The notes beneath the pieces were generated by a model, which was not told the origin of the DNA, did not search any database, and saw only the letters and a list, made by a program, of their open reading frames with translations. The position numbers and the translations under genes are program-made. From a virus, in the IMG/VR virus record IMGVR_UViG_3300018476_000017, positions 1 through 45,160 of that record: a stretch of DNA of 45,160 nucleotides; one strand, written 5' to 3'. Positions 1-45,160 of the stretch are shown one piece after another; positions within the stretch are counted from its first letter, which is position 1, and the number at the start of each line of letters is the position of its first letter.

Positions 1-609
1 ACCGGGCACGCCCTGGATGCCCTGCGGCCCTGCCGGTCCGTCGTCGCCGGGCGGGCCTTCCACACCGGGAACGCCCTGAATGCCCTGCGGTCCTTGCGCG
101 CCGGGTGTTCCAGCTGCGCCGGTTGCGCCAGTCGCACCGGGCGGGCCGGTGGCACCTGCTGCTCCTGCGGTGCCGGTGTCGCCCTTTGGCCCTGGGGTGC
201 CGGGCACACCCTGAACGCCTTGCGTACCGGGCGGGCCGGTCGCGCCTGCCGGTCCTTGGGTGCCGGTCGCTCCCGTGGGGCCAGGGTCGCCTTTGACGCC
301 TTGCGGACCCTGCGCGCCGGGTGTGCCAGGCGTGCCAGGTGTGCCAGCAGGTCCGGTGCCGCCGGTGGCCCCGGTCGGGCCGGGGTTGCCTTGCGGTCCT
401 TGCGGTCCAGCCGGGCCGGTGTCGCCTTCCGGGCCTTGCGGCCCCTCCGGTCCTTGCGGGCCGATCTGCCCGGTGGTCATCTCGATGACCACCACGTCGG
501 GCACGGTCACGTCGACGTCGATGACCTCCAGGGCTACTTCCAGCACGTCGATGGCGGCAATCTCGATGCCGACGCCGCTGACGTCTACGTCGATGGTGGT
601 GTCGCTCAT
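1..609 (-). CDS. Collagen-like tail fibre/minor tail protein (partial, runs off the left edge)
   Basis: The frame opens at ATG 609 and has no stop before base 1, so only about 203 N-terminal residues are visible. Residues 1-45 are rich in Val, Ile and Asp (start [12 protein letters not shown]). From about residue 48 the protein becomes Gly-X-Y repeats such as [13 protein letters not shown], typical of a collagen-like triple-helical stalk in phage fibres. The start overlaps the upstream stop as ATGA, implying translational coupling. Position after the head genes suggests a virion fibre; the receptor-binding tip would lie outside the window. The stalk assignment is strong, the exact virion role is inferred. 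Confidence 0.85.
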
Positions 610-965
610 GGCACCAGTTCTGGGACAGGCTCCGTCACGTCGAGGGTGATCGTCACTGGGCCGCGCAGCACGGTCAGTACCACGTCGCCGGGCATGGTGA
701 TCTGCAAGTCCCACACGGCACTGCGGGTCTTGCACCAGTCGTCCCACTCGCTGGCGGGCAACGTCATGTTGATGAACTGCGGCTGCTCGACTTCGCAGAT
801 CATCGTCGCCAGCAGCGTGCCGCCGGGCTTGTCGCGAATCTCAGCGGCGGCTGTCGCTCCGGTCAGGTCGGCGGGCACGGTGCGCGACTCGTCTTGCCAG
901 AGGATCAGTCTCCACTGGTAGGTATCGCCTCGGTACAGGTCGAGCGCCAACTCGCCGGGGCGCAT
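606..965 (-). CDS. Conserved phage structural protein, BppU-N-like fold (putative)
   Basis: 119 residues, starting [16 protein letters not shown]. The order [34 protein letters not shown] and [13 protein letters not shown] resembles short beta-sandwich proteins found before collagen-like fibres in actinophages, similar to the N-terminal domain of baseplate upper protein. It is coupled by ATGA to the fibre gene after it and begins 3 bases after the small Cys protein before it. A fibre adaptor or fibre-anchoring role is an inference from this position. The fold assignment is from memory of the family pattern. Confidence 0.6.
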
Positions 966-968
966 GGC

Positions 969-1106
969 TCAACTCTTGACGATGACGTAGTGCCCACCCT
1001 GCGAACGCACGATGGCCATTGCTGCCGACAGCGAGTCGACCGTTTGCTGGCTGCCCTCACGGGTGGTCACCAGGTACTTGCGGGTCTTGCCGCAGCCACA
1101 GGCCAT
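969..1106 (-). CDS. Small Cys-motif protein in the late operon
   Basis: A 45-residue protein, MACGCGKTRKYLVTTREG at the N-terminus and ending HYVIVKS. It has a CxC pair (C3, C5) followed by a short alpha/beta-like segment. Short CGCGK-type proteins occur between head and tail genes in actinophages, without a known function. The start ATG 1106 overlaps the stop of the MuF gene as ATGA, and the next gene starts 3 bases after its stop. The coupling on both sides is the main evidence that it is real. Confidence 0.7.
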   Translation of the reverse strand: MACGCGKTRKYLVTTREGSQQTVDSLSAAMAIVRSQGGHYVIVKS

Positions 1107-3520
1107 CAGACACCGACCTTCTCACGCAGGCGGGCAACGCGCTGCTCACGGATCGAAGCGGTGAGCGCTGCGGCACGTTCCGCCCGTTGGCGGGCCGCCA
1201 CTCGGCGCTCTTGCTCGTCCACCACACTGACGGCGATCACGCCGTAGTCGATGGCGTTGGGGTCGGCGGTGACGATGGCCGCCGCGGTCAGAGCCAGCAA
1301 CATCTCCGGGTCGGCGGCAGACGCTGCCAACTCCAGCCGCGGGATCGGGAACCCGGGAACATTGACGATCAGCGCGCCGACCAGTTCAAGCGTGCCGCCA
1401 ATGCGACGCCAGTCGCCAGAGGGGGCTCCGGCGCGTAGTGCATGGGCTTGCTCTTGGCTGATGCCGGGACGCTCGATGCCGTGGACCCAGATGCCGAACT
1501 CGTCCTCACCGGCGGCAACGTCGGCAACCACGGTGCCGGTGTCGTCGTAGTGGCGCACGGTCTCGGTGGGGCTGGCGTCGGCGGTGGCGTGGCCGGTGCC
1601 CGCAGTGATGTGACCCACCGGCACCGGGCCACCGGCGGTCATCACTTCGCCGGTGCGGAAGTACGCATAGTCATGCGCTGACTTGGGAGCGGTGACGCAG
1701 TTCTTCTCACCGAAGCCGACGTGGCAGGTGTCCCAGGTGGCCAGGTGGCCGCTGACTTCGTTGAAGTCGCCAGCGGCGCGCACCATCAGTGGTGTCGGCC
1801 CCTGCAACTGCGGGTCAAGGAACAGTTCGATCGGTGGCTCCATGTCATCCTCCATACAATCACATTGAGCGAAGGCCGCAGCGACCTCACGCAGTTGTTC
1901 GGTGTCGATGTCCAACGGCAAGCCGTCGAAGTAACCGGGGTCCGCCGCGGCGGCAACTCCCCCACGCCGACCGCGGCGGCCACCTTCTTGGCCAGGCCAC
2001 AGGTTGATGGCCACCTTGTGCAAGTTGGCGCACGTGCCGTCGAGGTACGCCGGATTCTTGATGTACTTGCGAAGTTGCTTGCGGCAGCGGTCGAAGTCGC
2101 CGGGCACGCCCCAGCGAATCTTGGCTGCGCCCTTGCCGCGCGTCCAGTAGGTGCGCAGCCGTTGGGTGTCACGGGGATGGGTCACCCAGCCGGGACCGTC
2201 GTGGGTGCCGGGTGCGGCGACCAAGTCGTCGGCGTCGGCCTTCAAGCTGTCGGGCACCTCGTCACCGAGCTTGGCGTACAGGCCGCGCAGCCGACTGCGA
2301 GCCTTGGCTTTCTGTTCGGCGGGGGCATTCACGCCGCCACGCGCTCCGGCCAGGGCAGCCGCAGCGGCGTGAACCCCTGCCCTGCTCACTGCTCCCGAGG
2401 GGGTGAGCACGGGGACCTTGTAGGTGCTCTTGGATTGCGGGTCGCCACCGGGCATGGTGATCAGGCAGGCCCGCCGCCACTGCTCGATGGTGTAGTCGCT
2501 CGATGAGAAATTGCTCCACGGTTCTTCGCTGACGGCCAGCAGGGTGTCGTCTTCCAGGGCGGCGGCCATCTCGGTGGGCGGCGGCGGGTCGCCGCTGCGG
2601 TCGATCTTCTCGCCTGCCCACCACAGCTGCACGCCGTCGACGCTGACCGAGTCGGGGGTCACGTCGGGGTGGGGCACGCCGTAGCCGAGCGTGACATGCG
2701 GGGTGAAGTGCGGATGGTCGCCCGCCGGGCGGGCCACTTCGGAGAGGCTGTCGTGCAGGGTGGCGAAGTTGGGATGCTCCAACAGGTAGGTCGTGGCTTG
2801 CGGGTCGTCGTCGCCCATGAACGCCTTGCCGGTGATCTTGGCGTCGAACGGCTCGACGGCGGTGTTGTTCAGCCAGGCGACCAGTGCCTCGCGCAGCTGC
2901 GGCGGCGCTTCGTCGGCGTGGCCGTAGTAGCCCAAGGTGACATGCAGTTGGTCCGGCGGGTCACCACCGGGCACAGCAACGCTGGCAGGGTCTGCCAGTG
3001 TCGCCACCGCTACGGCTCCCCGAGGCGGATCGGAGGCGGCAGTGACGACACCGGCCCCCACAGTCAATCCACAGCGGCAGTTGATCCACACCGCAGGCGG
3101 GCCGACCGGCTGCCCCGGATATTGCAGGGCAACGCCCCCGACCATGAAGGGCTTTCCGGCGGCGACCGTGACGCCCTCCATTGGCTCGTGTGTGTCTCGC
3201 ACACGATCATCGAGGCGGGTGTTCCAGGTGAACGTCGACCCCGGCGGGGCAGCGGCGATCACCGCGGCATTGGCGGCGGCGGTCTCCAGCCAGCCGACCA
3301 CCAAGTCGATGTCGCTGTTGGCGCGGGTTGCTTCGATGGCCGCGCTGAGCATCATCGTGTAGTCGCGCACGTCGTCCACGGTCAGTGTGTCGGCGCTGTC
3401 GTCGTCCACAATGCGGTCGTATTCGGCGGCGAACAGTTCTTCGGCAATGCGTTCCAACTCGGCGCTGCGTTCACTGGGCAGCAGGGCAAGGGCGGCTTCG
3501 ACGTCGGAGCGGGTGCTCAT
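1106..3520 (-). CDS. MuF-like minor head protein fused to a 2H phosphoesterase and a protease-like C-terminal region
   Basis: 804 residues from ATG 3520, which overlaps the portal stop as ATGA. Residues 1-155 match the phage Mu F family: RLDDRVRDTHEPMEG, a YPG turn and the terminal NCRC (147-150). Residues about 185-305 hold two HxT motifs, HVTLGYYG (H193) and HVTLGY (H275), the signature of 2H phosphoesterases (LigT / 2'-5' RNA ligase superfamily). About 340-500 contains a Ser/Lys-rich region and the actinophage block KGAAKIRWGVPGDFDRC. About 540-800 includes HLATWDTCHVGFGEK and GHITAGTGHATAD, found in actinophage capsid maturation protease-like proteins. Expected to sit in the head near the portal. 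The enzymatic domain in a virion protein is unusual. Confidence 0.85.
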   Translation of the reverse strand: MSTRSDVEAALALLPSERSAELERIAEELFAAEYDRIVDDDSADTLTVDDVRDYTMMLSAAIEATRANSDIDLVVGWLETAAANAAVIAAAPPGSTFTWNTRLDDRVRDTHEPMEGVTVAAGKPFMVGGVALQYPGQPVGPPAVWINCRCGLTVGAGVVTAASDPPRGAVAVATLADPASVAVPGGDPPDQLHVTLGYYGHADEAPPQLREALVAWLNNTAVEPFDAKITGKAFMGDDDPQATTYLLEHPNFATLHDSLSEVARPAGDHPHFTPHVTLGYGVPHPDVTPDSVSVDGVQLWWAGEKIDRSGDPPPPTEMAAALEDDTLLAVSEEPWSNFSSSDYTIEQWRRACLITMPGGDPQSKSTYKVPVLTPSGAVSRAGVHAAAAALAGARGGVNAPAEQKAKARSRLRGLYAKLGDEVPDSLKADADDLVAAPGTHDGPGWVTHPRDTQRLRTYWTRGKGAAKIRWGVPGDFDRCRKQLRKYIKNPAYLDGTCANLHKVAINLWPGQEGGRRGRRGGVAAAADPGYFDGLPLDIDTEQLREVAAAFAQCDCMEDDMEPPIELFLDPQLQGPTPLMVRAAGDFNEVSGHLATWDTCHVGFGEKNCVTAPKSAHDYAYFRTGEVMTAGGPVPVGHITAGTGHATADASPTETVRHYDDTGTVVADVAAGEDEFGIWVHGIERPGISQEQAHALRAGAPSGDWRRIGGTLELVGALIVNVPGFPIPRLELAASAADPEMLLALTAAAIVTADPNAIDYGVIAVSVVDEQERRVAARQRAERAAALTASIREQRVARLREKVGV

Positions 3521-5307
3521 GGGACAGCCTCCAGGGCGCGCGGCATGGTTGCTGCCAGCAATGCAGAAAGCACCGTTGCCGAATGCGGGCGTTGCGATTC
3601 CAACAGGCCACGGACGTAGAAGTCGAGTGTCTCGATCACCGACTCGACACTGCCGGTGTAGCTGGCCAGCACCGCAGGCGCGCAGGCCCAGGCTCCCGCC
3701 AACAGGCTGGACGTGTCGCCGTTGAGGGTGCGATACACGTCGACGGTGGCCATCGACTTGGCGTCGTACTTGGGGTGGGCGTTCATCAGCTTGTTGCCTG
3801 CACGCTCCAGCGCCCGGTACACCAGCACGTCGCACGCTGCGGCCAAGCCGACCTGTTCGGACTTGGCGTGGTGGCTCGGCTCGTTCTGGTCGGGCGGGTT
3901 GCGCCGCTCCAGCGCCGGGGTCACGTCGGTGCGTAGGTGGTCGGGCGGCAGCTGCGCAGGCTGGACGCTGATCGTGCCCAGGTCGGTGCCCAGCAACTTC
4001 AGCGCCGCTTCGGTCATCTCCGGTGTGGTCGAGCCGACAGCGATCTTGCGCAGCAGCCACATCTTCTGTTCGGCGGTGAGCGGTGCGTCTTCCGGTTGGA
4101 AGCCGGTCTCGCGGCGCAGGGCCACGCCGCTGAGCTCGTTGCGGTCGTACAACTCGATGGCCTCTTGGCTGCGGTTGGGGCGCAGGCGGATGCCGCTGGT
4201 GTCAGCGATCACGAAGTAGTCGCCCACTTCGTCGTCGGGCACCAAGCCCTTCAGCGACGGTTGCAGGTATTGCTCGGTCAGGGCGTAGGCCAGGGTTGCC
4301 AGCTTCGGTTCCAGATGGGCCTTGACTGCCGACTCCTCAGAGAGCCATGCGTTCCAGTGGTTGGCGTCGGCCACGCCCAGCAGCACTTCCGGGGGGACGT
4401 CCATGCCCAGGGCAAGCCGCTTGATGGCGGCATCGCGCATGACGACGACCTTGTCGTCCAACTCGCTCCAGAACTTGAGATGCTCTTGCTTGCCCAGCGC
4501 TTCGGTGGGGACCATCGCCACAATCGGGACCAGCGCGCTGGGGTCGGCACGGTCGCCAATCGGGGTCATCATCGACTCACCGAGAATGGCCATGAACCTG
4601 CTGGCCGGGCTGGCGTTGGGGTCCATGCCTTCGGGCACGGGGAAGTCGATGTCGCTGGACATGAACAAGATGCCAGCACCCGCCAAGCGGCTGGCGATCT
4701 GCGCCGACACGTGCATGTCGTAGCCGGTGATCTGCGCCAGCGTCGACAGGTTGGGGCGCACCGGGCTGTCGGGGCGGGTCGGGTCTTGCGGGTTGGGCAT
4801 CCACACCCTGATCACCAGGTCTTGCGGGGTCAGCGTGATCGGCCCGGCCTCGGTGCCGAAGTCGGCCTGCAACACCCCGCCGGGCAGCTGGGTGACCTTG
4901 TTGTAGGCCAGCGTTTCCCAGGCGTCACCCTTGGCCCGGTTGACGATGTATTCGTCACCGGCGATGGTGGTGTGCACGCCGAACAGTTGCAGCATCTGGC
5001 TCTGCCCTTGCGGCCCGCCGTACAGGGCGTCCATGGCTTCGGTGGCGGGGCTGTCGCCACCACTGATCGGCACCAGCAGTCGCCCTTCACGCTTGGCGGC
5101 AACCAGCGTGGCGCGGCTCAACACGTTGCCGATCCACGTTGCTACATAGCGAAGCTCACCAACGTTCTCCCAGAATCGCCACGCTTCGCCTTGCCAGTTC
5201 TCCGGTCGTCCCGCCATGTTGCGGCTGCTGTTCGGCAGCCTGACGGCGGAGGCCACGAAGCCCGCCGGAGCGACGGGCGCGGGCTGCGGTTGACGTACCT
5301 TGGCCAT
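3517..5307 (-). CDS. Portal protein
   Basis: 596 residues, a normal length for an actinophage portal, placed between the terminase and the MuF gene as usual. It has the family's alpha/beta core: WQGEAWRFWENVGELRYVATWIGN near the N-terminus (read here in parts), a central SSDIDFPVPEG segment, and the conserved LGMDVPPEVLLGVADANHWNAW stretch around the stem and wing. The dodecameric portal ring is the DNA entry and exit channel and binds the terminase. It begins 15 bases after the DUF1360-like gene and is ATGA-coupled to the MuF gene. Confidence 0.9.
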   Translation of the reverse strand: MAKVRQPQPAPVAPAGFVASAVRLPNSSRNMAGRPENWQGEAWRFWENVGELRYVATWIGNVLSRATLVAAKREGRLLVPISGGDSPATEAMDALYGGPQGQSQMLQLFGVHTTIAGDEYIVNRAKGDAWETLAYNKVTQLPGGVLQADFGTEAGPITLTPQDLVIRVWMPNPQDPTRPDSPVRPNLSTLAQITGYDMHVSAQIASRLAGAGILFMSSDIDFPVPEGMDPNASPASRFMAILGESMMTPIGDRADPSALVPIVAMVPTEALGKQEHLKFWSELDDKVVVMRDAAIKRLALGMDVPPEVLLGVADANHWNAWLSEESAVKAHLEPKLATLAYALTEQYLQPSLKGLVPDDEVGDYFVIADTSGIRLRPNRSQEAIELYDRNELSGVALRRETGFQPEDAPLTAEQKMWLLRKIAVGSTTPEMTEAALKLLGTDLGTISVQPAQLPPDHLRTDVTPALERRNPPDQNEPSHHAKSEQVGLAAACDVLVYRALERAGNKLMNAHPKYDAKSMATVDVYRTLNGDTSSLLAGAWACAPAVLASYTGSVESVIETLDFYVRGLLESQRPHSATVLSALLAATMPRALEAVP

Positions 5308-5322
5308 CGGCGGCTGAGACTA

Positions 5323-5670
5323 CTACTCACGCTGGTCCTCTGGTACGTCCCGCAGGCACAGGTAGCTGGCGATCCATGCTGTCGCTGCCCATACGTTGCC
5401 CAACCACCACGACCAGTGCAGGCCGCTGGCCCACGCCCAGGCGATGTTGACGATGGCCACATACGGTGCCGCGCACCACGGGCAGTCGAGCACGTCGAGC
5501 CATGATGGAGGCAACAGCTTGGCGATCTGCCTGCGCACCCACAGCACCGGGGGGAAGTCGTCATCGACAATCAGCCGGACGATCCGTGCGGTCGCCAGCA
5601 CGCCAACAACGAACGCGGCCACCATCACGAACGGCTGATCGAACGTGATGTTGGTGGTTTCGCCTATCAC
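5323..5670 (-). CDS. DUF1360-like membrane protein
   Basis: 115 residues. Residues about 14-35 (FVMVAAFVVGVLATARIVRL) form one hydrophobic segment. A cytoplasmic stretch contains DCPWCAAPYVA, the Cys-Pro-Trp-Cys pattern of DUF1360. Two further Trp-rich hydrophobic segments follow. Start ATG 5670 overlaps the preceding stop as ATGA. Such proteins occur between terminase and portal in several actinophages; their role is not known. Membrane location is predicted from hydrophobicity. Confidence 0.75.
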   Translation of the reverse strand: MIGETTNITFDQPFVMVAAFVVGVLATARIVRLIVDDDFPPVLWVRRQIAKLLPPSWLDVLDCPWCAAPYVAIVNIAWAWASGLHWSWWLGNVWAATAWIASYLCLRDVPEDQRE

Positions 5671-5930
5671 GGTTCGGCCATCTCGTCTTCGGGGTGCGCG
5701 CCACGCTCTTTGGCCTTCTCGGCAAAGCGGATGATCGAGGCGTCACTGCGCTCGGACTTGTCGAGCACGAAGGCACACTCGACCGTGTCCACACCGACGT
5801 GTTGGCCATCGGTGCGGACCACACACCACCACTGCTCGGTGGGGTCTTTCCACAGCACGATGCGGTCGATGGCTTCGTCCACTGCTGCATAGATGTGTGC
5901 CTCTGATTCGTCTGCTGCTAACAGCCTCAT
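5667..5930 (-). CDS. Hypothetical protein between terminase and portal
   Basis: 87 residues, MRLLAADESEAHIYAAVDEA at the start, acidic, with WWCVVRTDGQHVGVD in the centre and a charged helical C-terminus. No family is recognised. It has a strong ribosome binding site identical to the early-gene motif (AACGAAAGGAACC, on this strand at 5947-5935), which overlaps the terminase stop codon. That motif is otherwise an early-gene feature, so this gene may be translated at a high level or have been recruited from the early region. Confidence 0.75.
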   Translation of the reverse strand: MRLLAADESEAHIYAAVDEAIDRIVLWKDPTEQWWCVVRTDGQHVGVDTVECAFVLDKSERSDASIIRFAEKAKERGAHPEDEMAEP

Positions 5931-5934
5931 GGCG

Positions 5935-5947
5935 GGTTCCTTTCGTT
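5935..5947 (-). promoter_or_regulatory. AACGAAAGGAACC ribosome binding element on the minus strand
   Basis: The 13-base motif that precedes most plus-strand early genes occurs here on the minus strand, 4 bases before ATG 5930. GAAAGGA is complementary to the UCCUUUC 3' end of actinobacterial 16S rRNA. It is the only clear copy in the late operon and has no hairpins beside it. Confidence 0.75.
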
Positions 5948-7340
5948 ACGGCGTGTAGCCCCTGATGGTTGGATGGAGATGGCGCTGCGGGCGGTCGTGC
6001 CGCCGCAAGGCGGATGGTGATGCAATGTCGGTGGTGCGGGCGCGACCGGCCAACTCGGTCATGCCGTGCACCAAGGCGTCGACACGGTCCGGACTGTCGC
6101 GGTCTTCATACGGCTGCCATGTGGTCATCTGTTCTTCCAGTGTTTCCAAGATGCCGACATGCGACACCAAGCCCTGTTCGTACAGGCCGACGATCGGCTC
6201 GGCGCGCAGTGCCTTGCCGCGACGACTGTTGACCCGGATGATCCGCTTGTTGATGCCGCTGCTGCGCAGGTTCTGTTCGACAAGGTCGCCACCGTAGTTG
6301 TCCTCGCAGACCACAGCGTCGGCTTCGTATTCGTCCCAGGCGGCGTCGACAGCGCGCGCCCAGCCCTGCGGCGAGTGCCTGCCGCTGCGGTCGGCCAACG
6401 GGTAGTAGCGCCCGTCGTGGCCGCGGGCGACGACGATGATGCCGGTCTCGTCTGAGTGCTTGTTGGCCGTGCCTGCCGGGTCGACGCTGACCACCACGCG
6501 CTTGAGTTCCGGGGCGATCTGCACACGGTGCGGCTCGATCATGTCGAAGGTCCACAGTGCGCCTTCGACGTCGGCCAGCAACTCGCCGTAGACCTCTTGG
6601 CGTCCTTGTCTCGTGCCTTCGTACTTCTTGATGATCACCTCGGCAAAGCTCGGTGCGAGGTTGTCGATGTTGTCGTAGGTGCTGGCCGTACTGATGCGTG
6701 TCCGCGGGTCAGCGATGAGCTCTTTCATCCACAGCCGCGGCTTGGGCGTGGTGGTAACAACGATGCGCGGCTTGCGGCCGATGCGCAGCCCGAACATCAT
6801 GTTGTCCCAGGCTTCTTGGACGAGCGGCCAGTGGGCGGGTTCGTCGCACCAGGCAAAGCCATGCTCGGGGCCACGCAGGCGGTCCGGCTCCTCCGCACTG
6901 AACGTCGTCCCGATGCACCCGTTGGGCCACGTCAACCGGCGCTTGGACGGCTCAAACGTGGGACGCCAACCGGGGCGGGCGATGGTCAGCAGGCCGCTCT
7001 CACCTTCCAGCAACGTGTCGCGCACGTCGGCCCCTGTTGCCGCGATCAGGGCGATGCGGCTGACGTGTTCGGCCATGCGGTGGGTGTATTCGGATCCGGC
7101 GCGGGTCTTGCCTGCGCCACGGCCCGACTTCATCAGCCACACCAGCCAGTCGTCGTCGGTCGGCGGGCGCTGACTGCCGCGGGCGTGGTTCCATTCCCAT
7201 ACGTCGTGGGGCTTGCCGTCGCACGCCGGGCGCGGGCAGTAGAACGGTCGCCAGTCGTCGTTGCGCGACTTCTGCAGGCGCTCCAGTGCGGCTTGCTGGG
7301 CGGCGGGTGTCCACTCTTTGTAGATGTCGAGCTCGCTCAT
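5946..7340 (-). CDS. Terminase large subunit
   Basis: 464 residues from ATG 7340 (MSELDIYKEW), which overlaps the preceding stop as ATGA. The frame stays open upstream, but that part overlaps the DpdA-like gene and looks non-coding. The ATPase domain has Walker A SGRGAGKT (72-79), Walker B WCDEP (D166/E167) and the coupling motif TTTPKP. The C-terminal RNase H-like nuclease shows VVVSVDPAG, VVCEDNYGGD and SPDRVDALVHGM, supplying the acidic metal ligands. It packages DNA into proheads through the portal two genes downstream. Confidence 0.95.
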   Translation of the reverse strand: MSELDIYKEWTPAAQQAALERLQKSRNDDWRPFYCPRPACDGKPHDVWEWNHARGSQRPPTDDDWLVWLMKSGRGAGKTRAGSEYTHRMAEHVSRIALIAATGADVRDTLLEGESGLLTIARPGWRPTFEPSKRRLTWPNGCIGTTFSAEEPDRLRGPEHGFAWCDEPAHWPLVQEAWDNMMFGLRIGRKPRIVVTTTPKPRLWMKELIADPRTRISTASTYDNIDNLAPSFAEVIIKKYEGTRQGRQEVYGELLADVEGALWTFDMIEPHRVQIAPELKRVVVSVDPAGTANKHSDETGIIVVARGHDGRYYPLADRSGRHSPQGWARAVDAAWDEYEADAVVCEDNYGGDLVEQNLRSSGINKRIIRVNSRRGKALRAEPIVGLYEQGLVSHVGILETLEEQMTTWQPYEDRDSPDRVDALVHGMTELAGRARTTDIASPSALRRHDRPQRHLHPTIRGYTP

Positions 7341-8116
7341 CACCACAGTCCCATCTGCACGGCACGGTCGGGCGTGCTGGCGACCACCTTGGCACGCCAG
7401 TCGAGGGCGAAGTGCAAGCACGACGTGCAACTCTTGGAGTTGCTGACCGGGCACGGCACGGTGCGCCGTCCCCATGTCGACCAGGCCATTGAGTCGGCAC
7501 TGGTCAGGCACCAGCCATAGCGGCGCAAGCCCAACAGCTTGACCCCGAACCCGTGCAGGCGCAACCCGTCGCCGTGCAGGGCGGCGATCAGTTCGGCTAT
7601 CGGGCGGGTCGCCTGGCGGCGGCACACGCTGCCCAAGCCGACCACCGGCTCGGCAAACAGGTCGACACCGGCGCGGCTGTAGGCGTCGATGTGACTGCGG
7701 TAGTCGGCAAGGGTTTGGCCTTGCAGCACGGGGATCACCGCGGCGTCGAGGGCGCGCAGCGTCAGATAGTTGTCGACCGTGTACGCCTGCGCCTGGCCGA
7801 CCGTCGAGGCAACCTCGCTGCGGGCCAGCACCCACGGCTCGCACATATGGTCTTGCGGGGCGCACCACCCCAACATGCCGACCTCGTCGCGGTAGCGGCG
7901 GATGGCCGCCGCGTATTCGACGGGCGTGGTGAGGAAGCGCCCGAAGTTGGCGACCTCGGTGAACGCCCCGGAGTCGAGGCACCACCGCGCCGTGGCCCGC
8001 GGCAAGTGATACGGATGCTCGCGGGCCAACCGCCGATGGCTGACGAACAGCGGCACGGCGACCTTTCCCAGCCAACGGGTCATGTTGGTGCCCAGGTAGA
8101 ACTCATCGGCCAGCAT
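7340..8116 (-). CDS. DpdA-like (TGT-fold) 7-deazaguanine DNA base-exchange enzyme
   Basis: 258 residues from ATG 8116 (MLADEFYLGTN); a longer start at 8182 is possible but would overlap the upstream gene by 80 bases. Features of the tRNA-guanine transglycosylase fold: CLDSGAFTE (like the DSGGFQ motif), VIPVLQGQTLADY, GVDLFAEPVVGLGSVCRR, LHGFGVKLLGL, TSADSMAWS with the candidate nucleophile Asp, and a C-terminal CPVSNSKSCTSC with a following His as a zinc site. Phage DpdA proteins replace guanine in DNA with preQ0 derivatives, which protects against restriction. It sits directly before the terminase, as in some mycobacteriophages. No preQ0 synthesis genes are in this window, so host preQ0 may be used. 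Confidence 0.8.
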   Translation of the reverse strand: MLADEFYLGTNMTRWLGKVAVPLFVSHRRLAREHPYHLPRATARWCLDSGAFTEVANFGRFLTTPVEYAAAIRRYRDEVGMLGWCAPQDHMCEPWVLARSEVASTVGQAQAYTVDNYLTLRALDAAVIPVLQGQTLADYRSHIDAYSRAGVDLFAEPVVGLGSVCRRQATRPIAELIAALHGDGLRLHGFGVKLLGLRRYGWCLTSADSMAWSTWGRRTVPCPVSNSKSCTSCLHFALDWRAKVVASTPDRAVQMGLW

Positions 8117-8426
8117 CGGCCCAGGCTCCCAGGTCGCGAGCGAGGCTGGGAATGTCGGGCGGGTCGAGGCCGTAGTCGGCAATCAGGCAGCGGGCCAGGC
8201 AGGTGCGCAGGTACGCGTTGACGCTCAGCCCTTTGTCTTGGGCGGCAGCACGAACCAGCTTGAAGTCTTCGCCTTTCAGCTGCAACCGGGCGATGCCGAC
8301 CTTGGGCACGTAGGCCAGCTGGCCGAGCGTCTTGCCGAGGGCGCGGTAGCGCCACATGCGGTTCAGGGTTTCGTCGTCGGCGTCGAGTGCGGCGTCGATG
8401 TCGGCATCAGTCTCCAGGTCCGACAT
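8103..8426 (-). CDS. Ribbon-helix-helix-like small DNA-binding protein
   Basis: 107 residues. After an acidic N-terminus (DADIDAALDADDETL), GIARLQLKGEDFKLVRAAAQ followed by GLSVNAYLRTCLARCL fits the beta strand plus two helices of RHH (Arc/MetJ) proteins. It overlaps the small terminase candidate by 20 bases and the DpdA-like gene by 14. It is one of several RHH-like genes upstream of the terminase; operator binding is inferred. Confidence 0.65.
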   Translation of the reverse strand: MSDLETDADIDAALDADDETLNRMWRYRALGKTLGQLAYVPKVGIARLQLKGEDFKLVRAAAQDKGLSVNAYLRTCLARCLIADYGLDPPDIPSLARDLGAWADAGR

Positions 8427-8874
8427 CGATCACCCCCACTTCCAACTCGCGCAGGTCGCTGATCTTGGCCCCGGTGACCGACGCGACCCAGGCGTCGATC
8501 TCGGCACTGGTCGGGGTGTGGATGGTGATCTCGTGGGGAGCGTCGAGGCCGAACAGGCGAATGTGGCGGTCGATGATGCCGACGGCCATCTTCACTGCCG
8601 GGAGATGTTCGGCGTGGTCGGGATTGGTGGCCTTGCCCCACACGCCGCGCAGTAGGCGCTCCAGACGACCGGCTTCTTCGGCGCGCAGTGTCTCGCGGGT
8701 CTGTGGGTCACCGACGCGCGCCGCCAGGGTGGTCTCCACCGCCAGCCGGGCAGCCGCCGGGCTGGGGAAGCCGAGGGCGTCGGCAATCTCGTGGTAGCTG
8801 GCTCCTGCCAGTCGCAGGGCGGTCGCCGCCGGGCCTTGGGCGCGTGACGGGGTGAGCGATTCGGTCTCACTCAT
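8407..8874 (-). CDS. Putative terminase small subunit
   Basis: 155 residues from ATG 8874 (MSETESLTPSRAQ); the frame extends upstream but only through the neighbouring gene. ALRLAGASYHEIADALGF is a helix-turn-helix typical of small terminase DNA-binding domains. A helical region with RLERLLRGVWGKA and AVGIIDRHIRLFGLDAP follows, resembling the oligomerisation part of actinophage TerS candidates. Location two genes before TerL agrees. The small subunit recognises the packaging site and stimulates the ATPase. Confidence 0.65.
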   Translation of the reverse strand: MSETESLTPSRAQGPAATALRLAGASYHEIADALGFPSPAAARLAVETTLAARVGDPQTRETLRAEEAGRLERLLRGVWGKATNPDHAEHLPAVKMAVGIIDRHIRLFGLDAPHEITIHTPTSAEIDAWVASVTGAKISDLRELEVGVIDVGPGD

Positions 8875-9106
8875 GGCTGGCCTTGATCCCGTCCACGAGG
8901 GCATGGATCGAGTCGGGCTTGCGCGCCGGGCCGAGCGGCGGCACCTGACGGCGCGCTTCGGGCCTGACGGTCTGCTCGACACACCAGGCGATGTAGTCGC
9001 TCATGTTCCACCGTCTGGCGCGGGCACGCTCGGCGGCGGCGGCGTGCAGGTCAATCGGTAGGCGCACGGTCGCTCTCACCCGGCGTCCCTTGTACGGCTG
9101 CGGCAT
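8867..9106 (-). CDS. Ribbon-helix-helix-like small DNA-binding protein
   Basis: 79 residues, MPQPYKGRRVRATVRLPIDL then HAAAAERARARRWNMSDYIA and WCVEQTV: a basic N-terminal arm, a beta strand and two helices as in CopG/Arc repressors. A strong GGAGGTG lies 4 bases before ATG 9106. It overlaps the genes on both sides (56 bases upstream, 8 bases downstream). DNA-binding is inferred from the fold pattern. Confidence 0.7.
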   Translation of the reverse strand: MPQPYKGRRVRATVRLPIDLHAAAAERARARRWNMSDYIAWCVEQTVRPEARRQVPPLGPARKPDSIHALVDGIKASHE

Positions 9107-9242
9107 GGAACACCTCCCTGGTGCAGACGGCTTCGGCCCATTGGCCGATGCTCATGTGGTGGCGGTTGGCTTCGGCTTCCATCGCGGCGCGCAGGCTGAT
9201 CTGCGGGCGGAAGGCGACCGGGGTGTCTTTGCTGCGCTCCAC
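9051..9242 (-). CDS. Small RHH-like protein
   Basis: 63 residues from GTG 9242, directly after the stop of the PGDYG-like gene. AFRPQISLRAAMEAEANRHH and MSIGQWAEAVCTREV resemble a weak ribbon-helix-helix pattern. Its last 18 codons overlap the start of the next gene in another frame. It is the weakest member of the RHH cluster. Confidence 0.5.
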   Translation of the reverse strand: MERSKDTPVAFRPQISLRAAMEAEANRHHMSIGQWAEAVCTREVFHAAAVQGTPGESDRAPTD

Positions 9243-9509
9243 CTACGTGCCGACCTCGACGGTGCCGACCTCCAAGATGGCGTCGTAGGTGGCATAGAAG
9301 ATGTCCGGCTTGCACGGGTAGAACTCGCCAGCGACCCCGCAGATCACGTAGTCGCCCCACCCGGCGAGCATGTCGCCTTCGGTGGTCGGGATGATGATGC
9401 CGTCGATGTCGATGGCCGACCCCCCGCACCACTGGGCGATGTCTTCGGCGTTGTCGCCGGTCAACTGGCGGGCTTCGATGGCGACCGGGCGCTTGCGATA
9501 CATCGGCAT
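9243..9509 (-). CDS. PGDYG-domain-like phage protein
   Basis: 88 residues. MYRKRPVAIEARQLTGDN, EGDMLAGWGDYVICGVAGEF and YPCKPDIFYATYD follow the common phage family in which a PGDY/W turn precedes a GEFYPCKPDIF motif. The protein is widespread in phages and prophages with no proven role. Start may be ATG 9509 or the second Met at 9503; neither has a clear SD. Confidence 0.7.
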   Translation of the reverse strand: MPMYRKRPVAIEARQLTGDNAEDIAQWCGGSAIDIDGIIIPTTEGDMLAGWGDYVICGVAGEFYPCKPDIFYATYDAILEVGTVEVGT

Positions 9510-9542
9510 GACGCGGACGTTAACACGAACCTGCCGCAGATA

Positions 9543-9833
9543 CTAGGTAGGTCGCTTGGCTCGTTCGGCCTCGATCAGCAGCTGGTCTTTGCGGGCGCGC
9601 GCGACGGCCATCGCGAACGCCTGCTCATGGGTGACCTCAACCCCACCGACCGTGGTGAAGCCCTCCCAATGACGCCGCGGACGCCACATGCCGTGGAGGT
9701 TGCGGATGCTGTCGCAGCTGGCGCAGTAGTCGATGCCAAAGTCGAGCGGCACCAAGTCTTGGTTGTCGCAGCACTGCATGGCGCGGCGAGCGGCGAGCAC
9801 TTCGGGTTGTTCCGGCGGGTCGATGGCGGTCAC
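9543..9833 (-). CDS. Hypothetical Cys-rich protein
   Basis: 96 residues from GTG 9833, overlapping the upstream stop as GTGA; the open frame further upstream overlaps that gene and is not coding. CC (about 21-22) and CASC suggest a zinc-binding knuckle, followed by HGMWRPRRHWEGFTTVGGVE and a charged helix (AVARARKDQLLIEAERAKR). No family is recognised. Confidence 0.6.
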   Translation of the reverse strand: MTAIDPPEQPEVLAARRAMQCCDNQDLVPLDFGIDYCASCDSIRNLHGMWRPRRHWEGFTTVGGVEVTHEQAFAMAVARARKDQLLIEAERAKRPT

Positions 9834-10144
9834 TTGGTCACCGTCCTGTTGCAGTCGAGGCACCGGGCGACGCCGGACAGCTTGGGGTCGGCCTTGGTGC
9901 GCTTGTGGAGACAGTCTGCCACGGGGGGTTGCGGCGATGTCACTGGTGGCGTTGTGACCCCGAGTAGCGACTGCTGGGCTGGTTCGTCGGGAAGCTGGAG
10001 CCGGTCGATCAGCTTGCTGAGCACGTCGGCGCGGGACTTGCCGGTGGCTGCGCACACCGCGTCGAGGTGAGCCAGCCGAGCCGGACTGACCCGCGCGTTG
10101 AGCGGCTGTGCCCGGCCGGAAGGGTCTGCAGGAGGACGTGCCAT
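9830..10144 (-). CDS. RHH-like DNA-binding protein with a C-terminal zinc knuckle
   Basis: 104 residues from ATG 10144 (MARPPADPSG); an alternative start lies at 10162. PLNARVSPARLAHLDAVCAA followed by GKSRADVLSKLIDRL fits an RHH domain. A Pro/Thr-rich linker leads to DCLHKR and RCLDCNRTVTK, which resembles a small zinc ribbon. It is GTGA-coupled to the next gene. Likely a DNA-binding regulator; target unknown. Confidence 0.65.
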   Translation of the reverse strand: MARPPADPSGRAQPLNARVSPARLAHLDAVCAATGKSRADVLSKLIDRLQLPDEPAQQSLLGVTTPPVTSPQPPVADCLHKRTKADPKLSGVARCLDCNRTVTK

Positions 10145-10189
10145 TAGCGATGACACTATCACGAGATGTTGCGGTTGTGTATGACAGAA

Positions 10190-10453
10190 TCAGGGGGTAG
10201 GGATGCTTTCTGAGGAGCCGTCGCCGTAGCGAAGCTCGATGCTGTCGGTGCTCGGGCGACCCAGCAACCTGCCCGACCCATCCCGGTTGACCACGCCGAC
10301 TTCCCTTTCGACCCGCAGCGCCGCATTGAGGCGTTTGGTGATCCACAGACCGGGGCTCATACCCGCCTGAGCAGCCCGTTCGCGCACGTGAGCGTCGAGG
10401 TCGAGGGGTAATTGCAGCCCGATGGTCCTGCCTTTGGTGAGTCCCTTGGCCAT
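10190..10453 (-). CDS. Ribbon-helix-helix repressor-like protein, first gene of the late operon
   Basis: 87 residues, MAKGLTKGRTIGLQLPLDLD then AHVRERAAQAGMSPGLWITK and RLNAALR: a basic arm, beta strand and two helices of the CopG/Arc type. The C-terminus (RLLGRPSTDSIELRYGDGSS) is of unknown function. A palindrome with GTTTAC/GTAAAC arms lies 18 bases upstream of ATG 10453, a fitting site for autoregulation. Its position at the divergent control region suggests that it controls the late operon, the early region or both. Confidence 0.7.
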   Translation of the reverse strand: MAKGLTKGRTIGLQLPLDLDAHVRERAAQAGMSPGLWITKRLNAALRVEREVGVVNRDGSGRLLGRPSTDSIELRYGDGSSESIPTP

Positions 10454-10470
10454 GAGCCGATGGTAGTCCT

Positions 10471-10497
10471 GTTTACCCCTAGCGTCTAGCCGTAAAC
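10471..10497. promoter_or_regulatory. 27-bp palindromic operator candidate
   Basis: Outer arms GTTTAC and GTAAAC and inner CTAG/CTAG half-sites are arranged symmetrically around a 3-base centre. The site lies 18 bases before the start of the RHH gene at 10453. Symmetric short half-sites are typical for dimeric RHH repressors. Binding is inferred. Confidence 0.55.
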
Positions 10498-10618
10498 GGG
10501 AGACTCGGTGGTCGGTAGGTGGTGGCTATCTGCGGCCGGTTGGAGGTGGATGTTCAGGTATAGCACCAGCTAGATAAGCATGCTCCACCGAGTAGGCGCT
10601 GACCAGGGGGGATGACCC

Positions 10619-10655
10619 GGTGTGACGCTAGGCACATTGATAGGGCTGTCACACC
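10619..10655. promoter_or_regulatory. Inverted repeat GGTGTGAC-N21-GTCACACC, operator candidate
   Basis: Perfect 8-base arms at 10619-10626 and 10648-10655 are separated by 21 bases. The -35 candidate TTGATA lies between the arms, so a protein bound to both arms would block polymerase. Confidence 0.55.
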
Positions 10656-10666
10656 GCTGATACGGT
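10637..10666 (+). promoter_or_regulatory. Early rightward promoter candidate
   Basis: TTGATA (10637-10642), an 18-base spacer and TACGGT (10661-10666) resemble a sigma-A-type promoter. It would direct transcription toward the early genes from about 10673. It is overlapped by the inverted repeat at 10619-10655. Confidence 0.4.
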
Positions 10667-10855
10667 CCCTGGCTAGTTCGAGAGCTACCGCAGCGAACGC
10701 AAGCGCCCGAGGGGTACGCAGCGCGAAGCGGTGTGGCGAACAGGTTCACGCCGCGAGGCTTCATAGGGACCGCACGTAGCCAGCTGACCATGACGGTATG
10801 CGCCACTGCCCACCAGGGCATAGGCCACCAGCGCTGGCACGTGGTAGGGAACGGT

Positions 10856-10880
10856 GCACCTCTCGTGGGTGAGGTGCTTT
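10856..10880 (+). terminator. Hairpin followed by TTT, terminator or attenuator candidate
   Basis: GCACCTC (10856-10862) pairs with GAGGTGC (10871-10877) around an 8-base loop, followed by TTT. The T-tract is short. It could attenuate transcription from the promoter at 10637. Confidence 0.35.
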
Positions 10881-10920
10881 AGGCCAGCTAGCCACGTTCG
10901 CAGGTTCCACCTTTTCGTTA

Positions 10921-10951
10921 GCGCTGGCTGGCTGTCATGGCCAGCCAGCGC
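10921..10951 (+). promoter_or_regulatory. Perfect 12-bp hairpin in the leader of the first early gene
   Basis: GCGCTGGCTGGC (10921-10932) and GCCAGCCAGCGC (10940-10951) pair perfectly around a 7-base loop. It lies 41 bases before ATG 10993. The arm word CCAGC recurs many times in the next kilobase. A role in mRNA stability or leader control is inferred. Confidence 0.45.
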
Positions 10952-10992
10952 ACTACCACTAGCCAGCCTGGCAAGTGGTGATTGGAGCCAAA

Positions 10993-11133
10993 ATGGACAA
11001 GTACGTAACCCTGCCCGACGGTACGGCGTGGCAAGTGGCCAGGCGCTATGACAGCGCTACTGGCACGCTGTCAGACCTGGCACTAGTGCCAGCTGACATG
11101 AAGCTAGGCCAGACCACGGAAGCCAGCGCATGA
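10993..11133 (+). CDS. Small hypothetical early protein
   Basis: 46 residues (MDKYVTLPDGTAWQVARRYD onward). GGAG lies 5 bases before the ATG, and the stop overlaps the next start as ATGA. These two signals support a real gene. It resembles short phage proteins with a YVTLPDGT start; no function is known. Codon use (AGC, GCC, CTA, TAG-spanning words) is unlike that of genes after 11982. Confidence 0.65.
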   Translation: MDKYVTLPDGTAWQVARRYDSATGTLSDLALVPADMKLGQTTEASA

Positions 11134-11699
11134 AGCGCCACGCTCCCAACGCCGTAGCGGTACGCAGCGCCACCCCTGGTGGCGCTGTAGTGCCGTCAGC
11201 GCCACGCAAGCCAGCGGGGAAAACGCGGGCGGCACGCAGGCCCCTGGTGGCCTCTAGCGGTACGCCAGCCCACCTGGTAGCGCAAGCCACTAGCGACGCT
11301 GTCGAGCGCAAGCAAGCGCTAGCACCACGCAAGGTGCTGGCCAGCCAGCGCACGTGGTGGATTGACACCGTAGGCAGCGAAGAATGCCCTCACGGTGTCG
11401 GCCACCCAACGTGGTGCGGCACCTGCTTGCACGGCGTGGTCAAGCGTGGCCAGCCAGGCAAGCCACTGCCGATGTGGCTACTACGCAAGCTAGGCCTGGT
11501 GGCTGACAAGCCAGCGCCACTGCGTGCCAGCCAGCTGGCGCAAGCCACTGCCACTGACAAGCGCATATTTGACGCCAGCGGATCACGTGAGAGCGTGAAA
11601 GCTGAATCAAGCGCACCACGTGCGCCACGGCGACGCGCTAGCGGCACCACGTTTACGTGGACAGCACCTAGCGACATATTCGCCAGCAAGCGCAAGTAA
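11130..11699 (+). CDS. Basic protein with a C-H-C-C zinc knuckle
   Basis: 189 residues, strongly basic and Ala/Ser-rich at both ends. The central segment has SEECPHGVGHPTWCGTCLHGV (read in two parts), giving Cys, His, Cys and Cys in zinc-finger spacing, flanked by MWLLRKLGLV. DNA or RNA binding is plausible. It is ATGA-coupled to the 46-residue gene. The coding sequence is built from repeated words such as GCCAGC, AGCGCC and CTAGCG, so many residues may reflect nucleotide bias as much as protein selection. Confidence 0.65.
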   Translation: MKRHAPNAVAVRSATPGGAVVPSAPRKPAGKTRAARRPLVASSGTPAHLVAQATSDAVERKQALAPRKVLASQRTWWIDTVGSEECPHGVGHPTWCGTCLHGVVKRGQPGKPLPMWLLRKLGLVADKPAPLRASQLAQATATDKRIFDASGSRESVKAESSAPRAPRRRASGTTFTWTAPSDIFASKRK

Positions 11700-11750
11700 T
11701 ACCAGCGCTGGCCAGCCTCGCACGCTGGCCAGCGCACTAGGTGGACAGCA

Positions 11751-11797
11751 CTAGCGCCACGTGCGCCAGGTGCCAGCGCTAGCGCCACGTGCGCCAG
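11751..11797 (+). repeat. 19-bp direct repeat, two copies
   Basis: CTAGCGCCACGTGCGCCAG occurs at 11751-11769 and again at 11779-11797, a 28-base period. It lies in the gene-free stretch 11700-11981 and is made from the same words as the preceding gene. Confidence 0.8.
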
Positions 11798-11878
11798 CTG
11801 GCCAGGGGCATGGCGGCAGGGAATGCGATGCACACGATGCCGCTACCGCCAGCCAGCGCCACCCCGGATTGTGGCGCG

Positions 11879-11909
11879 GCAGACGAGAAATGCCGCAGAC
11901 GAGAAATGC
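11879..11909 (+). repeat. 15-bp direct repeat, period 16
   Basis: GCAGACGAGAAATGC is present at 11879-11893 and 11895-11909. GGATCCA follows twice in the next 35 bases. Possible protein-binding repeats upstream of the first cassette-driven gene. Confidence 0.75.
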
Positions 11910-11944
11910 GGATCCACCAGGAGCGATACCTGACGGATCCACGA

Positions 11945-11981
11945 CCCGCGAGACACGCGGGCACAACGAAAGGAACCAGAA
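11945..11981 (+). promoter_or_regulatory. Hairpin/SD cassette 1
   Basis: CCCGCG and CGCGGG form a stem with loop AGACA, directly followed by ACAACGAAAGGAACC and ATG 11982. This is the short form of the cassette, with one hairpin. Confidence 0.75.
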
Positions 11982-12461
11982 ATGGCACAGAACACAGCAC
12001 CGGCCACCGAAGCTCGGGCGCACGTCCTCAAGTTCGCCAAGACGCACCGACGTGCGCTGACGCGAGCGATGCGGTCGTACCCTGCGGCGAAGGACCACGG
12101 CTGGACGTACGAAGCCGGAGAAGCGCCGGACCACCTGGACCCGACAGTCCAGGAGATCTGCTTCGACGCGCTGACCACGCTGGACCCGAAGCCGACCAAG
12201 AAGGAACTCCAGTTCGCTCTTGGGATGCACAAGCCGATCGACGTGACCAACGCGGCCGACCGACATGCTGCTCGGCTCGGCACCGACGCTCACAAGCCCC
12301 CGCTGGAGCGTCGTCCCGGGATGAACCAAGCTCCCCGGAGCAAGAAGTTCAGCGCCGACGAGATCGCCGCGGCGGTCGAAGCCGCAGCGCTGAGCGACAA
12401 GACGCTGGCCAGGTTGCTCGCCAACCTGACAGCACCGAAGGTGACCGAAGAGGTCGCCTGA
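11982..12461 (+). CDS. Hypothetical early protein
   Basis: 159 residues, helical and mixed-charge (ARAHVLKFAKTHRRALTRAM near the start, ADEIAAAVEAAALSDKTLAR near the end). No family recognised. The start is fixed by the AACGAAAGGAACC site 4 bases before ATG. Base composition returns to the ordinary GC-rich phage codon pattern here. It is the first of a run of genes each preceded by a hairpin/SD cassette. Confidence 0.75.
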   Translation: MAQNTAPATEARAHVLKFAKTHRRALTRAMRSYPAAKDHGWTYEAGEAPDHLDPTVQEICFDALTTLDPKPTKKELQFALGMHKPIDVTNAADRHAARLGTDAHKPPLERRPGMNQAPRSKKFSADEIAAAVEAAALSDKTLARLLANLTAPKVTEEVA

Positions 12462-12548
12462 CGCGGCAAGTTGCCGCCGGTTGGATGGAGCTCACCCTCC
12501 ATCCATCCACTCCTGCAACAAGGCAGGACAAACGAAAGGAACCACCCA
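12462..12548 (+). promoter_or_regulatory. Hairpin/SD cassette 2
   Basis: First hairpin GGATGGAG/CTCCATCC with loop CTCACC, then ATCCACT, second hairpin TCCTGC/GCAGGA, then AAACGAAAGGAACC and ATG 12549. Confidence 0.8.
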
Positions 12549-12776
12549 ATGACCATGACCGAAGCAGCACCTGCTTTGACCGAGTCCCCCCGATACGTGA
12601 CGGTCGCCCTGGCGATCGACGCGGCGAAGGCGGACGGCTTCGACGTGTTCGTCCGCGGCAGCAAGAAGACCGTGGCCGTGCGCGTTGTCGGCACCGGCAA
12701 GAAGGCCTCCATCGAGACGATGTTCCTCGCTGGCGGCGAAGGCGAGCGCTACTGGGCGCTCATGCGTGCAGCCTGA
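12549..12776 (+). CDS. Hypothetical small protein
   Basis: 75 residues, MTMTEAAPALTESPRYVTVA with an alpha/beta pattern (FDVFVRGSKKTVAVRVVGTG). No family recognised. Start chosen from the cassette SD; an in-frame codon further upstream lies inside the hairpins and is unlikely. Confidence 0.7.
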   Translation: MTMTEAAPALTESPRYVTVALAIDAAKADGFDVFVRGSKKTVAVRVVGTGKKASIETMFLAGGEGERYWALMRAA

Positions 12777-12847
12777 TGCACGCCGGGCAGGTCGGGGGCG
12801 ACCCTGACCTGTCCACTGCCCATCCCTGGGCACAACGAAAGGAACCA
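12777..12847 (+). promoter_or_regulatory. Hairpin/SD cassette 3
   Basis: CAGGTC/GACCTG, then CCACT, then GCCCA/TGGGC with loop TCCC, then ACAACGAAAGGAACC before ATG 12848. The stem sequences differ from neighbouring copies, yet the layout is the same. Confidence 0.8.
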
Positions 12848-13165
12848 ATGACCACGACCGTGACCACGTATCACTACGAGCGCACCGACAATCAGGTGTG
12901 GCTCGTTGTCGACCAGCCGAGCACCTTCGGCCGTAGCGAGCAGACCGCCCGCTACGACTCACGGGTACTCGTGCAGCCGGGTCGCTACTTGATGCGCCCG
13001 GTGACCATCGGCCATGCCGACTCGACCTACGACGATGCGTACTACTTCGCCGTTGCGATGACCGGCACGCTGCACTCGGGCGGGTACGCCGACGAGAAGC
13101 CGGGCGACATCAAGGATGTCTATCACCAGCCCTACGGATACATCGTCCGCGGGGCGCTCGGCTGA
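12848..13165 (+). CDS. Hypothetical protein
   Basis: 105 residues, MTTTVTTYHYERTDNQVWLV at the start, beta-rich with many Tyr residues (TYDDAYYFAVAMTGTL, HQPYGYIVRGALG). No family recognised. The start follows the cassette SD by 2 bases. Confidence 0.7.
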   Translation: MTTTVTTYHYERTDNQVWLVVDQPSTFGRSEQTARYDSRVLVQPGRYLMRPVTIGHADSTYDDAYYFAVAMTGTLHSGGYADEKPGDIKDVYHQPYGYIVRGALG

Positions 13166-13239
13166 CACACGGACGGATGGGCTTCGCTGCCCCCATCCGC
13201 CCACTCTCCCCGCTGGGGAGTACAACGAAAGGAACCAAC
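13166..13239 (+). promoter_or_regulatory. Hairpin/SD cassette 4
   Basis: Stem GGATGGG (13175-13181) with CCCATCC (13192-13198) and TTCGCT in the loop, then GCCCACT, stem CTCCCC/GGGGAG with loop GCT, then ACAACGAAAGGAACC. A clear example of the consensus. Confidence 0.85.
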
Positions 13240-13557
13240 ATGAACCGAATCACAGCCCTGCTGACCGTCGCACGGCCTGTCATCCTCGTGGGGGCCGCGC
13301 TTGCGGCACTCAGCCTGAGCTCATGCTCGTGGCAGGAGGTCGTCAACGGCACCACACGCACGCACTTCGTGGTGCTGGACACGGACACGGCATCGTTCGA
13401 TGCAGTGTCGGGCGACACGATCGACGTCATCTTCACACGCCCCGACGTGGTGTGGGATGCCGCTGGCAACTACGAGCGCTGCATGGACATGGGCGGCGAC
13501 GACTACACGTTCAGTCCTGTCACCGGCCTGTACGTGTGCGAGGGCGTCGACTTCTGA
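13240..13557 (+). CDS. Small secreted lipoprotein
   Basis: 105 residues. Residues 1-28 form a signal peptide (MNRITALLTVARPVILVGAA, then LAALSLSSC) with lipobox LSSC and lipidated Cys29. The mature part has one further Cys pair candidate (C88, C101) and DVIFTRPDVVWDAAGNYERC. It would be anchored on the outer face of the host membrane. Phage lipoproteins of this size often act in superinfection exclusion or receptor blocking; that role is an inference. The start follows the cassette SD. Confidence 0.75.
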   Translation: MNRITALLTVARPVILVGAALAALSLSSCSWQEVVNGTTRTHFVVLDTDTASFDAVSGDTIDVIFTRPDVVWDAAGNYERCMDMGGDDYTFSPVTGLYVCEGVDF

Positions 13558-13639
13558 CGCCTTGTGGTGGAGTGGGTCCCAGATGGTTCGCTGCCGTCTG
13601 GGTCCGCCGCGCATCATGCGCACAACGAAAGGAACCCCA
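13558..13639 (+). promoter_or_regulatory. Hairpin/SD cassette 5
   Basis: CCCAGA/TCTGGG around a loop with TTCGCT, then GCGCA/TGCGC with loop TCA, then ACAACGAAAGGAACC and ATG 13640. Confidence 0.8.
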
Positions 13640-13975
13640 ATGACCAAGACCAAGACACCGACCTACGAGGTCACGGCGTGGTACGACATCGCCTATGCGG
13701 TCGAGCACCACGGCGTGGAGAGCGAGCCGACCCTGCGAGGGGTTGTGCCGATTCCTCGGTGCACCGGCCCGACCGGCGTCGAGTTCGTCCAGTTCCAGTA
13801 CTCGTACTGCGACTTGACCACCGACGACCTGCACCGTGAGCTTGATGCGTTCGCCCGCAACGAGCACAAGGAGTGGGAAGACCGAAGCGTCGCCTACACC
13901 GGGTTGATCGGCCACGGCGATGGATGGTGGCACTGCTCTGGTGCCGAGCTCTGGTATCACGTCGCCAAGAAGTGA
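13640..13975 (+). CDS. Hypothetical protein
   Basis: 111 residues, MTKTKTPTYEVTAWYDIAYA at the start, aromatic-rich, ending GWWHCSGAELWYHVAKK. No family recognised. Cassette SD fixes the start. Confidence 0.7.
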   Translation: MTKTKTPTYEVTAWYDIAYAVEHHGVESEPTLRGVVPIPRCTGPTGVEFVQFQYSYCDLTTDDLHRELDAFARNEHKEWEDRSVAYTGLIGHGDGWWHCSGAELWYHVAKK

Positions 13976-14037
13976 CACGGACGGACGGGTTCGCACTCGT
14001 CCGCCCACTGCCCGACCGGGCAAACGAAAGGAACCAC
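13976..14037 (+). promoter_or_regulatory. Hairpin/SD cassette 6
   Basis: CGGACG/CGTCCG with TTCGC in the loop, GCCCACT, GCCCG/CGGGC with a 2-base loop, then AAACGAAAGGAACC and ATG 14038. Confidence 0.8.
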
Positions 14038-14391
14038 ATGACATACGAAGCAGGACAAGACTTCGCCGCTCGCTACTGGGGCGGCAAGGACGTCACGGCA
14101 TCGCCCGCACCAGCCACGCTGGGACCGCGCGATGTCGACGGCGGTCGGGTGCACTACCCGAACGGATGGGCGTTCGCTGCTGACGGGTTCACGTATCGCA
14201 TCCACCTGGACGGCGACATGTGGACCATGAACGCCAGCGACGGAAGCTTCGCAACGTTCAGCCTCGCGGGCGACACATGGCTCGTGGTGCGTGGCTGGAC
14301 CAACTGCGCAGTGACCGAGGTGCCCGCCATCCAGGACCGCGACGAGGCCGAAGCCCAATGGGAGCGGCGCACGCAAGCGCTGAACCTGTAA
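14038..14391 (+). CDS. Hypothetical protein
   Basis: 117 residues with repeated beta-like segments (GWAFAADGFTYRIHLDGDMW, FATFSLAGDTWLVVRGWTNC). No family recognised. The small beta-rich build and mid-protein Trp/Gly pattern resemble the next gene (14603), so the two may be distant relatives. Confidence 0.7.
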   Translation: MTYEAGQDFAARYWGGKDVTASPAPATLGPRDVDGGRVHYPNGWAFAADGFTYRIHLDGDMWTMNASDGSFATFSLAGDTWLVVRGWTNCAVTEVPAIQDRDEAEAQWERRTQALNL

Positions 14392-14602
14392 ACACGGACG
14401 GATGGGAGTCGCTACCCATCCGCCCACTGCGCTCAAGGTGAGCGCCACACGGAACCAAGAACCCCTGCACGAAGGCACCGGCTACAACTCCCGGAGCTAG
14501 GACAACATCGGCTGATGCTGCGGCAGGCAGGGGAGCAGCGACCCGGCACGGCGTCACACCTGTGCCGGGTACTCCCGCTCCAGCGGGTAACGAAAGGAAC
14601 AC
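14392..14602 (+). promoter_or_regulatory. Hairpin/SD cassette 7, double copy with a degenerate first SD
   Basis: The 211-base gap has two cassettes in a row. The first has GGATGGG/CCCATCC and GCGCTCA/TGAGCGC, but its SD is reduced to CACGGAACC and no start codon follows. The second has CCCGGCAC/GTGCCGGG and CCCGCT/AGCGGG, then TAACGAAAGGAAC and ATG 14603. This may be the scar of a deleted gene. Confidence 0.7.
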
Positions 14603-14896
14603 ATGGAAACCAACAACGAGACACCGACCACGGTGCCTGCCGAAGTCGAGTTCGCCGCCATCTACTGGGGCTGCGAGTGGGACGAGGAGCAGGTGCCGGA
14701 GATCACCCTGGTCGACCAGGACACCTGGGAGTTCACCAGCGCGGACGGCAACACCTACCGCGTGCTCCCTGGGCCGACCGCCTGGGAGATGGTGCCGGTC
14801 ATCAAGATCACCCAGCTGGCACCGAACACCTTTCAGGTGGACGGCGACGTGCTCACCCTCAACCGCGAGGACAAGGTGATCACCCGTGCTCGGTGA
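14603..14896 (+). CDS. Hypothetical protein
   Basis: 97 residues, METNNETPTTVPAEVEFAAI then YWGCEWDEEQVPEITLVDQD. Acidic, beta-rich, no family recognised. The SD of the cassette lies 3-4 bases before ATG. Confidence 0.7.
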   Translation: METNNETPTTVPAEVEFAAIYWGCEWDEEQVPEITLVDQDTWEFTSADGNTYRVLPGPTAWEMVPVIKITQLAPNTFQVDGDVLTLNREDKVITRAR

Positions 14897-15074
14897 TATC
14901 TGCCAGTACGTCGACCCACTGACCGACAGCAACTGCGACCAGCTGGTCGAAACGGAGGTCGACGGCGGCGACGTGGACGAACCACTGCGCTGCTGCTTGT
15001 GGCACGGACTGGTCTGCTTTGCAGGCGCGGTCAAGTGCGGCGTGGCCGACGTGGAGATGCGTCGCGCCGAGTGA
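14886..15074 (+). CDS. Small Cys-rich protein
   Basis: 62 residues from GTG 14886, overlapping the preceding gene by 11 bases. Cys and His residues (ICQYVD, SNCDQL, CCLWHGLVCF, KCGVAD) suggest metal binding. No SD is obvious, so expression by coupling is assumed. It fills what would otherwise be a gap before the next cassette. Confidence 0.55.
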   Translation: MLGDICQYVDPLTDSNCDQLVETEVDGGDVDEPLRCCLWHGLVCFAGAVKCGVADVEMRRAE

Positions 15075-15142
15075 AATACGGACGGACACATTCGCTGTGT
15101 GTCCGCCCACTCCCCCGCTGGGGGATACGAAAGGAACCAACC
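15075..15142 (+). promoter_or_regulatory. Hairpin/SD cassette 8
   Basis: CGGACACA/TGTGTCCG with loop TTCGCTG, GCCCACT, TCCCCC/GGGGGA with loop GCT, then TACGAAAGGAACC and ATG 15143. Confidence 0.85.
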
Positions 15143-15334
15143 ATGCCCGAACCACACACCGAGGTCTCGGTGCCGCGCCTGCCACCCTGCGACATCTGCG
15201 GGGACACAGCGAGCTACGACGCCAAGACCACACACGGACCCTGGGGCTACCTGTGCAGCGATCACTTCGTTGAGTACGGGATCGGCCTCGGCCTGGGATT
15301 GGGGCAACGCCTGGTGCTCGCTACACCGGGTTGA
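15143..15334 (+). CDS. Small zinc-ribbon-like protein
   Basis: 63 residues. LPPCDICGDTASYDAKTTHG then GPWGYLCSDHFVEYG gives a CxxC plus a later C/H pair, a pattern common in actinophage small proteins. The C-terminus is Gly/Leu-rich (GLGLGLGQRL). Function unknown; zinc binding is likely. Confidence 0.7.
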   Translation: MPEPHTEVSVPRLPPCDICGDTASYDAKTTHGPWGYLCSDHFVEYGIGLGLGLGQRLVLATPG

Positions 15335-15510
15335 CCCCCACAAGATGTGCTGCTCCTGGCACACGAACACGGCGGTCAGGGACGGCCACCCTGTAGAGCG
15401 CGGACGGGCGCTCTGCGGATGGGCTGTGTTCTCTCCCACAGGTAGCGGTCCGCAGGGTGCTCACCTCACCCTGCGGATACTCCTGCGCAAGCAGGCAACG
15501 AAAGGAACCA
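15335..15510 (+). promoter_or_regulatory. Hairpin/SD cassette 9 in a longer gap
   Basis: The last 70 bases hold CCGCAGGGTG/CACCCTGCGG and CCTGC/GCAGG closed by a GCAA loop, then CAACGAAAGGAACC and ATG 15511. The first 100 bases contain only a 17-codon frame (from 15345), which is not supported as a gene. Confidence 0.75.
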
Positions 15511-15750
15511 ATGGACACAACCGAAGCACTCGGGCGGGTGATCGCTGCACACCGGATCATGCTCGGCCAACCGCGCAAGTGGCTGGCCGAACAGGCAGGC
15601 ATCAGCTATCCGTACATCTGCGAGATCGAGAACGGCACCAAGGAAGCCAGCCTGACCACCCTGGCTGGCGTAGCACGAGCACTCGGCGTGCAGTTGTCGG
15701 TGTTGCTGGCCAGGGCCGAGCGGCTGATCGCCGGTGACTGCCAGCTGTGA
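15511..15750 (+). CDS. XRE-family (Cro/CI-like) helix-turn-helix regulator
   Basis: 79 residues. The HTH covers about 8-65: LGRVIAAHRIMLGQPRKWLA, EQAGISYPYICEIENGTKEA and LTTLAGVARALGVQLSVLL, with the conserved ISxxYIxxIENGxxxxxLxTLxxIAxAL pattern. It is a small DNA-binding protein that may control early or late promoters in this phage. It is the only classical XRE protein in the window. Lack of a C-terminal domain suggests a Cro-like or transient regulator more than a full CI repressor. Confidence 0.85.
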   Translation: MDTTEALGRVIAAHRIMLGQPRKWLAEQAGISYPYICEIENGTKEASLTTLAGVARALGVQLSVLLARAERLIAGDCQL

Positions 15751-15817
15751 ACGGACGGGGGTGCATCGCTAGCACCTTCGCCCACTGCCCAAGTCGGGCA
15801 CAACGAAAGGAACCAAC
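15751..15817 (+). promoter_or_regulatory. Hairpin/SD cassette 10
   Basis: GGTGC/GCACC, CGCCCACT, TGCCC/GGGCA, then ACAACGAAAGGAACC and ATG 15818. Confidence 0.8.
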
Positions 15818-16300
15818 ATGACCAACATCATCGACAGCCTCCCCCCGGACGCGCCCCACTGGTACGACAGCGAGCAGTCGATCGTGTATACGACCGACCA
15901 ATCGATGATCGTCAACCTTCGCAATCGCCTGGCGGCAGCGGAGACCGATCACCGGCAGGCGGTTGTCAACGCACGTCGTCTGTCTGCTCGTTGCGAAGCG
16001 ATGCAGGCCGACTTCAAGACCATCGAGCGGCGGCTCAACAGCGAGGCGAACAGCCGCAGCTGGTGCAGCGAGTACGACTCGATCAGTGCGGACATCAACC
16101 GCGAGTTGAGCACGTTCGAGTTCAGCCCGCGCAAGCGAGTCACGCAGGTCGAGTACGTGGTGCGCGTCGACGTGACCTACCCGCAGGACGGGGACTTCCC
16201 CGACGTGCGGAACGCCATCGAGAACGAGCTTGCCGACCTCGGCGGGCGCTGGGACGAAGACGTCGCAGAGGTGAGCATCGCCAACGTGTTCGCACGGTGA
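15818..16300 (+). CDS. Coiled-coil protein, paralogue of the gene at 25364
   Basis: 160 residues. Residues about 30-90 are heptad-like (NLRNRLAAAETDHRQAVVNA, CEAMQADFKTIERRLNSEAN). RSWCSEYDSISADINRELS follows and then a beta-rich C-terminus (VEYVVRVDVTYPQ). The gene at 25364 has the same order with REWCDEYDSFVHSLNTQLS and FTVTVGVTAP. Similar proteins occur in other actinophages with no proven role. Confidence 0.75.
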   Translation: MTNIIDSLPPDAPHWYDSEQSIVYTTDQSMIVNLRNRLAAAETDHRQAVVNARRLSARCEAMQADFKTIERRLNSEANSRSWCSEYDSISADINRELSTFEFSPRKRVTQVEYVVRVDVTYPQDGDFPDVRNAIENELADLGGRWDEDVAEVSIANVFAR

Positions 16301-16368
16301 ACCACAGGCAGGCGTGTTCGCTACACGTCCTGCCTACTGCCGCAAGGCACAACGAAAGGAACCCATCC
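16301..16368 (+). promoter_or_regulatory. Hairpin/SD cassette 11
   Basis: AGGCAGG/CCTGCCT with an inner CGTGT/ACACG and loop TTCGCT, then TGCC/GGCA closed by GCAA (a GNRA-type tetraloop), then ACAACGAAAGGAACC and ATG 16369. Confidence 0.85.
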
Positions 16369-16761
16369 ATGAGCAAGCAACGCACCCCAAGCGACCCGCA
16401 CACCCGCCAGGGTGACGCGGGTGGCACGCGCAAGAGCAGGGTCAAGCCACTGCGCACCGGCAGCGCGCCGCCCGGCGTGAGCCAGGCAGTGATGCTGAAC
16501 ATGCCCACTGGCCGCAAGGCCGAAGGCATCACCGCGCTGGAGCAGTACATGCGGGCCAACCGGACCAACCGAACCGGCGGCTACACCAGCCCGACCAACC
16601 CGCGCAACAGACGGATCACGCTCAACGTGCATCGCATCAACGCCACGCTGCGCTATCCGTTAGACGAAGCCGAACTCACCAGGCGGCTGGGCTTCTACAA
16701 GCGGGCCGACTACCGGGCCTGCTTGAAGGCAGCCGCCGAGGAGGAGATGGGCTGGGAATGA
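16369..16761 (+). CDS. Basic hypothetical protein
   Basis: 130 residues. The first 80 are polar, basic and probably disordered (SDPHTRQGDAGGTRKSRVKP). The C-terminal part (RITLNVHRINATLRYPLDEA, ELTRRLGFYKRADYRACLKA) may be a small helical domain. No family recognised. Confidence 0.7.
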   Translation: MSKQRTPSDPHTRQGDAGGTRKSRVKPLRTGSAPPGVSQAVMLNMPTGRKAEGITALEQYMRANRTNRTGGYTSPTNPRNRRITLNVHRINATLRYPLDEAELTRRLGFYKRADYRACLKAAAEEEMGWE

Positions 16762-16838
16762 CACACACGCCGGGCGGGTTCGCCCCCCGCTCGGTGTACG
16801 GCCACACGTCCGTGGCATAACGAAAGGAGCAACCCACC
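16762..16838 (+). promoter_or_regulatory. Hairpin/SD cassette 12
   Basis: CCGGGCGGG pairs with CCCGCTCGG (one G-T pair) around TTCGCC, then GGCCAC/GTGGC, then TAACGAAAGGAGC and ATG 16839. The SD differs slightly from consensus. Confidence 0.7.
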
Positions 16839-17120
16839 ATGTCACTGGAAGAACCAGGACCCGTCCACCAGGCGGGTTACGACCGTGGCGCAGCAGACGC
16901 TGACGCCATCGAGTTGACACCGGAGTTGAAACGCCAGTTTCTCGACGGTCAACAGCCGGATCCAGAGGAGTTGTCAGCTAGGTCACCACTGTCCCAACCG
17001 GACGCAGACCTGACAGAAATCCTCGGCAGGGACTATGCCGAAGATGATCCGCACAAGTACGAGCAGGGCTACCTGCTGGGGTGGGAAGAACGCCTGCTTC
17101 AACGCAGCATGAGCGACTGA
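16839..17120 (+). CDS. Acidic hypothetical protein
   Basis: 93 residues, acidic (DADAIELTPELKRQFLDGQQ, DLTEILGRDYAEDDPHKYEQ) with a final GYLLGWEERLL helix. YDRGAADAD and YEQGYLLGW resemble the repeated YxxGYxxG-like pattern seen in small phage proteins. Function unknown. Confidence 0.7.
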   Translation: MSLEEPGPVHQAGYDRGAADADAIELTPELKRQFLDGQQPDPEELSARSPLSQPDADLTEILGRDYAEDDPHKYEQGYLLGWEERLLQRSMSD

Positions 17121-17200
17121 GGCCGTCCCCCTCAGTCGGCCCGCGTCATCCTCGCAGGGTGGCGCGGGCACTCCCGCAAGGGACAACGAAAGGAGAACAC
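17121..17200 (+). promoter_or_regulatory. Hairpin/SD cassette 13
   Basis: CCCGCG/CGCGGG with a long loop, then TCCC/GGGA closed by GCAA, then ACAACGAAAGGAG and ATG 17201. Confidence 0.75.
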
Positions 17201-17557
17201 ATGACCGCCATTCAAGCGTGGGTCGAACAAGACCTGCTGGCCACACCACCCGGCCACTGGACGACCTACGGCGATAGCTCGATCCGCCTGTACGGACACA
17301 AGCGCGCGGCACGGGCAATCGGTAATGCGCTGCGCGCCGTGGTGGGCAGACACGAACACCCAACGACATGCCCGCTACCCGTGTGGCGAATGCGCATCAG
17401 CACGGGAGAGTTCACCGTGTCGCCAGCGTCGGACTTTCACCCCAGCGCTGCCGACCGTGCCCGCCTGCGTCGTGAGAACGACGTGCTGTGGGTGCAAGAG
17501 GGTGGGCGCATGATCGACGGCGTGCCAGACCCAGCACTGCGCAGGCCGGTGGACTGA
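17201..17557 (+). CDS. Alkyltransferase-like (MGMT DNA-binding domain) protein without catalytic Cys
   Basis: 118 residues. TPPGHWTTYGDSSIRLYGHK and RAARAIGNALRAV match the helix-turn-helix and Arg-finger region of O6-alkylguanine DNA alkyltransferases. Where MGMT has PCHRV and ATL proteins have PWHRV, this protein has PVWRM (about 60-64), so the alkyl-acceptor Cys is missing. ATL proteins bind O6-alkylguanine and flip it without repair. A role in sensing or handling modified bases is possible here because the phage probably modifies its DNA. The family call is from motif reading. Confidence 0.65.
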   Translation: MTAIQAWVEQDLLATPPGHWTTYGDSSIRLYGHKRAARAIGNALRAVVGRHEHPTTCPLPVWRMRISTGEFTVSPASDFHPSAADRARLRRENDVLWVQEGGRMIDGVPDPALRRPVD

Positions 17558-17648
17558 AAGACCTGCGGACTTGGAACCCCCGCACGAACGGGCGTGGCTC
17601 ACTGCTGCGCTCGTTCACCGCCGCAAGGCGACAACGAAAGGAACCAGG
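17558..17648 (+). promoter_or_regulatory. Hairpin/SD cassette 14
   Basis: GAACGGGCG pairs with CGCTCGTTC (one G-T pair), then CGCC/GGCG closed by GCAA, then ACAACGAAAGGAACC and ATG 17649. Confidence 0.75.
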
Positions 17649-17942
17649 ATGATTGTCATAGCGACTCTCGTCTGCATCGTTGGGGCACTGGCCTACGTGA
17701 TTGTTCACGGAGCCATCGCCCTGCGGCGCAAGAACAGAGAGATCGACAGGCTGCGCAGGCAGCGACCTATCACCGACAAACGATGGCGAGCACTCAATGT
17801 CATCGACAGGTGCGATTTCTCCGCAGGGTGTCACGCGCGCAGCCACGAAACTGGCTGTGTGCGTGGGCGGATTGTCGGACCAAGCATCAATGTCCAGCTA
17901 GACCAACTACCGAAAGGAACCGAAGATGACAATGACCGATGA
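17649..17942 (+). CDS. Single-span membrane protein
   Basis: 97 residues. Residues 1-25 (MIVIATLVCIVGALAYVIVH onward) form an N-terminal membrane segment, followed by the basic stretch RRKNREIDRLRRQR. The cytoplasmic part has Cys/His residues (DRCDFSAGCHARSHETGCVR), a possible zinc site. It ends 17 bases inside the next gene, whose SD lies within this coding sequence. Confidence 0.7.
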   Translation: MIVIATLVCIVGALAYVIVHGAIALRRKNREIDRLRRQRPITDKRWRALNVIDRCDFSAGCHARSHETGCVRGRIVGPSINVQLDQLPKGTEDDNDR

Positions 17943-18153
17943 GGTGTGGTGCCAGACCCGCTACGACAGTGGGCTGTACGAGTGCAAGGTCGTCCGCGAG
18001 GGCGACAACGGCACGCTGAGCGTGACCCTGGTGGGCACGATCAACCACGTGCTGCACGACGAGAAGGTCAAGTGCGACCGGGCCGACACCGACAAGTGGC
18101 GCACCCGTTGCGAAGAAGTGATCAGCAATCCTGATCTGCGGACCCGCCGATGA
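17926..18153 (+). CDS. Hypothetical protein
   Basis: 75 residues, MTMTDEVWCQTRYDSGLYEC then a beta-rich stretch GTLSVTLVGTINHVLHDEKV. ACCGAAAGGAACC lies 4 bases before ATG, without hairpins. It overlaps the membrane-protein gene by 17 bases and is ATGA-coupled to the next gene. Confidence 0.7.
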   Translation: MTMTDEVWCQTRYDSGLYECKVVREGDNGTLSVTLVGTINHVLHDEKVKCDRADTDKWRTRCEEVISNPDLRTRR

Positions 18154-18521
18154 GCTTCGTAATCGAGAAGCTGATCGCCTTCGTGGCGATAGGTGACGAC
18201 GGGGACGAGGGGGTGATCGCCTTCCTCGATGGGGATATGTGGGTGCCACTGATCTGCTCATACGGCGACGTAGAGCGGACCACCCACCTGCAACGCATGG
18301 CCCAAGTGCTGTGCGATCAGACCAAGCAGGAGATCAAGGTGTTGACCTTCGCCGGGAGGCGACTGGTCGACACGCTTGAGCCACGGGTTGAACCCGAACC
18401 GGACATCGTGCCGGTGTGCGAAGGCTGCGGAACCCCCGCCGTGTGGCGCGACACCCACTGGGAGACAGCCCACGAACCAGGGTGCCCGTGGATGGAAGGC
18501 AGGGAGCGCTATGTCGAGTGA
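18150..18521 (+). CDS. Hypothetical protein with zinc-ribbon-like C-terminus
   Basis: 123 residues. N-terminal half is alpha/beta (EKLIAFVAIGDDGDEGVIAF). The C-terminus has VCEGCGTPAVWRDTHWETAH followed by PGCPW, giving C-x2-C, H, H and C. Zinc binding is likely; function unknown. Confidence 0.7.
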   Translation: MSFVIEKLIAFVAIGDDGDEGVIAFLDGDMWVPLICSYGDVERTTHLQRMAQVLCDQTKQEIKVLTFAGRRLVDTLEPRVEPEPDIVPVCEGCGTPAVWRDTHWETAHEPGCPWMEGRERYVE

Positions 18522-18744
18522 ACCAGACCCCGACTGGAACGACCGCATGAACGCGCTCATCGGCACCGGCATGTTGGCCGGGCTGCTGATGCAGAGCGAC
18601 CACGTGATGGTCGAAGCCGTGCTCGACGGGGAGAGCTTCACCAACCAACTGGTGATTCGCTTCCCTGACTTGCCGAGCTGGGGCATGTCGCGCCGCGGCT
18701 ACCTGATCACGGTCAGCATCCCGCCTGCCAAGGAGGACACATGA
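18511..18744 (+). CDS. Hypothetical protein
   Basis: 77 residues from ATG 18511, overlapping the previous gene by 11 bases. DWNDRMNALIGTGMLAGLLM is a helix and LVIRFPDLPSWG a beta segment. GGGAGC lies 3 bases before the ATG. No family recognised. ATGA-coupled to the next gene. Confidence 0.65.
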   Translation: MSSEPDPDWNDRMNALIGTGMLAGLLMQSDHVMVEAVLDGESFTNQLVIRFPDLPSWGMSRRGYLITVSIPPAKEDT

Positions 18745-18956
18745 ACTGGACGCAGGTTTCGTGCGGCCCCTGCTGGCGCATCCAGCGGCCGGACATTCCC
18801 GAGCCGGTGCGGGTCATCCCACCACGGGGGCTGGCCGAGCCGTTCCTCAGCAGCGTGCGATGCAGCTGGTGCGACCAACCGACCAACAGTGGCATCTACT
18901 TCCGGGCACACCCGGACACGGTGCCCTTCCCGCAGCCGGAGGACGATGAGGACTGA
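18741..18956 (+). CDS. Small zinc-knuckle protein
   Basis: 71 residues with two CxxC pairs, SCGPCWRI and RCSWCDQP, in the usual spacing of a zinc ribbon. Acidic tail. GGAGG precedes the ATG. Function unknown. Confidence 0.7.
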   Translation: MNWTQVSCGPCWRIQRPDIPEPVRVIPPRGLAEPFLSSVRCSWCDQPTNSGIYFRAHPDTVPFPQPEDDED

Positions 18957-19182
18957 ACGACGACGGGGCGACCGCCCGCCTATCCACCTGGTGTGGGCGG
19001 CAAACAACCTGTCCACCGTGTGCGGCGAGGAGTACCCGCGCTTGCGCATCCCGGTGGACACCAAGGACACCCACCCGGTGCTCATCAACGACCCCCTGTT
19101 CTGCGATGCCTGTGTGAAGGGCATCAAGAAGGGAGTCAAGGCTCCGCCCAGGCGCAAGCAGGAGCGGGGAAAGATGTGGTGA
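18946..19182 (+). CDS. Small zinc-ribbon-like phage protein
   Basis: 78 residues from ATG 18946 with GGAGG upstream. PPIHLVWAANNLSTVCGEEY and NDPLFCDACVKGIKKGVKAP are the Cys-containing halves, with a basic C-terminus (RRKQERGK). Overlaps the previous stop by 11 bases. Function unknown. Confidence 0.65.
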   Translation: MRTERRRGDRPPIHLVWAANNLSTVCGEEYPRLRIPVDTKDTHPVLINDPLFCDACVKGIKKGVKAPPRRKQERGKMW

Positions 19183-19263
19183 CGTGACACCACGACCCGG
19201 CAGGCACTCACACGCCTGCCGGGTACGACGCGCAACCGTTGCGCGCACAACGAAAGGAACCAC
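19183..19263 (+). promoter_or_regulatory. Hairpin/SD cassette 15
   Basis: ACCCGGCAGGC/GCCTGCCGGGT, a perfect 11-bp stem, then GCGCAAC/GTTGCGC with a 1-base gap, then ACAACGAAAGGAACC and ATG 19264. Confidence 0.85.
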
Positions 19264-19473
19264 ATGGACCGATCACCGCAAGGCAGGCGCGTCCGTTTGA
19301 TCAGCACGTCGGACCCGTACACCACCCAGCTGAAGCCGGGTGACGAGGGCACCGCACTGTGGGTAGACGACATGGGCACGCTCCACGTCGAGTGGGACGT
19401 TGGCTCCAACCTGGGGATGATCCCAGGCGAGGACCACTGGGAGTTCATCAACGATGATCACCCTGTCGAGTGA
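19264..19473 (+). CDS. DUF4314-family protein
   Basis: 69 residues. RRVRLISTSDPYTTQLKPGD, EGTALWVDDMGTLHVEWDVG and SNLGMIPGEDHWE match the DUF4314 pattern, a small SH3-like beta barrel common in actinophages and in plasmid or conjugative elements. Its molecular role is not known. Full family length. Confidence 0.85.
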   Translation: MDRSPQGRRVRLISTSDPYTTQLKPGDEGTALWVDDMGTLHVEWDVGSNLGMIPGEDHWEFINDDHPVE

Positions 19474-19582
19474 TGAGTTGAGCCAAGCCTGCGTGCAAGC
19501 GCGGGTGTGGCTCACCCACGAGTTCAACCTGGCGCACGCGCGAGTGCGTGCCTGGGACATCAACCCAACGAAAGGAACAGAC

Positions 19583-19804
19583 ATGCCGAGGTACTTCACG
19601 TGTCCGGTGGGCGGCTTGCTCATCGGTGACGTATGGATGCAGTCCGGCGACGAGGTGGTCATCACCGAGTTGCCGGAGGTGTTCGATGACGACGGCACCG
19701 AACGTGTGCGCATTCATGGGCGCATCGTCAAGGGCTGGGGCAAGAGCAACAAGATTCGCCGGTGGGTGTTCATGCCCACACAGACCTTAGAAGTGAGGCG
19801 CTGA
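19583..19804 (+). CDS. Hypothetical beta-rich protein
   Basis: 73 residues from ATG 19583, which follows AACGAAAGGAAC. The same frame is open back to ATG 19454, giving 43 more residues, but the SD supports the shorter form. PRYFTCPVGGLLIGDVWMQS and RVRIHGRIVKGWGKSNK suggest a small barrel. No hairpins precede it. Confidence 0.65.
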   Translation: MPRYFTCPVGGLLIGDVWMQSGDEVVITELPEVFDDDGTERVRIHGRIVKGWGKSNKIRRWVFMPTQTLEVRR

Positions 19805-20109
19805 TGGCGACCAACCCGTTGATGGCGCAGTACATGCGCTGCCGAACACTGGGCCACCAGTGGGACGACATACCCGCCGAGAAGAAAGGAACCTTTGGCG
19901 ACCCGTTGTGGTGTCGGTGCCTGCGCTGTGCGACTGTGCGCATGGATGAGATCGGCGGCGGCGGCAAGCTGATCAAGCGCAAGTACCAGTACCCCGATGG
20001 CTACCAGCGAGCCTGGACCACCGACGCTGGCAACCCCAGCCGGGCTGACTTCAGGGAGATGCTGCTGATGCAGCGCATTCGTGAAGCCAGGAAGCGGAGG
20101 GCGTCGTGA
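19804..20109 (+). CDS. Zinc-ribbon phage protein
   Basis: 101 residues. YMRCRTLGHQWDD, then LWCRCLRCATVRMDEIGGGG and YQYPDGYQRAW match a family frequent in actinophages, with CxxxGHxW and CxCLRC zinc ligands. TGATG overlap with the preceding gene. Function unknown. Confidence 0.75.
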   Translation: MATNPLMAQYMRCRTLGHQWDDIPAEKKGTFGDPLWCRCLRCATVRMDEIGGGGKLIKRKYQYPDGYQRAWTTDAGNPSRADFREMLLMQRIREARKRRAS

Positions 20110-20465
20110 ATCTCAAGTGTCGATTCAACCCCGAACACACCGGCCCGTTCAGCAATGCGGTGGTGCTCGCCCAGCACTACCAGGCCGAGCATCCGGACGA
20201 GTACACGCCCAAGGTCAAGGTCGAGTGCAAGGTGTGCGGCAAGCAGGTGGGCGATCTGCCCCAGCACATGAAGAAGTCGCACAAGACCGTGGCCGTGGTC
20301 AAGGCGGACCCCGAACCACCCGTGCGCTGGGCGGCGGACCACATCGTGTTGCCGGTGGTGACCGAGCTGGCCGGTGGCAAGAAGGGCGTGGTCCCCGTCG
20401 CCAAGATGGCGGCGATCTTTGAGTGGCGCGACGCCACGCAGAAGATGCTGGACGACGTGCAATGA
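20106..20465 (+). CDS. C2H2-like zinc-finger protein
   Basis: 119 residues from GTG 20106, overlapping the previous stop. LKCRFNPEHTGPFSNAVVLA then QHYQAEHP forms one possible finger, and VECKVCGKQVGDLPQHMKKS then H forms a clear C2H2 finger. The C-terminal half (IVLPVVTELAGGKKGVVPVA) is of unknown fold. Nucleic-acid binding is likely. Confidence 0.7.
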   Translation: MNLKCRFNPEHTGPFSNAVVLAQHYQAEHPDEYTPKVKVECKVCGKQVGDLPQHMKKSHKTVAVVKADPEPPVRWAADHIVLPVVTELAGGKKGVVPVAKMAAIFEWRDATQKMLDDVQ

Positions 20466-20599
20466 GGTGGCTCCGCTATCACTGGTGGATGCTCAACAGT
20501 CCTCGCTCTGTGTGGATTGACCGCATCTACGACGCCCACCGCGCTGGCTACAGCGACATGTATCGCTACTGGGATGAGCAGATTCGGGGCAAGCAATGA
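20462..20599 (+). CDS. Very small Trp/Tyr-rich protein
   Basis: 45 residues, MRWLRYHWWMLNSPRSVWID then RIYDAHRAGYSDMYRYWDEQ. Both ends overlap neighbours as ATGA, which supports it. Aromatic and basic; function unknown. Confidence 0.65.
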   Translation: MRWLRYHWWMLNSPRSVWIDRIYDAHRAGYSDMYRYWDEQIRGKQ

Positions 20600-20958
20600 A
20601 GGGCATCGCGATCGTCATGGAAACCGCCGACCTGTTCGCCTTCTCCACGGTGTTGCCATCGTGGGAGGGCGACTTCGCCAAGCTGCAAGAGACACTGGGC
20701 GGCTGGGTGGAGGTGGTCCCCAGCGATGGGCGGTGCACCTTCTGGTGCAACGAGGACGGCAAGGGCACCGGCCTGCCCAGGAACTACGTGGCCGAGATGG
20801 TGTGGAAGTACTTCGACATCTACGGCTGCCTGAGTGCAGGCGACTGGCTGGCGGGCAACATCATCATCACTGGCCCAGCCGATGAAGAAGGCACCACTAC
20901 CGACATCAGCGACGACATGTGGATGTTCATCATGTCCAACATCTTGGGGGGTGGGTGA
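20596..20958 (+). CDS. DUF3846-like protein
   Basis: 120 residues. LGGWVEVVPSDGRCTFWCNE, DGKGTGLPRNYVAE and SAGDWLAGNIIITGPADEEG match the DUF3846 pattern (NEDGK, a Leu-Pro-x-N turn, then GxxIITG). The family is common in phages and mobile elements without a known activity. ATGA-coupled to the gene before. Confidence 0.75.
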   Translation: MKGIAIVMETADLFAFSTVLPSWEGDFAKLQETLGGWVEVVPSDGRCTFWCNEDGKGTGLPRNYVAEMVWKYFDIYGCLSAGDWLAGNIIITGPADEEGTTTDISDDMWMFIMSNILGGG

Positions 20959-21257
20959 TGAAGTGGACCATGCAGGTGATGTTCACCGACTTCCAATGCG
21001 AGATGATTGGTCTACCACTGGGGTCGATTGGGTACATCAGTGCATACGACGTGAACGCACGTGGTGGCATAGGCGAAGCCGAGGTCACACTCGACATCGA
21101 GGAGGCCATCCTGTGGGACACGGCACGCGAAGTGCTGCAAGCCTGGCGCACGCAGTCGACGGTGCGGCCGATCCGTGGGGACGGGCAGCCCAATCGTCCG
21201 CTGTCGGCCTACACCATCACGGTGCTGCCGGTGCCTGGTCCGTCACACACACAGTGA
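20958..21257 (+). CDS. Hypothetical protein, last gene before the lysis cassette
   Basis: 99 residues from ATG 20958 (TGATG overlap). MKWTMQVMFTDFQCEMIGLP at the start, then ARGGIGEAEVTLDIEEAILW. No family recognised. Its 3' end overlaps the convergent collagen-like gene by 41 bases. Confidence 0.65.
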   Translation: MKWTMQVMFTDFQCEMIGLPLGSIGYISAYDVNARGGIGEAEVTLDIEEAILWDTAREVLQAWRTQSTVRPIRGDGQPNRPLSAYTITVLPVPGPSHTQ

Positions 21258-21741
21258 CGGGCAGGTCTTGGTCGACCGGGGCGCGCTGGTGCAGGCTGAT
21301 GCTCTCCAAGTGGAAGCCCGGTGGGCACGACGGGCCGGGTATCCCCGCTGGGCCGACCGCCCCGGCTGGGCCTGGCGGTCCCTGTATGGCCGCTCCGTTG
21401 CGCCCTGCTGCACCGGGCTGACCTGGCGGGCCTGCTGGTCCTTGCACGCCCTGTGCGCCGACCACACCGGCCAATCCGGCTACGCCTGGGTCGCCCTTGG
21501 CACCGGGCGAACCAGTGGCACCTGCCGCACCGGCTTCACCACGGGGTCCCTGTGGTCCCTGTGGTCCCGGTGGCCCCGTCACTGTCACCGTCGTCGGGGT
21601 CACGTTGTTCGCTGCGGCGTCTGCGACGAACCCAACGGTGGCGATGGCCAGTGCGCCCGACGCCAGGAAGCAGAGAGTCGGTGCCAACATCGACTTCAAC
21701 CAAGGGCGGAGGCGTGGGGGTGTCGATGCCCTTGTCGGCAC
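21217..21741 (-). CDS. Membrane-anchored collagen-like protein
   Basis: 174 residues from GTG 21741, or 157 from ATG 21690. LKSMLAPTLCFLASGALAIA then TVGFVADAAA is a membrane anchor or signal. Gly-X-Y repeats (GPPGPQGPQGPRGEAGAAG) follow for about 90 residues, and the C-terminus has SCPPGFHLESISLHQ with a late Cys. It is the second collagen-like gene in the window. The first part overlaps the preceding membrane-protein gene in another frame for about 150-200 bases, which is unusual. Confidence 0.7.
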   Translation of the reverse strand: MPTRASTPPRLRPWLKSMLAPTLCFLASGALAIATVGFVADAAANNVTPTTVTVTGPPGPQGPQGPRGEAGAAGATGSPGAKGDPGVAGLAGVVGAQGVQGPAGPPGQPGAAGRNGAAIQGPPGPAGAVGPAGIPGPSCPPGFHLESISLHQRAPVDQDLPVTVCVTDQAPAAP

Positions 21742-21946
21742 ACAGCACGCGCAACGTGTAGACGTACCCGTGACAGGAGATGGCGTCTTGCTGTTGGGCG
21801 ACGATGATGCGGTCCAGCTGCTCGACGGTACGCATGGCGTCTTGCCGTTCCTTGCGTCGTATCTCGCGCACGACCAGAGCGACTCCGGCTATCGCTGCCA
21901 ACACAGCACCAATGCCGGTGATCCAGGCAGCGACCTGACTGTTCAC
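21536..21946 (-). CDS. Holin-like/i-spanin-like membrane protein
   Basis: 136 residues from GTG 21946, 4 bases after the endolysin stop. Residues 5-26 (VAAWITGIGAVLAAIAGVAL onward) form one membrane span, followed by a charged coiled segment (REIRRKERQDAMRTVEQLDR). The region after about residue 92 turns Arg-rich and low-complexity and lies over the collagen-like frame, so the functional part may be the first 90 residues. Place next to the endolysin suggests lysis. Confidence 0.6.
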   Translation of the reverse strand: MNSQVAAWITGIGAVLAAIAGVALVVREIRRKERQDAMRTVEQLDRIIVAQQQDAISCHGYVYTLRVLCADKGIDTPTPPPLVEVDVGTDSLLPGVGRTGHRHRWVRRRRRSEQRDPDDGDSDGATGTTGTTGTPW

Positions 21947-21950
21947 TCAA

Positions 21951-22880
21951 CTAGGACACGGCCTTCCAGAACTCACCGCCGGTCCAGGTGTGCTTGCTGT
22001 CCCCGAAGGGAAGCTCGCCCACACGCACGCAGTTGAACAAGCCAGCTATGTCGCCGGGCTGCTCAAAGTCTTGGCCCTTGGCCGCGGCTGCGGCACGATG
22101 CGCGGCCACGGCGCGGTCCACTTCGGGTGAACCCGGCCCGGCCCACGTGACGTAGAGCGCCTGGCCATCGTCGGTGGTCATTGCGATGAACTGAGCATCG
22201 CTGTCGCTGAGGATGAGCAGTCGTACTTGCACGTCGTCGCCTCCTGGCGGTGGTGGTGTTGAGCCTGCGCGGCGGGCGGCTTCGGCTCGCATGTCGTCGC
22301 CGGACCACGTGCCGCTCGACGTGGTGGGCCTGGGATGCCACGGACCCTGCACGGCTTCGGCCGTGGCGGGGTCGATCTTCCTGGACGGTGCCCACTCCGC
22401 GTGGCCTGCCAGGTCGGTTGGCTGCAATCCGTAGGCCGCAGCGAGTGCGTTGTTGATGGCGAAGTACGCATCGATCTGCACCTGCGGCCAGGCTTCACCT
22501 ACGCCGGTGTTCACTGCTTCGATGCCGATGGCGTGACTGTTCATGCTGTCCTCGGGCACGGTGCCGCGGCTCATGCCCAGCGGACCACCTGCACCATTCG
22601 TGTTGGTGGCACCCCCTGCACAGACGATGACATCACCGGCACGACCAAGCACCAGGTTGCACACCGGGGCGACGTCGCTGCCATAGCTGGCGTAGTTGGC
22701 GACGCTCGCCGTCGAAGCGTTGGGCGCGCTGGCTGCATGGTGCCACATGATTGTCCACGGACGGTTGCCGTCGTATCCCCCGCTGGACCGAGCGCGGTAC
22801 TGCCAGTCGTCCTGTTCGGTCACGTCGAGGCCAGCCCGGCGCAGCACGTCGGCCAGGTCGGTCAGGTAGCGGTTGCCCAT
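21951..22880 (-). CDS. Endolysin, N-acetylmuramoyl-L-alanine amidase (Amidase_2)
   Basis: 309 residues from ATG 22880 (MGNRYLTDLADVLR), overlapping the upstream stop as ATGA. The amidase_2 core covers about 10-190: WHHAASAP (H47), NSHAIGIEAVNTG, GHAEWAP (H160) and KIDP (D170) supply the zinc and catalytic residues. It cleaves the amide bond between MurNAc and L-Ala in the host wall. A Pro-rich linker (about 208-215) leads to a C-terminal region of about 90 residues, probably for binding. Confidence 0.9.
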   Translation of the reverse strand: MGNRYLTDLADVLRRAGLDVTEQDDWQYRARSSGGYDGNRPWTIMWHHAASAPNASTASVANYASYGSDVAPVCNLVLGRAGDVIVCAGGATNTNGAGGPLGMSRGTVPEDSMNSHAIGIEAVNTGVGEAWPQVQIDAYFAINNALAAAYGLQPTDLAGHAEWAPSRKIDPATAEAVQGPWHPRPTTSSGTWSGDDMRAEAARRAGSTPPPPGGDDVQVRLLILSDSDAQFIAMTTDDGQALYVTWAGPGSPEVDRAVAAHRAAAAAKGQDFEQPGDIAGLFNCVRVGELPFGDSKHTWTGGEFWKAVS

Positions 22881-23086
22881 CAGAGGTCGCCGTCTTCGAC
22901 ACGGTTGCGGATGAAGGCGATGTGCGCCAGTAGGCGGAGCAACCTGCCGCTGCGGTCGGGTCGGTCGCCGGTGAACAGGTCGTTGACGCGGATGCTGATG
23001 TTGTCGAGCAAGTCGACCACAGGGTCCGACGCGTCCCACCCATCCTCGGGGTCGGCATCATCGAACGGCGTGCCTGTGTCGCTCAT
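22880..23086 (-). CDS. Small acidic protein upstream of the endolysin
   Basis: 68 residues, acidic at the start (MSDTGTPFDDADPEDGWDAS) with a helical C-terminus (RSGRLLRLLAHIAFIRNRVE). ATGA-coupled to the endolysin and 3-base overlap with the 30-residue membrane gene before it. No family recognised; a lysis accessory role is inferred from location. Confidence 0.65.
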   Translation of the reverse strand: MSDTGTPFDDADPEDGWDASDPVVDLLDNISIRVNDLFTGDRPDRSGRLLRLLAHIAFIRNRVEDGDL

Positions 23087-23088
23087 GG

Positions 23089-23181
23089 CTACACCCTGTG
23101 CCGGACGATGAGCCAGATCACGACAACCAAGAGGATGACGATGATCAAGCCAGTGCTGATGACGATCGCTTCACCAATCAT
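23089..23181 (-). CDS. 30-residue single-span membrane protein, holin candidate
   Basis: A very short gene, MIGEAIVISTGLIIVILLVV then VIWLIVRHRV. Residues 5-26 are a pure hydrophobic span with a basic C-terminus. AAGG lies upstream of ATG 23181 at a longer spacing than usual. It heads the lysis cassette, so a small holin or regulator is plausible. Confidence rests on the hydrophobic pattern and position. Confidence 0.55.
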   Translation of the reverse strand: MIGEAIVISTGLIIVILLVVVIWLIVRHRV

Positions 23182-23263
23182 GCCCGGACCTTACATCGGA
23201 TGGAGCGGGGTCGCACCCGCCCACCCACTCCCGCAACAAGGCGGGTCAACGAAAGGAAACAGG
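23182..23263 (+). promoter_or_regulatory. Hairpin/SD cassette 16 between divergent genes
   Basis: GCGGG/CCCGC, CCACCCACT, CCCGC/GCGGG, then TCAACGAAAGGAAAC and ATG 23264. The 82 bases between the lysis cassette and the plus-strand gene should also hold the lysis promoter, but no clear -10/-35 was seen. Confidence 0.75.
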
Positions 23264-23932
23264 ATGCCAACCAAGACCAAGGCAGAAACGAATGGCGAGG
23301 CGACTGCGCCACCGCCGGAGGTTGCCTCCATCAGTCTCAGCCGGATCGAGACTGAGCGGTTGGAGGTTCCGATCATGGGCACCACGCCCCTGATCTGCCA
23401 CCGCTTCTCGGAGAAGGCCAAGCGCATGATGCTCGACAACATGCAGGGCCGCAAGAATCCTCGAGAAATCAAGGATCCCCAGGCCGAGTACGAAGCCGCG
23501 TTCTACAAGTTCGATGACGGGCGCTTCGGCCACCCGACATTGGCCTTCAAGGACGCCACCGTTGGCGGCGCTCGCTTCTACGGCAGCAGCGTGACGATGA
23601 CCGGCTTGCGCCAGTCGTTGTTCTTCGTCGGCACACAGAACCAAGTCGATGGCATGGCCTTGACGGAAATCTGTGGGGAGCCGGTCATGCGGGAAGATGT
23701 CGTGCGGGTCAACCGCGGCGGCACCGACCTGCGTTACCGACCGCAGTTCAACGAGTGGACTGCAACGCTCACCATCGTCTACGTGAAGGCAATGCTGACC
23801 CGCGACAGCGTGCTGTCGCTGATCGAAGCTGGTGGAATGGGCGTGGGCGTAGGCGAATGGAGAGTCGAGAAAAGCGGCGACTTCGGTACCTATTGCATCA
23901 ATCCCGACCGAGAGGTGACCATCCTCGGATGA
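23264..23932 (+). CDS. Conserved phage protein (function unknown)
   Basis: 222 residues. The series VPIMGTTPLICHRFSEKAKR, GRKNPREIKDPQAEYEAAFY, MREDVVRVNRGGTDLRYRP and GGMGVGVGEWRVEKSGDFGT is typical of a widespread actinophage and prophage family of this length. Its biochemical role is not known to me. It is ATGA-coupled to the next gene, a pair that usually occurs together in early or replication regions. Confidence 0.8.
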   Translation: MPTKTKAETNGEATAPPPEVASISLSRIETERLEVPIMGTTPLICHRFSEKAKRMMLDNMQGRKNPREIKDPQAEYEAAFYKFDDGRFGHPTLAFKDATVGGARFYGSSVTMTGLRQSLFFVGTQNQVDGMALTEICGEPVMREDVVRVNRGGTDLRYRPQFNEWTATLTIVYVKAMLTRDSVLSLIEAGGMGVGVGEWRVEKSGDFGTYCINPDREVTILG

Positions 23933-24333
23933 GCACACTCAAGGATGAGCTACTCGCCATCCGTGCGGCGCGGGGGTTACTCACCCCCGCGACCGTGTTG
24001 GATGCAGCACGACCACCCGAGTCACCGTTGCACTCTCGCTTTGAGTGGGACGATGGCATCGCCGCGGAGAAGTATCGACTGGCCCAAGCCAGCGATCTGA
24101 TCCGCAGCGTGAGGGTCAACTTCACCACCGCGACGGGCGTCGAGTCTGTCCGTCAGTTCGTGGTATCAGGACCATCCACCTACTCCCCGATCGAGGAGGT
24201 GGCGCAAGACCCGATCAGTCGGGAGCTCTTGCTCCGCCAATTTGAGCGGGACTGGAAGACCTTCCAGGCCAGGTACTCACACCTGGCCGAGTTCCTTGAG
24301 AGCATCAGGGAGGTGTTGGCGGAAGCCAGCTGA
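23929..24333 (+). CDS. Conserved phage protein, partner of the preceding gene
   Basis: 134 residues from ATG 23929. RAARGLLTPATVLDAARPPE, SPLHSRFEWDDGIAAEKYRL and AQASDLIRSVRVNFT match the protein that usually follows the previous family (WDDxxAAxxYRxxQAxxLIR). DNA binding has been suggested for such proteins but is not evident from motifs. Last gene before the gene-free tract. Confidence 0.8.
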   Translation: MSTLKDELLAIRAARGLLTPATVLDAARPPESPLHSRFEWDDGIAAEKYRLAQASDLIRSVRVNFTTATGVESVRQFVVSGPSTYSPIEEVAQDPISRELLLRQFERDWKTFQARYSHLAEFLESIREVLAEAS

Positions 24334-25309
24334 ACGGCAATGGACATGGCAGGCGAGGCGGTACATGGCGCGTCCTCGCACGGTGAGGCATTGGCATGGG
24401 GGGCGAGGCAGGCGGGGCGTCGGCAATACCTGGATCGGCACAGCGTGTCAGTGCCCGGCCGGGCATCGCTCGACCCGGCAGGCTCGGCATGGAATGGCAG
24501 GGCGAGACTTGGATAGGCAGGTCCGGGCAGGCTCGGCCGTTGTTGGCTTGGCCGGTCACGTTCTGCAAGTCATGTCATTGGCGTGGCAGGCGGGGCTGGG
24601 CATGGCCCGACATGACGAGGAAGGCATGGCAGGCTGGGCAACGCAGTGCTCGGCTGGTCGCGGTCGGCGTGACTGGGCTGGCTTGGCTTGTCCTTCAGGG
24701 CAAGTCAGTGCACCACACTGCTCGACTCGGCTCGGCAGGCACGGTTGGCTCGGCTTGGCGAGGATGGCGTGTCCCCGCGCGGCTTGGCAGGCAAGGCTCG
24801 GCCAGTTCGTCGTGGTGTGTCAAGTCATGGAATTGATGGCGCGGTGGTCGTGGCAGGCAGGGCAGGGCGACCTTCCGCTTGGCTCGGCCAGGCTAGGCGA
24901 GTAGGCATGGCAGGCTTGGCACGCGCGGCGGGGCATGTCATCGCTCGGCACGGCCCTTCATGGCAGGCCGCGCTTGGCAGGTCTCGTGAGGCAAGTCATG
25001 GCTGGGCAGGCGCTGCGGGTCGACACGCGTCGGGGTTGGGCATGGACGTACTTGGTAGGGCGAGGCAGGCAGGGATTGGCTCGGCGGTGCAAGGCGGGGC
25101 ATGGCAGGCAGGGCTAGTCGCCGCTCGGTATGGCTCGGCCTCTATGGGGCCGGGCAGGGCAGGCGAGGCACGGCAAGGCAGACGGGTCTAGGAATGGCTT
25201 GATGCGGCAAGGCAGGCATGGCAAGGACTGGGCATCGGCATTCAGTGCTGGTCCCGGCAACGCTCGGCTGGGCGCGTCGACGGCACGGCAGGCATGGGGC
25301 GCGTGGGGG
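24334..25309. other. Gene-free, G-rich low-complexity tract (about 980 bases)
   Basis: The plus strand is packed with short words ending in GGC, such as GGCAGGC, GCTCGGC, CATGGC, GGCATGGCAGGC and CAAGTCATG, repeated irregularly every 4-6 bases. G is far more frequent than C. All plus-strand frames are long open frames because stop codons are rare, but each is a mix of Arg, Gly, Ala and Trp with no recognisable domain, and none has a good SD. Most likely non-coding. It could be a replication or packaging site, or a transcribed RNA. Confidence 0.7.
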
Positions 25310-25363
25310 TCAGACCCCGCGCGTCCACTGTGGGCATCCGCCCACTCACACGAAAGGAACCAC
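25310..25363 (+). promoter_or_regulatory. Hairpin/SD cassette 17
   Basis: GGGGTC/GACCCC with a 1-base gap, GTGGGC/GCCCAC with loop ATCC, then CACACGAAAGGAACC and ATG 25364. Confidence 0.75.
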
Positions 25364-25879
25364 ATGGACGACACACCAAACGACACGTCGATCGTCATCC
25401 CGCCGATCTTCAGCGACGAACAGCTGCTGGGGTTCAAGCAGGCGAGGATCGATGACCTGGAGCAGATGGTCTCCGACAAGGACGAGCAGCTGAATCGCAC
25501 GCGGGAAGTTCTGCACCAACTCAACATCACCCACGAGGAGGTCCTTGGCAGGCTCACCGCAACGGAGTCGGCACGGCAGCGGCTGGCCGAAGATTGCGCG
25601 ACCATCGCCGCTGAGTTGCTGTCGGAAGCGGAGCGCCGTGAATGGTGCGACGAATACGACAGCTTCGTGCACAGTCTCAACACACAGCTGAGCCAGCGCT
25701 GGTTCAAGGCGTGCCCCAGGGAATCGACGCACACCTTCACCGTGACGGTGGGCGTGACTGCACCATCGGAGTCCTACGAGGACATCTGCGAGCAGTTGAA
25801 GGAGTACCTGGAAGGCGCAGCGGAAGGAGTGAGCAACAGCGACGCATTCGACATCAGTGTCAGCGTCGTTCCGCGGTGA
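25364..25879 (+). CDS. Coiled-coil protein, paralogue of the gene at 15818
   Basis: 171 residues. A long coiled coil covers about 20-90 (ARIDDLEQMVSDKDEQLNRT, REVLHQLNITHEEVLGRLTA). REWCDEYDSFVHSLNTQLSQ and the C-terminal FTVTVGVTAPSE correspond to the same elements in the 15818 product. Its stop overlaps the next start as GTGA. Role unknown; duplication within one genome is clear from the motif order. Confidence 0.75.
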   Translation: MDDTPNDTSIVIPPIFSDEQLLGFKQARIDDLEQMVSDKDEQLNRTREVLHQLNITHEEVLGRLTATESARQRLAEDCATIAAELLSEAERREWCDEYDSFVHSLNTQLSQRWFKACPRESTHTFTVTVGVTAPSESYEDICEQLKEYLEGAAEGVSNSDAFDISVSVVPR

Positions 25880-26265
25880 CCGAGTTCCGCCGGGGGGACT
25901 ACATCACCGTGCAGGAGGCAGCGCACATTCTGCAGATCACCGAGCAGTCGGTGCATCAGTTGATGTCTCGCGGTCACATACGCAACTGGCGTGAACACAA
26001 CAGGTTCCCCCGGCCACTGCGCGCCGACGTCGAAGCGTGGGCCGCGCCCGACACACGGCTGACCGTTGCCGAAGTAGCAGAGCGATTGGGCGTAAGCGAG
26101 CAAGCGGTTCGCAACTACATCAAGAAGGGCTACCTGGTGGGTGCCCAACGGGGACGGCGGGGCGAGTTCCGCTTCACCGAGGATGCGTTGAAGCGCTTCA
26201 TTCCACCGGCCACCGGCAAGCGGACCAGGCAGCAGCCCATCCGCCGAATGGACGGCAAGCGATAA
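25876..26265 (+). CDS. Protein with two tandem MerR/excisionase-type helix-turn-helix domains
   Basis: 129 residues from GTG 25876. Domain 1 (about 8-50): YITVQEAAHILQITEQSVHQ, LMSRGHIRNWREHN. Domain 2 (about 60-108): LTVAEVAERLGVSEQAVRNY, IKKGYLVGAQRGRRGEFRFT. Both have the (I/L)TVxEAAxxLxVxxxxVxxLI pattern of excisionase-like HTH proteins. A basic tail (KRTRQQPIRRMDGKR) follows. A DNA-binding regulator or architectural protein that contacts two half-sites is likely. Confidence 0.8.
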   Translation: MTEFRRGDYITVQEAAHILQITEQSVHQLMSRGHIRNWREHNRFPRPLRADVEAWAAPDTRLTVAEVAERLGVSEQAVRNYIKKGYLVGAQRGRRGEFRFTEDALKRFIPPATGKRTRQQPIRRMDGKR

Positions 26266-26343
26266 CGGACGGGTGTGGGTCATACCGCACCCGCCCACTC
26301 ACCCAACACGGGGTGATACAAGCAACGAAAGGAACCGAACCAA
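26266..26343 (+). promoter_or_regulatory. Hairpin/SD cassette 18
   Basis: GGGTGTGG/CCGCACCC (one G-T pair), GCCCACT, TCACCC/GGGTGA, then AGCAACGAAAGGAACC and ATG 26344. Confidence 0.8.
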
Positions 26344-27831
26344 ATGCCAAAGAAGAAAGAGGAACTCGATCCCGATTCCCCCGAGGGCATTCGCCAGCAG
26401 CAAATGCAGCTGCTCGCGGAAGTCGGCGGGAAGCTGTTGGGCGAGGAAGACATCACCTTCTCCGGCACGAAGTTCGTACTGCCCGCGAAGCTGGACCTGG
26501 AGCAAGCAATTGAGTTCCTGGCACAGCGTCAAGAGGATGAAGAAACCGTCAACCGATTCCAGAAGGAGTTCAAGTACCGCCCGCTCGATGGAGCGCGCGC
26601 AACGATGAACGCCATCAAGGAGACGTTCGGTTTCACCTTGGGCAAGACGATCTACTCGTTCTTCGGAAACACGCCACCCACCTTCATCGACTGCCGCTTC
26701 GGCCCAGGCCGGAACGACACCGAGCAGGTGCCGTGGGGTGCGATGCAGATTCCTGGCTTCCGCAACACGGTCGTGTACCTGGGTAACACCAACCACGCCG
26801 AACTCGGGAGCATCTTCCACATTCGCGTCGAAGCGCCACGCAAGTATCGGTGGCACATCGAAGGTCTGTTCAGGTTGATCGAGAAGCATCTCTCTGAGAA
26901 CTCGATCTACAAGGGCAAGGCAATCGACGGCGCGGAGGAACCCAACTTCCTGGACCCGTCATCGGTCAACCCGGCCGATGTCGTCTACACCCAGGAAGTC
27001 GTCGCGCAGTTGGAGGCCAACGTGTGGTCGCCAATCAAGCACGCCGACATGCTGACCTCACTCGGTCAGCCGGGCAAGCGGACCGTCTTGTTTGAGGGTC
27101 CGTATGGCACGGGCAAGTCGCTCGCAGCGTTGCTCACCGCACAGGTGGCCATCGCCAACGGGTGGACGTTCTTGCTGTGCCGCCCTGGGAAGGACGACCT
27201 GAACGTGACCATGCAGACGGCGCGCATGTACCAGCCCGCCGTCGTGTTCTTCGAAGACCTCGACACGGTTGCCCAGCCGGGCAGCGGTGACGACGTGTCG
27301 AAGATCTTGGACATGTTCGACGGCATCACCACCAAGGGGCTGCAGATGCTCTTGGTGCTCACCACCAACCATGCGGAGCGCATCCACAAGGGCATGGTGA
27401 GGCCGGGTCGTTTGGACGCGGTGATCCACGTTGGAGAGATGGACCGTGCTGGCGTAGAGACACTGACCCGCCGGGTCATTGGCGATTCGCTGCACACGGA
27501 CATCGACTTCGACAAGGTGGCCGAGGCGATGGATGGCTACATGCCAGCCTTCGTCAAGGAGGCGCTGGACCGGGCCATCCGGTACAGCGTCAGTCGCAAC
27601 AACGGGCACGTCGGCCTGATCGATACCGACGCCCTGGTGCTGGCAGCGCATGGCCTGCGCGACCAGCTGCGCCTGATGTCGGAGGCATCCGATGTCGAGC
27701 GCGAGCCAACCCTCGACCGTGTGTTCATGCGCACGATCGAGAAGGTGACCGCCGAAGTTGTCCACGGTGCAGCCGTGCTCGACTACGACGGCGACGAGCG
27801 GTTCCACCTGGGACCGCGCGAAGACAGCTAA
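26344..27831 (+). CDS. AAA+ ATPase
   Basis: 495 residues. The ATPase module covers about 230-430: Walker A GPYGTGKS (252-259), Walker B VVFFEDLD (300-307), sensor 1 LTTNHAERIHKGM and the RPGRLD box typical of classical AAA proteins (FtsH, Vps4 or CDC48 type). Residues 1-220 are a phage-specific N-terminal domain. Classical AAA proteins remodel or unfold protein complexes with ATP. The substrate here is unknown; context (tandem HTH protein, then the modification genes) suggests a role on phage or host nucleoprotein. Confidence 0.85.
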   Translation: MPKKKEELDPDSPEGIRQQQMQLLAEVGGKLLGEEDITFSGTKFVLPAKLDLEQAIEFLAQRQEDEETVNRFQKEFKYRPLDGARATMNAIKETFGFTLGKTIYSFFGNTPPTFIDCRFGPGRNDTEQVPWGAMQIPGFRNTVVYLGNTNHAELGSIFHIRVEAPRKYRWHIEGLFRLIEKHLSENSIYKGKAIDGAEEPNFLDPSSVNPADVVYTQEVVAQLEANVWSPIKHADMLTSLGQPGKRTVLFEGPYGTGKSLAALLTAQVAIANGWTFLLCRPGKDDLNVTMQTARMYQPAVVFFEDLDTVAQPGSGDDVSKILDMFDGITTKGLQMLLVLTTNHAERIHKGMVRPGRLDAVIHVGEMDRAGVETLTRRVIGDSLHTDIDFDKVAEAMDGYMPAFVKEALDRAIRYSVSRNNGHVGLIDTDALVLAAHGLRDQLRLMSEASDVEREPTLDRVFMRTIEKVTAEVVHGAAVLDYDGDERFHLGPREDS

Positions 27832-27893
27832 GCAAGCCTGCCGCCCGCCCCTGCTCCCGGGGGCGGGCGGCACCCACCACGAAAGGAACCAAC
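27832..27893 (+). terminator. Cassette 19 with a strong 12-bp hairpin
   Basis: GCCGCCCGCCCC (27840-27851) pairs perfectly with GGGGCGGGCGGC (27860-27871), loop TGCTCCCG. It is followed by ACCACGAAAGGAACC and ATG 27894. No T-tract. The strongest stem of all cassettes, so termination is plausible. Confidence 0.65.
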
Positions 27894-28499
27894 ATGGACA
27901 AGGATCCATACATCGAAACTGCGCAGGCTCTGGCTAACAATTTCGGCCAGGGCGCAGAGGAAATCTACGAACAAGAAGGCAGCGTCGAGCCGGTGCTGCT
28001 GCTGCTGGACGACGATGGGTTGGGCCTGCTGATGCACCCCAGCCGCCTGATGCGTGATCACCCCGGCGAGGCAAGCTCGCTGATCATCGCGGTGGTTGGC
28101 AAGATGCTGCCGGTGCGGTTCATCGGCTTCATTGTCGAGTCGTTTATGACGTCAATGCCCAAGGATGACCCACGTGCGCAAACCATCGAGCGTGGCCAGC
28201 TGACCGAGTGGGCCGAGACCGACCCCGACGTGCGCACGGCCATCTGCACCACAGTGTGGGACGTGAAGTCTCGCGCCGACAGCTACTGCCGACTGGCCAC
28301 CGTGAAGGGTGACCCACGCCAGTGCGAGTGGGACATCGAACAGATCGAAGGCCCACCAGAGGGGTTCATAGACGACCTGTTCACCAAGGCGTTCGCCAAT
28401 GCGCCGCTGCTGGAACACCGCCCGCCCGAGGAAGTCGCCATTGCGCTGATGAACACCGGGCTGGTGACGGGCGCGATGCTGATAGAGGTCCAGCAATGA
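27894..28499 (+). CDS. Hypothetical protein downstream of the AAA+ ATPase
   Basis: 201 residues, MDKDPYIETAQALANNFGQG then an alpha/beta region (EPVLLLLDDDGLGLLMHPSR, LIIAVVGKMLPVRFIGFIVE). Acidic. No family recognised. ATGA-coupled to the next gene. Place after the AAA+ gene suggests a partner, but no motif confirms that. Confidence 0.7.
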   Translation: MDKDPYIETAQALANNFGQGAEEIYEQEGSVEPVLLLLDDDGLGLLMHPSRLMRDHPGEASSLIIAVVGKMLPVRFIGFIVESFMTSMPKDDPRAQTIERGQLTEWAETDPDVRTAICTTVWDVKSRADSYCRLATVKGDPRQCEWDIEQIEGPPEGFIDDLFTKAFANAPLLEHRPPEEVAIALMNTGLVTGAMLIEVQQ

Positions 28500-28747
28500 T
28501 CGAAGACGACGGCGAACACCTGGCCATGTTCGTGATCTACGAGAACCCGACTGACGTTCCGGTCCAGGGATTTGTGGTACGACGGTGGGTCATGTGTGCA
28601 CATGACAACGGACACCCACCAGTGCCCGATCCGTTGGTGTGCGTGGGGCAGACCCTGGAAGCGGCGCGCAGCCAGATTCCGCCGGGGCTGTTCTGCTTGC
28701 AGCGCCAGGAGAACGACGACCCGTGCATACGGGAGGTGTGGCTTTGA
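28496..28747 (+). CDS. Hypothetical protein
   Basis: 83 residues, EHLAMFVIYENPTDVPVQGF then VVRRWVMCAHDN. This resembles small phage proteins with a FVIYxxPxDyP start and one late Cys pair. TGATG overlap with the next gene. Function unknown. Confidence 0.7.
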   Translation: MIEDDGEHLAMFVIYENPTDVPVQGFVVRRWVMCAHDNGHPPVPDPLVCVGQTLEAARSQIPPGLFCLQRQENDDPCIREVWL

Positions 28748-28932
28748 TGAAGATCACCCTTGCCGACCTGTTCCGCCTGTCGCGCATCACCAATCGGCAG
28801 GTGGTGGTCGAGACCGTGGGGCCGGGCACGCATCGCATCCACCACGACGGGTGGATTTACACCATGCCCGAGGATGAGGATGAACTGCTCGACCGGATCA
28901 CGGCGAGGCTCGACGGTGGCGGAGGGGGTTAG
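28747..28932 (+). CDS. Small hypothetical protein
   Basis: 61 residues, MKITLADLFRLSRITNRQVV then VETVGPGTHRIHHDGWIYTM. Ends in a Gly run. ATG 28747 overlaps the preceding stop. No family recognised. Confidence 0.6.
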   Translation: MKITLADLFRLSRITNRQVVVETVGPGTHRIHHDGWIYTMPEDEDELLDRITARLDGGGGG

Positions 28933-29068
28933 CCAGGGCGAGTTCGATGCGCTGCTTGCCGCACACCGAGCGACAGCCGCTGAAGTGGAGGCGCTGAAGC
29001 TGCGTCTGGCCTACGTCGAGGGCTGGGTGCGCGGCGTACAGGAGGCGCTGCGCAAGGATGAGACATGA
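28916..29068 (+). CDS. Very small coiled-coil protein
   Basis: 50 residues from GTG 28916, helical throughout (GEFDALLAAHRATAAEVEAL, KLRLAYVEGWVRGVQEALRK). It overlaps the genes on both sides (17 and 4 bases). A small oligomerisation or adaptor protein; it immediately precedes the radical SAM gene. Confidence 0.6.
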   Translation: MAEGVSQGEFDALLAAHRATAAEVEALKLRLAYVEGWVRGVQEALRKDET

Positions 29069-30033
29069 CCTACGTCCAGTCGGCACCGTTCAGCATCCAG
29101 GTCGAACCCACCGAGGGTTGCAACCTGCGCTGCGGGTTCTGTGGTATACGCGGCATCCGCGAGAAGGGCACCAGCGGCGCGCTGAGCGGACCGTACAGCT
29201 ACATGGCGGTTGACACGGCGCACGCGCTGGCACGCCAGGTGGCCGCCGCCGGGTGGAGCAGCCGCATTGAGTTCGCCATGCACGGCGAGCCAACGATGAA
29301 CCCCGACCTGCCAGCAATCATCTCGGCGTTCAGGTCGCGGTTGCCCAAGCAGTCGATCATGGTGACCACCAACGGCATCCCGTTGCTCGACCGTGGGCTG
29401 CGCGCCTCGATCCTTGCGCTCATCAACGCCGGGGCCAACACCATCGCCATTGACGACTACGCCCCGCACCGTGTGGCTCCCACGGTGCGGGGCGAGCGAT
29501 GGCCGTTTCCGGTGATGGAATACCCAGCCGACAAGCACGGCAATCCACACGTGCGCTTCTCAGGGCAGCGCATCGTGATCGTGGAGGACATCGCCCAGGC
29601 GGAAACCGGCACTCACTCGACGCTGAACAACCACGCCGGGAGCGCCGCCCCGCCGAACACCAAGCGTCAGGCGCAGGTGTGCACGCTCCCGTTCCGTGAG
29701 ATGAGCGTGCGCTACAACGGGCAGGTGGCTCTGTGCTGCAACGACTGGCGCGGCCAGTACCCCATCGGTGACGCCGCTGCCGACCTGCTGGCGGTGTGGA
29801 ACAGTCCACAGTTCATGGCGGCGCGGCGCATCTTGCTTGCGGAGGGGCGCAAGGACATCACGCCGTGCGCCGGGTGTGACTATCGCGGCACGCGCGTCGG
29901 CTTGCTGCCCCTGCAAGACGGAAGTGGTCGCGCCGAGTTGGGCGAGCCCACCGAAGCTGACCGCAAGATGGTTGCCGACCAAGCAGGCACCACGACCCTG
30001 GCACCAGTGGTGCTGCGAAGGTGGGAGAAGTGA
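29065..30033 (+). CDS. Radical SAM enzyme with SPASM-like C-terminus
   Basis: 322 residues from ATG 29065. CNLRCGFC (C19, C23, C26) is the CX3CX2C motif for the SAM-binding 4Fe-4S cluster. HGEPTMNPDL and MVTTNGIPLLD are the barrel motifs. The C-terminus (VCTLPFREMSVRYNGQVALC and CNDW, later CAGCDYRG) holds extra Cys residues as in SPASM auxiliary clusters. Such enzymes do radical chemistry on peptides, sugars or bases. It overlaps the glycosyltransferase gene by 4 bases, and phage radical SAM genes are known near TET/JBP genes, so action on a modified base or its sugar is the best inference. Confidence 0.8.
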   Translation: MTYVQSAPFSIQVEPTEGCNLRCGFCGIRGIREKGTSGALSGPYSYMAVDTAHALARQVAAAGWSSRIEFAMHGEPTMNPDLPAIISAFRSRLPKQSIMVTTNGIPLLDRGLRASILALINAGANTIAIDDYAPHRVAPTVRGERWPFPVMEYPADKHGNPHVRFSGQRIVIVEDIAQAETGTHSTLNNHAGSAAPPNTKRQAQVCTLPFREMSVRYNGQVALCCNDWRGQYPIGDAAADLLAVWNSPQFMAARRILLAEGRKDITPCAGCDYRGTRVGLLPLQDGSGRAELGEPTEADRKMVADQAGTTTLAPVVLRRWEK

Positions 30034-30704
30034 TCGCCATCATCAGTGCTGGGCGGCCAGCAAACGTCAAGGCAATGAGCGACGTGGGATGGCAGGGCAC
30101 ATGGTTCGTGCCGTATGGCGAAGGGGACGCCTACCTTGACGCTGGTGCCAGCGACGTGATCGAGAGCGGCAACCTGATCGACTCGCGCAACGTGGCGCTC
30201 GACATGGCGTTTGACCAAGGTGACGTGTGCGTGCAGGTCAGCGACGACTGCACCAAGATGCGCCGCCTGCACCAAGGCGAAGCACCAGCCGCGCTGCCGG
30301 GTGAGTTCGTAGCCGAAGCACTCGACCACATCACGGCCAACTGTCGGCTGGTGGGCATCGCCCCGACCGACAATGCGTTCTACGGCGGCGAGAAGGTGAA
30401 GCGCCAGCACTTCTGCGTGGGCGACCTGTTCGTGGCGGCACCCAGTCCGATCCGCTTCGACCGGCGGCTGCGCTTGAAGGAGGACTACGACTACACGGCG
30501 CAGCACATCTACCGCTACGGCGAAGTGGCTCGCCTCGACTGGTGGCTGGTCAGCTTCACGCATCGCACCAACGCGGGCGGCGTGGTGCAGTACCGCACGG
30601 CCGAGGTTGAGCAGGAGTCAATCGCGGTGCTGCGCGAGAAGTGGGGCAACTGGATACAGCCCAACAGCCGACGCGACAACGAAGTGCTACTGCGCGTCCG
30701 CTGA
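30030..30704 (+). CDS. TET-associated-type glycosyltransferase (TAGT-like)
   Basis: 224 residues from GTG 30030 (GTGA overlap, GGGAG upstream). IAIISAGRPANVKAM begins a GT-A fold; SRNVALDMAF and VCVQVSDDC (D72/D73, a DxD-like metal motif) follow, then LKEDYDYTAQHIYRYGEVAR, reminiscent of the EDxD region of this family. TAGT enzymes are encoded next to TET/JBP dioxygenases in phages and transfer sugar to the hydroxylated base in DNA. Its 3' end overlaps the convergent TET-like gene by 18 bases. The family is judged from pattern and neighbourhood. Confidence 0.65.
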   Translation: MIAIISAGRPANVKAMSDVGWQGTWFVPYGEGDAYLDAGASDVIESGNLIDSRNVALDMAFDQGDVCVQVSDDCTKMRRLHQGEAPAALPGEFVAEALDHITANCRLVGIAPTDNAFYGGEKVKRQHFCVGDLFVAAPSPIRFDRRLRLKEDYDYTAQHIYRYGEVARLDWWLVSFTHRTNAGGVVQYRTAEVEQESIAVLREKWGNWIQPNSRRDNEVLLRVR

Positions 30705-31604
30705 GCGCACCTTGCCGCGTTGGTCGTTGGCTTGGGTCGCACGCAGCGCAGCGCGGTGCGCCTCCCCCGCTGGGTCTGCGCAGCAGTGGCTCATCATCTG
30801 CTTGGCGTAGGTGACCGCCGTGAAGCGGTAGCCCTTGGGATGCAGCACGTTCAGCGGCGTGACCCCATGCGTGATGCTGTGCCCGTCGAAGATGGTGATG
30901 CTGCCGTTGGCGATGGGCAGGTACACGTCGTAGTCGACCAGATGAAGCAAGCCACCATCGACGTGCTTTCGGCAACCAATCATGGCCGACCACGACTTGG
31001 CCACGTTACCGCGATCACGATGGTAGGGCAGGGCCGCGGTGGCGTTGATGATGCCACTGGTCCACGGCGTACCGGCGATGCGCCACGGCGACGAGATGAT
31101 CGAAGTGACCGCCTGTGCTGTGTCGGTGTAGGCGTCGGGTGCTTGCGTGCGGAACACATGCTCGGACACCCGGCAGAACTCGGCAAGGCGTTCCATTGCC
31201 AGCGGATAGCGGTCGTTGAACTGGCTGCGGCTGCATCCCCACTTGCGTCGTAGCGGCGCGGGCGGGGCGTAGCCGAACGTGTTGTGAACTACGGCCATCC
31301 CACTGAGTCGTGCTGCACTCGATGGTGTCGAGTACTGGTCCATCCAGTGAACGTTGCGCAATGACGCGGCGAGCTTGTTGGCAAGCGACTGTGCACACAC
31401 CGCGTACACGACCGCGATCTCGCCGGTGTCGGCGTCAACAATGGCGGTGTCGCGGTCGAGTATGTACGCCCCGGCAGGAGGCGCAGGAGCATGACTACGA
31501 GCCTGGGTCTGCTGGCACTCCGGGCAGCGCTTGGTGGGCGTGTACGGAATGAGCATCCCGCACGACACGCCAAGCCGCGGAGTGCAGTGAACGAGCGGTG
31601 CCAT
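30687..31604 (-). CDS. TET/JBP-family 2-oxoglutarate/Fe(II) dioxygenase
   Basis: 305 residues from ATG 31604 (MAPLVHC); a start at 31556 is possible. The double-stranded beta-helix has LPYHRDRGN (H195, D197: the HxD iron motif), a WSAMIG strand, DGGLL, SITIFDGHSITHGVTPL (H246, distal iron ligand) and GYRFTAVTY (R260, 2-oxoglutarate ligand). The sequence HxDxGN, GG and HG-xxP is characteristic of TET/JBP enzymes, which oxidise 5-methylcytosine or thymine in DNA. An N-terminal C7, C15, C27 and C30 set may bind zinc. Convergent with the TAGT-like gene and after the ParB-like gene. Confidence 0.75.
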   Translation of the reverse strand: MAPLVHCTPRLGVSCGMLIPYTPTKRCPECQQTQARSHAPAPPAGAYILDRDTAIVDADTGEIAVVYAVCAQSLANKLAASLRNVHWMDQYSTPSSAARLSGMAVVHNTFGYAPPAPLRRKWGCSRSQFNDRYPLAMERLAEFCRVSEHVFRTQAPDAYTDTAQAVTSIISSPWRIAGTPWTSGIINATAALPYHRDRGNVAKSWSAMIGCRKHVDGGLLHLVDYDVYLPIANGSITIFDGHSITHGVTPLNVLHPKGYRFTAVTYAKQMMSHCCADPAGEAHRAALRATQANDQRGKVRSADAQ

Positions 31605-31648
31605 GCGCCTGCGCACCACGCGCTCCAACGAACTCTGCCCACGTTGCA

Positions 31649-32344
31649 CTACGCGTCCACCGGGAACTGCATGACCTTGCCTTCGACCTCCGGCGCAGCA
31701 GCAAAGTGGTCGGGAATCTCGGCGCACGCAGTGTTGAGCATCTTGTGGACGAGCTCGGCGTTGGTGTCGATGTTCAGGTAGTCGCGCAGCAGTGCCATCT
31801 GTTGGGTCACTTCCTCAAAGACGCTGGTCTCGTAGGGCAAGATGATGCTGCGAATGTCGAGGTCGTTGTACTGGTCGAGGCGGTCGTCTGGCGTTGGTGC
31901 AGAGCGCACGCCGCCGGTGATCTCGCTGGCCTCCACGCCTTGCAGCAGTAGCTCGTAGGCGTTGCGGTCGTAGCCGGTGCCGTCGAGATTGTCTGCCGAC
32001 ATCAACTGCTCCAGCAACTCAAACAGAGCCTCGTCGTTATAGAACGCAAGGTCGCTGGTGCGGTTGTCAGCGAGGGCCAGGCGGGTGGCTTGTACGTCGT
32101 CCACGTCGACGTACATGACGGGAATCTGTGTGGCACCCAGTTCGATGAGCGCCTGGCGACGGTGATTGCCCGCCAGCACGATGTTGGTGCTGCGCTGCAC
32201 GACGATGGGCTGGTAGAACCCGTTCTTGGTGATGCTCGCCTTCAACACGTCCAAGTCGCCACTGCGCGGGTTGCCCTCCCAGGGGATGACGCTGTTGATG
32301 TCGGCCAGCATCGACTCAACTGCTGGGTGGAAGCGGACGGTCAT
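31649..32344 (-). CDS. ParB-like nuclease-domain protein
   Basis: 231 residues from ATG 32344, ATGA-coupled to the upstream HTH gene. Residues about 15-90 are the ParB/Srx fold: INSVIPWEGNPRSGDLDVLK, NGFYQPIVVQ and LAGNHRRQALIELGA, where GNHRR (59-63) is the GxxRR nucleotide-binding box. The middle (ALADNRTSDLAFYNDEALFE) is also typical. ParB-like domains bind or hydrolyse CTP and are often coded beside DNA base modification genes in phages. The C-terminal 100 residues are of unknown fold. Confidence 0.85.
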   Translation of the reverse strand: MTVRFHPAVESMLADINSVIPWEGNPRSGDLDVLKASITKNGFYQPIVVQRSTNIVLAGNHRRQALIELGATQIPVMYVDVDDVQATRLALADNRTSDLAFYNDEALFELLEQLMSADNLDGTGYDRNAYELLLQGVEASEITGGVRSAPTPDDRLDQYNDLDIRSIILPYETSVFEEVTQQMALLRDYLNIDTNAELVHKMLNTACAEIPDHFAAAPEVEGKVMQFPVDA

Positions 32345-32580
32345 TGGGTCGCCTTCTCTTTCTTGATGTTGCGGATGAGTTTGTGTACCACGTTCTCGGT
32401 GATCACGTCGCCACCTTCGGCCACGCTGGCGTCGCTGAGGCGCTCTGCGATGGCGCTCTGGCTCAGCCCTTGGCACCACAGCTTGTAGATCGCTTCGCGG
32501 CGCTTGATGTCGGCCAGCTTGCCGCGCGTTACGAGGCGCTGCGATTCGTCCAGCCGGTCGAGTATTGATGTCCTTGCCAC
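32341..32580 (-). CDS. Small HTH protein
   Basis: 79 residues from GTG 32580, with GGAAGGA 8 bases upstream; an ATG at 32595 would give 84 residues. LADIKRREAIYKLWCQGLSQ and SAIAERLSDASV form a helix-turn-helix, and the C-terminus (ENVVHKLIRNIKKEKATQ) is basic. Coupled to both neighbours. Probably a DNA-binding accessory or regulator of the modification operon. Confidence 0.65.
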   Translation of the reverse strand: MARTSILDRLDESQRLVTRGKLADIKRREAIYKLWCQGLSQSAIAERLSDASVAEGGDVITENVVHKLIRNIKKEKATQ

Positions 32581-33032
32581 TACTTGTCCTTCCATGAACG
32601 GTTGTTGGTGATGTTGCTGATGTTGTTCGGGGAGCAGCCGTACAGGGCGGCTAACGTCACTCGCTTCTCCCCAGCAGCACGAAGCTGACGTATCTGCGCT
32701 ACTTGCTCACTCGTCAGTCGCGCCAACGGGTGCTGATCCCCCCTGTGACGCGTGCCGTGCAGTTCCTTGTCGGCGTCATTGTCAGCGTGCGACTTCCACG
32801 ACAGGTGGCGCTGATTGATGCAGGCGTGCGTGCCGCATGAGTGGGCGGCCTCCATGCCTGGGCCGGGACCGTGCGCCATCTCACAAGCCAGCCGGTTGAC
32901 GTAGTGATGACGCTCACCGTGGAGAACGCGCCCGTATCCATCGTGCGTGAGGCTGTGCGGCCAGACGATGCACTCGTCGGTGGCGGTTGCAGCGAGCAGC
33001 AGGAACTCTTGATACCGCTTCACTTCGACCAT
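32580..33032 (-). CDS. HNH endonuclease (HNH_3 type) with C-terminal HTH
   Basis: 150 residues from ATG 33032. CIVWPHSLTHDGYGRV, the HYVNRLACEMAHGPGPG segment, AHSCGTHACINQRHLSW and ADNDADKELHGTRHRGD are the core of phage HNH_3 homing-type nucleases. A helix-turn-helix follows (LTSEQVAQIRQLRAAGEKRV, TLAALYGCSPNNISNI). The type is usually a free-standing homing endonuclease. Insertion between the winged-helix gene and the small HTH gene suggests a mobile origin. Confidence 0.85.
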   Translation of the reverse strand: MVEVKRYQEFLLLAATATDECIVWPHSLTHDGYGRVLHGERHHYVNRLACEMAHGPGPGMEAAHSCGTHACINQRHLSWKSHADNDADKELHGTRHRGDQHPLARLTSEQVAQIRQLRAAGEKRVTLAALYGCSPNNISNITNNRSWKDK

Positions 33033-33499
33033 CCTGTTCGTTCGATGTTGTCGAGGGCACGGTGCCCCGCGAGGGTGATGCTCCACATGATTGATTCGTC
33101 GTTGCTGCCGGTGTTGTGGTCGCGCCTGCCGCTGTCCATCAGGTAGCCCGCCGCACGGAGGTCGCTCATGCGACGGCGGCATCCTTCCAGCTTGCTGATT
33201 GCCACGCCCCACCCGAGTAACGACAGCGCTGCTTGCTGGTCGGTCAGCACCTGGTTCTTGCGGAACAACGCCAGCAGCTTGGCCTGCCGACTGCGTGCCG
33301 AGAACCTGGCCACGTCGTCGTCGTGCTTGCTTGCCAAGTGCGACGTTTCGGGGTCGGTGGGGCGCGCTGGTGCGCTTGGGATGGGTGGTGCGTGCATGTG
33401 TAATTCCGACGCCACGGCGTCGTACCCGTACTCACTGACGAGCGTGGCGATGACGCTCATCAATCGGTCGTTGTCTCCTGGCCAGAGCATGTCCGACAT
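33020..33499 (-). CDS. Winged-helix-like DNA-binding protein
   Basis: 159 residues from ATG 33499 with AGGAGG 6 bases upstream. RPTDPETSHLASKHDDDVAR, SRQAKLLALFRKNQVLTDQQ, EGCRRRMSDLRAAGYLMDSG and SIMWSITLAGHRALDNI match a family of phage proteins whose central part is a winged helix. First gene of the minus-strand operon that ends with the TET-like gene, so a regulator or recognition factor is a fair guess. A CCGCCA/TGGCGG palindrome lies upstream. Confidence 0.7.
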   Translation of the reverse strand: MSDMLWPGDNDRLMSVIATLVSEYGYDAVASELHMHAPPIPSAPARPTDPETSHLASKHDDDVARFSARSRQAKLLALFRKNQVLTDQQAALSLLGWGVAISKLEGCRRRMSDLRAAGYLMDSGRRDHNTGSNDESIMWSITLAGHRALDNIERTGWSK

Positions 33500-33540
33500 G
33501 GTTGCCTCCTTGATCGAACTGGCCGCAGCTTAGCACTACC

Positions 33541-33554
33541 CCGCCACTTGGCGG
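33541..33554. promoter_or_regulatory. Palindrome CCGCCACTTGGCGG upstream of the modification operon
   Basis: Perfect 6-bp arms with a 2-base centre. On the minus strand a -10-like TAAGCT (33532-33527) follows, about 28 bases before ATG 33499. An identical palindrome occurs at 33848. Confidence 0.55.
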
Positions 33555-33827
33555 TTATCCACGGCGGACAATGATGCCAGCTGCTTCGGCTCCGGCTCGG
33601 TCGCGCTCATGGGCGTGCGTGTGGTGGTAGTCGCACAGGGTGAGCAGGTTGGTGTCCTCGTTCATCTCGGGGATCGACGTTCCACCCATGCCCTTGATGA
33701 TGCGGTGGTGGACCACCAGTGGTCCCCTGCACGGCAGGTCGAGGGCGAAGTCCATGCGGTGCGCCATGCACCCGCGGTCGCGAGACAGAACCCATTCCCT
33801 GGTCTGTTTGTCCACGGTGTTGCGCAT
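33555..33827 (-). CDS. HNH endonuclease, small
   Basis: 90 residues from ATG 33827 (MRNTVDKQTREWVLSRDRGC). VVHHRIIKGMGGTSIPEMNE, NLLTLCDYHHTHAHERD and an upstream Cys (C20) form the beta-beta-alpha metal HNH motif. Such nucleases in phages may assist packaging, recombination or homing. It is flanked by two copies of CCGCCACTTGGCGG (33541 and 33848). Upstream starts are possible but have no SD. Confidence 0.8.
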   Translation of the reverse strand: MRNTVDKQTREWVLSRDRGCMAHRMDFALDLPCRGPLVVHHRIIKGMGGTSIPEMNEDTNLLTLCDYHHTHAHERDRAGAEAAGIIVRRG

Positions 33828-33847
33828 AGAGCCACCATAGCGATGAT

Positions 33848-33861
33848 CCGCCACTTGGCGG
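33848..33861. promoter_or_regulatory. Palindrome CCGCCACTTGGCGG upstream of the replication genes
   Basis: Identical to the site at 33541. It overlaps TTGGCG (33855-33860), the -35 candidate of a plus-strand promoter with TAAACT at 33877. Confidence 0.55.
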
Positions 33862-33882
33862 AAGTTGCCGGTGGTGTAAACT
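33855..33882 (+). promoter_or_regulatory. Promoter candidate for the replication genes
   Basis: TTGGCG, a 16-base spacer and TAAACT (33877-33882). A leader of about 120 bases would precede ATG 34011. The -35 match is weak. Confidence 0.35.
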
Positions 33883-34010
33883 TCGACAAAGGCCAACCAG
33901 TTCGCAGCTGGGTGGCCACCGAATCTTGGAGGCGCTCACGTTCGCCTGCAACAAGCTCGATCTGTTGCACAGCCTATCACCGGGCGCTTCCCCAATCGAG
34001 AGGGAAGGCA

Positions 34011-34217
34011 ATGGAACTATCGGAACAAGGAGTGCTACCAGAGCCGCATTGGCGCGCTCTTGGGGTGCTCGTCCATATGTGTGACCCGGCGCGCGGTGTG
34101 CCGATCACGTATCACGACGCGACTATTCGCGTTGGAACAGCAACGGTCGACGCATTGATCTGCGAGGGCCATATCAGTGTGGTCGGCGGACTGATTCAGA
34201 TACACGTCCAGAAGTGA
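34011..34217 (+). CDS. Small HTH-like protein, first gene of the replication operon
   Basis: 68 residues from ATG 34011 with GGGAAGG upstream. WRALGVLVHMCDPARGVPIT then YHDATIRVGTATVDALICEG resembles a short winged-helix or HTH. GTGA overlap with the initiator gene. Likely DNA-binding, possibly auxiliary to replication. Confidence 0.65.
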   Translation: MELSEQGVLPEPHWRALGVLVHMCDPARGVPITYHDATIRVGTATVDALICEGHISVVGGLIQIHVQK

Positions 34218-34993
34218 GCGTGCAGGCCATCGGCCAGTGCTGGGGGCCGACGTTCCCCGTCAGCGCGCCGGGCATCAGCCCGCAAACGGTGCGCCTGGTG
34301 GCCATCGCGGTGGCGGACGTGGTGAACGACGTGCACCACAACGAGTTCTGGGGGGCGCGGCGGTTGCTCGCGGAGAAGGTGGGCATCGACCCGGACACGG
34401 TGTCGGACGTGATGCAGCACCTGTGCGCGGTGGGCGTGATCGAAGTGGTCGAGCGCAACCCCGGCAAGTCAGTCCGATACCGCTGGCTGGGTGGCGGTGG
34501 TCCACCGCCACTGCCAGAACCGGGTAGCGGTGGTTCACCGCCACTACCGGCGGTGGCTGAACCGCTGGGTAGCGGTGGGGTCACCGCAGGGGGTGCGGTG
34601 GGGTCACCGCCCAATACAGAAAGTAACGCAAATCATTCCAAGGGAAACCCAAACAATGCACGCTTGTCGAAGATCGACAAGCATGGTGAGGACCAGAAGT
34701 TTGAGGCGTTCTGGATTGCCTACGGGCGCATAGGCCCACGCAAGAAGGCACGCGAGTGCTGGGACTCAGCAATCAAGCGCGACACACCCGAGAGCATTCA
34801 CGCCGGGCTGCTGCTGTGGCTGGCGTACTGGGAGCATCCCGATGCGAGCAAGCCGAAGTGGCCGCAGGGATGGTTGAACCAGGACTACTGGCGGGACGAG
34901 CCGCCGAAGATTCTTGACCGCAAGCGCGAGTCGATGGTCGACCGCGCATTCAGAGAACGAAGGGAGCAACGAGATGGACCACGAAACGGCTGA
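34214..34993 (+). CDS. Replication initiator-like protein (lambda O-like layout)
   Basis: 259 residues from GTG 34214. Residues about 20-90 form a winged helix-turn-helix (SPQTVRLVAIAVADVVNDVH, ARRLLAEKVGIDPDTVSDVM, LCAVGVIEVVERNPGKSVRY). A linker rich in Gly and Pro (about 93-135) is coded by palindromic repeats. The C-terminal part (FEAFWIAYGRIGPRKKAREC, HPDASKPKWPQGWLNQDYW) resembles the C-terminal region of phage replication proteins. The DNA-binding N-terminus, repeat-coded linker and separate C-terminus recall lambda O, whose gene contains the origin. Initiation of phage replication is inferred. Confidence 0.7.
   Translation: MSVQAIGQCWGPTFPVSAPGISPQTVRLVAIAVADVVNDVHHNEFWGARRLLAEKVGIDPDTVSDVMQHLCAVGVIEVVERNPGKSVRYRWLGGGGPPPLPEPGSGGSPPLPAVAEPLGSGGVTAGGAVGSPPNTESNANHSKGNPNNARLSKIDKHGEDQKFEAFWIAYGRIGPRKKARECWDSAIKRDTPESIHAGLLLWLAYWEHPDASKPKWPQGWLNQDYWRDEPPKILDRKRESMVDRAFRERREQRDGPRNG
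34492..34680 (+). repeat. Candidate origin: four palindromic iterons plus A/T-richer segment
   Basis: GCGGTG-N3/4-CACCGC occurs at 34494-34508, 34527-34541, 34572-34587 and 34595-34610; the first extends to 9-bp arms (TGGCGGTGG/CCACCGCCA). From 34611 to about 34665 the sequence becomes clearly richer in A/T than its surroundings. A palindromic GTCGAAGATCGAC follows (34667-34679). This resembles the iteron plus AT-rich layout of lambda ori. Confidence 0.6.
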
Positions 34994-35456
34994 AGGCTTG
35001 GTGCGCACGCTGGCAGCGTGCACGCCGGGGTGGTCGGTGGAGTCGGTGAAGTACACCACCGACAACATCGAGCAGCAGTGGAGGCTAGACCGCACACAGC
35101 CCGAGAACCGCGGGCTGACGAGCGATGCGATGATGGGGATCGACGCCATCGACGCCATCTGCAATACATGGACTCACGCTCACCGTCCACCGTGGGCGGT
35201 GATACGTGAGTCATGGCACCGGACGGTGCAGTACGAGCGCACCCGCCGCGACATGGCGCTGCGTCCGGACGACAACTACGTCCCATCCGATTCGGTGACA
35301 GCGTTGGCCGCGGCACGCCGCGGCTACGAGCAGGACTGCCGAGCCATGCACAAGGAACCGGACTGGGTGAAGTTCACCGAAGTATTTCGGGCGCTCATCG
35401 CGTCCATCGAGAAAGGAGCAGGATCCGATGACCCAATCCAACCGCATGGCTTCTGA
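34974..35456 (+). CDS. Hypothetical protein in the replication operon
   Basis: 160 residues from ATG 34974 (MDHETAEGLVRTLAACTPGW), overlapping the initiator gene by 20 bases, with AAGGGAGC upstream. EQQWRLDRTQPENRGLTSDA, WHRTVQYERTRRDMALRPDD and GYEQDCRAMHKEPDW occur in a family seen beside actinophage replication genes. Helical. A helper or loader role is possible but not shown. Confidence 0.7.
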   Translation: MDHETAEGLVRTLAACTPGWSVESVKYTTDNIEQQWRLDRTQPENRGLTSDAMMGIDAIDAICNTWTHAHRPPWAVIRESWHRTVQYERTRRDMALRPDDNYVPSDSVTALAAARRGYEQDCRAMHKEPDWVKFTEVFRALIASIEKGAGSDDPIQPHGF

Positions 35457-35706
35457 CGTCGAGGCGTTGTTGACCATGCTCTACATCGCGCGCCACCTGA
35501 GCGCGCAGGCCGCTATCGACGCCGCCATCCTGATCACCCGCAATCCCGAGTGGGCGCGCCTTGGCAGCGATGAGATGGCTGTTCTCGGCCTGTCCGAGTT
35601 GGGCGGCGGGTTGTTCTACCTGGCCGACCTGCGTGAGATTCCCGAAGGGCGAATGTTCGCCACGGCGGTCGTCAAGGCGGGGGTGGTTGTCGATGGAGGG
35701 GCGTGA
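35428..35706 (+). CDS. Hypothetical helical protein
   Basis: 92 residues from ATG 35428 with GAAAGGAGC upstream. EALLTMLYIARHLSAQAAID then AAILITRNPEW. No family recognised. It overlaps the preceding gene by 29 bases and the following by 14. Confidence 0.7.
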   Translation: MTQSNRMASDVEALLTMLYIARHLSAQAAIDAAILITRNPEWARLGSDEMAVLGLSELGGGLFYLADLREIPEGRMFATAVVKAGVVVDGGA

Positions 35707-36094
35707 CATTCGCAGGGAGCCATGCTCCACGTGCCCGTACCGGCGCGACGTGCCCAGCGGAGTGTGGGCACACGACACCTACGAGTTGCTGCGACCCTAC
35801 GACGAGCCCACCGGCGGCCAGCCGTTCGCCTGGTTCGCCTGCCATGCCACGCCGGAGCATATGTGTCACGGGTGGGCCGTGGTGCACACCACCCGCGGCA
35901 ACGAGTTCGATCTGTTGGCCTTGCGGGTCCGCCCGCACGGGCCGATACCGGAGCCGTTCGTGCCGCTGTTCGACAGTGGCAACGAGGCTGCGGATCATGG
36001 GCAGCGCGACGTCGAGTCGCCATCCGAAGCAGCACGGGCGACCGTCGACAGGCTTCTCTCGAAATACGAAAGGCTGAGGGGTGAAGATGCCTAA
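35693..36094 (+). CDS. DUF6283-family protein
   Basis: 133 residues from ATG 35693. REPCSTCPYRRDVPSGVWAH, LLRPYDEPTGGQPFAWFACH and CHGWAVVHTTRGNEFDLLAL match DUF6283, a Cys-containing (CxxCP, C, C) phage and actinobacterial family that probably binds metal. Function unknown. Confidence 0.8.
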   Translation: MEGRDIRREPCSTCPYRRDVPSGVWAHDTYELLRPYDEPTGGQPFAWFACHATPEHMCHGWAVVHTTRGNEFDLLALRVRPHGPIPEPFVPLFDSGNEAADHGQRDVESPSEAARATVDRLLSKYERLRGEDA

Positions 36095-36395
36095 GAAGCG
36101 CCCCGCGGGACTGGCCAAAGCGATGGACAAAACAGCCCGCGCAATCGCAGAAGGCCAGGCCAGAGCCAAGCATTTCTTGGACACTGCCCCCGCGTGTGAA
36201 GCCTGTGGAAAGCCGATGATTCAGCGAGGCCGGTCGCGGCACTTCTTGTGCATGGCCGACAGCGTGGTGGGCCGGGTGTGCATCTGCGCTCCCGGCTGTA
36301 CCGGCACGCTCTATTGCAACGGGCCTACGCCGTGCCATGATGGCTGCGCGGTGTGCCGCCTGTTGCGAGGGCAGCCGTACAAGTCTCCTGGGTAG
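36087..36395 (+). CDS. Cys-rich zinc-finger-like protein
   Basis: 102 residues from ATG 36087 (a GTG at 36081 is possible). Basic N-terminus (PKKRPAGLAKAMDKTARAIA). APACEACGKPM, then CMADSVVGRVCICAPGC, YCNGPTPCHDGCAVC give many CxxC-like pairs, suggesting at least two zinc sites. Last gene before the regulatory region at 36396. Confidence 0.7.
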   Translation: MPKKRPAGLAKAMDKTARAIAEGQARAKHFLDTAPACEACGKPMIQRGRSRHFLCMADSVVGRVCICAPGCTGTLYCNGPTPCHDGCAVCRLLRGQPYKSPG

Positions 36396-36580
36396 CTCCC
36401 AGGGGAGGCAGGGGTGTCGGGAATCCGAGCCAGTCTCTTTGTTCCTTTCAAGACACTAGATGGGTTCAGCCCGACACCCCTCCATGCCTGGTCAGCACGT
36501 CTTTCTTGGACCGCCATTAGGCGGGGGCCGTTTGCTAAACTGAACGCAGTGGGCCGTCCGGCCTGCCAGGAAAGGAACCA
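36396..36580. promoter_or_regulatory. Intergenic control region before the ERF operon
   Basis: Contains an 11-bp perfect inverted repeat GGGGTGTCGGG (36411-36421) / CCCGACACCCC (36470-36480) with a 48-base spacer, a palindrome CCGCCATTAGGCGG (36511-36524) related to those at 33541 and 33848, a -10-like TAAACT (36536-36541) and the SD GGAAAGGAACC before ATG 36581. A plus-strand promoter for recombination genes is likely here. Confidence 0.6.
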
Positions 36581-37069
36581 ATGTCAAGCGTTGACGAGTT
36601 ACTCGCGATGCCCAGCGTTACCGAGGGCACGCTGGTCGAATGTGCCCAGCGCCTGCGTGATGCACGCATGGCGCGCGTTGCCCTGGACGAAGTGATTGCC
36701 ATGCTGGAAATGGAACTGCCAGCCCGCATGGAGGACGACAGCATCGAAGTGCCCGGCGTGGGTGTGTTGCGCAGGCAGCGCAAGCGCAGCACGACGTGGG
36801 CCGACGAGCGAGCCGCGGGGGAGTTCCGCAAGCTGGTGGCCGACACTGCGATCAACAAGGTCGCCCTCAACGTGGCCACCGGCGAACTCGATCCGACCAT
36901 CCGCCAGGTGGGCCGGGCGGTTGTGGACAAGCTGTGGGAATACGTGCCCAGCTTCTCGTCGGTCAAGGCCGCGGGCAAGCACGACGGCATCGACGTGGAC
37001 GAATACCGAACTCATACCGACAGCTTCGTTGCTGTCATCGACACCCTGGAGGGTGAACCATGGAGATAG
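36581..37069 (+). CDS. Conserved protein upstream of the ERF gene
   Basis: 162 residues, MSSVDELLAMPSVTEGTLVE then a helical region (LDEVIAMLEMELPARMEDDS) and GVGVLRRQRKRSTTWADERA. Proteins of this type precede ERF or RecT genes in actinophages and may serve recombination or host nuclease inhibition. It overlaps the ERF gene by 10 bases. Confidence 0.7.
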   Translation: MSSVDELLAMPSVTEGTLVECAQRLRDARMARVALDEVIAMLEMELPARMEDDSIEVPGVGVLRRQRKRSTTWADERAAGEFRKLVADTAINKVALNVATGELDPTIRQVGRAVVDKLWEYVPSFSSVKAAGKHDGIDVDEYRTHTDSFVAVIDTLEGEPWR

Positions 37070-37710
37070 TGACCAAGGGCGACAGCCAAGTGCTGATCGC
37101 CTTCTACAACGCACTCGGCGCGGTGCAAGACGTAGCCAAGAGCGAGGAAGCCGACACCGGCAAGTACAAGTACCGCTACGCCCCCCTGGGAGCCGTGCTG
37201 GACGAGGTGAAGCGTGCCTGCGAACTGTTCGAGTTGAACATCACGCAGGAGCCAACCGTGTACGACACGTACTTCTCGATCATCACCTCGCTGATCCACG
37301 CGGACGGTGGCGTGCTGCGCTTTGAGCCGACCATGTTGAAGATGCCCAACGACGCCCAAGCACTGGGAAGCGCGATGAGCTACATACGTCGCTACAGCCT
37401 GCTGGCGATCTTCGGGATTGCACCGGAGGACGACGACGGCAGGGCGGCAACGCAGGCCGAGCGTGACGCACAGATGGCCCGCGACGGTCATCGCACCCAA
37501 GCGGAGAAGCGCATCCGGGCACACATTGGCGCGCTCGACCCTGACGACAAGGAGCAGATTCAGAACGAGTTCCGTGCGGCGTTCGGCATGGGCCTGGTCG
37601 ACCTGCCTCCCAACCGTCACGGCGACGCGCTGGGCTGGGTGCTGAAGTGGAGGCCCGGCCCGCCGCAGGGTGCTGAAGGCGACGACATCACCGACCAGGT
37701 GGGCGTGTGA
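37060..37710 (+). CDS. erf: ERF-family single-strand annealing recombinase
   Basis: 216 residues from ATG 37060. YKYRYAPLGAVLDEVKRACE, THE segment ADGGVLRFEP, and ALGSAMSYIRRYSLLAIFGI then APEDDDG give the ERF signature (GSAxTYxRRYxLxxxxGIxxxDDDG). ERF proteins form rings that anneal complementary single strands for recombination, repair and genome circularisation. The C-terminal part (GMGLVDLPPNRHGDALGWVL) is phage-specific. Overlaps the next gene as GTGA. Confidence 0.9.
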   Translation: MEIVTKGDSQVLIAFYNALGAVQDVAKSEEADTGKYKYRYAPLGAVLDEVKRACELFELNITQEPTVYDTYFSIITSLIHADGGVLRFEPTMLKMPNDAQALGSAMSYIRRYSLLAIFGIAPEDDDGRAATQAERDAQMARDGHRTQAEKRIRAHIGALDPDDKEQIQNEFRAAFGMGLVDLPPNRHGDALGWVLKWRPGPPQGAEGDDITDQVGV

Positions 37711-37934
37711 CTGTTCACCTGACCGCCAAGGAGGCGGCAGCGTTGGGCATCGACCCCGCCAAAGGACGCCACGTGGCAGAGCGCAAGCCGGGAAGCCGTG
37801 CTCTGCCACGCGGCTACCACACCCTATGCACGACGTGCCGTGTGGAGTTCACCAGCCAGGCCAGTGAGGACCGCCACCTGGCCGAGACCAAGCACCGGCG
37901 GTACGAACTGATCATCGAAAGGAGCGCACCGTGA
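37707..37934 (+). CDS. C2H2-like zinc-finger protein
   Basis: 75 residues from GTG 37707. HTLCTTCRVEFTSQASEDRH then LAETKHRRYEL gives C-x2-C and H-x5-H, a C2H2-type finger. Preceded by LTAKEAAALGIDPAKGRHVA. A nucleic-acid-binding role next to ERF is plausible. Confidence 0.75.
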   Translation: MTVHLTAKEAAALGIDPAKGRHVAERKPGSRALPRGYHTLCTTCRVEFTSQASEDRHLAETKHRRYELIIERSAP

Positions 37935-38182
37935 GAGCGACCGCCAAGTGCAAGTCGTGCGACGCGCCCATCCACTGGGTGCTGTCTGCGTCCACCGGCA
38001 GCCGTATGCCGCTTGACGCCAAGCCCAACCCCGAAGGCAACATCTGGGTCGACCACTGGGAGGGAGGCTCGCCCGTGGTCGTGGTCGCCAGTGCCGACAA
38101 TCCCCCACCCGCCAATGCGGTCATCTTCTACACGTCGCACTTCGTGACGTGTAGAGATGCCGCCGAACACAGGAGGAAGTGA
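37931..38182 (+). CDS. Zinc-ribbon phage protein
   Basis: 83 residues from GTG 37931. CKSCDAPIHWVLSASTGSRM, PLDAKPNPEGNIW and YTSHFVTCRDAAEHRRK match a common phage family with CxxC and HxxxC plus H. GTGA-type overlap with the gene before; GAAAGGAGC upstream. Function unknown. Confidence 0.75.
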   Translation: MRATAKCKSCDAPIHWVLSASTGSRMPLDAKPNPEGNIWVDHWEGGSPVVVVASADNPPPANAVIFYTSHFVTCRDAAEHRRK

Positions 38183-38358
38183 TGGCAAGACGAAGGCATC
38201 CAATCAAGATCAGGAGCCACGTGTGGTGCGACTACCACACGACCCTGCACGGCGCGACGCGCGACTTCTACAACGAAGGCGGCGAGAGCGCCCAGGAGTG
38301 TCGCAAGAAGAACTGGCGTCCGGTGTACGTGCTGGGCGACTACGGGGAGGAGTTCTGA
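38182..38358 (+). CDS. Small basic protein
   Basis: 58 residues (MARRRHPIKIRSHVWCDYHT onward) with AGGAGG upstream of ATG 38182, and TGATG-type overlaps at both ends. Cys and His residues (WCDYHTTLH, QECRKK) may bind metal. Function unknown. Confidence 0.65.
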   Translation: MARRRHPIKIRSHVWCDYHTTLHGATRDFYNEGGESAQECRKKNWRPVYVLGDYGEEF

Positions 38359-38651
38359 TGACCGAGGACGCTGTGGTGATCTGCATGCTCGTGGCCGACC
38401 TGCCGTACCCGAGCGTGGGCAGCCAACAGATGCTGTGCACGGAATGCCAAGAGCCGGTATGGGTCGCTACGACCTCGCCCGGCTGGGCACGCATTGTGTG
38501 CGCGGTGTGTGCCCCGAAGATTGTCGACCCGGTGGAGTCGCACTCGATGATGACGCCATTGCAGCGCGCCGACCTGAACGCTGCCGGGTACTCCGACAAG
38601 GACATCGAGGAAACGATGAAGGTCGCAGACCGTTGGCTGGGCCTGCGATGA
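38358..38651 (+). CDS. Zinc-ribbon-like protein
   Basis: 97 residues from ATG 38358. LCTECQEPVWVATTSPGWAR then IVCAVCAPKIV forms two CxxC pairs typical of a treble-clef or ribbon. C-terminal helix DLNAAGYSDKDIEETMKVAD. Function unknown. Confidence 0.7.
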   Translation: MTEDAVVICMLVADLPYPSVGSQQMLCTECQEPVWVATTSPGWARIVCAVCAPKIVDPVESHSMMTPLQRADLNAAGYSDKDIEETMKVADRWLGLR

Positions 38652-38803
38652 CGTGCAGCGTGAGCCAGTGTCGCCGCCCGGCGGTGTACCGGGTGTGGTT
38701 CTACACCAGCGAACGGGCCTGGGACTACTGCGCATTTCACGCCAAGAGGCGTGGTGGATGGGTATGGCGACAGGTTCACCTCCAACGGGCGGAGAGAATA
38801 TGA
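38648..38803 (+). CDS. Small Cys-containing protein
   Basis: 51 residues, MTCSVSQCRRPAVYRVWFYT then WDYCAFHAKRRGGWVWRQVH. C3, C8, C28 and H31 may bind zinc. ATGA overlap before and after. Confidence 0.65.
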   Translation: MTCSVSQCRRPAVYRVWFYTSERAWDYCAFHAKRRGGWVWRQVHLQRAERI

Positions 38804-39075
38804 ACGTGGACATCACCGAAGGGCTCTACAGCGGCTCAGAAGTCTGTGCACTGGTGGGCATCACCTACCGGCAGCTGGACTACTGGCAGCGCACCGGACA
38901 CATCACTTGCGACCACCATCGTGGCGGCAGCGGCAACCCCCGCAAGTGGACACACATCGAAGTCACCCGCCTCAAGGCAATGGTCGCCGCCGTTGAGGAA
39001 GCACGCGCCACGTTGGCTGCGTTCAGCACCGGGGAGTTGTGGCGATCAACCGAACCACAAGGAGAACCAACATGA
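38800..39075 (+). CDS. MerR-like HTH protein
   Basis: 91 residues from ATG 38800. YSGSEVCALVGITYRQLDYW then QRTGHITCDHHR and PRKWTHIEVTRLKAM are the HTH and wing of MerR-type regulators. A C-terminal helix (VAAVEEARATLAAFSTGEL) may mediate dimerisation. Likely an early transcription regulator or excisionase-like protein. Confidence 0.8.
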   Translation: MNVDITEGLYSGSEVCALVGITYRQLDYWQRTGHITCDHHRGGSGNPRKWTHIEVTRLKAMVAAVEEARATLAAFSTGELWRSTEPQGEPT

Positions 39076-39311
39076 CCGAATTTCGAGACGACGAACTGCC
39101 CGGTATGCCTGGGCCGACCGCCACACCTTTCGAGGACGTGGTGCAGCGCACCCGCGCCGCGCTGACCGTCGTTCGTGAGGGCATCGACAAGCGTGTCCAG
39201 ATGCGCACCGAGATCAACGGCGAGATCAAGCAGCTGCGTGCCGACGAGGACCGCCTGTCGCGCATGTTGAAGGTCGCTGAGAGCGAAGTGCGCAAGGAGT
39301 ACCAGGCATGA
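39072..39311 (+). CDS. Coiled-coil hypothetical protein
   Basis: 79 residues. TPFEDVVQRTRAALTVVREG, IDKRVQMRTEINGEIKQLRA and DEDRLSRMLKVAESEVRKEY form a long coiled coil. No family recognised. Coupled to both neighbours. Confidence 0.7.
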   Translation: MTEFRDDELPGMPGPTATPFEDVVQRTRAALTVVREGIDKRVQMRTEINGEIKQLRADEDRLSRMLKVAESEVRKEYQA

Positions 39312-39763
39312 GGGGCACCACCATCAACGTCGACGTGACGCTGGTGACCGAACAGTGCTGCGAGTGCGGCGTGTTGTTCGCCCTCCCTCAAGAGCTCAAG
39401 GAACAGCTGCTGCGCCTGACCACGAAGGGCAGCTTCTACTGCCCCAACGGGCACGGCCAGCACTACACCGGCGAGAGCGCCGAGGCCAAGATCAAGCGGC
39501 TGGAACGCGAGGCACAGCTTGCCAAGGAACGCGCCGACTCCGAAGCGCAGAGCGCCGAGTACGCATGGCGGCAGGCCGACGCCGCCGTGTTTGAGCGTAA
39601 GCGCGTAGAGCGCGAGAAGCGCAAGCTGGAACGCCGGGCGGCGGCTGCCATCTGTCCAGTTCCGGGATGCCAGCGAACCATCATCCAGATGCAGCGCCAC
39701 CTGGCCACCAAGCACAAGGACTGGGTGGCCGAACACATCGAACAACACGAAGGAGACACATGA
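39308..39763 (+). CDS. Zinc-finger and coiled-coil protein
   Basis: 151 residues. An N-terminal ribbon (QCCECGVLFALPQE, FYCPNGHGQHYTG), a long charged coiled coil (about 55-115, KIKRLEREAQLAKERADSEA) and a C-terminal C2H2 finger (CPVPGCQRTIIQMQRHLATK then H). This layout is frequent in actinophage early regions. DNA binding and oligomerisation are likely; target unknown. Confidence 0.75.
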   Translation: MRGTTINVDVTLVTEQCCECGVLFALPQELKEQLLRLTTKGSFYCPNGHGQHYTGESAEAKIKRLEREAQLAKERADSEAQSAEYAWRQADAAVFERKRVEREKRKLERRAAAAICPVPGCQRTIIQMQRHLATKHKDWVAEHIEQHEGDT

Positions 39764-40194
39764 CAACACTGGAAGAACGACTCACCGCAGCCGTCGAGGC
39801 CAAGGGTTGGCCTGCCCGTTCGATCGTCGAGGTCGTCATGGGCGTGCTCAACGATCCACAGCTGACCAACAAGGAAGGCACGCTGCGCGGGGAGCCGGTG
39901 AACCGCATGGAGCGCATCGTCAACACAATGACCGACTGCATGGACGCTCATCCCGAGCACCAGGAAGGCGACAAGTGCGTCGTGTTCCTGAGCACCGGCA
40001 CGATGGGCGGCATGGTCGCCCACGGCTATGACGAGGGCGACGAAGACACCGGGCACATGGTGACGGCGGCGATTGTCGACGTGCTGATGCACCTACGGGC
40101 GATGTTCCGCAGCATCGGCAAAGACCTCGACGTCATCCCTCTCCCCGTGATGCCCGCCGACATCGGCGGGATGTTCTCGGAAGGTGAGCAGTGA
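39760..40194 (+). CDS. Hypothetical protein
   Basis: 144 residues from ATG 39760, ATGA-coupled. EERLTAAVEAKGWPARSIVE at the N-terminus; then GDKCVVFLSTGTMGGMVAHG and VTAAIVDVLMHLRAMFRSIG. No family recognised. Confidence 0.7.
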   Translation: MTTLEERLTAAVEAKGWPARSIVEVVMGVLNDPQLTNKEGTLRGEPVNRMERIVNTMTDCMDAHPEHQEGDKCVVFLSTGTMGGMVAHGYDEGDEDTGHMVTAAIVDVLMHLRAMFRSIGKDLDVIPLPVMPADIGGMFSEGEQ

Positions 40195-40243
40195 CCACTC
40201 TCTCTCGACCATCCGGTCGTGGAGCAAACATGAAAGGAACCAC

Positions 40244-40918
40244 ATGAACAACTACTACCCGAAGGGTGCAACGCGGTTCCGCCCAAGTCGTCGTCAGGGG
40301 GCAGCCGTCACGTTGTCCGCTCTCCTGTTGATCGCCTTGGGCGGTCCCGCCCTGGTGGCTGATGCCCAGCCAGCCCGCCCTACAGCCTCGGCACCTGCTC
40401 GGACGGGGAGTGTAGCCGCTGAGCGAACCACGCAAATCCAGTACCTGCTGCGTTCGTTCGGCTACACCATCGCTGTCGATGGCGTGTACGGACCACAAAC
40501 CACCCGCGTCGTCAAGGCGTGGCAGAAGGCCAACGGCCTGGAGGCTGATGGCATCGCAGGGATTAAGACCTGGGATAGTCTCAACACAGCCGCCACGGCC
40601 ACCGTCCCGGCTGTGCGACTCAACCCACCGGCTCCTCCCGCGGAGCCGGTGGGCGACGTTGAGAGCATCATCCGCAGCGTGTGGCCGGACGACCTGGAGG
40701 ACTGGGCGGTGCGGATTGCCACCCGTGAGTCCCGCCTGGTGCCCACGGCAGCGAACGCTTGCTGCTACGGACTGTTCCAGATTCACTTCCGTGCACACCG
40801 GGCCTGGCTCGGTGACTACGGCGTCAACCAACCAAGCGACCTGTTCGACCCTCGCACCAACGCGACGGTTGCGCTGGCGCTCTACCAGGAGACAGGACCA
40901 GGACCGTGGCGACTGTGA
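40244..40918 (+). CDS. Secreted PG-binding and lytic-transglycosylase protein
   Basis: 224 residues from ATG 40244, SD GAAAGGAACC. Residues 1-41 are a signal or anchor (GAAVTLSALLLIALGGPALV). Residues about 60-115 are a PG_binding_1 domain (QIQYLLRSFGYTIAVDGVYG, PQTTRVVKAWQKANGLEADG). Residues about 140-220 are an SLT-like domain with RESRLVPTAANACCYGLFQI (E162 as catalytic acid) and ALYQETGPGPW. It would cleave the glycan strands. It is located in the early region, away from the endolysin. Confidence 0.8.
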   Translation: MNNYYPKGATRFRPSRRQGAAVTLSALLLIALGGPALVADAQPARPTASAPARTGSVAAERTTQIQYLLRSFGYTIAVDGVYGPQTTRVVKAWQKANGLEADGIAGIKTWDSLNTAATATVPAVRLNPPAPPAEPVGDVESIIRSVWPDDLEDWAVRIATRESRLVPTAANACCYGLFQIHFRAHRAWLGDYGVNQPSDLFDPRTNATVALALYQETGPGPWRL

Positions 40919-40995
40919 GGGGATACGGGTGGCAGATGTGGCTCGCCCTGGTGGTTGCCGTGTTCGCTGTGCCTGTGATTGCGTGGCTGACATGA
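40915..40995 (+). CDS. 26-residue membrane peptide
   Basis: From GTG 40915: VRGYGWQMWLALVVAVFAVP then VIAWLT, one hydrophobic span. GTGA overlap with the transglycosylase stop and ATGA overlap with the next gene. A holin-like or regulatory peptide is plausible. Short, so moderate confidence. Confidence 0.5.
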   Translation: MRGYGWQMWLALVVAVFAVPVIAWLT

Positions 40996-41222
40996 CCACG
41001 GAACCAGTAGTAGGGACCGGCACCAGACTTGGCCAGCTGTGGGCCATGTGCCAGACATCGGATCAGGTATGGGCCGACAATGTGGCGGTGCTCTCCACGC
41101 CCGACCTGCTGGCACTGCGCCTGCTGGTCGAGTTGGAACTGAACAAGCAACGGGCGCGCATCGCCTACATCGACCGCATCCTCGACATCGATACCAGTCA
41201 GGCGGAGCGCGATGCCGGATGA
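40992..41222 (+). CDS. Hypothetical helical protein
   Basis: 76 residues from ATG 40992. QLWAMCQTSDQVWADNVAVL, STPDLLALRLLVELELNKQR then ARIAYIDRILDID. All-helical, no family recognised. TGATG overlap with the membrane protein after it. Confidence 0.65.
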   Translation: MTTEPVVGTGTRLGQLWAMCQTSDQVWADNVAVLSTPDLLALRLLVELELNKQRARIAYIDRILDIDTSQAERDAG

Positions 41223-41443
41223 TGGCAGCGGTGGTCGTGTACGTGGTCGCTGGGCTGTTCGGTTACTACCTCACACCACAGGACGAAAGATGGCAGCGCC
41301 TGCTGCTGATCCCGTTCTGGGGATTGATATTCCTCTACAGCCTGTTGGTCGACTTCACCGACTGGTGGCGCGAACGCGGCTACCACTACGAGAGCGACGA
41401 GGAAGAACCCGAGCCACCCTCGGAGCCTTGGGTGGAGTGGTAG
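41222..41443 (+). CDS. Membrane protein with two spans
   Basis: 73 residues. MAAVVVYVVAGLFGYYLTPQ is span 1, LLLIPFWGLIFLYSLLVDFT span 2, and the C-terminus is acidic (SDEEEPEPPSEP). Two short spans and a charged tail fit a small holin. Overlaps the next gene by 7 bases. Confidence 0.65.
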   Translation: MAAVVVYVVAGLFGYYLTPQDERWQRLLLIPFWGLIFLYSLLVDFTDWWRERGYHYESDEEEPEPPSEPWVEW

Positions 41444-41607
41444 CGCTGACCGTTGCACTGACGTGCTGCGCTGCCCTGCCCACCCACAACAACGAGCCGA
41501 AGACCTGCCGCGAACGAGCGGCGTTCAAGCTCGCCCAGATATACCCAGACCCAGCCAAGCTTGACGCTGCGCTGGCAACCATCTGCCCGGTGACGGGCGG
41601 ACCATGA
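41437..41607 (+). CDS. Small lipoprotein-like protein
   Basis: 56 residues from GTG 41437, VVALTVALTCCAALPTHNNE at the N-terminus: a short hydrophobic segment ending in LTCC, which fits a short lipobox. The remaining part has PKTCRERAAFKLAQIYPDPA. A spanin-like or other envelope protein is a possibility given the holin-like gene before it. The signal is short, so this is tentative. Confidence 0.5.
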   Translation: MVALTVALTCCAALPTHNNEPKTCRERAAFKLAQIYPDPAKLDAALATICPVTGGP

Positions 41608-41633
41608 AAGGAACCCCATGAAAGGAAACAGAG

Positions 41634-42290
41634 ATGCCTGACTACACCAGCAATCTCCCGCCACGGATGCGGGGGCTGCCGATTGACGAAGCCGGTCGGC
41701 CGGTGCCCAAGTTCGTGGAGTGGATCGACGGCAAGCCGGACTTCCGGATCATGTCGAGCAAGCAGCTGCGCGACAGCGTGATGCACCGATACTGCTGGGT
41801 GTGCGGCCAGCAGATGGGTGCCCACGCGGTGTTCACCGCCGGGCCGATGTGCCTGATCAATCTGAACAGCGCCGAACCACCCAGCCACTACGAGTGCGCT
41901 CTGTACTCGGCAACGCACTGCCCGTTCCTCACCAACCCGAACAAGGTGCGGCGCGAGGGCAACATGCCCGAGGACCCCCAGGAACCGGCAGGCATGATGA
42001 TCGCCCGCAACCCCGGTGTGACCGCGCTGATCGTGGTCAAGCACTGGACGGTGTGGCGCGAGGGCAGCGGCATCCTGTTCAACATCGGCACCCGCCGGTT
42101 GAACGGCCCCGCCGAGATCGAGCGTGTGGAGTGGTACGCCTACGGGCGTCCCGCCACCCGCGAGGAGGTGGTCAACTCGATCGACACCGGGATGCCCGCC
42201 TTGGTCGACGCCTGCGGCACGGACCAGCTGGCGCTGACCATGCTGGCCCGCATGGTCGATGACGCACGGAAGTGGTTGCCCGATGCATAA
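41634..42290 (+). CDS. Conserved phage protein with Cys motifs
   Basis: 218 residues from ATG 41634. LPPRMRGLPIDEAGRPVPKF, the YCWVCGQQMG pair, GPMCLINLNSAEPPSHYECA and YSATHCPFLTNPNKVRREGN, then ARNPG and GRPATREEVVNSIDTGMPAL define a family common in actinophages and prophages. Probable zinc binding; function unknown. Two SD copies (ATGAAAGGAACC, ATGAAAGGAAAC) lie within 30 bases upstream. Confidence 0.8.
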   Translation: MPDYTSNLPPRMRGLPIDEAGRPVPKFVEWIDGKPDFRIMSSKQLRDSVMHRYCWVCGQQMGAHAVFTAGPMCLINLNSAEPPSHYECALYSATHCPFLTNPNKVRREGNMPEDPQEPAGMMIARNPGVTALIVVKHWTVWREGSGILFNIGTRRLNGPAEIERVEWYAYGRPATREEVVNSIDTGMPALVDACGTDQLALTMLARMVDDARKWLPDA

Positions 42291-42408
42291 CCGCCAGTAC
42301 ACCCGCAAGGAACGGGCGCTCGCCATGCTGTGCTACGGCGTTGCCCCGGTGGTCGGCTTCGCCGTCTACGGCTACCTGATCTATCTGTTGTTCACCAGGT
42401 GGTGGTAG
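42283..42408 (+). CDS. Small membrane protein, last early gene
   Basis: 41 residues from ATG 42283, MHNRQYTRKERALAMLCYGV then APVVGFAVYGYLIYLLFTRW. Basic N-terminus, one or two hydrophobic spans. It overlaps the preceding gene by 8 bases, and its stop abuts the stop of the convergent tail gene with no base between. Confidence 0.65.
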   Translation: MHNRQYTRKERALAMLCYGVAPVVGFAVYGYLIYLLFTRWW

Positions 42409-42942
42409 CTACGGCGTGGCGCACGCCGCCTTGAGTTCGGCGTAGGTGCAGATGTCGAGTCGCAGGGGATTGGCCACCGTGCCGTCCCCTGCGATGCCGC
42501 CGCCCGGCTCAGGGATGATCACACCGGCAGGCACGCTGACCGGGAAGGGCTGGTACGTGCCGTTCGCCTGGCGAGTGAGCACGTCGCCGGTGTTGCCAGG
42601 CACTGAACAGTCGAGGCACGACAGGTCGGCGCGCACCTGGAGCGGCGAGCCATCGGTGCCGGTGCCAACGGTGGTGAAGTGCACTCCGCCCGTGTTGAGC
42701 AGTTGCAAGATGGCATTGAGGCGGACGTGCCCACTGATGATCGTCGGGTCGGTCTGCACGCCGTTGCCGGTCCTGACCAAATCGAGCGAGCCGGTGTCGA
42801 GCACTTCGACGGTGCCGGTCGACTGTGGTATCGCGGTGAGCACCCACGGATCGGTGGGGCTGCCCGAACCAGTGAGCGTGAACCCGCCGCCTGTGGTCAG
42901 CACGCAGTTGCAGGTCGCTTCGGAGCATCGGCATCTGGCCAT
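42409..42942 (-). CDS. Tail fibre-like or minor tail protein
   Basis: 177 residues from ATG 42942 (MARCRCSEATCNCVLTTGGG). Cys cluster at the N-terminus (CRC, CNC), then beta-rich repeats (FTLTGSGSPTDPWVLTAIPQ, GVIIPEPGGGIAGDGTVANP). This composition is typical of actinophage minor tail or fibre proteins. Last gene of the late operon, TAATG overlap with the gene before. Precise role unknown. Confidence 0.65.
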   Translation of the reverse strand: MARCRCSEATCNCVLTTGGGFTLTGSGSPTDPWVLTAIPQSTGTVEVLDTGSLDLVRTGNGVQTDPTIISGHVRLNAILQLLNTGGVHFTTVGTGTDGSPLQVRADLSCLDCSVPGNTGDVLTRQANGTYQPFPVSVPAGVIIPEPGGGIAGDGTVANPLRLDICTYAELKAACATP

Positions 42943-43763
42943 TACGGCACCACCCTGATCTCAAAGTAGAGCGCCAGGCTGGCCTGCCGCATGTCGACGG
43001 GAGTGTTGGCGAACCCGCCGGTGCCCGACAGACCCTGGAACAAGGGAATGTCGGCGTAGTGGTTGTGGGCAGCGCTCGCGCCAGCAGTTGAGCCAGCGAC
43101 GTTGTGCACGTGCTGTGGAGCCAGGCCAGCCTCGAAGAACTCGGTGGTGGGCAGCGTGCCGATGGTGTTGGTGCTACTGATCAGCTGGAAGCCCGAGCCG
43201 CCACCTGGCTTCTGCACGACAAAGCCGAAGCTGGTGTCCACGGGGCGCAACGAGATCGACGCCAGCGTGTCGTCAATGACGCCGCCGCTGTTGATGTTGA
43301 CGCTGTGGACGTGGGCCTGGTTCTCGGTGCCGGTGAGAATCTGCGGGTGGTCGTGGTCGATGGTGTGCTGGTGCGGCGGCAGGTTGGCGGCGGTGAGCGC
43401 CCGCGAGTTCGACCCAGCCGTTGCGCCGACGGCGCTGGAGCCGACGCCGGTTGGCACACGGTCGGCCATCGACGGGATGATCAGGGTCGTGCCGCTGCGC
43501 CAAGCCACTGGGGCAATCGCCCAGAACTCGGGGTACACGGTGTCGGCGTTGAGCAGCGACGCCCCGAGTTGCGCCCAGCCAGGGTCCGCTACTTGGCGGA
43601 TGGTCATGCGCACGGTGCCAACTGGCGCACGCTCGACGGCGTCCATCACGGAGCACACGTCGAGGTCGACGGCGACAGCCAGCCGCTGAATGTCAGCAGC
43701 TACGTCAATCGGGTCGGCATCCTCGGGGTACGGATACGCCCTACAGTCGGTTGCCAGTGGCAT
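42942..43763 (-). CDS. Tail fibre/collar-type receptor-binding protein
   Basis: 273 residues from ATG 43763. APVAWRSGTTLIIPSMADRV, LTAANLPPHQHTIDHDHPQ and QAHVHSVN, then QHVHNV and AHNHYADIP show the repeated HxH motifs of phage tail collar and receptor-binding tips (T4 gp12-like), where His residues bind metal in the trimer. It ends YFEIRVVP as in many tail collar proteins. Host-surface adhesion is inferred. Confidence 0.75.
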   Translation of the reverse strand: MPLATDCRAYPYPEDADPIDVAADIQRLAVAVDLDVCSVMDAVERAPVGTVRMTIRQVADPGWAQLGASLLNADTVYPEFWAIAPVAWRSGTTLIIPSMADRVPTGVGSSAVGATAGSNSRALTAANLPPHQHTIDHDHPQILTGTENQAHVHSVNINSGGVIDDTLASISLRPVDTSFGFVVQKPGGGSGFQLISSTNTIGTLPTTEFFEAGLAPQHVHNVAGSTAGASAAHNHYADIPLFQGLSGTGGFANTPVDMRQASLALYFEIRVVP

Positions 43764-43774
43764 GGGCTGCTCCT

Positions 43775-43924
43775 TCAGTCAGTGGACACTACTTCGCCGT
43801 TGGGCTGCTGGGTGACTTGCGCCAGGTGCGCCTCCAAGAAGGCGATGCGCAGCGCTTGCTCGCCCACTTGGTTCTGTAGGGCGCGGGCCACGGCCTCCCA
43901 CGGAACTTCGACTTCGTGCATCAT
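43775..43924 (-). CDS. Small helical protein in the tail region
   Basis: 49 residues from ATG 43924, MMHEVEVPWEAVARALQNQV then GEQALRIAFLEAHLAQVTQQ. A single amphipathic helix. ATGA overlap with the preceding gene. Related short helical proteins occur near actinophage fibres; function unknown. Confidence 0.65.
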   Translation of the reverse strand: MMHEVEVPWEAVARALQNQVGEQALRIAFLEAHLAQVTQQPNGEVVSTD

Positions 43925-44250
43925 GGGATGGGCGGCAGGTCGGGCGGGAGGACCATCGGCCAGGCGTTGCCCACGGCGGTCTCCAAGGCGGCGTCGGTGA
44001 TGATGTCCTTGTCGAAACCCGGTGCCCCACGACCTGACACCAGGGCGGTTTCGTAGGCGGCTTCGGTCTCGATGGCCACCGGGTACATCAACACGCCGAC
44101 GCTACCCAAGCCCGACCCGGTGATCAGCGCCTGGCCGAGCACCGTGTTGGCTTTGTCGGCGTCGGTGTTGGCAATCTTGTAGGCCGCTGACGTGACCCTG
44201 CTGACAAGGTCCGAGTCGGCGGCGGCGCGAGAGATGGTGGACAGGCTCAT
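43921..44250 (-). CDS. Tail-associated hypothetical protein
   Basis: 109 residues, MSLSTISRAAADSDLVSRVT start. Actinophage late genes include similar short proteins with an ISRAAxDxDLxxRV start and a Pro-rich end (PPDLPPIP). Structural role is likely from position. ATGA overlap with the fibre gene before it. Confidence 0.7.
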   Translation of the reverse strand: MSLSTISRAAADSDLVSRVTSAAYKIANTDADKANTVLGQALITGSGLGSVGVLMYPVAIETEAAYETALVSGRGAPGFDKDIITDAALETAVGNAWPMVLPPDLPPIP

Positions 44251-45160
44251 GCGGCTCCTTCTAGTTCGGTGAGGCGGCTTTCAAGTTCCTTGATGGCAGC
44301 GTGCAGCAGGCCCACGTGCGAGTGCACGTCGATGCCCATGTACGCGCCGTGTTCGTCGTAGCGCACCAACTCTGGCGCAACGTCAGCGGTGTCCTCAACG
44401 ATCAGCCCCAGCGAGGTCTGCTCCCAGTTGCGATACCACGGGCACGGATTGTCGCTGGTGCCGATGCAGTCGGAGTCGTCGCAGTCGTGCAGCTTGTCGG
44501 GGTAGGGGTCGAGGCCACGGTTGGCACGGAACTGGTTGAGCCGGTAGTGCGCCTTGGCGCGCCGCACCGGCAGGGCTTCGACCATCGCCTGGTCGAACCT
44601 GCGCCGGTAGCTGACGACTTCCAACTGGCGGACAATGCCCAGCGCGGTCAGCGTGTTGGCGGCAGCACCGAGCGAGCGCACTTTGGGTGGCCACGGAGTG
44701 ACGTCCTGCTTGCTGGCGCGCGTCGAGTTGACCGTGAACGCCGACGCATAGATCGGTGCGTACAGCGTGCCGTTGACATCAACGAACTGATGCACCATGA
44801 AGTTGCCCGCCATGCGCCACGACCCAGCGACGCCGCCAGGATGCAGGCCGACGCTGGCGTAGCTGCTGGCGGGGTTGGCGAAGATCGAAGCGTCCCAGTA
44901 TGGAGCAGTGCCCGCCTTGGTCGACATGATCTGTCCGCTGGCCGACAGCCCGCCCACCGACAGCGCGCCCGACTTGTTGTACCAGCGCAGGAAGTTGTCG
45001 CCGTTCTGCCCGGCGATGTACGCAGGCCACCCCGCGAGAACTTCGGCGGTCATGTTGATGTAGTTGCCGTGGATATACCCGCTGGAGTTGGTCAGCACGA
45101 TGCGGTTGCCAACGACCCCAGCCGAGCCGGTGTAGCCGTTGATGGTGAACGGCGACAGCG
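44247..45160 (-). CDS. Tail fibre with S74-type intramolecular chaperone C-terminus (partial, runs off the right edge)
   Basis: The frame is open to the window end, so the N-terminus is missing; 303 residues are visible. The visible N-terminal half is a beta-rich fibre (SGYIHGNYINMTAEVLAGWP). The C-terminus begins near RASKQDVTPWPPKVRSLGAA, with LGLIVEDTADVAPELVRYDE and HSHVGLLHAAIKELESRLTE, the pattern of peptidase_S74/endosialidase chaperones that trimerise fibres and cleave themselves off. The Ser at the SKQDV junction is the likely self-cleavage residue. ATGA overlap with the next gene. Confidence 0.85.
   Translation of the reverse strand, partial: LSPFTINGYTGSAGVVGNRIVLTNSSGYIHGNYINMTAEVLAGWPAYIAGQNGDNFLRWYNKSGALSVGGLSASGQIMSTKAGTAPYWDASIFANPASSYASVGLHPGGVAGSWRMAGNFMVHQFVDVNGTLYAPIYASAFTVNSTRASKQDVTPWPPKVRSLGAAANTLTALGIVRQLEVVSYRRRFDQAMVEALPVRRAKAHYRLNQFRANRGLDPYPDKLHDCDDSDCIGTSDNPCPWYRNWEQTSLGLIVEDTADVAPELVRYDEHGAYMGIDVHSHVGLLHAAIKELESRLTELEGAA

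Follow-up and report, generated by a model that had tools for sequence, protein, structure and literature searches.

Why would a phage head protein carry, between a MuF domain and a capsid protease, a domain resembling a 2H phosphoesterase? The question is raised by a fusion gene on the IMG/VR virus contig IMGVR_UViG_3300018476_000017, analysed here over its 45,160 bases (hereafter, the window). The earlier note on this DNA had suggested that a phosphoesterase carried within the virion could be delivered with the DNA and act before any phage gene is expressed. As a whole, our best explanation is that the 2H domain would be an accessory, catalytically intact cargo that is released in the head and delivered with the DNA, to which we give a probability of about 45%; the parts of this explanation differ in strength and are graded where they are discussed.

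Architecture of the fusion protein

The 804-residue product of the fusion gene is organized as MuF, 2H, a linker, a small domain termed CH440, a capsid protease, and C-terminal helices (Table 1). When the whole protein was searched, the Pfam MuF model (PF04233) remained below its cut-off (E 1.4e-3; 19.8 bits for a cut-off of 29.6). The same model matched 23/23 proteins of the fusion-protein alignment A1 (E up to 0.1, best 3e-15), and these matches, together with those to PHROG head-morphogenesis models, place the protein in the MuF family. The genes for terminase, portal, and fusion protein follow one another in this order of transcription in the window, with the portal gene directly upstream of the fusion gene. 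No major capsid gene was recognized in the 45,160 bases. In the related contig L005, a major capsid ORF is found downstream of the fusion gene; therefore, the capsid gene of the window was probably lost past the contig end. The portal gene of the window and the capsid ORF of L005 thus give the fusion gene the portal/major capsid position of a MuF head protein.

Table 1 Features of the fusion gene and its neighbours, in window coordinates.
Feature	Position	Strand	Evidence or remark
Whole fusion gene	1106..3520	minus	804 aa, ATG start
MuF domain, aa 81-152	3065..3280	minus	PHROG 2662/3517/2468, E 1e-12 to 1e-14
Candidate protease site at 2H N-border, VTAA aa 159-162	3035..3046	minus	weaker than consensus
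2H phosphoesterase fold, about aa 167-309	2594..3022	minus	AlphaFold model and PDB matches
First HxT motif, HVT aa 193-195	2936..2944	minus	both H and T present in all of 45 aligned domains
Second HxT motif, HVT aa 275-277, context FTPHVTLGY	2690..2698	minus	P and H present in all 45 domains; T in at least 90%
Candidate degenerate site at 2H C-border, MAAA aa 318-321	2558..2569	minus	weak
Candidate protease site before CH440, LVAA aa 433-436	2213..2224	minus	predicted
CH440 domain, aa 440-512	1985..2203	minus	phrog_6439, E 3.3e-24
Candidate degenerate site before protease, VAAA aa 522-525	1946..1957	minus	weak
Capsid-protease (assemblin-like) fold, about aa 576-722	1355..1795	minus	T4 gp21; PHROG
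His657, candidate catalytic	1550..1552	minus	present in all 23 fusion proteins; at least 90% of the wider set of 29
Ser701 (SGDWR), candidate catalytic	1418..1420	minus	invariant in 23 fusion proteins and in 29
Candidate protease site after protease, LTAA aa 744-747	1280..1291	minus	predicted
Portal protein	3517..5307	minus	phrog_776, E 3.9e-131
Terminase large subunit	5946..7346	minus	phrog_979, E 3.5e-43

Soon after the head polyprotein gene, the contig end truncates a gene for a collagen-like protein with Gly-X-Y repeats (1-609, minus strand). Opposite the 2H region, the plus strand contains an open frame of 316 codons (2669-3619) that shows no coding sign and is ascribed to the GC-rich codon use.

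The protease-like part that had been noticed after the 2H domain was recovered by several methods. Its model, built from 29 sequences, aligned best in VIA-align with T4 gp21 (5jbl; Z 7.5 over 125 residues), herpesvirus proteases being next at Z of about 4, and the C-terminal part matched the PHROG head maturation protease with an E of 6e-62. A Foldseek search with the same model gave no significant match, so that the gp21-like fold is held with moderate confidence; it is reinforced by the PHROG names and by the invariant H657 and S701. The fold and the conserved His and Ser are those of the prohead proteases (S78/gp21/assemblin), and we consider the C-terminal domain, with the same moderate confidence, to be a predicted capsid protease of the T4 gp21 type. 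In most relatives, a second protease-fold domain, similar to S78, is located between the 2H (or MuF) domain and the rest of the protein, and both protease-fold domains of these relatives have a conserved His and Ser. The clade of the window, which includes L002, L004, L005, L086, L088, and L090, does not possess the S78-like domain, a difference that requires one change on the tree and indicates a loss in this clade. Neither the rest of the window nor the related contigs yielded an S78 domain.

The 2H domain and its known relatives

Translation places the two HVT motifs exactly where the earlier note had read them, 82 residues apart, and Pfam, PHROG, and predicted-fold evidence agree that a 2H domain is located within the MuF head protein. 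The limits first proposed for it (2600-2970) cover its core; the fold itself extends a little further on both sides. Pfam 2_5_RNA_ligase2 (PF13563) matched residues 185-287 (E 6.9e-10; 39.6 bits for a cut-off of 27), and the PHROG 'RNA ligase' family phrog_2659 matched the 2H part with an E of 1.7e-12. An AlphaFold2 model computed from an alignment of ten sequences had a mean pLDDT of 81.6, with core blocks mostly above 90. With this model, Foldseek matched 28 chains (E up to 0.001), led by Thermus LigT (1iuh) and including, among the other leading chains, Acb1 (7t26), E. coli LigT, and a Burkholderia phage BCSR5 phosphodiesterase, which the PDB profile search labelled as an Acb1. In VIA-align, 1iuh was again the best match (Z 13.4 over 140 residues), and all rows above Z 10 were 2H proteins. 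The structural comparison with LigT, CPDase, and Acb1 that had been proposed as a check thus gave Z values of 12-13 (Deinococcus CPDase 12.8, E. coli LigT 12.6, Acb1 12.0), with the rotavirus VP3 domain at 11.4, Usb1 at about 11, and the penguinpox phosphodiesterase (PDE) at 9.7.

Profiles were required to see these relationships at the sequence level, as phmmer with the whole protein found no match among PDB sequences, and a single-sequence search of viral contigs with the 2H domain recovered only the two closest relatives. With a profile, the nearest PDB sequences were LigT-like proteins of archaea and of Thermus (E 1e-9 to 5e-8), after which came the penguinpox cGAMP PDE (2.5e-6) and, further down, Acb1 (0.0017). 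The domain therefore shows what is expected of 2H superfamily members: a pair of HxT/S motifs spaced by about 70-85 residues, the fold, and a significant profile match. On the predicted model its fold family is clear, and a chance pair of HxT motifs is ruled out by the profile and the fold.

The earlier note had pointed to loss of the HxT residues in close relatives, or to a predicted fold lacking the bilobal 2H site, as evidence that would speak against such a domain; neither was observed. Both motifs are invariant in ten sequences, nine of which are 19-72% identical to the window, and they are kept across 45 domains, some only about 20% identical to it; one relative, L047, has a Cys in place of the Thr of the second motif. 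The dN/dS ratios of the 2H part between the window and three relatives were 0.41, 0.40, and 0.62, the highest of the five parts of the protein in each of the three comparisons (0.07-0.40 for the other four parts). The 2H domain is thus the fastest-evolving of the five parts, yet it is constrained at its active site. A structural spacer, that is, a relic 2H fold devoid of catalysis, would be compatible with the location of the domain inside a structural polyprotein; we regard it as very improbable, because the HxT motifs persist at about 20% identity while the remainder drifts and because otherwise intact relatives have no 2H domain at all. A relic was accordingly rejected on conservation, and the 2H part is, as predicted from its sequence, very probably an active enzyme.

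One enzyme for comparison is Acb1, the product of T4 gene 57B, an anti-CBASS nuclease (PMC9117128). The two share the fold and the HxT/HxT tetrad, and their second motifs are similar (TPHITLSY in T4, FTPHVTLGY here). They differ in motif spacing (69 residues in Acb1, 82 here) and in context, Acb1 being encoded by a separate gene rather than as part of a head polyprotein. The Pfam Acb1 profile matched the whole protein weakly and gave 18.7 bits for the domain alone, below the cut-off of 27, and membership in the Acb1 family was rejected on this score. Five published base-contact residues of Acb1 (Y12, W74, F107, E141, and W147) were compared in the alignment with T4 gp57B: Y12 and the lid residue W147 have no counterpart by sequence, the position of F107 is a His in the window and often a Phe in its relatives, and the equivalents of W74 and E141 are doubtful in an alignment at such divergence. 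The link to Acb1 drawn in the earlier note is therefore one at the level of the fold.

The best fold match (1iuh) and the best PDB sequence matches were obtained with the LigT/ThpR family of RNA 2',3'-cyclic phosphodiesterases. The motif spacing of E. coli LigT is also similar to that of the window domain. Pfam LigT_PEase reached 23.4 bits with the domain alone, for a cut-off of 23.3 and with no single stretch passing, and 18.2 bits with the whole protein. The second motif differs: in PH0099/P. furiosus and Thermus LigT it reads HITLGR and HITLAR, whereas the window and most relatives read HxTLxY (HVTLGY in the window, with Tyr in at least 90% of the 45 domains); the Arg expected in LigT is taken from the aligned LigT sequences. 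These data bear on an alternative in which the enzyme would act on RNA ends, like LigT/ThpR or Usb1, opening 2',3'-cyclic phosphate ends or trimming RNA and thereby helping in the repair of host or phage RNAs that defence RNases have damaged. It could account for the LigT-like sequence relatives, the Usb1 fold match, the public annotation as 'RNA ligase', and an RNase role that is among the options proposed by Iyer et al. (PMC5512222). The Tyr of the second motif speaks against it, as does the statement, in the same paper, that 2H versions of the MuF/portal type had not once been observed together with RNA ligases. In addition, no RtcB or Rnl2-type RNA ligase was found in the window or in three related contigs, which are possibly incomplete, and this weakly favours a defence nucleotide as the substrate. 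We consider RNA processing a possible but unlikely explanation.

Viral 2H enzymes with a role in immune evasion, namely the penguinpox cGAMP PDE and the rotavirus VP3 2',5'-phosphodiesterase, provide a further comparison. The penguinpox enzyme has a similar second motif (PHVTIGY, for PHVTLGY in the window) and, as given above, matches by both profile and fold. Both enzymes differ from the window domain in belonging to eukaryotic viruses and in their architectures. Whether a defence nucleotide or RNA would be the substrate appears to us evenly balanced.

An optional module among phages

MuF-2H-S78-CH440-protease is the common architecture in the viral contigs that were retrieved with the 2H domain, and other relatives have no 2H at the equivalent place. 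For example, the L004 protein contains MuF, CH440, and protease, but no 2H domain, and is 58% identical to the window protein over the shared C-terminal part. On a tree of the MuF and protease parts, 2H was present in 28/46 rows, and its distribution required at least six label changes, five of which are forced by supported branches. Judged from this tree, 2H is an accessory module, with at least five or six gains or losses.

Its placement varies in isolated phages as well. Arthrobacter phages BruhMoment (gp19) and MellowYellow (gp21) encode the common MuF-2H-S78-CH440-protease form, and the BruhMoment gene is flanked by the portal and major capsid genes. The 2H domain follows the protease in Gordonia phage Rofo, where MuF is a separate gene; it is first in the chain in Curtobacterium phage Kithara, and in mycobacteriophage Wally it forms a gene of its own, close to the portal gene. 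In total, 269 phage records of INPHARED match the 2H domain, many of them annotated as 'RNA ligase' or 'capsid maturation protease'. A profile scan of bacterial genomes with P0001 yielded two distant loci only. Microbacterium phage ValentiniPuff gp7 (L128, 3788-4960) is a different 'capsid maturation protease' with 2H in its N-terminal half; it does not have the junction motif described below and is possibly an independent 2H fusion to a head protein.

A swappable enzyme domain on a MuF protein is also found in the MuF polymorphic toxins, whose effector is C-terminal and toxic (PMC5576092). Here, the enzyme is internal, ahead of the protease, and the C-terminus is occupied by the protease and not by a toxin. 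The 2H domain might still be an injected effector that damages the host, such as an RNase, as other MuF-linked effectors do, and not a counter-defence enzyme. 2H enzymes are rarely toxic, and we hold host damage to be improbable, even though many effector domains are fused to MuF (PMC5512222) and VIP2-MuF fusions occur in Microbacterium phages (PMC7302621).

Candidate processing sites and proposed delivery of the enzyme

A short motif with the consensus S-L-(T/V)-A-(A/S)-(G/A) marks the junctions in the fusion proteins, that at the 2H border among them. The motif was first spotted by eye, and the pattern test is thus post hoc: in 34 divergent fusion proteins, [LVI][TV]A[AS] was observed 102 times at junctions, compared with 8.3 +/- 2.9 in shuffled sequences, which exclude plain Ala-rich linkers as the cause. 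Per 1000 residues, the motif occurs 9.6 times in linkers, 1.4 times in domain cores, and 1.4 times in the other long ORFs of the loci. The sequences agree outside the pattern too, with a Ser before it and an Ala or Gly after it. By border, the motif was present in 15/21 MuF-2H, 23/31 CH440-protease, 27/34 post-protease, and 3/17 2H-S78 linkers; the last value implies that 2H would not, as a rule, be fully released at both of its ends. The junction motif resembles the (V/L/I)-x-A/S sites that herpesvirus assemblins cleave.

The motif is also found in the major capsid protein. In 47 major-capsid candidates it lies at residues 220-340, mostly as GSL(V/T)AAG before GW.APSE; as the search pattern fixes A(A/S) before GW, the informative part is the recurrence of S-L-(V/T) and A-G. 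The region upstream of the motif, at the N-terminus, is variable, and the motif is at the position expected for the border of a delta domain. The full stretch, GSL(V/T)AAGGWCAPSE, was observed in L012 (about 8925-10613), in L126 (7229-9133), and in 45 other loci. It likely marks a predicted processing border. Single-sequence and profile searches with the major capsid proteins found no match among PDB sequences; no solved structure resembles the major capsid protein, and the border is thus a predicted one.

To avoid a circular test, the fusion proteins were searched with a matrix derived exclusively from 45 border sites of capsid proteins. The top windows fell in linkers in 90/102 cases, for an expected 40%, and in 36/102 for the reversed control; the mean best score was 16.0 versus 6.1. 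It should be noted that the binomial p of 8e-24 ignores relatedness and is inflated by related sequences. The capsid-derived matrix is a cleaner test than the count of the pattern. In the window itself, the 2H domain is bordered by VVTAAS before and MAAA after, both weaker than the consensus, and the site equivalent to the latter is LTAA in L005 and MTAA in L002. On the strength of these motifs, we think it somewhat probable that the 2H enzyme is released in the head by the capsid protease. No demonstration of cutting at the motif in these phages, and no N-terminal sequencing or virion proteomics for such phages, was found in the literature.

The mechanism that we propose would run as follows. 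The MuF part would take the polyprotein into the procapsid, where the C-terminal protease would cut the S-L-(T/V)-A-(A/S) sites at the domain borders while maturing the capsid. The 2H enzyme would remain in the head, free or still linked to MuF, and would enter the next host together with the DNA. There, it would most likely remove a signalling nucleotide of the host's defence (of the CBASS or type III CRISPR kind) before the phage genes are expressed. Carriage in the virion and delivery with the DNA, as suggested in the earlier note, would fit the architecture, the pattern of gain and loss, and the motifs resembling protease sites. We consider it quite probable that the 2H domain is packaged in the head and, with less assurance, on balance likely that it enters the cell.

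Alternatively, the 2H domain could act at assembly in the producing cell, or be discarded with the scaffold debris, with no ejection. MuF proteins are components of the head (PMC5512222), and the protease is retained in the virions of ArV2, Marvin, and P2 (PMC4205034), two observations that speak against this scenario; a free early gene would presumably also serve better if the producing cell alone were concerned. We judge it rather unlikely. Returning to delivery of the enzyme with the DNA, precedents exist for head proteins tied to maturation proteolysis: in phage P1, it is believed that DarA undergoes processing and that DarB reaches the cell (PMC9024508), and head proteins of phage SPN3US are cut by the prohead protease, many of its packaged proteins being ejected (PMC10052503). 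These phage-encoded proteins differ from the present ones in that they are other enzymes, encoded by separate genes, and are not fused to the protease.

The idea of delivery is not new, as it was published as a prediction in 2017 and 2022. Iyer et al. described polyvalent proteins in which a 2H domain is joined to MuF or portal, and proposed an RNase activity or the degradation of defence nucleotides (PMC5512222), and a 2022 survey took such fusions to suggest packaging in the head and injection against SMODS, cyclic-nucleotide, and CRISPR signalling (PMC9503650). The logic of the fusion and the proposed role in delivery and counter-signalling are the same here. Compared with the available parts of both papers, what is new is the capsid protease in the same chain, with 2H located between it and MuF, the repeated gain and loss of 2H, and the motif common to the junctions and the capsid protein. 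The rapid evolution of the 2H part relative to the others is also a new observation. No test of the delivery proposal for MuF-fused 2H domains since 2017 was found in the literature.

The anti-CBASS enzymes known so far, Acb1 among them, have been presented as products of ordinary phage genes; if our explanation is true, a version delivered by the virion would be active from the first moment of infection. In its most specific form, a maturation protease within a self-processing actinophage head polyprotein would free an optional defence-nucleotide phosphodiesterase in the capsid, through the sites that also serve to mature the shell, and the virion would inject it, so that signals of the CBASS or CRISPR type are destroyed before any phage gene is transcribed; we put this complete scenario forward only tentatively and regard it as doubtful. 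Testable material includes BruhMoment gp19, MellowYellow gp21, a natural relative that has no 2H domain, and explicit predicted cut sites, which also predict the mature N-terminus for a large family of actinophage capsid proteins.

Elsewhere in the window, a gene similar to those of queuine tRNA-ribosyltransferases (7340-8116, minus strand; phrog_1279, E 2.3e-77) adjoins the terminase gene. It probably encodes an enzyme of the DpdA type, acting in the modification of DNA with 7-deazaguanine, which would be another anti-defence trait. At 29065-30704 on the plus strand, a radical-SAM-like gene is followed by a glucosyltransferase-like gene, both with weak PHROG matches (E 3e-6).

Follow-up and report, generated by a model that had tools for sequence, protein, structure and literature searches.

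A singleton-branch DpdA next to the terminase of an unusual phage, and the recurrent transporter-like neighbour of its relatives

LC-MS has revealed dPreQ0 in the DNA of the phages Rosebush and CAjan and no detectable 7-deazaguanine in the DNA of Orion, a phage that carries a singleton DpdA without preQ0 genes (according to the sections of Hutinet 2019, PMC6884629, on which we draw). The same sections already set the singleton mycobacteriophage DpdAs apart as a subgroup of their own, raise the question of whether this subgroup has diverged, and leave open the role of phages that carry dpdA alone (Hutinet et al., PMC6884629). Bacterial DpdA, in turn, is described in the portion of PMC11888242 used here as working in islands together with dpdB, dpdC and a restriction operon. 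Here, we add a further DpdA to this known but still unexplained singleton branch; among actinobacterial elements such an enzyme is nothing out of the ordinary, but the phage that carries it is unusual.

The window, i.e. the whole stretch of 45,160 bases that was analysed, is a single virus record and possibly a fragment. Its DpdA gene (Table 1) begins with an ATG at 8116, and an alternative TTG start at 8182 is also open. A sequence-only reading of this DNA had proposed a TGT-fold protein of the DpdA family beside the terminase, and this proposal holds: the ORF is real and Pfam names it DpdA. Since the terminase gene starts inside the DpdA stop codon, and the 107-aa ORF overlaps the DpdA start, DpdA seems to belong to a packaging operon; the portal gene lies further on. 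The 107-aa ORF itself returned no match in an NCBIfam search. DpdA also directly precedes the terminase in two other loci, L067 and L060, the former with transporter, DpdA and terminase in a row; adjacency to TerL is not general in the branch. Two further ORFs were noted: the 191-aa ORF at 8407-8982 (-), which lies upstream of DpdA, has PHROG 645 ‘Rnase E’ as a match (E 1.4e-18), and in a large ORF at 1106-4060 (-) a segment with matches to PHROGs named ‘RNA ligase’ is flanked by matches to head-morphogenesis and to maturation-protease-like PHROGs.

Table 1. Features of the window relevant to the DpdA gene and to other candidate DNA-modifying functions.
Feature	Position	Strand	Remarks
Portal protein	3517..5307	-	PHROG 776
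Terminase large subunit	5946..7340	-	464 aa; ATG overlaps DpdA stop (TGATG)
Singleton-type DpdA	7340..8116	-	258 aa; Asp48 and Asp208 at predicted TGT/DpdA catalytic positions
Small ORF, 107 aa	8103..8426	-	directly upstream of DpdA; 14-nt overlap with DpdA start
Radical SAM/SPASM protein	29065..30033	+	not recognisably QueE
Possible TAGT glycosyltransferase	30021..30704	+	PF20691 15 bits at 30186-30581, below cut-off 27.5
TET/JBP-type 2-oxoglutarate dioxygenase	30687..31727	-	Tet_JBP 41.8 bits, cut-off 34.9; second candidate DNA-modifying enzyme
ParB N-terminal-domain protein	31649..32479	-	beside TET gene

The family assignment is clear, with 249.6 bits to Pfam PF23859 ‘DpdA’ (cut-off 27) and an E value of 2.3e-77 to PHROG 1279. 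A match to tRNA-specific TGT only, which the sequence-only reading had named as counting against its assignment, was not what Pfam returned: the tRNA TGT model (PF01702) is absent from the matches of the protein at E up to 1. An NCBIfam search with DpdA gave no match, and phmmer and hmmsearch against PDB sequences gave no credible one. Among 50,697 phage records, 399 matches were found at E up to 1e-5, of which 391 are mycobacteriophages and all lie below 60% identity; the closest relatives, at about 63-65% identity, come from IMG/VR (L002-L006 among them, at 63-64%). A broader search uncovered relatives encoded on 243 viral and 187 bacterial-genome stretches. The loci analysed below are the best 80 of the former and the best 80 of the latter, so that counts drawn from them are not a census. 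Titles are actinobacterial for 77 of these best 80 of 187 genome loci, the other three being Planctomycetota, Polyangiaceae and Melainabacteria. This spread over viral and actinobacterial-genome stretches shows the singleton DpdA to be widespread among actinobacteria and the mobile elements that they harbour rather than a phage rarity.

PF23859 recognises the window protein and the DpdA of the singleton phage Thora (466 bits), and it finds nothing in the records of phages 9g, CAjan, Hedgerow and Salmonella phage 7-11, which carry other DpdAs. The family name therefore does not transfer function. At the level of profile comparison, however, hhalign connects the branch to the DpdA of Hedgerow, a phage of the Rosebush species (E 1.3e-6), and to that of 9g (E 2.1e-4), whereas mycobacterial TGT is barely linked (E 0.062, probability 0.9%). 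Mycobacteriophage copies of the gene show a median dN/dS of 0.30 over 149 pairs, which share branches and are hence non-independent, and the 40 pairs listed run from 0.034 to 0.360; such purifying selection implies that the gene does something that matters.

An AlphaFold (AF2) model built from a 65-sequence alignment reached a pLDDT of 93.8. Foldseek placed the DNA preQ0 insertase DpdA (7ui4) first, with an E value of 1.3e-6, followed by tRNA-guanine transglycosylases, and VIA-align superimposed the model on a tRNA-guanine transglycosylase with preQ1 at Z 17.8 (3.5 A over 241 residues); by all three, the window protein has the TGT-type TIM-barrel fold. The structure 7ui4 presumably represents a DpdA from a bacterial dpd island. 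As the highest VIA-align Z-scores belong to tRNA-guanine transglycosylases, the protein might be a phage-borne compact member of that enzyme class that acts on tRNA during infection and not on DNA. We consider this quite improbable given that a DNA enzyme comes first in Foldseek, that Pfam gives no TGT match, that hhalign favours the Rosebush-type DpdA over TGT and that the 258 aa of the protein fall well short of the 388-residue TGT frame.

The motifs DSGAFTE (D48) and TSADSMAWS (D208) are both present, and D48, D89, G133, G162 and D208 are invariant in all 65 aligned relatives, with Q132 kept in 64 of them. Judging by motif order, D48, D89, Q132 and D208 appear to sit where TGT has its acid/base Asp, its base-binding Asp and Gln and its nucleophile. 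The sequence-only reading had called both motifs correctly, but the Cys-rich zinc site that it added is only partial: C222, C230 and C233 are present, the His of most relatives is missing and a fourth ligand was not found. Only C233 of the three is invariant (65/65), and C230 is replaced by Glu in 15 of 65.

Conservation of this kind bears on another explanation, namely that the branch has lost base exchange and now plays a different part, e.g. DNA binding in packaging, such that no modified base is made. The unmodified DNA of Orion (in the sections of PMC6884629 used here) would fit this explanation, as would the DpdA gene just before the terminase in the window, L067 and L060. Nevertheless, we judge it improbable: no TGT-like active-site position is lost in more than one of 65 relatives, terminase adjacency is no general trait of the branch, and the linked neighbour, where there is one, is a base-precursor transporter. 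That the singleton branch works like a DpdA is likely in our estimate, and guanine modification in the window phage is plausible.

The transporter emerged from gene clustering of the genome loci as a family directly upstream of DpdA that resembles, in divergent form, queuosine-precursor transporters. It matches PF02592 (E 3e-11), the family of the YhhQ preQ0 transporter, and scores 43.5 bits against TIGR00697 ‘queuosine precursor transporter’, below the cut-off of 50.95, both matches being partial. The profile used for counting comprises 17 genome-locus members, which measure 133-293 aa and have three to six strongly hydrophobic segments. With it, 22 of the 89 viral loci and 26 of the 80 genome loci (48 of 169 in all) proved to have a transporter directly upstream of DpdA and on the same strand, usually at a distance of 0-24 nt. 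In three further loci it lies 402-749 nt upstream, and no locus among the 169 has a transporter only elsewhere. The window is among the 89 viral loci, and three contigs are counted twice in them (L017/L066, L018/L056 and L019/L082); no transporter was found in any of these.

On a tree of 150 DpdAs, from which identical proteins had been dropped beforehand, the 43 transporter-linked rows require 16 changes against a shuffled mean of 37.5, with at least five forced by starred branches; the link is therefore clustered yet recurrent. The sister group of the clade that holds the window (support 80-83) has it in five of its eight rows. In the window record itself, PF02592 finds no transporter, and none of the six nearest tree neighbours of its DpdA has an adjacent one. 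For the branch as a whole, the pair recurring in 48/169 loci points to an imported precursor and favours salvage over host synthesis.

Three ideas about the pair were not borne out. The transporter is not found mainly where the host lacks QueC (QueC in 10 of 22 linked versus 12 of 28 unlinked genomes, p = 1), a preQ1 riboswitch controlling the pair was found in none of seven transporter loci nor in the window, and the pair is not part of PrimPol/FtsK integrative elements, whose DpdA has the transporter next to it in 0 of 27 FtsK-like and 0 of 19 PrimPol genome loci. Rather, the pairs belong to phages or, where they lie in genomes, mostly to one conserved Pseudonocardiaceae neighbourhood (the pair is present in 18 of 19 loci with the flank families F5, F6, F7 or F15). 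Integrative-element-like modules do form another setting of singleton DpdA: in L110, L113, L121 and similar genome loci, an FtsK-like gene lies upstream of DpdA, and genes for PrimPol, DUF3631 and a tyrosine integrase come after it. A gene family resembling C5 cytosine methylases was also seen in eight of the best 80 of 187 genome loci (e.g. L136, 8555-9910).

Transporters of this family are not confined to DpdA loci. In the genus of Mycolicibacterium wolinskyi (G086), a PF02592 transporter is encoded in 65 of 118 genomes, almost always at full length, and a tRNA TGT likewise in 65 of 118; 64 genomes have both, which makes import of a queuosine precursor for tRNA probable in many mycobacteria. 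This co-occurrence is a further point for the view that the phage enzyme acts on tRNA. It also differs from the statement, in the sections of PMC6884629 used here, that mycobacteria possess none of these genes, a statement that, at a guess, reflects the few species sampled.

With respect to synthesis, QueC had no match in the 45 kb window record, in agreement with the sequence-only reading, and the Hedgerow record was positive in the same search; the window record may be a fragment. FolE/QueD-type genes likewise had no match in those stretches and frames of this possibly fragmentary record that were scanned with Pfam. The radical SAM protein at 29065-30033 was tried as a QueE and rejected: a SPASM domain is present, the families that it matches are other radical SAM ones, and BLASTP to Hedgerow QueE gives only 24.6 bits. 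QueC is present in just two of 50 viral records with this DpdA. As for hosts, a strong QueC was detected in 22 of 50 genomes carrying a singleton-branch DpdA and was absent from 28. Chromosomal QueC was also seen ~2-3 kb from a short PF02592 transporter, apart from singleton DpdA loci, in three genomes (G068 C253:19284-22289, G070 C34:412528-415532 and G095 C56:13824-16814).

These numbers weaken the sequence-only suggestion that host preQ0 is the likely precursor. In its fuller form, this suggestion keeps the enzyme and its product and has the base supplied as host-made preQ0, with no salvage required. The 22 QueC-positive hosts speak for it, as does the window with neither QueC nor transporter. 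It loses ground to the 28 hosts without a strong QueC, to the recurrence of the transporter-DpdA pairs and to the report that the mycobacterial hosts of the best-sampled phages have none of these genes (as far as the sections of PMC6884629 used here go). On this evidence, we regard it as unlikely.

The explanation that we prefer, and to which we give a little less than an even chance, is that singleton DpdA swaps guanine in DNA for a 7-deazaguanine taken from the cell pool, which in the branch would typically be filled by uptake, and thereby marks phage DNA. It builds on family, fold, conserved residues, operon position and the transporter link in relatives. The activity on DNA, the base used, its source and the benefit would follow this course. 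A compact TGT-fold enzyme would most likely excise guanine from DNA, with Asp208 bearing the sugar and Asp48 acting as the general acid/base, and would insert preQ0, preQ1 or a queuine-like base. This base would probably derive from the cell pool, as no pathway for its synthesis is evident in the phage; in the branch, uptake of environmental 7-deazaguanines would typically take the place of dedicated synthesis. Expressed together with the terminase, DpdA would label the phage's own genome at about the time of packaging and so conceal it from nucleases. If the laboratory medium supplies none of these bases, DNA would stay unmodified even with a salvage-fed DpdA present, as it does in Orion. Several observations count against this explanation: Orion DNA lacks 7-deazaguanine despite a DpdA of the same branch (in the sections of PMC6884629 used here), the window and its nearest tree neighbours lack the adjacent transporter, as do the PrimPol/FtsK element loci, the link is no commoner in host genomes that lack QueC, the transporter matches are partial and below the TIGR00697 cut-off, the riboswitch search was negative, and the modelled fold and the motifs are common to RNA-acting TGTs. 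In the window phage, the base may be supplied by host synthesis, by a host importer or by a gene past the ends of the record.

The window phage may carry a second means of DNA modification. The sequence-only reading had described a TET/TAGT system, of which the TET half stands by its Tet_JBP score, but the TAGT half stays below threshold (Table 1). As in several actinophages, a ParB-domain gene lies beside the TET gene. Among 50 DpdA-carrying viral records, the window alone has a clear TET, one other having a weak partial match, and PF23859 was found in none of eight TET phages, a search that DpdAs of other types would escape; the combination of DpdA and TET is therefore unusual. The radical SAM/SPASM gene adjoins the possible TAGT and TET genes and is a candidate for further base decoration.

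A naming problem surfaced along the way. RefSeq calls L010 776-1744 (Nigel gp2), L188 gp2 and L193 gp2 ‘queuine tRNA-ribosyltransferase’, yet these proteins match the window TET/JBP protein; Nigel gp2 matches Tet_JBP weakly (28.1 bits, cut-off 34.9), and the GenBank record of Stinger names the same gene ‘oxidoreductase’. The RefSeq names are probably a mis-naming by position because gene 2 of Hedgerow is DpdA. In the first genes of L010, L013, L187, L189, L191 and L193, the slot between a ParB-like/regulator gene and the terminase holds either DpdA and preQ0 genes (Hedgerow) or a TET gene (Nigel, Stinger, Matzah, LittleMunchkin and KayaCho). By gene order, this actinophage pre-terminase slot appears to be a DNA-modification cassette swapped at one place.

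A more far-reaching proposal, which we consider doubtful, joins these threads. Singleton DpdAs would be salvage-fed modifiers with which actinobacterial mobile elements mark their DNA only if 7-deazaguanines (preQ0, preQ1 or queuine) are imported from other microbes, explaining the unmodified lab-grown Orion, and in the window phage a TET-based cytosine mark would come on top, so that two bases would be modified, one of them depending on the environment. If true, camouflage of phage DNA would hinge on the surrounding microbial community, such modifications would escape LC-MS surveys of laboratory lysates, and several hundred mycobacteriophage ‘queuine tRNA-ribosyltransferase’ genes would gain a likely role. 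The transporter-DpdA pair suggests a concrete reason for the Orion result, namely a precursor missing from the medium, and turns the question of what feeds singleton DpdAs into a directly testable feeding experiment.

Compared with known systems, the window DpdA shares its fold (Z 17.8) and the motif order DSGG / QG / GxGx / D with tRNA-guanine transglycosylase (PF01702), from which it departs in being about a third shorter (258 aa versus the 388-residue TGT frame) and in its incomplete zinc site. The bacterial DpdA with a solved structure, 7ui4, presumably from a dpd island, is its best Foldseek match and, as a 413-residue chain, shows 14% identity to it. The TGT-like motifs of the Rosebush/Hedgerow-type DpdA align with those of the window protein, and both genes lie near the terminase, but this type is longer (379 aa), only about 22% identical, not matched by PF23859 and accompanied by its own preQ0 pathway (folE, queD, queE and queC). 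Finally, the singleton DpdA of mycobacteriophages (Orion/Thora type; PHROG 1279, PF23859) belongs to the same family by Pfam, PHROG and tree, with full-length matches of 46-50% identity and, in Thora, a protein of likewise 258 aa; relative to this type, the window stands out as a distant clade with its DpdA in an apparent terminase operon and a TET/JBP gene in the same genome.

Follow-up and report, generated by a model that had tools for sequence, protein, structure and literature searches.

The early region of an uncultured actinobacterial phage, represented by a metagenomic contig, contains a series of intergenic cassettes, whose presence is confirmed in the window (the whole 45,160-nt stretch of DNA analyzed here). 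Each cassette consists, in order, of hairpin 1, the sequence A-C-(U/G), hairpin 2, a ACAACGAAAGGAACC-type Shine-Dalgarno (SD) sequence, and the start codon, and the cassettes punctuate most of the early genes of the phage. Eighteen complete cassettes lie before genes at 11,982-27,894, together with one degenerate, gene-less copy and one single-hairpin copy. An earlier note on this DNA had counted at least 19 regions with the shared order; 18 stand as complete copies before genes, but in the 19th double hairpin (14,396-14,456) the SD has decayed and no gene follows. In window coordinates, the features are:

11705..11735, plus strand: isolated tRNA-minihelix-like hairpin with UCG at nt 14-16 and an ACT tail (descriptor match; CM R1 30.0 bits), just past the stop of ORF 11130-11699, with no SD or gene directly downstream
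11910..11981, plus strand: cassette before gene 11982; hairpin 1 at 11910-11940 (31 nt, CGA at loop positions 56-58), ACGA, hairpin 2, SD
12479..12548, plus strand: cassette; hairpin 1 at 12479-12508 (U3xU70), ACT, hairpin 2, SD (CM 37.3 bits)
12785..12847, plus strand: cassette; hairpin 1 at 12785-12814 (G1-C72, G2-C71, G3.U70, A73), ACT, hairpin 2, SD
13171..13239, plus strand: cassette; hairpin 1 at 13171-13202 (A3xC70), ACT, hairpin 2, SD
13575..13639, plus strand: cassette; hairpin 1 at 13575-13605 (U3xU70), GCC, hairpin 2, SD
13979..14037, plus strand: cassette; hairpin 1 at 13979-14006 (28 nt, A3xC70), ACT, hairpin 2, SD
14396..14456, plus strand: degenerate, gene-less cassette; hairpin 1 at 14396-14425, ACT, hairpin 2, decayed SD (CACACGGAACC) (CM 40.0 bits)
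14541..14602, plus strand: cassette; hairpin 1 at 14541-14570, ACT, hairpin 2, SD
15080..15142, plus strand: cassette; hairpin 1 at 15080-15108 (29 nt, A3xC70), ACT, hairpin 2, SD; orthologous slots in the related phages G002 and G001
15448..15510, plus strand: cassette before HTH gene 15511; hairpin 1 at 15448-15478, ACT, hairpin 2 (GCAA loop), SD
15753..15817, plus strand: cassette; hairpin 1 at 15753-15783 (A3xC70), ACT, hairpin 2, SD
16306..16368, plus strand: cassette; hairpin 1 at 16306-16335 (one bulged base), ACT, hairpin 2 (GCAA loop), SD
16767..16838, plus strand: cassette; hairpin 1 at 16767-16797, ACG, hairpin 2, SD
17139..17200, plus strand: cassette; hairpin 1 at 17139-17169, ACT, hairpin 2 (GCAA loop), SD
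17586..17648, plus strand: cassette; hairpin 1 at 17586-17616, ACC, hairpin 2 (GCAA loop), SD
19195..19263, plus strand: cassette; hairpin 1 at 19195-19224, ACGA, hairpin 2, SD; orthologous slot in G001
23198..23263, plus strand: cassette before gene 23264, with minus-strand genes upstream; hairpin 1 at 23198-23226, ACT, hairpin 2, SD
25297..25363, plus strand: cassette preceded by ~1 kb without a clear gene; hairpin 1 at 25297-25326 (G1-C72, G2-C71, G3.U70, A73), ACT, hairpin 2, SD; orthologous slot in G002
26267..26343, plus strand: cassette before AAA ATPase gene 26344; hairpin 1 at 26267-26296 (A3xC70), ACT, hairpin 2, SD; same slot in G001, G002, and G005
27840..27893, plus strand: single long hairpin and SD before gene 27894, with no U-C-R and no hairpin 2; a different, related element

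The isolated hairpin at 11705..11735 sits in repeat-rich DNA and may have arisen by chance.

When up to 3 mismatches are allowed, ACAACGAAAGGAACC has 26 matches, versus 0.63 in shuffles. Both hairpins are present at 18 of the 21 plus-strand CGAAAGGA sites located before genes; the SD sites at 17,911 and 19,569 are without a clear cassette, and the site at 27,880 has one long hairpin. Automated detection yields 15 double hairpins at the 46 candidate starts of the window, versus 0.7 expected from dinucleotide shuffles. The distance from the stop codon to hairpin 1 varies widely (1-963 nt), while hairpin 1 lies 2-4 nt from hairpin 2 and hairpin 2 lies 3-10 nt from the SD; thus, the cassette goes with the start that follows it. 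The SD sequences have a mean unpaired probability of 0.77. The association with starts and the constancy of loop, spacer, and SD described previously hold up, with refinements to the loop and spacer. A constant loop element exists, but it is not only TTCGCT: the common element is U-C-R at a fixed register, and the loops in the window include TTCGCT, CTCACC, GTCATA, GTCACA, ATCGCT, and others, with two copies retaining only C-G-A. The proposed GCCCACT spacer is present in exact form in only about 7 cassettes, and the CC within it pairs as the 3' strand of stem 1; the unpaired, conserved portion is A-C-U, with the variants ACG, ACC, and GCC.

Mimicry of a tRNA acceptor/T-arm by hairpin 1 is well supported. 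In most copies hairpin 1 spans 30-31 nt, with 12 bp and a loop of 6-7 nt, and the 12 coaxial bp of an acceptor/T-arm are found when detector and slid-partner controls are included. The U-C-R occupies nt 14-16, just where U55-C56-R57 falls in the acceptor/T-arm minihelix of a tRNA. It begins at nt 14 in 29 of the 44 hairpins that have a U-C-R, with a span peak at 30-31 nt; a register scan gives 26 sites at offset 14 and at most 6 at every other offset, and hairpin 2 has neither the span peak nor the register. A descriptor of the minihelix matches the window 11 times (0.12 in shuffles), always on the plus strand and between 11.7 and 26.3 kb. The nucleotides after the stem match the R73-C74-(U/G)75 ends of phage tRNA genes that lack an encoded CCA. 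A purine at 73 and C74 follow the stem in all 19 window copies, and among 136 tRNA genes from other viral contigs, counted at acceptor-defined ends, A/G73 is present in 116, C74 in 103, and T/G75 in 111. (This tRNA 3'-end set comes from 22 contigs that matched a pattern scan for a tRNA-like slot plus SD; most proved to be ordinary phage tRNA arrays and were rejected as cassettes.) The nucleotide before hairpin 1, N-1, is C in 13 of the 19 copies; in mycobacteria C-1 is commoner than U-1 (review, PMC11143913). Since most window loops lack U54 and A58, they are not full T-loops; position 54 is mostly C, G, or A, and position 58 is mostly C. The 3' end contains RC, but not the RCCA contacted by RNase P RNA, which counts against a reading based on tRNA enzymes. 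No tRNA is detected in the window by Rfam at the gathering threshold or by ARAGORN, and Rfam gives no match there even at E 0.5.

The stems differ in sequence, but their pairing is maintained. The pairing covariation score is 0.879, versus 0.238 when shuffled, and a second score is 0.909, versus 0.245; in each case 0 of 500 shuffles were as high. Because the rows for both scores were chosen by a pairing descriptor, selection of sites by sequence only provides an independent check. When sites were picked by loop and tail sequence and split by the presence of an SD downstream, at least 9 of 11 pairs formed in 45% of the SD-bearing window sites at span 30 and in 31% at span 31, versus about 1% of sites without an SD. 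The earlier proposal that selection acts on the RNA structure, with compensating changes, is supported.

In related uncultured phages the architecture is kept at orthologous genes with different stems. The orthologous slots retain span, register, and tail, as seen at the ATPase gene in the window, G001, G002, and G005, and the descriptor plus SD is found in 5 further relatives. Some hairpin-1 variants in G001 and G011 are shorter, and the prevalent loop differs from phage to phage (GTCGAA in G002, TTCGCT in the window, CTCGTAC in G005). The held-out contig L102, which is close to G005, has 5 descriptor matches. In G010, G011, G013, and G015 the hairpin-1 slot is filled by D-armless tRNA-like folds, with a 7-bp acceptor, a 5-bp T-stem, a TTCGANY loop, and a gap of 12-38 nt; full T-loops are found in these folds. 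Similarly, the slot before the orthologue of gene 11982 in G003 (L038) holds a tRNA-like fold with the T-loop TTCGATC. An SD-like site lies downstream of 6 tRNA-like folds, versus 0.3 per shuffle pass. At the gathering threshold the relatives' folds have no Rfam match; below it they resemble tRNA (22.5 bits), tRNA-Sec (27.3 bits), tmRNA (E 0.0004), and mascRNA (E 0.009). A scan for the literal cassette returned 2 contigs, of which L001/G001 is a true relative and L002 was judged a chance match. Ten cultured actinophages, including Pixie (K3), have no SD-associated minihelix, although Verity has 2 matches without an SD, and no near-identical DNA was found in cultured phages. The genome-wide CM search in large genomes scored 150 of 7315 candidates. 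Searching for the host with the portal profile yielded only a remote match, to Dietzia.

The reading that we favor, with a probability of about 0.55, is that the cassette is a start-associated RNA module in which hairpin 1, as a tRNA mimic, would recruit the tRNA-processing enzymes of the host. Cleavage would be by RNase P at the 5' end of hairpin 1 and/or by RNase Z just past the base following the stem (between A and CU), splitting the early polycistronic transcript into single-gene mRNAs. Each new mRNA would begin with ~2 nt, followed by hairpin 2, which would act as a 5' shield, and by the exposed SD (GAAAGGA); the upstream mRNA would end at or in the tRNA-like hairpin. Recognition by RNase P/RNase Z, cleavage, and protection by hairpin 2 are steps that we infer. 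The computed support consists of geometry, register, tail, covariation, start association, orthologous conservation, and replacement by fuller tRNA-like folds. The cassettes were also considered as intrinsic terminators (a stem plus a U-run) and rejected: there are 10 terminator-like sites, versus 10.1 in shuffles, and none at a plus-strand cassette. A search of the region for sigma-70 promoter-like sites gave none. The earlier idea of mRNA ends or RNase barriers pointed in the right direction, but was generic and missed the tRNA-like geometry of hairpin 1; the loop register, the 3' end, and the relatives' fuller folds are likewise absent from that note.

Processing might also proceed with no tRNA enzyme. 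Hairpin 1 could simply guard the upstream 3' end and hairpin 2 the next 5' end, with RNase E or RNase J cutting in the spacer. Such generic stabilization would suit the 2-4 nt of unpaired spacer, as well as the lack of promoter-like sites and the shuffle-level terminator-like sites expected of a processed polycistron; however, it has no need of the fixed 12-bp length, the single U-C-R register, or the R-C-(U/G) tail, nor does it predict tRNA-like folds as replacements, and we consider it unlikely. The constant distance from hairpin 2 to a mostly unpaired SD could instead reflect insulation of translation, in which hairpins between stop and start would block ribosome read-through and free the SD, making initiation independent of the neighboring gene. 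As the main function this is rather improbable, since the cassettes at 23198 and 25297 have no coding gene directly upstream and the geometry of hairpin 1 is left unaccounted for, but hairpin 2 may contribute insulation as a secondary function.

The hairpin-1 loop might alternatively be the binding site of a protein (a phage regulator, or TruB, AlaRS, or EF-Tu) that coordinates early expression. Its fixed register and the phage-specific prevalent loops, as a co-evolving binder would give, are consistent with such a site, as is the non-Watson-Crick 3:70 pair in 19 of 26 GG-type stems, which resembles the alanine identity site (PMC9976931). However, no candidate regulator was identified, and the tail and tRNA-like replacements point first to tRNA enzymes, making this, too, a rather improbable account. 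Least probable by far are repeats acting as DNA, either as sites for gene-shuffling recombination or as operators of a DNA-binding protein, as proposed for the ESAS repeats of cluster K phages. The mosaic early region, with repeats dispersed over its gene boundaries, would fit, but pairing is kept while stems differ between copies and orthologous sites, and every copy lies on the coding strand at a start. Nothing favors the recombination role suggested earlier, given that stems before orthologous genes differ completely in sequence with the geometry kept.

The strict alanine set (G1-C72, G2-C71, G3.U70, A73) is present in two window copies, at 12785 and 25297; most other GG-type copies have A.C or U.U at 3:70. 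Simple recognition by RNase P/RNase Z does not predict that most GG-type copies have a weak or mismatched 3:70 pair, which counts against processing by tRNA enzymes. In TYMV-like plant viruses the RNA ends in a chargeable tRNA-like structure. It is conceivable, but very unlikely, that the early mRNAs are likewise punctuated and capped by aminoacylatable alanine-type minihelices, with an RNase Z cut and CCA addition creating a chargeable upstream 3' end, and that an anti-SD loop (GTTCCTTTC) in some relatives' tRNA-like folds could bind the common GAAAGGAAC sites as a small regulator.

If processing by tRNA enzymes is correct, an actinobacterial phage lineage derives, from a single early transcript, many mRNAs that are each stable and translated independently, and the host's essential tRNA-maturation enzymes serve phage mRNA processing. 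Start-associated hairpins, otherwise unexplained, would be accounted for, and the cassettes would provide natural covariation data on the minimal requirements of RNase P and RNase Z, as well as a small module of minihelix, 5' hairpin, and SD for use in actinobacterial expression. To our knowledge, tRNA punctuation is otherwise found mainly in organelles and two eukaryotic lncRNAs.

Among known systems, the cluster K SAS/ESAS (PMC3203893) are also repeated start-associated elements of non-structural genes with the SD inside, and in about half inverted repeats lie upstream. They differ in having another SD motif and no tRNA-like geometry (Pixie has 0 descriptor matches). The difference noted earlier is borne out: the 13-bp SAS consensus GGGATAGGAGCCC has 0 matches at starts with up to 2 mismatches, and pairing covaries here, whereas the differences among the 17-bp inverted repeats of the ESAS do not support pairing of the RNA (Pope 2011, PMC3203893). 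The tmRNA tRNA-like domain is a D-armless acceptor/T-arm fold, and the relatives have sub-threshold tmRNA matches; the cassettes, however, are intergenic mRNA elements without a tag ORF. Model hairpins of acceptor, T-stem, and T-loop, the same minimal domain as hairpin 1, are cleaved by bacterial RNase P RNA (PMC11143913, PMC11221534). The model substrates are synthetic, and the natural non-tRNA ones, such as P1/P7 C4 RNA and his operon mRNA, are isolated examples; their ends are RCCA, whereas the window has a genome-wide array. The mascRNA/menRNA of MALAT1 and MEN-beta (RF01684) are D-armless tRNA-like folds within a longer RNA that are processed by tRNA enzymes, with RNase P needed for maturation (PMC11693755); below threshold, the fold of G015 matches mascRNA. 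They occur once, at the 3' end of a eukaryotic lncRNA, unlike the shorter, 12-bp minihelices of the window in about 19 copies. The tRNA punctuation of polycistronic transcripts in mitochondria and the t-elements of plant mitochondria rely on intergenic tRNAs or tRNA-like folds, whose processing by RNase P and RNase Z defines mRNA ends. These organellar elements stand singly or are real tRNAs, and they lack a start-associated cassette containing a second hairpin and an SD, while cleavage of the phage hairpins is presumed; with MALAT1 mascRNA, they are the closest analogues.

The window (45,160 bases, from an IMG/VR virus record; GC 0.65) belongs to a phage whose portal has its cultured relatives among phages of Arthrobacter, Microbacterium, Gordonia, Mycobacterium and Streptomyces, all at no more than 39% identity. 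A phage collection searched for a near DNA relative yielded none; the relatives of the window are other uncultured contigs, among them G002, G003, G005 and G001, with G002 sharing 73% identity in the portal and 81% in the ATPase. Features of the window are arranged as follows:

1-8 kb, minus strand: portal, terminase and head proteins
1106-4060, minus strand: 984-aa head protein with head-morphogenesis matches and a 2'-5' RNA ligase (2H phosphoesterase) domain, PF13563
from ~12 kb, plus strand: early region
11700-11910: stretch rich in repeats, with tandem units of 28 bp and 16 bp, directly ahead of the first cassette
14,396: extra double hairpin with a decayed Shine-Dalgarno (SD) site and no gene
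24334-25290: ~950 bp without a clear gene, made up of short words like GGCAGG, CATGG and CTCGGC
29065-30033: radical SAM and SPASM domain protein (PF04055, PF13186)

The 984-aa head protein may be injected and act enzymatically on cyclic nucleotides or the ends of tRNAs. Repeat analysis called no tandem array in 24334-25290.

The cassettes (hairpin 1, A-C-(U/G), hairpin 2, SD, start codon) are a real, well-structured, start-associated RNA family. The double hairpins that the earlier note placed at early gene starts are indeed there: the SD CGAAAGGA lies ahead of 21 plus-strand genes, 18 of which have both hairpins in this order, and a mechanical detector found 15 double hairpins in the window versus 0.7 in shuffles. 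Hairpin 1 begins anywhere from 1 to 963 nt after the preceding stop codon, while spacing within the cassette is tight (2-4 nt between the hairpins, 3-10 nt from hairpin 2 to the SD); therefore, the cassette belongs to the downstream gene start. Cassettes 23198 and 25297 have no plus-strand gene directly upstream, and thus these copies are not simply the ends of upstream messages.

That stems change while pairing is kept, as also claimed earlier, holds up. In a set of 24 hairpins, pairing at the eight outer positions reaches 95.3% (60.3% when shuffled) with two-sided changes at 8/8, giving a covariation score of 0.879 versus 0.238; for all 12 pairs of 17 equal-length hairpins, the score is 0.909 versus 0.245. 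These rows were chosen by pairing, and an independent check picked sites only by the sequence of loop and tail: in the window, 9 or more of 11 pairs formed at 45% of the sites of span 30 and at 31% of those of span 31 when an SD lay downstream, versus ~1% of sites without one. At the ATPase gene, hairpin 1 occupies orthologous slots:

Hairpin 1 ahead of the ATPase gene
window: GGACGGGTGTGG-GTCATA-CCGCACCCGCCC
G002 (ATPase protein 81% identical to that of the window): GCCCGCGTCACC-GTCGAA-CGTGACGTGGGC
G005: GCCTTGGTCTGG-CTCGTAC-CCAGGCCAGGGC
G001: GGACGCCGGGGT-TTCACC-GCCCCGGTGCCC

Here the stems differ, and span, register and tail are constant. Such orthologous slots are the strongest evidence for structure kept under stem change.

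In the window and its relatives, most copies of hairpin 1 are 30-31 nt long, and a U-C-R loop motif occupies nt 14-16, counted from the 5' end of the hairpin; neither regularity was seen for hairpin 2 in the same sequences. In a tRNA minihelix of acceptor (7 bp) and T-stem (5 bp), nt 14-16 are U55, C56 and R57. An all-register scan placed 26 sites at offset 14; no other offset had more than 6. A minihelix descriptor (span 30-31, U-C-R at 14, at most 1 mismatch in 11 pairs, tail R-C-K) matched 11 times in the window versus 0.12 in shuffles, with every window match on the plus strand and within 11.7-26.3 kb. It also matched G001, G002, G003, G005 and G008; reversed sequence gave 4 matches over all sources, and no SD-associated match came from ten cultured actinophages, among them Pixie of cluster K. 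Among loci outside its definition set, it found 5 matches in L102, a held-out contig close to G005 and hence only partly independent, and 1 in L106, versus 1 in the reversed control. An isolated match at 11705-11735 falls inside the repeat-rich stretch. Hairpin 1 is quite probably a mimic of the tRNA acceptor/T-arm, a well-supported reading. Two features of the window copies fit it poorly: most loops lack U54 and A58, and the tail is R-C, not RCCA.

Relatives carry fuller tRNA-like folds in the slot. In G010, G011, G013 and G015, a 7-bp acceptor is separated by 12-38 nt from a 5-bp T-stem with the consensus T-loop TTCGANY, and A/G-C-(T/G) follows. Six folds had an SD-like site downstream, doubtfully so for one (G013, L060 18072), versus 0.3 per shuffle pass. 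Folds in G003 and G001 are less regular; the G003 orthologue of gene 11982 is preceded by a tRNA-like fold in the position that a 31-nt hairpin takes in the window. ARAGORN called none of the relatives' folds a tRNA. Permissive Rfam searches gave tRNA (22.5 bits), tmRNA (E 0.0004), tRNA-Sec (27.3 bits) and, for the G015 fold with the 12-nt gap, mascRNA (E 0.009), all pointers below gathering scores with E-values from very small searches. The middle arm of three folds (L055 11912; L060 18072, minus strand; L057 6185) contains GTTCCTT(TC), complementary to the conserved SD GAAAGGAAC; this arm may be an SD-binding loop acting in cis or trans.

A third poor fit is acceptor pair 3:70, which is mismatched in 16/51 hairpins versus 2/255 cells at pairs 1, 2, 4, 5 and 6 (Fisher p 4.5e-12, overstated since the copies are related). 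Stems of the GG...CC type have A.C, U.U or G.U at 3:70 in 19/26, usually with A73. Alanine identity is set by G1-C72, G2-C71, G3.U70 and A73, and tRNA-Ala mutants with some 3:70 mispairs still function in E. coli (PMC9976931). Because the strict set occurs in only two window copies and is absent from most of the relatives' folds, alanine charging of hairpin 1 is speculation.

The best explanation, at a probability of about 0.55, is that tRNA-processing enzymes cut hairpin 1 and so punctuate the early mRNA. RNase P and/or RNase Z would cut at hairpin 1, and the new mRNA would start ~2 nt ahead of hairpin 2; this hairpin would protect the 5' end of that mRNA and be followed by a mostly unpaired SD (mean unpaired probability 0.77 in silico). 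Position N-1 is C in 13/19 window copies and G in the remainder; in mycobacteria, C is commoner than U at -1 (PMC11143913), and minimal substrates have been described (PMC11221534). A search for promoter-like sites in the early region returned none, and terminator-like sites are about as frequent as in shuffles; both results fit a single long early transcript.

Cluster K start-associated sequences (SAS/ESAS) were rejected as the identity of the cassettes in a motif test, in agreement with the difference drawn earlier, and Rfam searches of the window did not return the family. Another start-associated family, also without an Rfam match, occurs in the cultured Gordonia phage Ronaldo (MH479925, 37168-41198, minus strand), in evenly spaced gaps of ~75-80 nt. 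Most of these gaps contain a small hairpin (e.g. GGTC-ATTCA-GACC), the loop of which shares bases with the 3' strand of a long-range helix of 6-8 bp; this arrangement is pseudoknot-like or bistable. Directly 3' of hairpin 1, every window copy has A-C-U, A-C-G, A-C-C or G-C-C. In tRNA genes of other viral contigs, fetched by a pattern with this kind of tail required at one tRNA, itself left out of the counts, position 73 is A/G in 116/136, 74 is C in 103/136 and 75 is T/G in 111/136, with a CC tail in just 7/136. The trailer of these CCA-less genes (contigs L071-L092) is C74-T75 in 73/136 and CG in 16/136, possibly a general processing signal. Thus, by its tail, the cassette end resembles a CCA-less phage pre-tRNA.

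What the first reader, a model, noticed from the sequence alone, without database searches (positions are those of the whole stretch)
24334..25309. About 1 kb gene-free G-rich tract built from irregular GGC-ending words
The tract has a heavy G over C bias on the plus strand and hundreds of 4-6 base units such as GGCAG, GCTCG and GGCATG, with longer repeats (GGCATGGCAGGC, CAAGTCATG). It lies between ordinary genes in a genome with almost no other non-coding DNA. Retention of 1 kb suggests a function: an origin, a packaging site, a G-quadruplex or R-loop-forming region, a non-coding RNA or a recombination substrate.
Basis: partly seen in the sequence, partly recalled or inferred. Interest (0 to 1): 0.78.

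Follow-up and report, generated by a model that had tools for sequence, protein, structure and literature searches.

The report
Phage-encoded guide RNA array (VIPR)
The gene-free stretch is an array of guide RNAs written in five-letter words (GGC plus two variable letters) beside the gene for its partner protein; it belongs to VIPR, a CRISPR-like system that viruses use against rival viruses and that was first described in a 2026 preprint.

Summary
Window 24334-25310 is a G-rich, gene-free tract of quasi-tandem pentamers GGC+NN, punctuated by the 4-mer GGCA before GGC. It is a vrRNA array of a VIPR system (Viral Interference Programmable Repeat; preprint PMC13142463). The gene ending at its 5' edge (23929-24333, phrog_15946) is the presumed accessory gene (vap). 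The gene before that (23264-23932, phrog_4652) is a Vipr RAMP protein: its profile hits the solved SUSP1 Vipr chain (E=4.8e-12), and its AlphaFold model matches Cas7/Csm3 (Z=12.1). Of 48 interior arrays in viral contigs found by DNA pattern alone, 45 have vipr and 41 both genes; 131 of 131 arrays lie on the vipr strand. One window guide (24352-24406), read by the published 1-nt skip rule, matches the window's own vipr gene at 19 of 22 bases in the wobble register. None of 5000 shuffles reached 18, and skips of 0, 2 or 3 gave 12-13. The mismatches suggest that the real target is a rival phage's vipr. Transcription and binding are inferred. The VIPR type could not be assigned (supplement not readable); the partner gene differs from SUSP1's vap1. 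Origin, packaging-site and G-quadruplex readings are not supported.

The parts
24334..25310 (+). vrRNA array: about 17 guide-length blocks of GGC+NN pentamers separated by 4-mers, mostly GGCA|GGC
   Evidence: lag-5 identity 0.458 vs 0.297 +/- 0.015 shuffled; 17 GGCAGGC delimiters; same strand as vipr, as in 131 of 131 arrays checked
23264..23932 (+). vipr gene (phrog_4652): RAMP/Cas7-like RNA-binding protein, 222 aa from the ATG at 23264
   Evidence: profile hits PDB 36pp_D 'SUSP1 Vipr protein' E=4.8e-12; model pLDDT 95 matches Csm3, Z 12.1; HMM recovers SUSP1 Vipr at 5e-19
23929..24333 (+). presumed vap (VIPR accessory protein), phrog_15946, 134 aa, helical with a beta hairpin
   Evidence: phrog_15946 E=1.9e-26; co-occurs with vipr and arrays; confident model, no PDB fold match
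24352..24406 (+). guide block with a recognised target: NN = GA GG AT GC CT AC GA AT CA GG GA
   Evidence: 19/22 match under the 1-nt skip to 23648-23680; 0 of 5000 order-shuffles reach 18
23648..23680 (+). site in the window's own vipr gene matched by that guide (codons D-G-M-A-L-T-E-I-C-G-E); the real target is probably a rival's vipr
25297..25345 (+). two perfect hairpins straight after the last unit (stems 25297-25308/25315-25326 and 25330-25335/25340-25345), probable end of the transcript
   Evidence: fold -39.2 kcal/mol, z=-3.4 against shuffles

Best explanation
The tract is a VIPR guide array. It is co-directional with vipr and vap in an operon. Its RNA supplies vrRNAs in which GGY triplets are a scaffold bound by successive Vipr (Cas7-like) subunits, and the NN pairs together spell the target, read as NN-x-NN-x with one skipped base. 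The skip usually falls on the codon wobble position. The ribonucleoprotein would bind matching double-stranded DNA of rival phages or prophages and repress transcription there. At least one guide here appears aimed at the vipr gene of a related phage. Shown here: the lattice, the two genes, the fold, the strand rule, fast guide turnover in sibling phages, and one target match. Inferred from the preprint: transcription, processing, Vipr binding and repression.
For: Vipr identity by profile and fold. The association is independent of how the loci were found: 23/23 loci found by the vap homologue carry arrays; of 48 interior arrays found by DNA pattern 45 have vipr and 41 both; isolate phages UmaThurman, Ecliptus, Pipp, Saal and Cy-LDV1 likewise. 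Strand agreement 131/131. Over 533 blocks of 7-17 units the GGY positions carry 0.41, 0.59 and 1.05 bits of entropy and the two N positions 1.93 and 1.99 of 2, as published for vrRNAs. Guide 24352-24406 matches vipr 19/22 only with the 1-nt skip. Another array's guide (L014) matches the G-loop codons of L016's vipr 19/20 and its own vipr less well; L023's guide matches L011 20/20. In F1 mycobacteriophages vipr-vap is 96.8-99.9% identical while most guides differ.
Against: No RNA or binding data for this phage. The window's scaffold is more degenerate (G 75%, G 77%, C 79%) than in the pooled arrays (94%, 90%, 77% C plus 16% T). Apart from the guide at 24352, the eight other window blocks tested had no match above background in the window itself, and exact scans of IMG/VR with three window guides found nothing. 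Across all guides and all loci the 1-nt skip did not beat an order-reversed control; only hits inside vipr genes did, mostly owing to one guide. No repeated 3' tail like SUSP1's was seen.
Confidence: 0.95

Rival explanations
1. A decaying or non-functional VIPR array: the locus descends from a VIPR system but the degenerate scaffold no longer works.
For: Scaffold positions are 75-79% consensus here against 90-94% for the two G positions in the pooled arrays; several blocks are out of the 5k+4 register.
Against: vipr and vap are intact and fold confidently; one guide still reads as 11 codons of a vipr gene; SUSP1's working vrRNAs also contain off-consensus units (sequence).
Confidence: 0.12
2. 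A protein-binding DNA array (replication origin iterons, packaging site, or decoy) whose protein reads GGC every five bases.
For: Regular 5-nt lattice, strand bias, intergenic position.
Against: The NN positions are near maximal entropy yet form target-like codon strings; the partner protein is a Cas7-like RNA-binding fold; the strand always matches vipr; genome position varies, e.g. between tail chaperone and tape measure in Ecliptus.
Confidence: 0.03
3. G-quadruplex or R-loop region acting in replication or transcription.
For: Strong G over C skew on the presumed non-template strand.
Against: No strict four-run G3 motif; the sequence rule is specific (GGY plus NN plus GGCA punctuation) rather than simply G-rich.
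Confidence: 0.02
4. Eroded coding sequence: one of the overlapping frames once encoded a protein.
For: Some frames stay open for 146-220 codons.
Against: No Pfam or PHROG match for any; period 5 with 4-nt slips breaks every frame; GenBank genes called inside such arrays (UmaThurman gp40, Pipp gp43) are array sequence.
Confidence: 0.01

Closest known systems
VIPR of Escherichia phage SUSP1 (type II; PMC13142463)
   Same: Homologous Vipr protein (profile E 5e-12 and 5e-19), GGY/NN pentamer vrRNAs in the intergenic gaps of a vipr-vap pair, 1-nt skip reading.
   Different: SUSP1 has four separate vrRNAs of about 100 nt, each with a 3' tail, and uses mostly GGT (sequence). Here there is one continuous GGC array of about 17 blocks with 4-nt punctuation and no repeated tail. 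The partner gene is phrog_15946, whose profile finds nothing in SUSP1.
VIPR loci of Gordonia phages UmaThurman, Pipp, Ecliptus, ODay and F1 mycobacteriophages (Saal, Quico, Donkeykong, Gorge), unannotated as such in GenBank
   Same: Same Vipr family (47-58% identical), same phrog_15946 partner; the same GGC array with GGCAGGC punctuation where the DNA was read (all but ODay).
   Different: The array lies between vipr and vap, or before vipr, rather than after vap.
Cas7/Csm3 subunits of type III CRISPR effectors
   Same: RAMP fold of the protein (Z 12.1, rmsd 3.5 A over 159 residues).
   Different: About 9% identity; no CRISPR repeats, no spacers copied as contiguous sequence.

Membership tests
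VIPR system | Vipr RAMP protein (RRM core, G-loop, thumb) | tested here: met
   Profile match to PDB 36pp_D Vipr, E=4.8e-12; AlphaFold model matches Csm3; glycine-rich loop G191, G195, G197, R200, G208 conserved
VIPR system | vrRNA made of alternating GGY/NN pentamers, 9-16 per guide | tested here: met
   Lattice in the window; in 533 pooled blocks of 7-17 units GGY is conserved and NN is not. The sequence criterion is met; an RNA was not tested
VIPR system | Target read as NN with one skipped base | tested here: met
   Guide 24352-24406: 19/22 with skip 1, 12-13 with skip 0, 2 or 3 in vipr; no shuffle reached 18. One guide only; exact IMG/VR scans of three guides were empty
VIPR system | Adjacent vap gene | tested here: met
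   phrog_15946 gene directly downstream of vipr and present with 41 of 48 interior arrays. That this gene is one of vap1-vap6 could not be checked
VIPR system | vrRNA is transcribed and binds Vipr | not testable with these tools
   needs RNA sequencing or pull-down
VIPR type II (SUSP1 clade) | vap1 homologue | tested here: not met
   phrog_15946 profile finds no match in SUSP1, E up to 10
VIPR type II (SUSP1 clade) | Each vrRNA followed by an invariable structured 3' tail | tested here: not met
   Blocks follow each other directly; hairpins only at the array end
Other VIPR types (staggered arrays, hammerhead-interspersed arrays) | Array architecture and vap of each type | tested here: inconclusive
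   No Rfam match, hammerhead included, at 22500-26500; type definitions are in a supplement that could not be read
CRISPR array | Identical repeats of about 28-37 nt with unique spacers, cas1/cas2 | tested here: not met
   No such repeats; only short words and loosely similar stretches recur

The most novel reading that the evidence does not exclude
A compact VIPR architecture: one tail-less transcript carrying about 17 guides punctuated by a 4-nt GGCA unit that marks guide boundaries, partnered with the phrog_15946 protein, and carrying at least one guide that disables the vipr gene of competing phages, i.e. guide arrays that target each other's effectors among actinobacterial phages.
Probability: 0.45. 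Interest if true: 0.65.

Novelty: new member of a known kind. Interest (0 to 1): 0.5.

Why it matters
It extends a very recently described RNA-guided system, presented as ancestral to CRISPR, to an actinophage-like genome with a long multi-guide array, and ties it to phages that already grow in teaching laboratories (F1 mycobacteriophages, Gordonia phages), where the guide code and its targets can be tested at once. It also explains unannotated 'gene-free' kilobases and some spurious gene calls in many phage genomes.

Tried and rejected
BLAST of the tract against phages: no match, because NN changes faster than the genes. The downstream coiled-coil gene has no IMG/VR relatives and is not part of the system. 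Rfam: nothing. Targets: exact scans of IMG/VR with three window guides, with a relaxed version of the vipr-directed guide and with a guide conserved in F1 phages were all empty. Up to two mismatches in 397 genomes of the order of Mycobacterium gave two hits that were not vipr and are chance; the F1 guide in 248 Mycobacterium genomes gave none. F1 and Gordonia guides against five F1 and four other phage stretches gave nothing above background. Dataset-wide counts for the 1-nt skip equal those of an order-reversed control, so codon bias alone explains most weak matches. I first considered 5-nt footprints of RecT-type annealing proteins and R-loop priming; both were dropped once the PDB match to Vipr appeared. 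Some GGC-rich repeats found by pattern (L194, L203, L219) have no vipr in the held stretch; I set them aside as look-alikes. VIPR-type assignment failed for lack of the supplement.

Full report
What is in the sequence. The tract 24334-25310 is as described: 413 G against 256 C on the plus strand and the highest skew of the window. Its order is a lattice: identity at lag 5 is 0.458, against 0.297 +/- 0.015 in dinucleotide shuffles and at most 0.307 anywhere else in the window. Broken at GGC, it reads as GGC+NN pentamers with the 4-mer GGCA before GGC (17 GGCAGGC) every several pentamers. Frames inside it match nothing.

Relatives. The tract itself has no BLAST match, but the gene that ends at its edge, 23929-24333 (phrog_15946), does. 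All 23 IMG/VR loci found through that gene contain a tract with the same 5-nt periodicity, next to the gene in nearly all. The isolate phages UmaThurman, Ecliptus, Pipp, Saal and Cyanophage Cy-LDV1 have it too, beside the same gene and the gene before it (phrog_4652). Searching by the DNA pattern alone gave the same two genes again: of 48 arrays at least 1.5 kb from either end of the stretch held, 45 have phrog_4652 and 41 have both. The G-rich strand is the gene strand in 131 of 131 cases. Loci from bacterial genomes reach Aureimonas, Bradyrhizobium, Atopobiaceae, Selenomonadales, Verrucomicrobia and Dokdonella.

Identity of the proteins. A profile of 90 phrog_4652 sequences finds one solved protein with a meaningful score, PDB 36pp chain D, 'SUSP1 Vipr protein', E=4.8e-12. 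The AlphaFold model (pLDDT 95) matches Csm3/Cas7 subunits (Foldseek E about 1e-5; VIA Z 12.1, rmsd 3.5 A over 159 residues). In the SUSP1 genome the reverse search gives 5e-19 for the Vipr gene at 28474-29061. The phrog_15946 protein has a confident model without a PDB match.

The known system. The preprint PMC13142463 (bioRxiv 2026.04.26.720920) describes VIPR: Vipr, an accessory vap, and vrRNAs of 9-16 YNNGG repeats whose NN pairs are read with one skipped base, mostly at codon wobble positions, to repress rival phages; it names seven types. The window has the protein, the repeat rule and an adjacent partner gene. The 533 guide blocks pooled from vipr loci have 7-17 units; the GGY positions hold 0.41, 0.59 and 1.05 bits of entropy and the NN positions 1.93 and 1.99.

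Test of the code. The window guide at 24352-24406 (GA GG AT GC CT AC GA AT CA GG GA) reads as D/E-G-I/M-A-L-T-D/E-I/M-H/Q-G-D/E. The window's own Vipr has D-G-M-A-L-T-E-I-C-G-E at 23648-23680: 19 of 22 NN bases match with skip 1, but 12-13 with skip 0, 2 or 3. No order-shuffle of the guide reached 18 against vipr (5000) or 19 against the whole window (600). One mismatch is a synonymous leucine base and two lie in a Cys versus His/Gln codon, so I infer a related phage's vipr as the real target. L014's guide matches the G-loop codons of L016's vipr 19/20 and its own vipr less well; L023's guide matches a gene of L011 20/20. In general, however, counts over all loci do not beat an order-reversed control except inside vipr genes (18 or more of 20: 22 against 3 to 4), and that excess comes mostly from one guide. 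Exact scans of IMG/VR with three window guides were empty.

Evolution. Among F1 mycobacteriophages vipr-vap DNA is 96.8-99.9% identical, while most guide blocks are replaced and one is kept in all four. Two F1 phages, Che8 and Fruitloop, show no array in the stretches read.

Array end. Two perfect hairpins follow the last unit (25297-25345, z=-3.4). Palindromic sequence also follows the array in L010, L019 and L023 (read from the sequences), which looks like a transcript end rather than a tail on each guide.

What remains open. No RNA evidence exists for this genome. The scaffold of this array is looser than in its relatives. The VIPR type is unassigned: phrog_15946 is not SUSP1's vap1, and there is no tail on each guide.

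Noticed in passing
L269 4662-4985 (UmaThurman gp40), L271 4739-5008 (Pipp gp43), L282 16871-17257 (Donkeykong gp48): Annotated hypothetical genes that lie wholly or largely inside VIPR arrays and are probably spurious gene calls.
   Followed up: partly
L283 17004-18221 (Gorge gp54): vipr and vap are annotated as one frame; the region aligns to Saal over 1050 against 1049 bases, so a one-base difference probably breaks vipr there. Intact copies exist in sibling phages.
   Followed up: no
window 25364-25879 and 15773-16297: The orphan coiled-coil gene downstream of the array has a paralogue earlier in the same phage and no relatives found in IMG/VR.
   Followed up: no
L270 4676-5100 (Ecliptus): In Ecliptus the vipr-array-vap module sits with two HTH genes between the tail assembly chaperone and the tape measure gene, an odd place that suggests it moves as a cassette.
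   Followed up: no
window 1106-4060 (-): A 984-codon frame with portal, head-morphogenesis and RNA-ligase-like segments by PHROGs; looks like a fused structural gene.
   Followed up: no
L272 about 3999-4053 and the same block in L281, L282, L283: One guide block is kept in all four F1 phages while the others turn over; its target is unknown.
   Followed up: partly
L193 601-1125 and 1651-2150 (Bacterium HR16): Two clean GGC+NN arrays in a thermophile bin without a vipr recognised in the stretch held; a possible more distant Vipr.
   Followed up: no

Follow-up and report, generated by a model that had tools for sequence, protein, structure and literature searches.

A probable post-replicative DNA hypermodification cassette combining TET/JBP-type, TAGT-like and radical SAM enzymes on a metagenomic virus fragment

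The stretch of DNA analysed here, referred to as the window, is a linear, metagenomic and incomplete IMG/VR fragment of 45,160 nt (record IMGVR_UViG_3300018476_000017, positions 1-45,160) from a virus whose hosts are probably actinomycete bacteria. Major capsid and tape-measure genes were not found among its scanned ORFs, and because the record is an incomplete fragment lacking such matches, absences in the window are provisional. The locus displays a convergent layout, with a minus-strand ParB-TET run and a plus-strand rSAM-TAGT pair meeting tail to tail and the stop ends of the TET and glycosyltransferase genes sharing 18 bases (30687-30704), an arrangement that the sequence-only reading had described with all gene coordinates correct. 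The genes considered are the following:

29065-30033, plus strand: radical SAM (rSAM) enzyme (Pfam Radical_SAM PF04055, 6.5e-11, and SPASM PF13186, 4e-10, both above cut-off)
30021-30704, plus strand: GT-A glycosyltransferase, a divergent TAGT (PF20691, 0.0014, under cut-off)
30687-31604, minus strand: TET/JBP-type 2-oxoglutarate/Fe(II) dioxygenase (Pfam Tet_JBP PF12851, 6e-11, above cut-off)
31649-32344, minus strand: ParB-like protein (ParB_N, PF02195, 9e-8, above cut-off)
32341-32580 (alternative start 32595), minus strand: small HTH protein of the ParB-TET operon (weak HTH_38, 0.0009, under cut-off)
32580-33032 (ORF open to 33212), minus strand: HNH endonuclease-like protein (PHROG 59 HNH, 3.8e-18; PF13392, 5e-5, narrowly under cut-off)
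33020-33499, minus strand: winged-helix-like protein, first gene of the minus-strand run (weak Replic_Relax, 0.0026, under cut-off; unknown PHROGs 18663 and 1123)
7340-8116, minus strand: DpdA, tRNA-guanine-transglycosylase-like (PF23859, 4.2e-74)
5946-7346: terminase large subunit, adjoining the DpdA gene

The product of 30687-31604, whose start codon is ambiguous (31604 or 31556), carries the iron ligands HxD...H and the 2-oxoglutarate-binding arginine that define TET/JBP dioxygenases, and neither a set of 16 diverse relatives nor a second set of 20 sequences shows any change at these residues (H195, D197, H246 and R260). Profile comparison with the PDB returns TET2, NgTet1, CcTet and CMD1; the AlphaFold model has a pLDDT of 88, and in the fold test the top 26 PDB matches are chains of these same four enzymes, ranked before AlkB-type enzymes, which does not bear out the other-dioxygenase assignment that the sequence-only reading had allowed for. 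Profile, tree and fold tests thus agree on a TET-like identity, and we propose that the protein acts as a DNA thymine-methyl hydroxylase. Scanning viral contigs with the single TET protein gave no match, and alignment-based scans of viral contigs did recover TET relatives. The comparison set comprises 109 dereplicated TET loci, in 104 of which a ParB gene lies at most 6 kb from the TET gene; this constant companionship and the Pfam match sustain the ParB-like identity, with the partner in locus L051 being 59% identical to the window ParB. The ParB-like protein is tentatively proposed to be a DNA-targeting or processivity factor. As to the rest of the minus-strand run, the HNH, HTH and winged-helix genes have no demonstrated part in the chemistry, the HTH protein having a possible regulatory role and the HNH gene probably being a passenger outside the chemistry.

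The glycosyltransferase falls short of the Pfam TAGT threshold as a single sequence (19 bits vs a cut-off of 27.5); nonetheless, its family aligns with accepted TAGTs at an hhalign probability of 99.2 over 231 columns, and the acidic motifs S74-D75-D76 and K153-E154-D155 are invariant among its relatives, so the TAGT-like identity stands as that of a divergent family member. Homologues 41-46% identical adjoin TET genes in L007, L008, L155, L156 and L168, and L034 encodes a TAGT-rSAM fusion protein whose TAGT part lies above the Pfam cut-off. The enzyme is proposed to attach a sugar to a hydroxymethyl base.

The rSAM enzyme comprises (i) a radical SAM core with the motif C19-x3-C23-x2-C26 (CxxxCxxC), invariant in the family, and (ii) a BtrN-like, Twitch-type auxiliary-cluster domain with the cysteines C206-x17-C224-x43-C268-x2-C271, of which C206 is kept in 13 of 14 sequences; together with the Pfam matches, these features confirm the radical SAM identity. 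PADLOC matches to viperin reflected only a generic radical SAM resemblance. The closest solved relative is BtrN (3e-17 by profile, and top by fold), an enzyme of butirosin biosynthesis with which it shares the core and the four-cysteine Twitch domain at near-identical spacing; because BtrN is an aminocyclitol dehydrogenase, sugar oxidation is suggested, and the rSAM enzyme is proposed, from sequence comparison, to oxidise or tailor the sugar (or the base). BtrN differs in its free aminocyclitol substrate and in the arginine of LSNRGG, presumably the general base Arg152; the corresponding position is His in the window enzyme and most of its relatives, with Gln in the L010 and L037 proteins, which leaves a dehydrogenase activity uncertain.

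The rSAM family is nearly confined to viruses. The window enzyme itself matched none of 50,697 phage records and nothing in bacterial genomes with a single-sequence scan, and a profile scan of bacterial genomes yielded two full relatives only, L211 and L212. A glycosyltransferase adjoins the rSAM gene in all 35 untruncated loci, at least four different glycosyltransferase families being found with it, and inside TET loci rSAM is restricted to those bearing a glycosyltransferase (7/7, p 8e-4). The genes for rSAM, TAGT, TET and ParB recur together, in varying order, in L007, L008, L037, L155 and L168. Enzyme families, catalytic residues, and the gene neighbourhood with its conservation are direct observations. 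Outside TET loci, rSAM accompanies a TS-like hydroxymethylase (29/29) and PF18723 (28/29), and the TET and hydroxymethylase groups share no locus. The dUMP-specifying position is Asn in 25 of 25 readable TS-like proteins; under the dUMP-specificity residue rule, the CMP hydroxymethylase MilA has Asp there (PMC8670742). One switch on the rSAM tree suffices to explain the split, so its counts are not independent; use of the complete partition as strong statistics was consequently abandoned, and the argument leans more on the TET tree.

Across the 109 TET loci, a kinase/transferase occurs in 58 and a glycosyltransferase in 41, with both in two (Fisher p 3e-16). The TET tree implies 27 changes of tailoring type, of which supported branches force at least 17, and the clade holding the window TET (100% support) also includes two loci of each type. 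Exclusive branches, repeated switching and the mixed clade of the window together point to one intermediate seemingly common to both branches. The clade of the window TET also has members in cultured actinophages, Tonitrus and LilMcDreamy among them, where it serves PloopNTkinase3 (PF18751) and an amino-acid:DNA transferase (PF18724), which, like PF18723, we take from the literature and the Pfam names to act only on hydroxymethyl-dU; the thymidine hypermodification pathway was reportedly described by Lee et al. 2018, 2022. The ParB-TET core of these actinophages, including Rhodococcus phage Tonitrus, is of the same family as that of the window and is followed by the amino-acid:DNA transferase and P-loop kinase, the Tonitrus set being termed a thymidine hypermodification system (PMC11955845), whereas the window carries a glycosyltransferase and rSAM instead; PF18723 was not found in the window record, and PF18724-type and kinase profiles gave no match in the window. 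An Asn/Asp three residues past HxD was considered as a cytosine/thymine marker and dropped, being independent of the tailoring branch.

The sequence-only reading saw no cytosine methyltransferase, and a C5-methylase search of the whole 45-kb record likewise returned none, even at E<=1. It left the substrate undecided between a methylated base from elsewhere or from the host and thymine; the comparison favours the last over 5-methylcytosine, and the methylated substrate is, on sequence grounds, more probably thymine. The competing cytosine scheme, in which 5mC made by a phage or host C5-methylase is oxidised by TET to 5-hydroxymethylcytosine, which then receives from TAGT a sugar that rSAM tailors, as in the type of phage system reportedly described by Burke et al. 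2021, draws on the closest solved folds (TET2, NgTet1 and CcTet act on 5mC), on the incompleteness of the window contig and on L212, an Actinomadura rayongensis prophage where a C5-cytosine methylase gene separates rSAM from ParB-GT-TET, adjoining rSAM and lying 1.1 kb ahead of the ParB gene, an arrangement that contradicts the claim that a C5-methylase never accompanies rSAM. A C5-methylase is also present somewhere on 5 of 50 further TET contigs; however, matches near TET are limited to 3 of 180 loci plus L212, none occurs in 35 rSAM contigs or in the 14 cultured TET phages tested, TETs 66% identical to that of L212 go without one, and close TET relatives serve thymidine-modification enzymes, leaving this scheme unlikely. 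Still less credible, and indeed barely so, is a role away from DNA, with protein, RNA or a host glycan as the target. Versatility among 2-oxoglutarate dioxygenases, glycosyltransferases and SPASM enzymes would allow this, but the TET-type fold ranking before AlkB, the ParB partner and the repeated exchange with DNA-base modification genes speak for DNA.

The two strands could also be independent halves, with ParB-TET making plain hydroxymethyl-dU and a separately acquired rSAM-TAGT pair serving another target or lying idle. The ParB and TET proteins are closest to those of L051, which carries its own convergent glycosyltransferase just 23% identical to that of the window, and rSAM and TAGT are closest to other systems (e.g., L006, L007 and L008), so the locus is a mosaic; yet the recurrence of the four-gene set, the restriction of rSAM to glycosyltransferase-bearing TET loci and the intact catalytic residues make functional independence very unlikely. 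A variant of the last step, in which rSAM makes, off the DNA, an unusual nucleotide-sugar donor for TAGT to transfer, is possible, though less probable than action after transfer: BtrN works on a free aminocyclitol (PMC9012708), and the L018 cluster also holds a cytidylyltransferase/mannose-phosphate-isomerase-like gene, as in sugar-nucleotide synthesis, but the L034 fusion is compatible with either order and the association of rSAM with so many glycosyltransferase families is easier to explain if rSAM acts after transfer.

Several known systems resemble parts of the locus. Phage TET/JBP-TAGT clusters, reportedly predicted by Iyer et al. 2013 and the source of the name of Pfam TAGT (PF20691), likewise place a TET/JBP oxygenase beside a TAGT and a ParB-like protein, and the window differs in adding a BtrN-like rSAM, in its sub-threshold TAGT and in its tail-to-tail mosaic layout. 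Arthrobacter phages Altadena and Lilmac1015 share the ParB-TET-TAGT order with one sugar-tailoring enzyme, there a PIG-L, GlcNAc deacetylase-like protein and here a radical SAM enzyme. Base J of trypanosomes and other kinetoplastids is made by JBP1/JBP2 and a glucosyltransferase; the likeness lies in the proposed DNA thymine hydroxylation followed by glycosylation, whereas the window has an extra rSAM step, and its 305-aa TET protein displays Tet_JBP as sole domain at E<=1, with neither a J-DNA-binding nor a SWI/SNF domain found.

Separate from the TET cassette, and overlooked in the first reading, lies the DpdA gene, whose product is ~49% identical to mycobacteriophage proteins. DpdA inserts 7-deazaguanines into DNA, so guanine might be modified too. 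The gene is shared with the DpdA phages (Rosebush, Orion and others), among which Orion, with DpdA only, has unmodified DNA (PMC6884629); in the window, by comparison, DpdA coexists with a TET cassette, and preQ0 synthesis genes (FolE, QueD, QueE, QueC) were not seen among the scanned proteins of this fragment. DpdA was found in 0 of 50 tested TET/rSAM records, a count that is weak evidence of absence as the controls were also silent.

Altogether, the locus probably encodes post-replicative DNA hypermodification acting on thymine, and the order anticipated by the sequence-only reading, oxidation, then glycosylation, then radical tailoring, is the best-supported model from gene context. In this pathway, (i) the TET/JBP dioxygenase and its ParB-like partner would hydroxylate thymines of the phage DNA at their 5-methyl group, yielding 5-hydroxymethyl-dU, (ii) the TAGT GT-A enzyme would add a sugar to that hydroxyl, giving a base-J-like product, and (iii) the BtrN-like rSAM would oxidise or otherwise rearrange the sugar, possibly to a keto-sugar, and the modification would protect phage DNA from host nucleases. 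Thymine as the base, the identity of the sugar, the order of the second and third steps and the anti-nuclease purpose are what we infer. A fuller version, in which rSAM produces an oxidised (e.g., keto-) sugar on DNA-bound hydroxymethyl-dU and DpdA possibly adds 7-deazaguanine, hypermodifying pyrimidine and purine alike, is speculative and rather doubtful.

Earlier descriptions cover TET/TAGT clusters as well as a TET-based thymidine system; what this analysis adds is the rSAM partner, the modularity and the pairing with DpdA. The results suggest that a route to base-J-like DNA is widespread among phages: thymine would be oxidised within the DNA, after which exchangeable modules would decorate it (with an amino acid, a sugar, or a sugar combined with radical chemistry). 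The association with rSAM connects TET systems with dUMP-hydroxymethylase systems and offers a testable answer on the substrate of phage TETs. If true, radical enzymes acting on DNA-borne sugars would represent new chemistry and could be developed into means to label or sequence modified bases.

The window locus is a real hypermodification cassette, its genes lying where the sequence-only reading had placed them, including the tail-to-tail overlap of 18 bases between the TET and glycosyltransferase genes (30687-30704):

29065-30033, plus strand, radical SAM enzyme (rSAM)
30021-30704, plus strand, TAGT-like glycosyltransferase (GT)
30687-31604, minus strand, TET/JBP dioxygenase (TET)
31649-32344, minus strand, ParB-like protein

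The leading mechanism, proposed from sequence and in our judgement fairly likely, is that thymine would be hydroxylated and then glycosylated; a plausible further step is oxidation of the sugar by rSAM. The TET/JBP identity is upheld by Pfam (Tet_JBP, 6e-11, above cut-off), by residues H195, D197, H246 and R260, invariant among 16 aligned sequences, by the top PDB profile matches (TET2, NgTet1, CcTet and CMD1) and by the structure-prediction check proposed earlier, the AlphaFold model (pLDDT 88) ranking TET2, NgTet1, CMD1 and CcTet ahead of AlkB-type enzymes. ParB matches ParB_N (9e-8). Many RefSeq phage TETs (L002 776-1744, L045 5914-6699 and other records) are labelled 'queuine tRNA-ribosyltransferase', a label carried by PHROG 6059 that looks like an annotation error.

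The TAGT-like call likewise stands despite a Pfam score under the cut-off (0.0014), the GT profile aligning with accepted TAGTs at probability 99.2 over 231 columns; homologues at 41-46% identity are present in other TET loci. Both Pfam domains of rSAM score above cut-off, and its nearest solved protein is BtrN, by sequence profile (3e-17) and by fold (moderate model, pLDDT 74), with auxiliary-cysteine spacing of 17, 43 and 2 residues compared to 17, 44 and 2 in the BtrN Twitch domain. BtrN oxidises an aminocyclitol by two electrons (PMC9012708); that rSAM acts instead on a nucleotide sugar is a live alternative to oxidation of the sugar on DNA.

The window ParB and TET show 59% identity to the pair in the relative locus L051, whereas rSAM and TAGT are nearest to systems of the L006/L007/L008 type, whose TETs form a different clade from the window TET. 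Because the two pairs have different nearest relatives, the tail-to-tail layout is probably a seam between two modules brought together in the window genome. The rSAM had no match in 50,697 phage records and was found in 35 IMG/VR contigs, with further loci in L155 and L168 (via TET) and in two contigs of bacterial genomes. In six of the 35, TET is present and neither PF18723 nor a thymidylate-synthase-like gene occurs; the remaining 29 are without TET, and all of them carry the synthase-like gene, 28 also PF18723. ParB, TET, rSAM and TAGT occur together, in varying order, in L010, L037 and the L007/L008 group. A GT is fused to rSAM or at most 2 kb away in 35 of 38 loci, the remaining three contigs ending on the relevant side; the L034 fusion (3318-5060, plus strand, 581 aa, TAGT and rSAM) adjoins hydroxymethylase-like and PF18723 genes. 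Between rSAM and TAGT, L010 2079-2996 (plus strand) encodes a product without Pfam match whose start resembles a sulfotransferase (FATMRRSGSHFL), possibly an extra sugar decoration. FkbM-type methyltransferase and cytidylyltransferase/mannose-phosphate-isomerase-like genes adjoin rSAM at L023 9285-10004 and L018 6485-7459, hinting at more sugar tailoring.

In thymidylate-synthase-like proteins, Asn177 selects dUMP and Asp selects dCMP (PMC8670742); each of the 25 readable rSAM-set proteins has Asn at the matching position, and MilA, a CMP hydroxymethylase, has Asp there. The rSAM-set proteins are ~40% identical to Pseudomonas and Sphaerotilus phage proteins, including that of SN1, a phage described as very similar to M6, which has hypermodified thymidines (PMC9476957). 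On this residue and kinship, the product of the commoner, hydroxymethylase partner route of rSAM would be hydroxymethyl-dU. In the cultured actinophages Tonitrus, LilMcDreamy, LittleMunchkin, MakoManhole, MO526 and Kozie, TET precedes genes for an amino-acid:DNA transferase and a P-loop kinase, and ParB adjoins TET except in the Kozie sequence examined; the Tonitrus set has been named a thymidine hypermodification system (PMC11955845). A C5-methylase search of the window was negative, in line with the cytosine methyltransferase noted as missing, as it was in 38 records (35 rSAM contigs, three cultured phages) and 11 additional cultured phages. Against the thymine reading count the C5-methylase occurrences, in 5 of 50 TET contigs and near TET in a few cases, together with an rSAM tree in which one switch suffices between TET and hydroxymethylase partners. 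Also against it, a C5-methylase adjoins rSAM in the prophage-like locus L212 of the cultured bacterium Actinomadura rayongensis DSM 102126 (7914-16563; rSAM, C5-methylase, ParB, GT, TET, then TerS and TerL), the experimental system easiest to reach.

The window is a linear virus record of IMG/VR (45,160 bases, GC 64.8%). PHROG scans identified terminase, tail fibres, endolysin, an O-like replication protein, an Erf-like annealing protein and two portal/MuF-like proteins, and found neither major capsid nor tape-measure genes among the ORFs scanned in the window, which is thus a genome fragment. The nearest cultured relatives of its portal, from Arthrobacter and Microbacterium phages, suggest an actinobacterial host. 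An 804-aa virion protein (1106-3520, minus strand; PHROG 859, weak Phage_Mu_F) also has a 2'-5' RNA ligase-like domain (PF13563, 6.9e-10). Small ORFs without known function, mostly on the plus strand, extend over 10190-21257; upstream of rSAM lie an AAA ATPase (26344-27831, plus strand; PHROG 10440, 5e-83; weak IetA similarity by PADLOC) and, between that ATPase and rSAM, a gene without assigned function (27894-28499). A further gene adjoins the terminase:

7340-8116, minus strand, DpdA

DpdA would insert 7-deazaguanine into phage DNA, a possible second, purine-directed modification alongside the TET cassette in one phage. No preQ0-synthesis genes were seen among the window proteins scanned, and mycobacteriophage Orion, with DpdA only, has unmodified DNA because preQ0 is made by neither phage nor host (PMC6884629); DpdA activity therefore hinges on the host or on unseen genes.

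A pair of profile scans recovered 160 TET loci, which, dereplicated at 80% with those previously collected, yielded 109. ParB occurs in 104 of these, kinase/transferase genes in 58, GT in 41 and both tailoring types in two (Fisher p 3e-16); all seven loci with rSAM have GT (p 8e-4). The TET tree (107 rows) shows 27 changes of tailoring type, of which supported branches require 17 or more, and tailoring types cluster no better than shuffled labels. The window TET clade, fully supported, joins L051 (sugar type) with L052 and L053 (kinase/transferase type). Given these frequent switches and this mixed clade, TET looks like a supplier of one common intermediate to interchangeable finishing modules; that intermediate would be hydroxymethyl-dU if the known specificity of the kinase/transferase enzymes holds.
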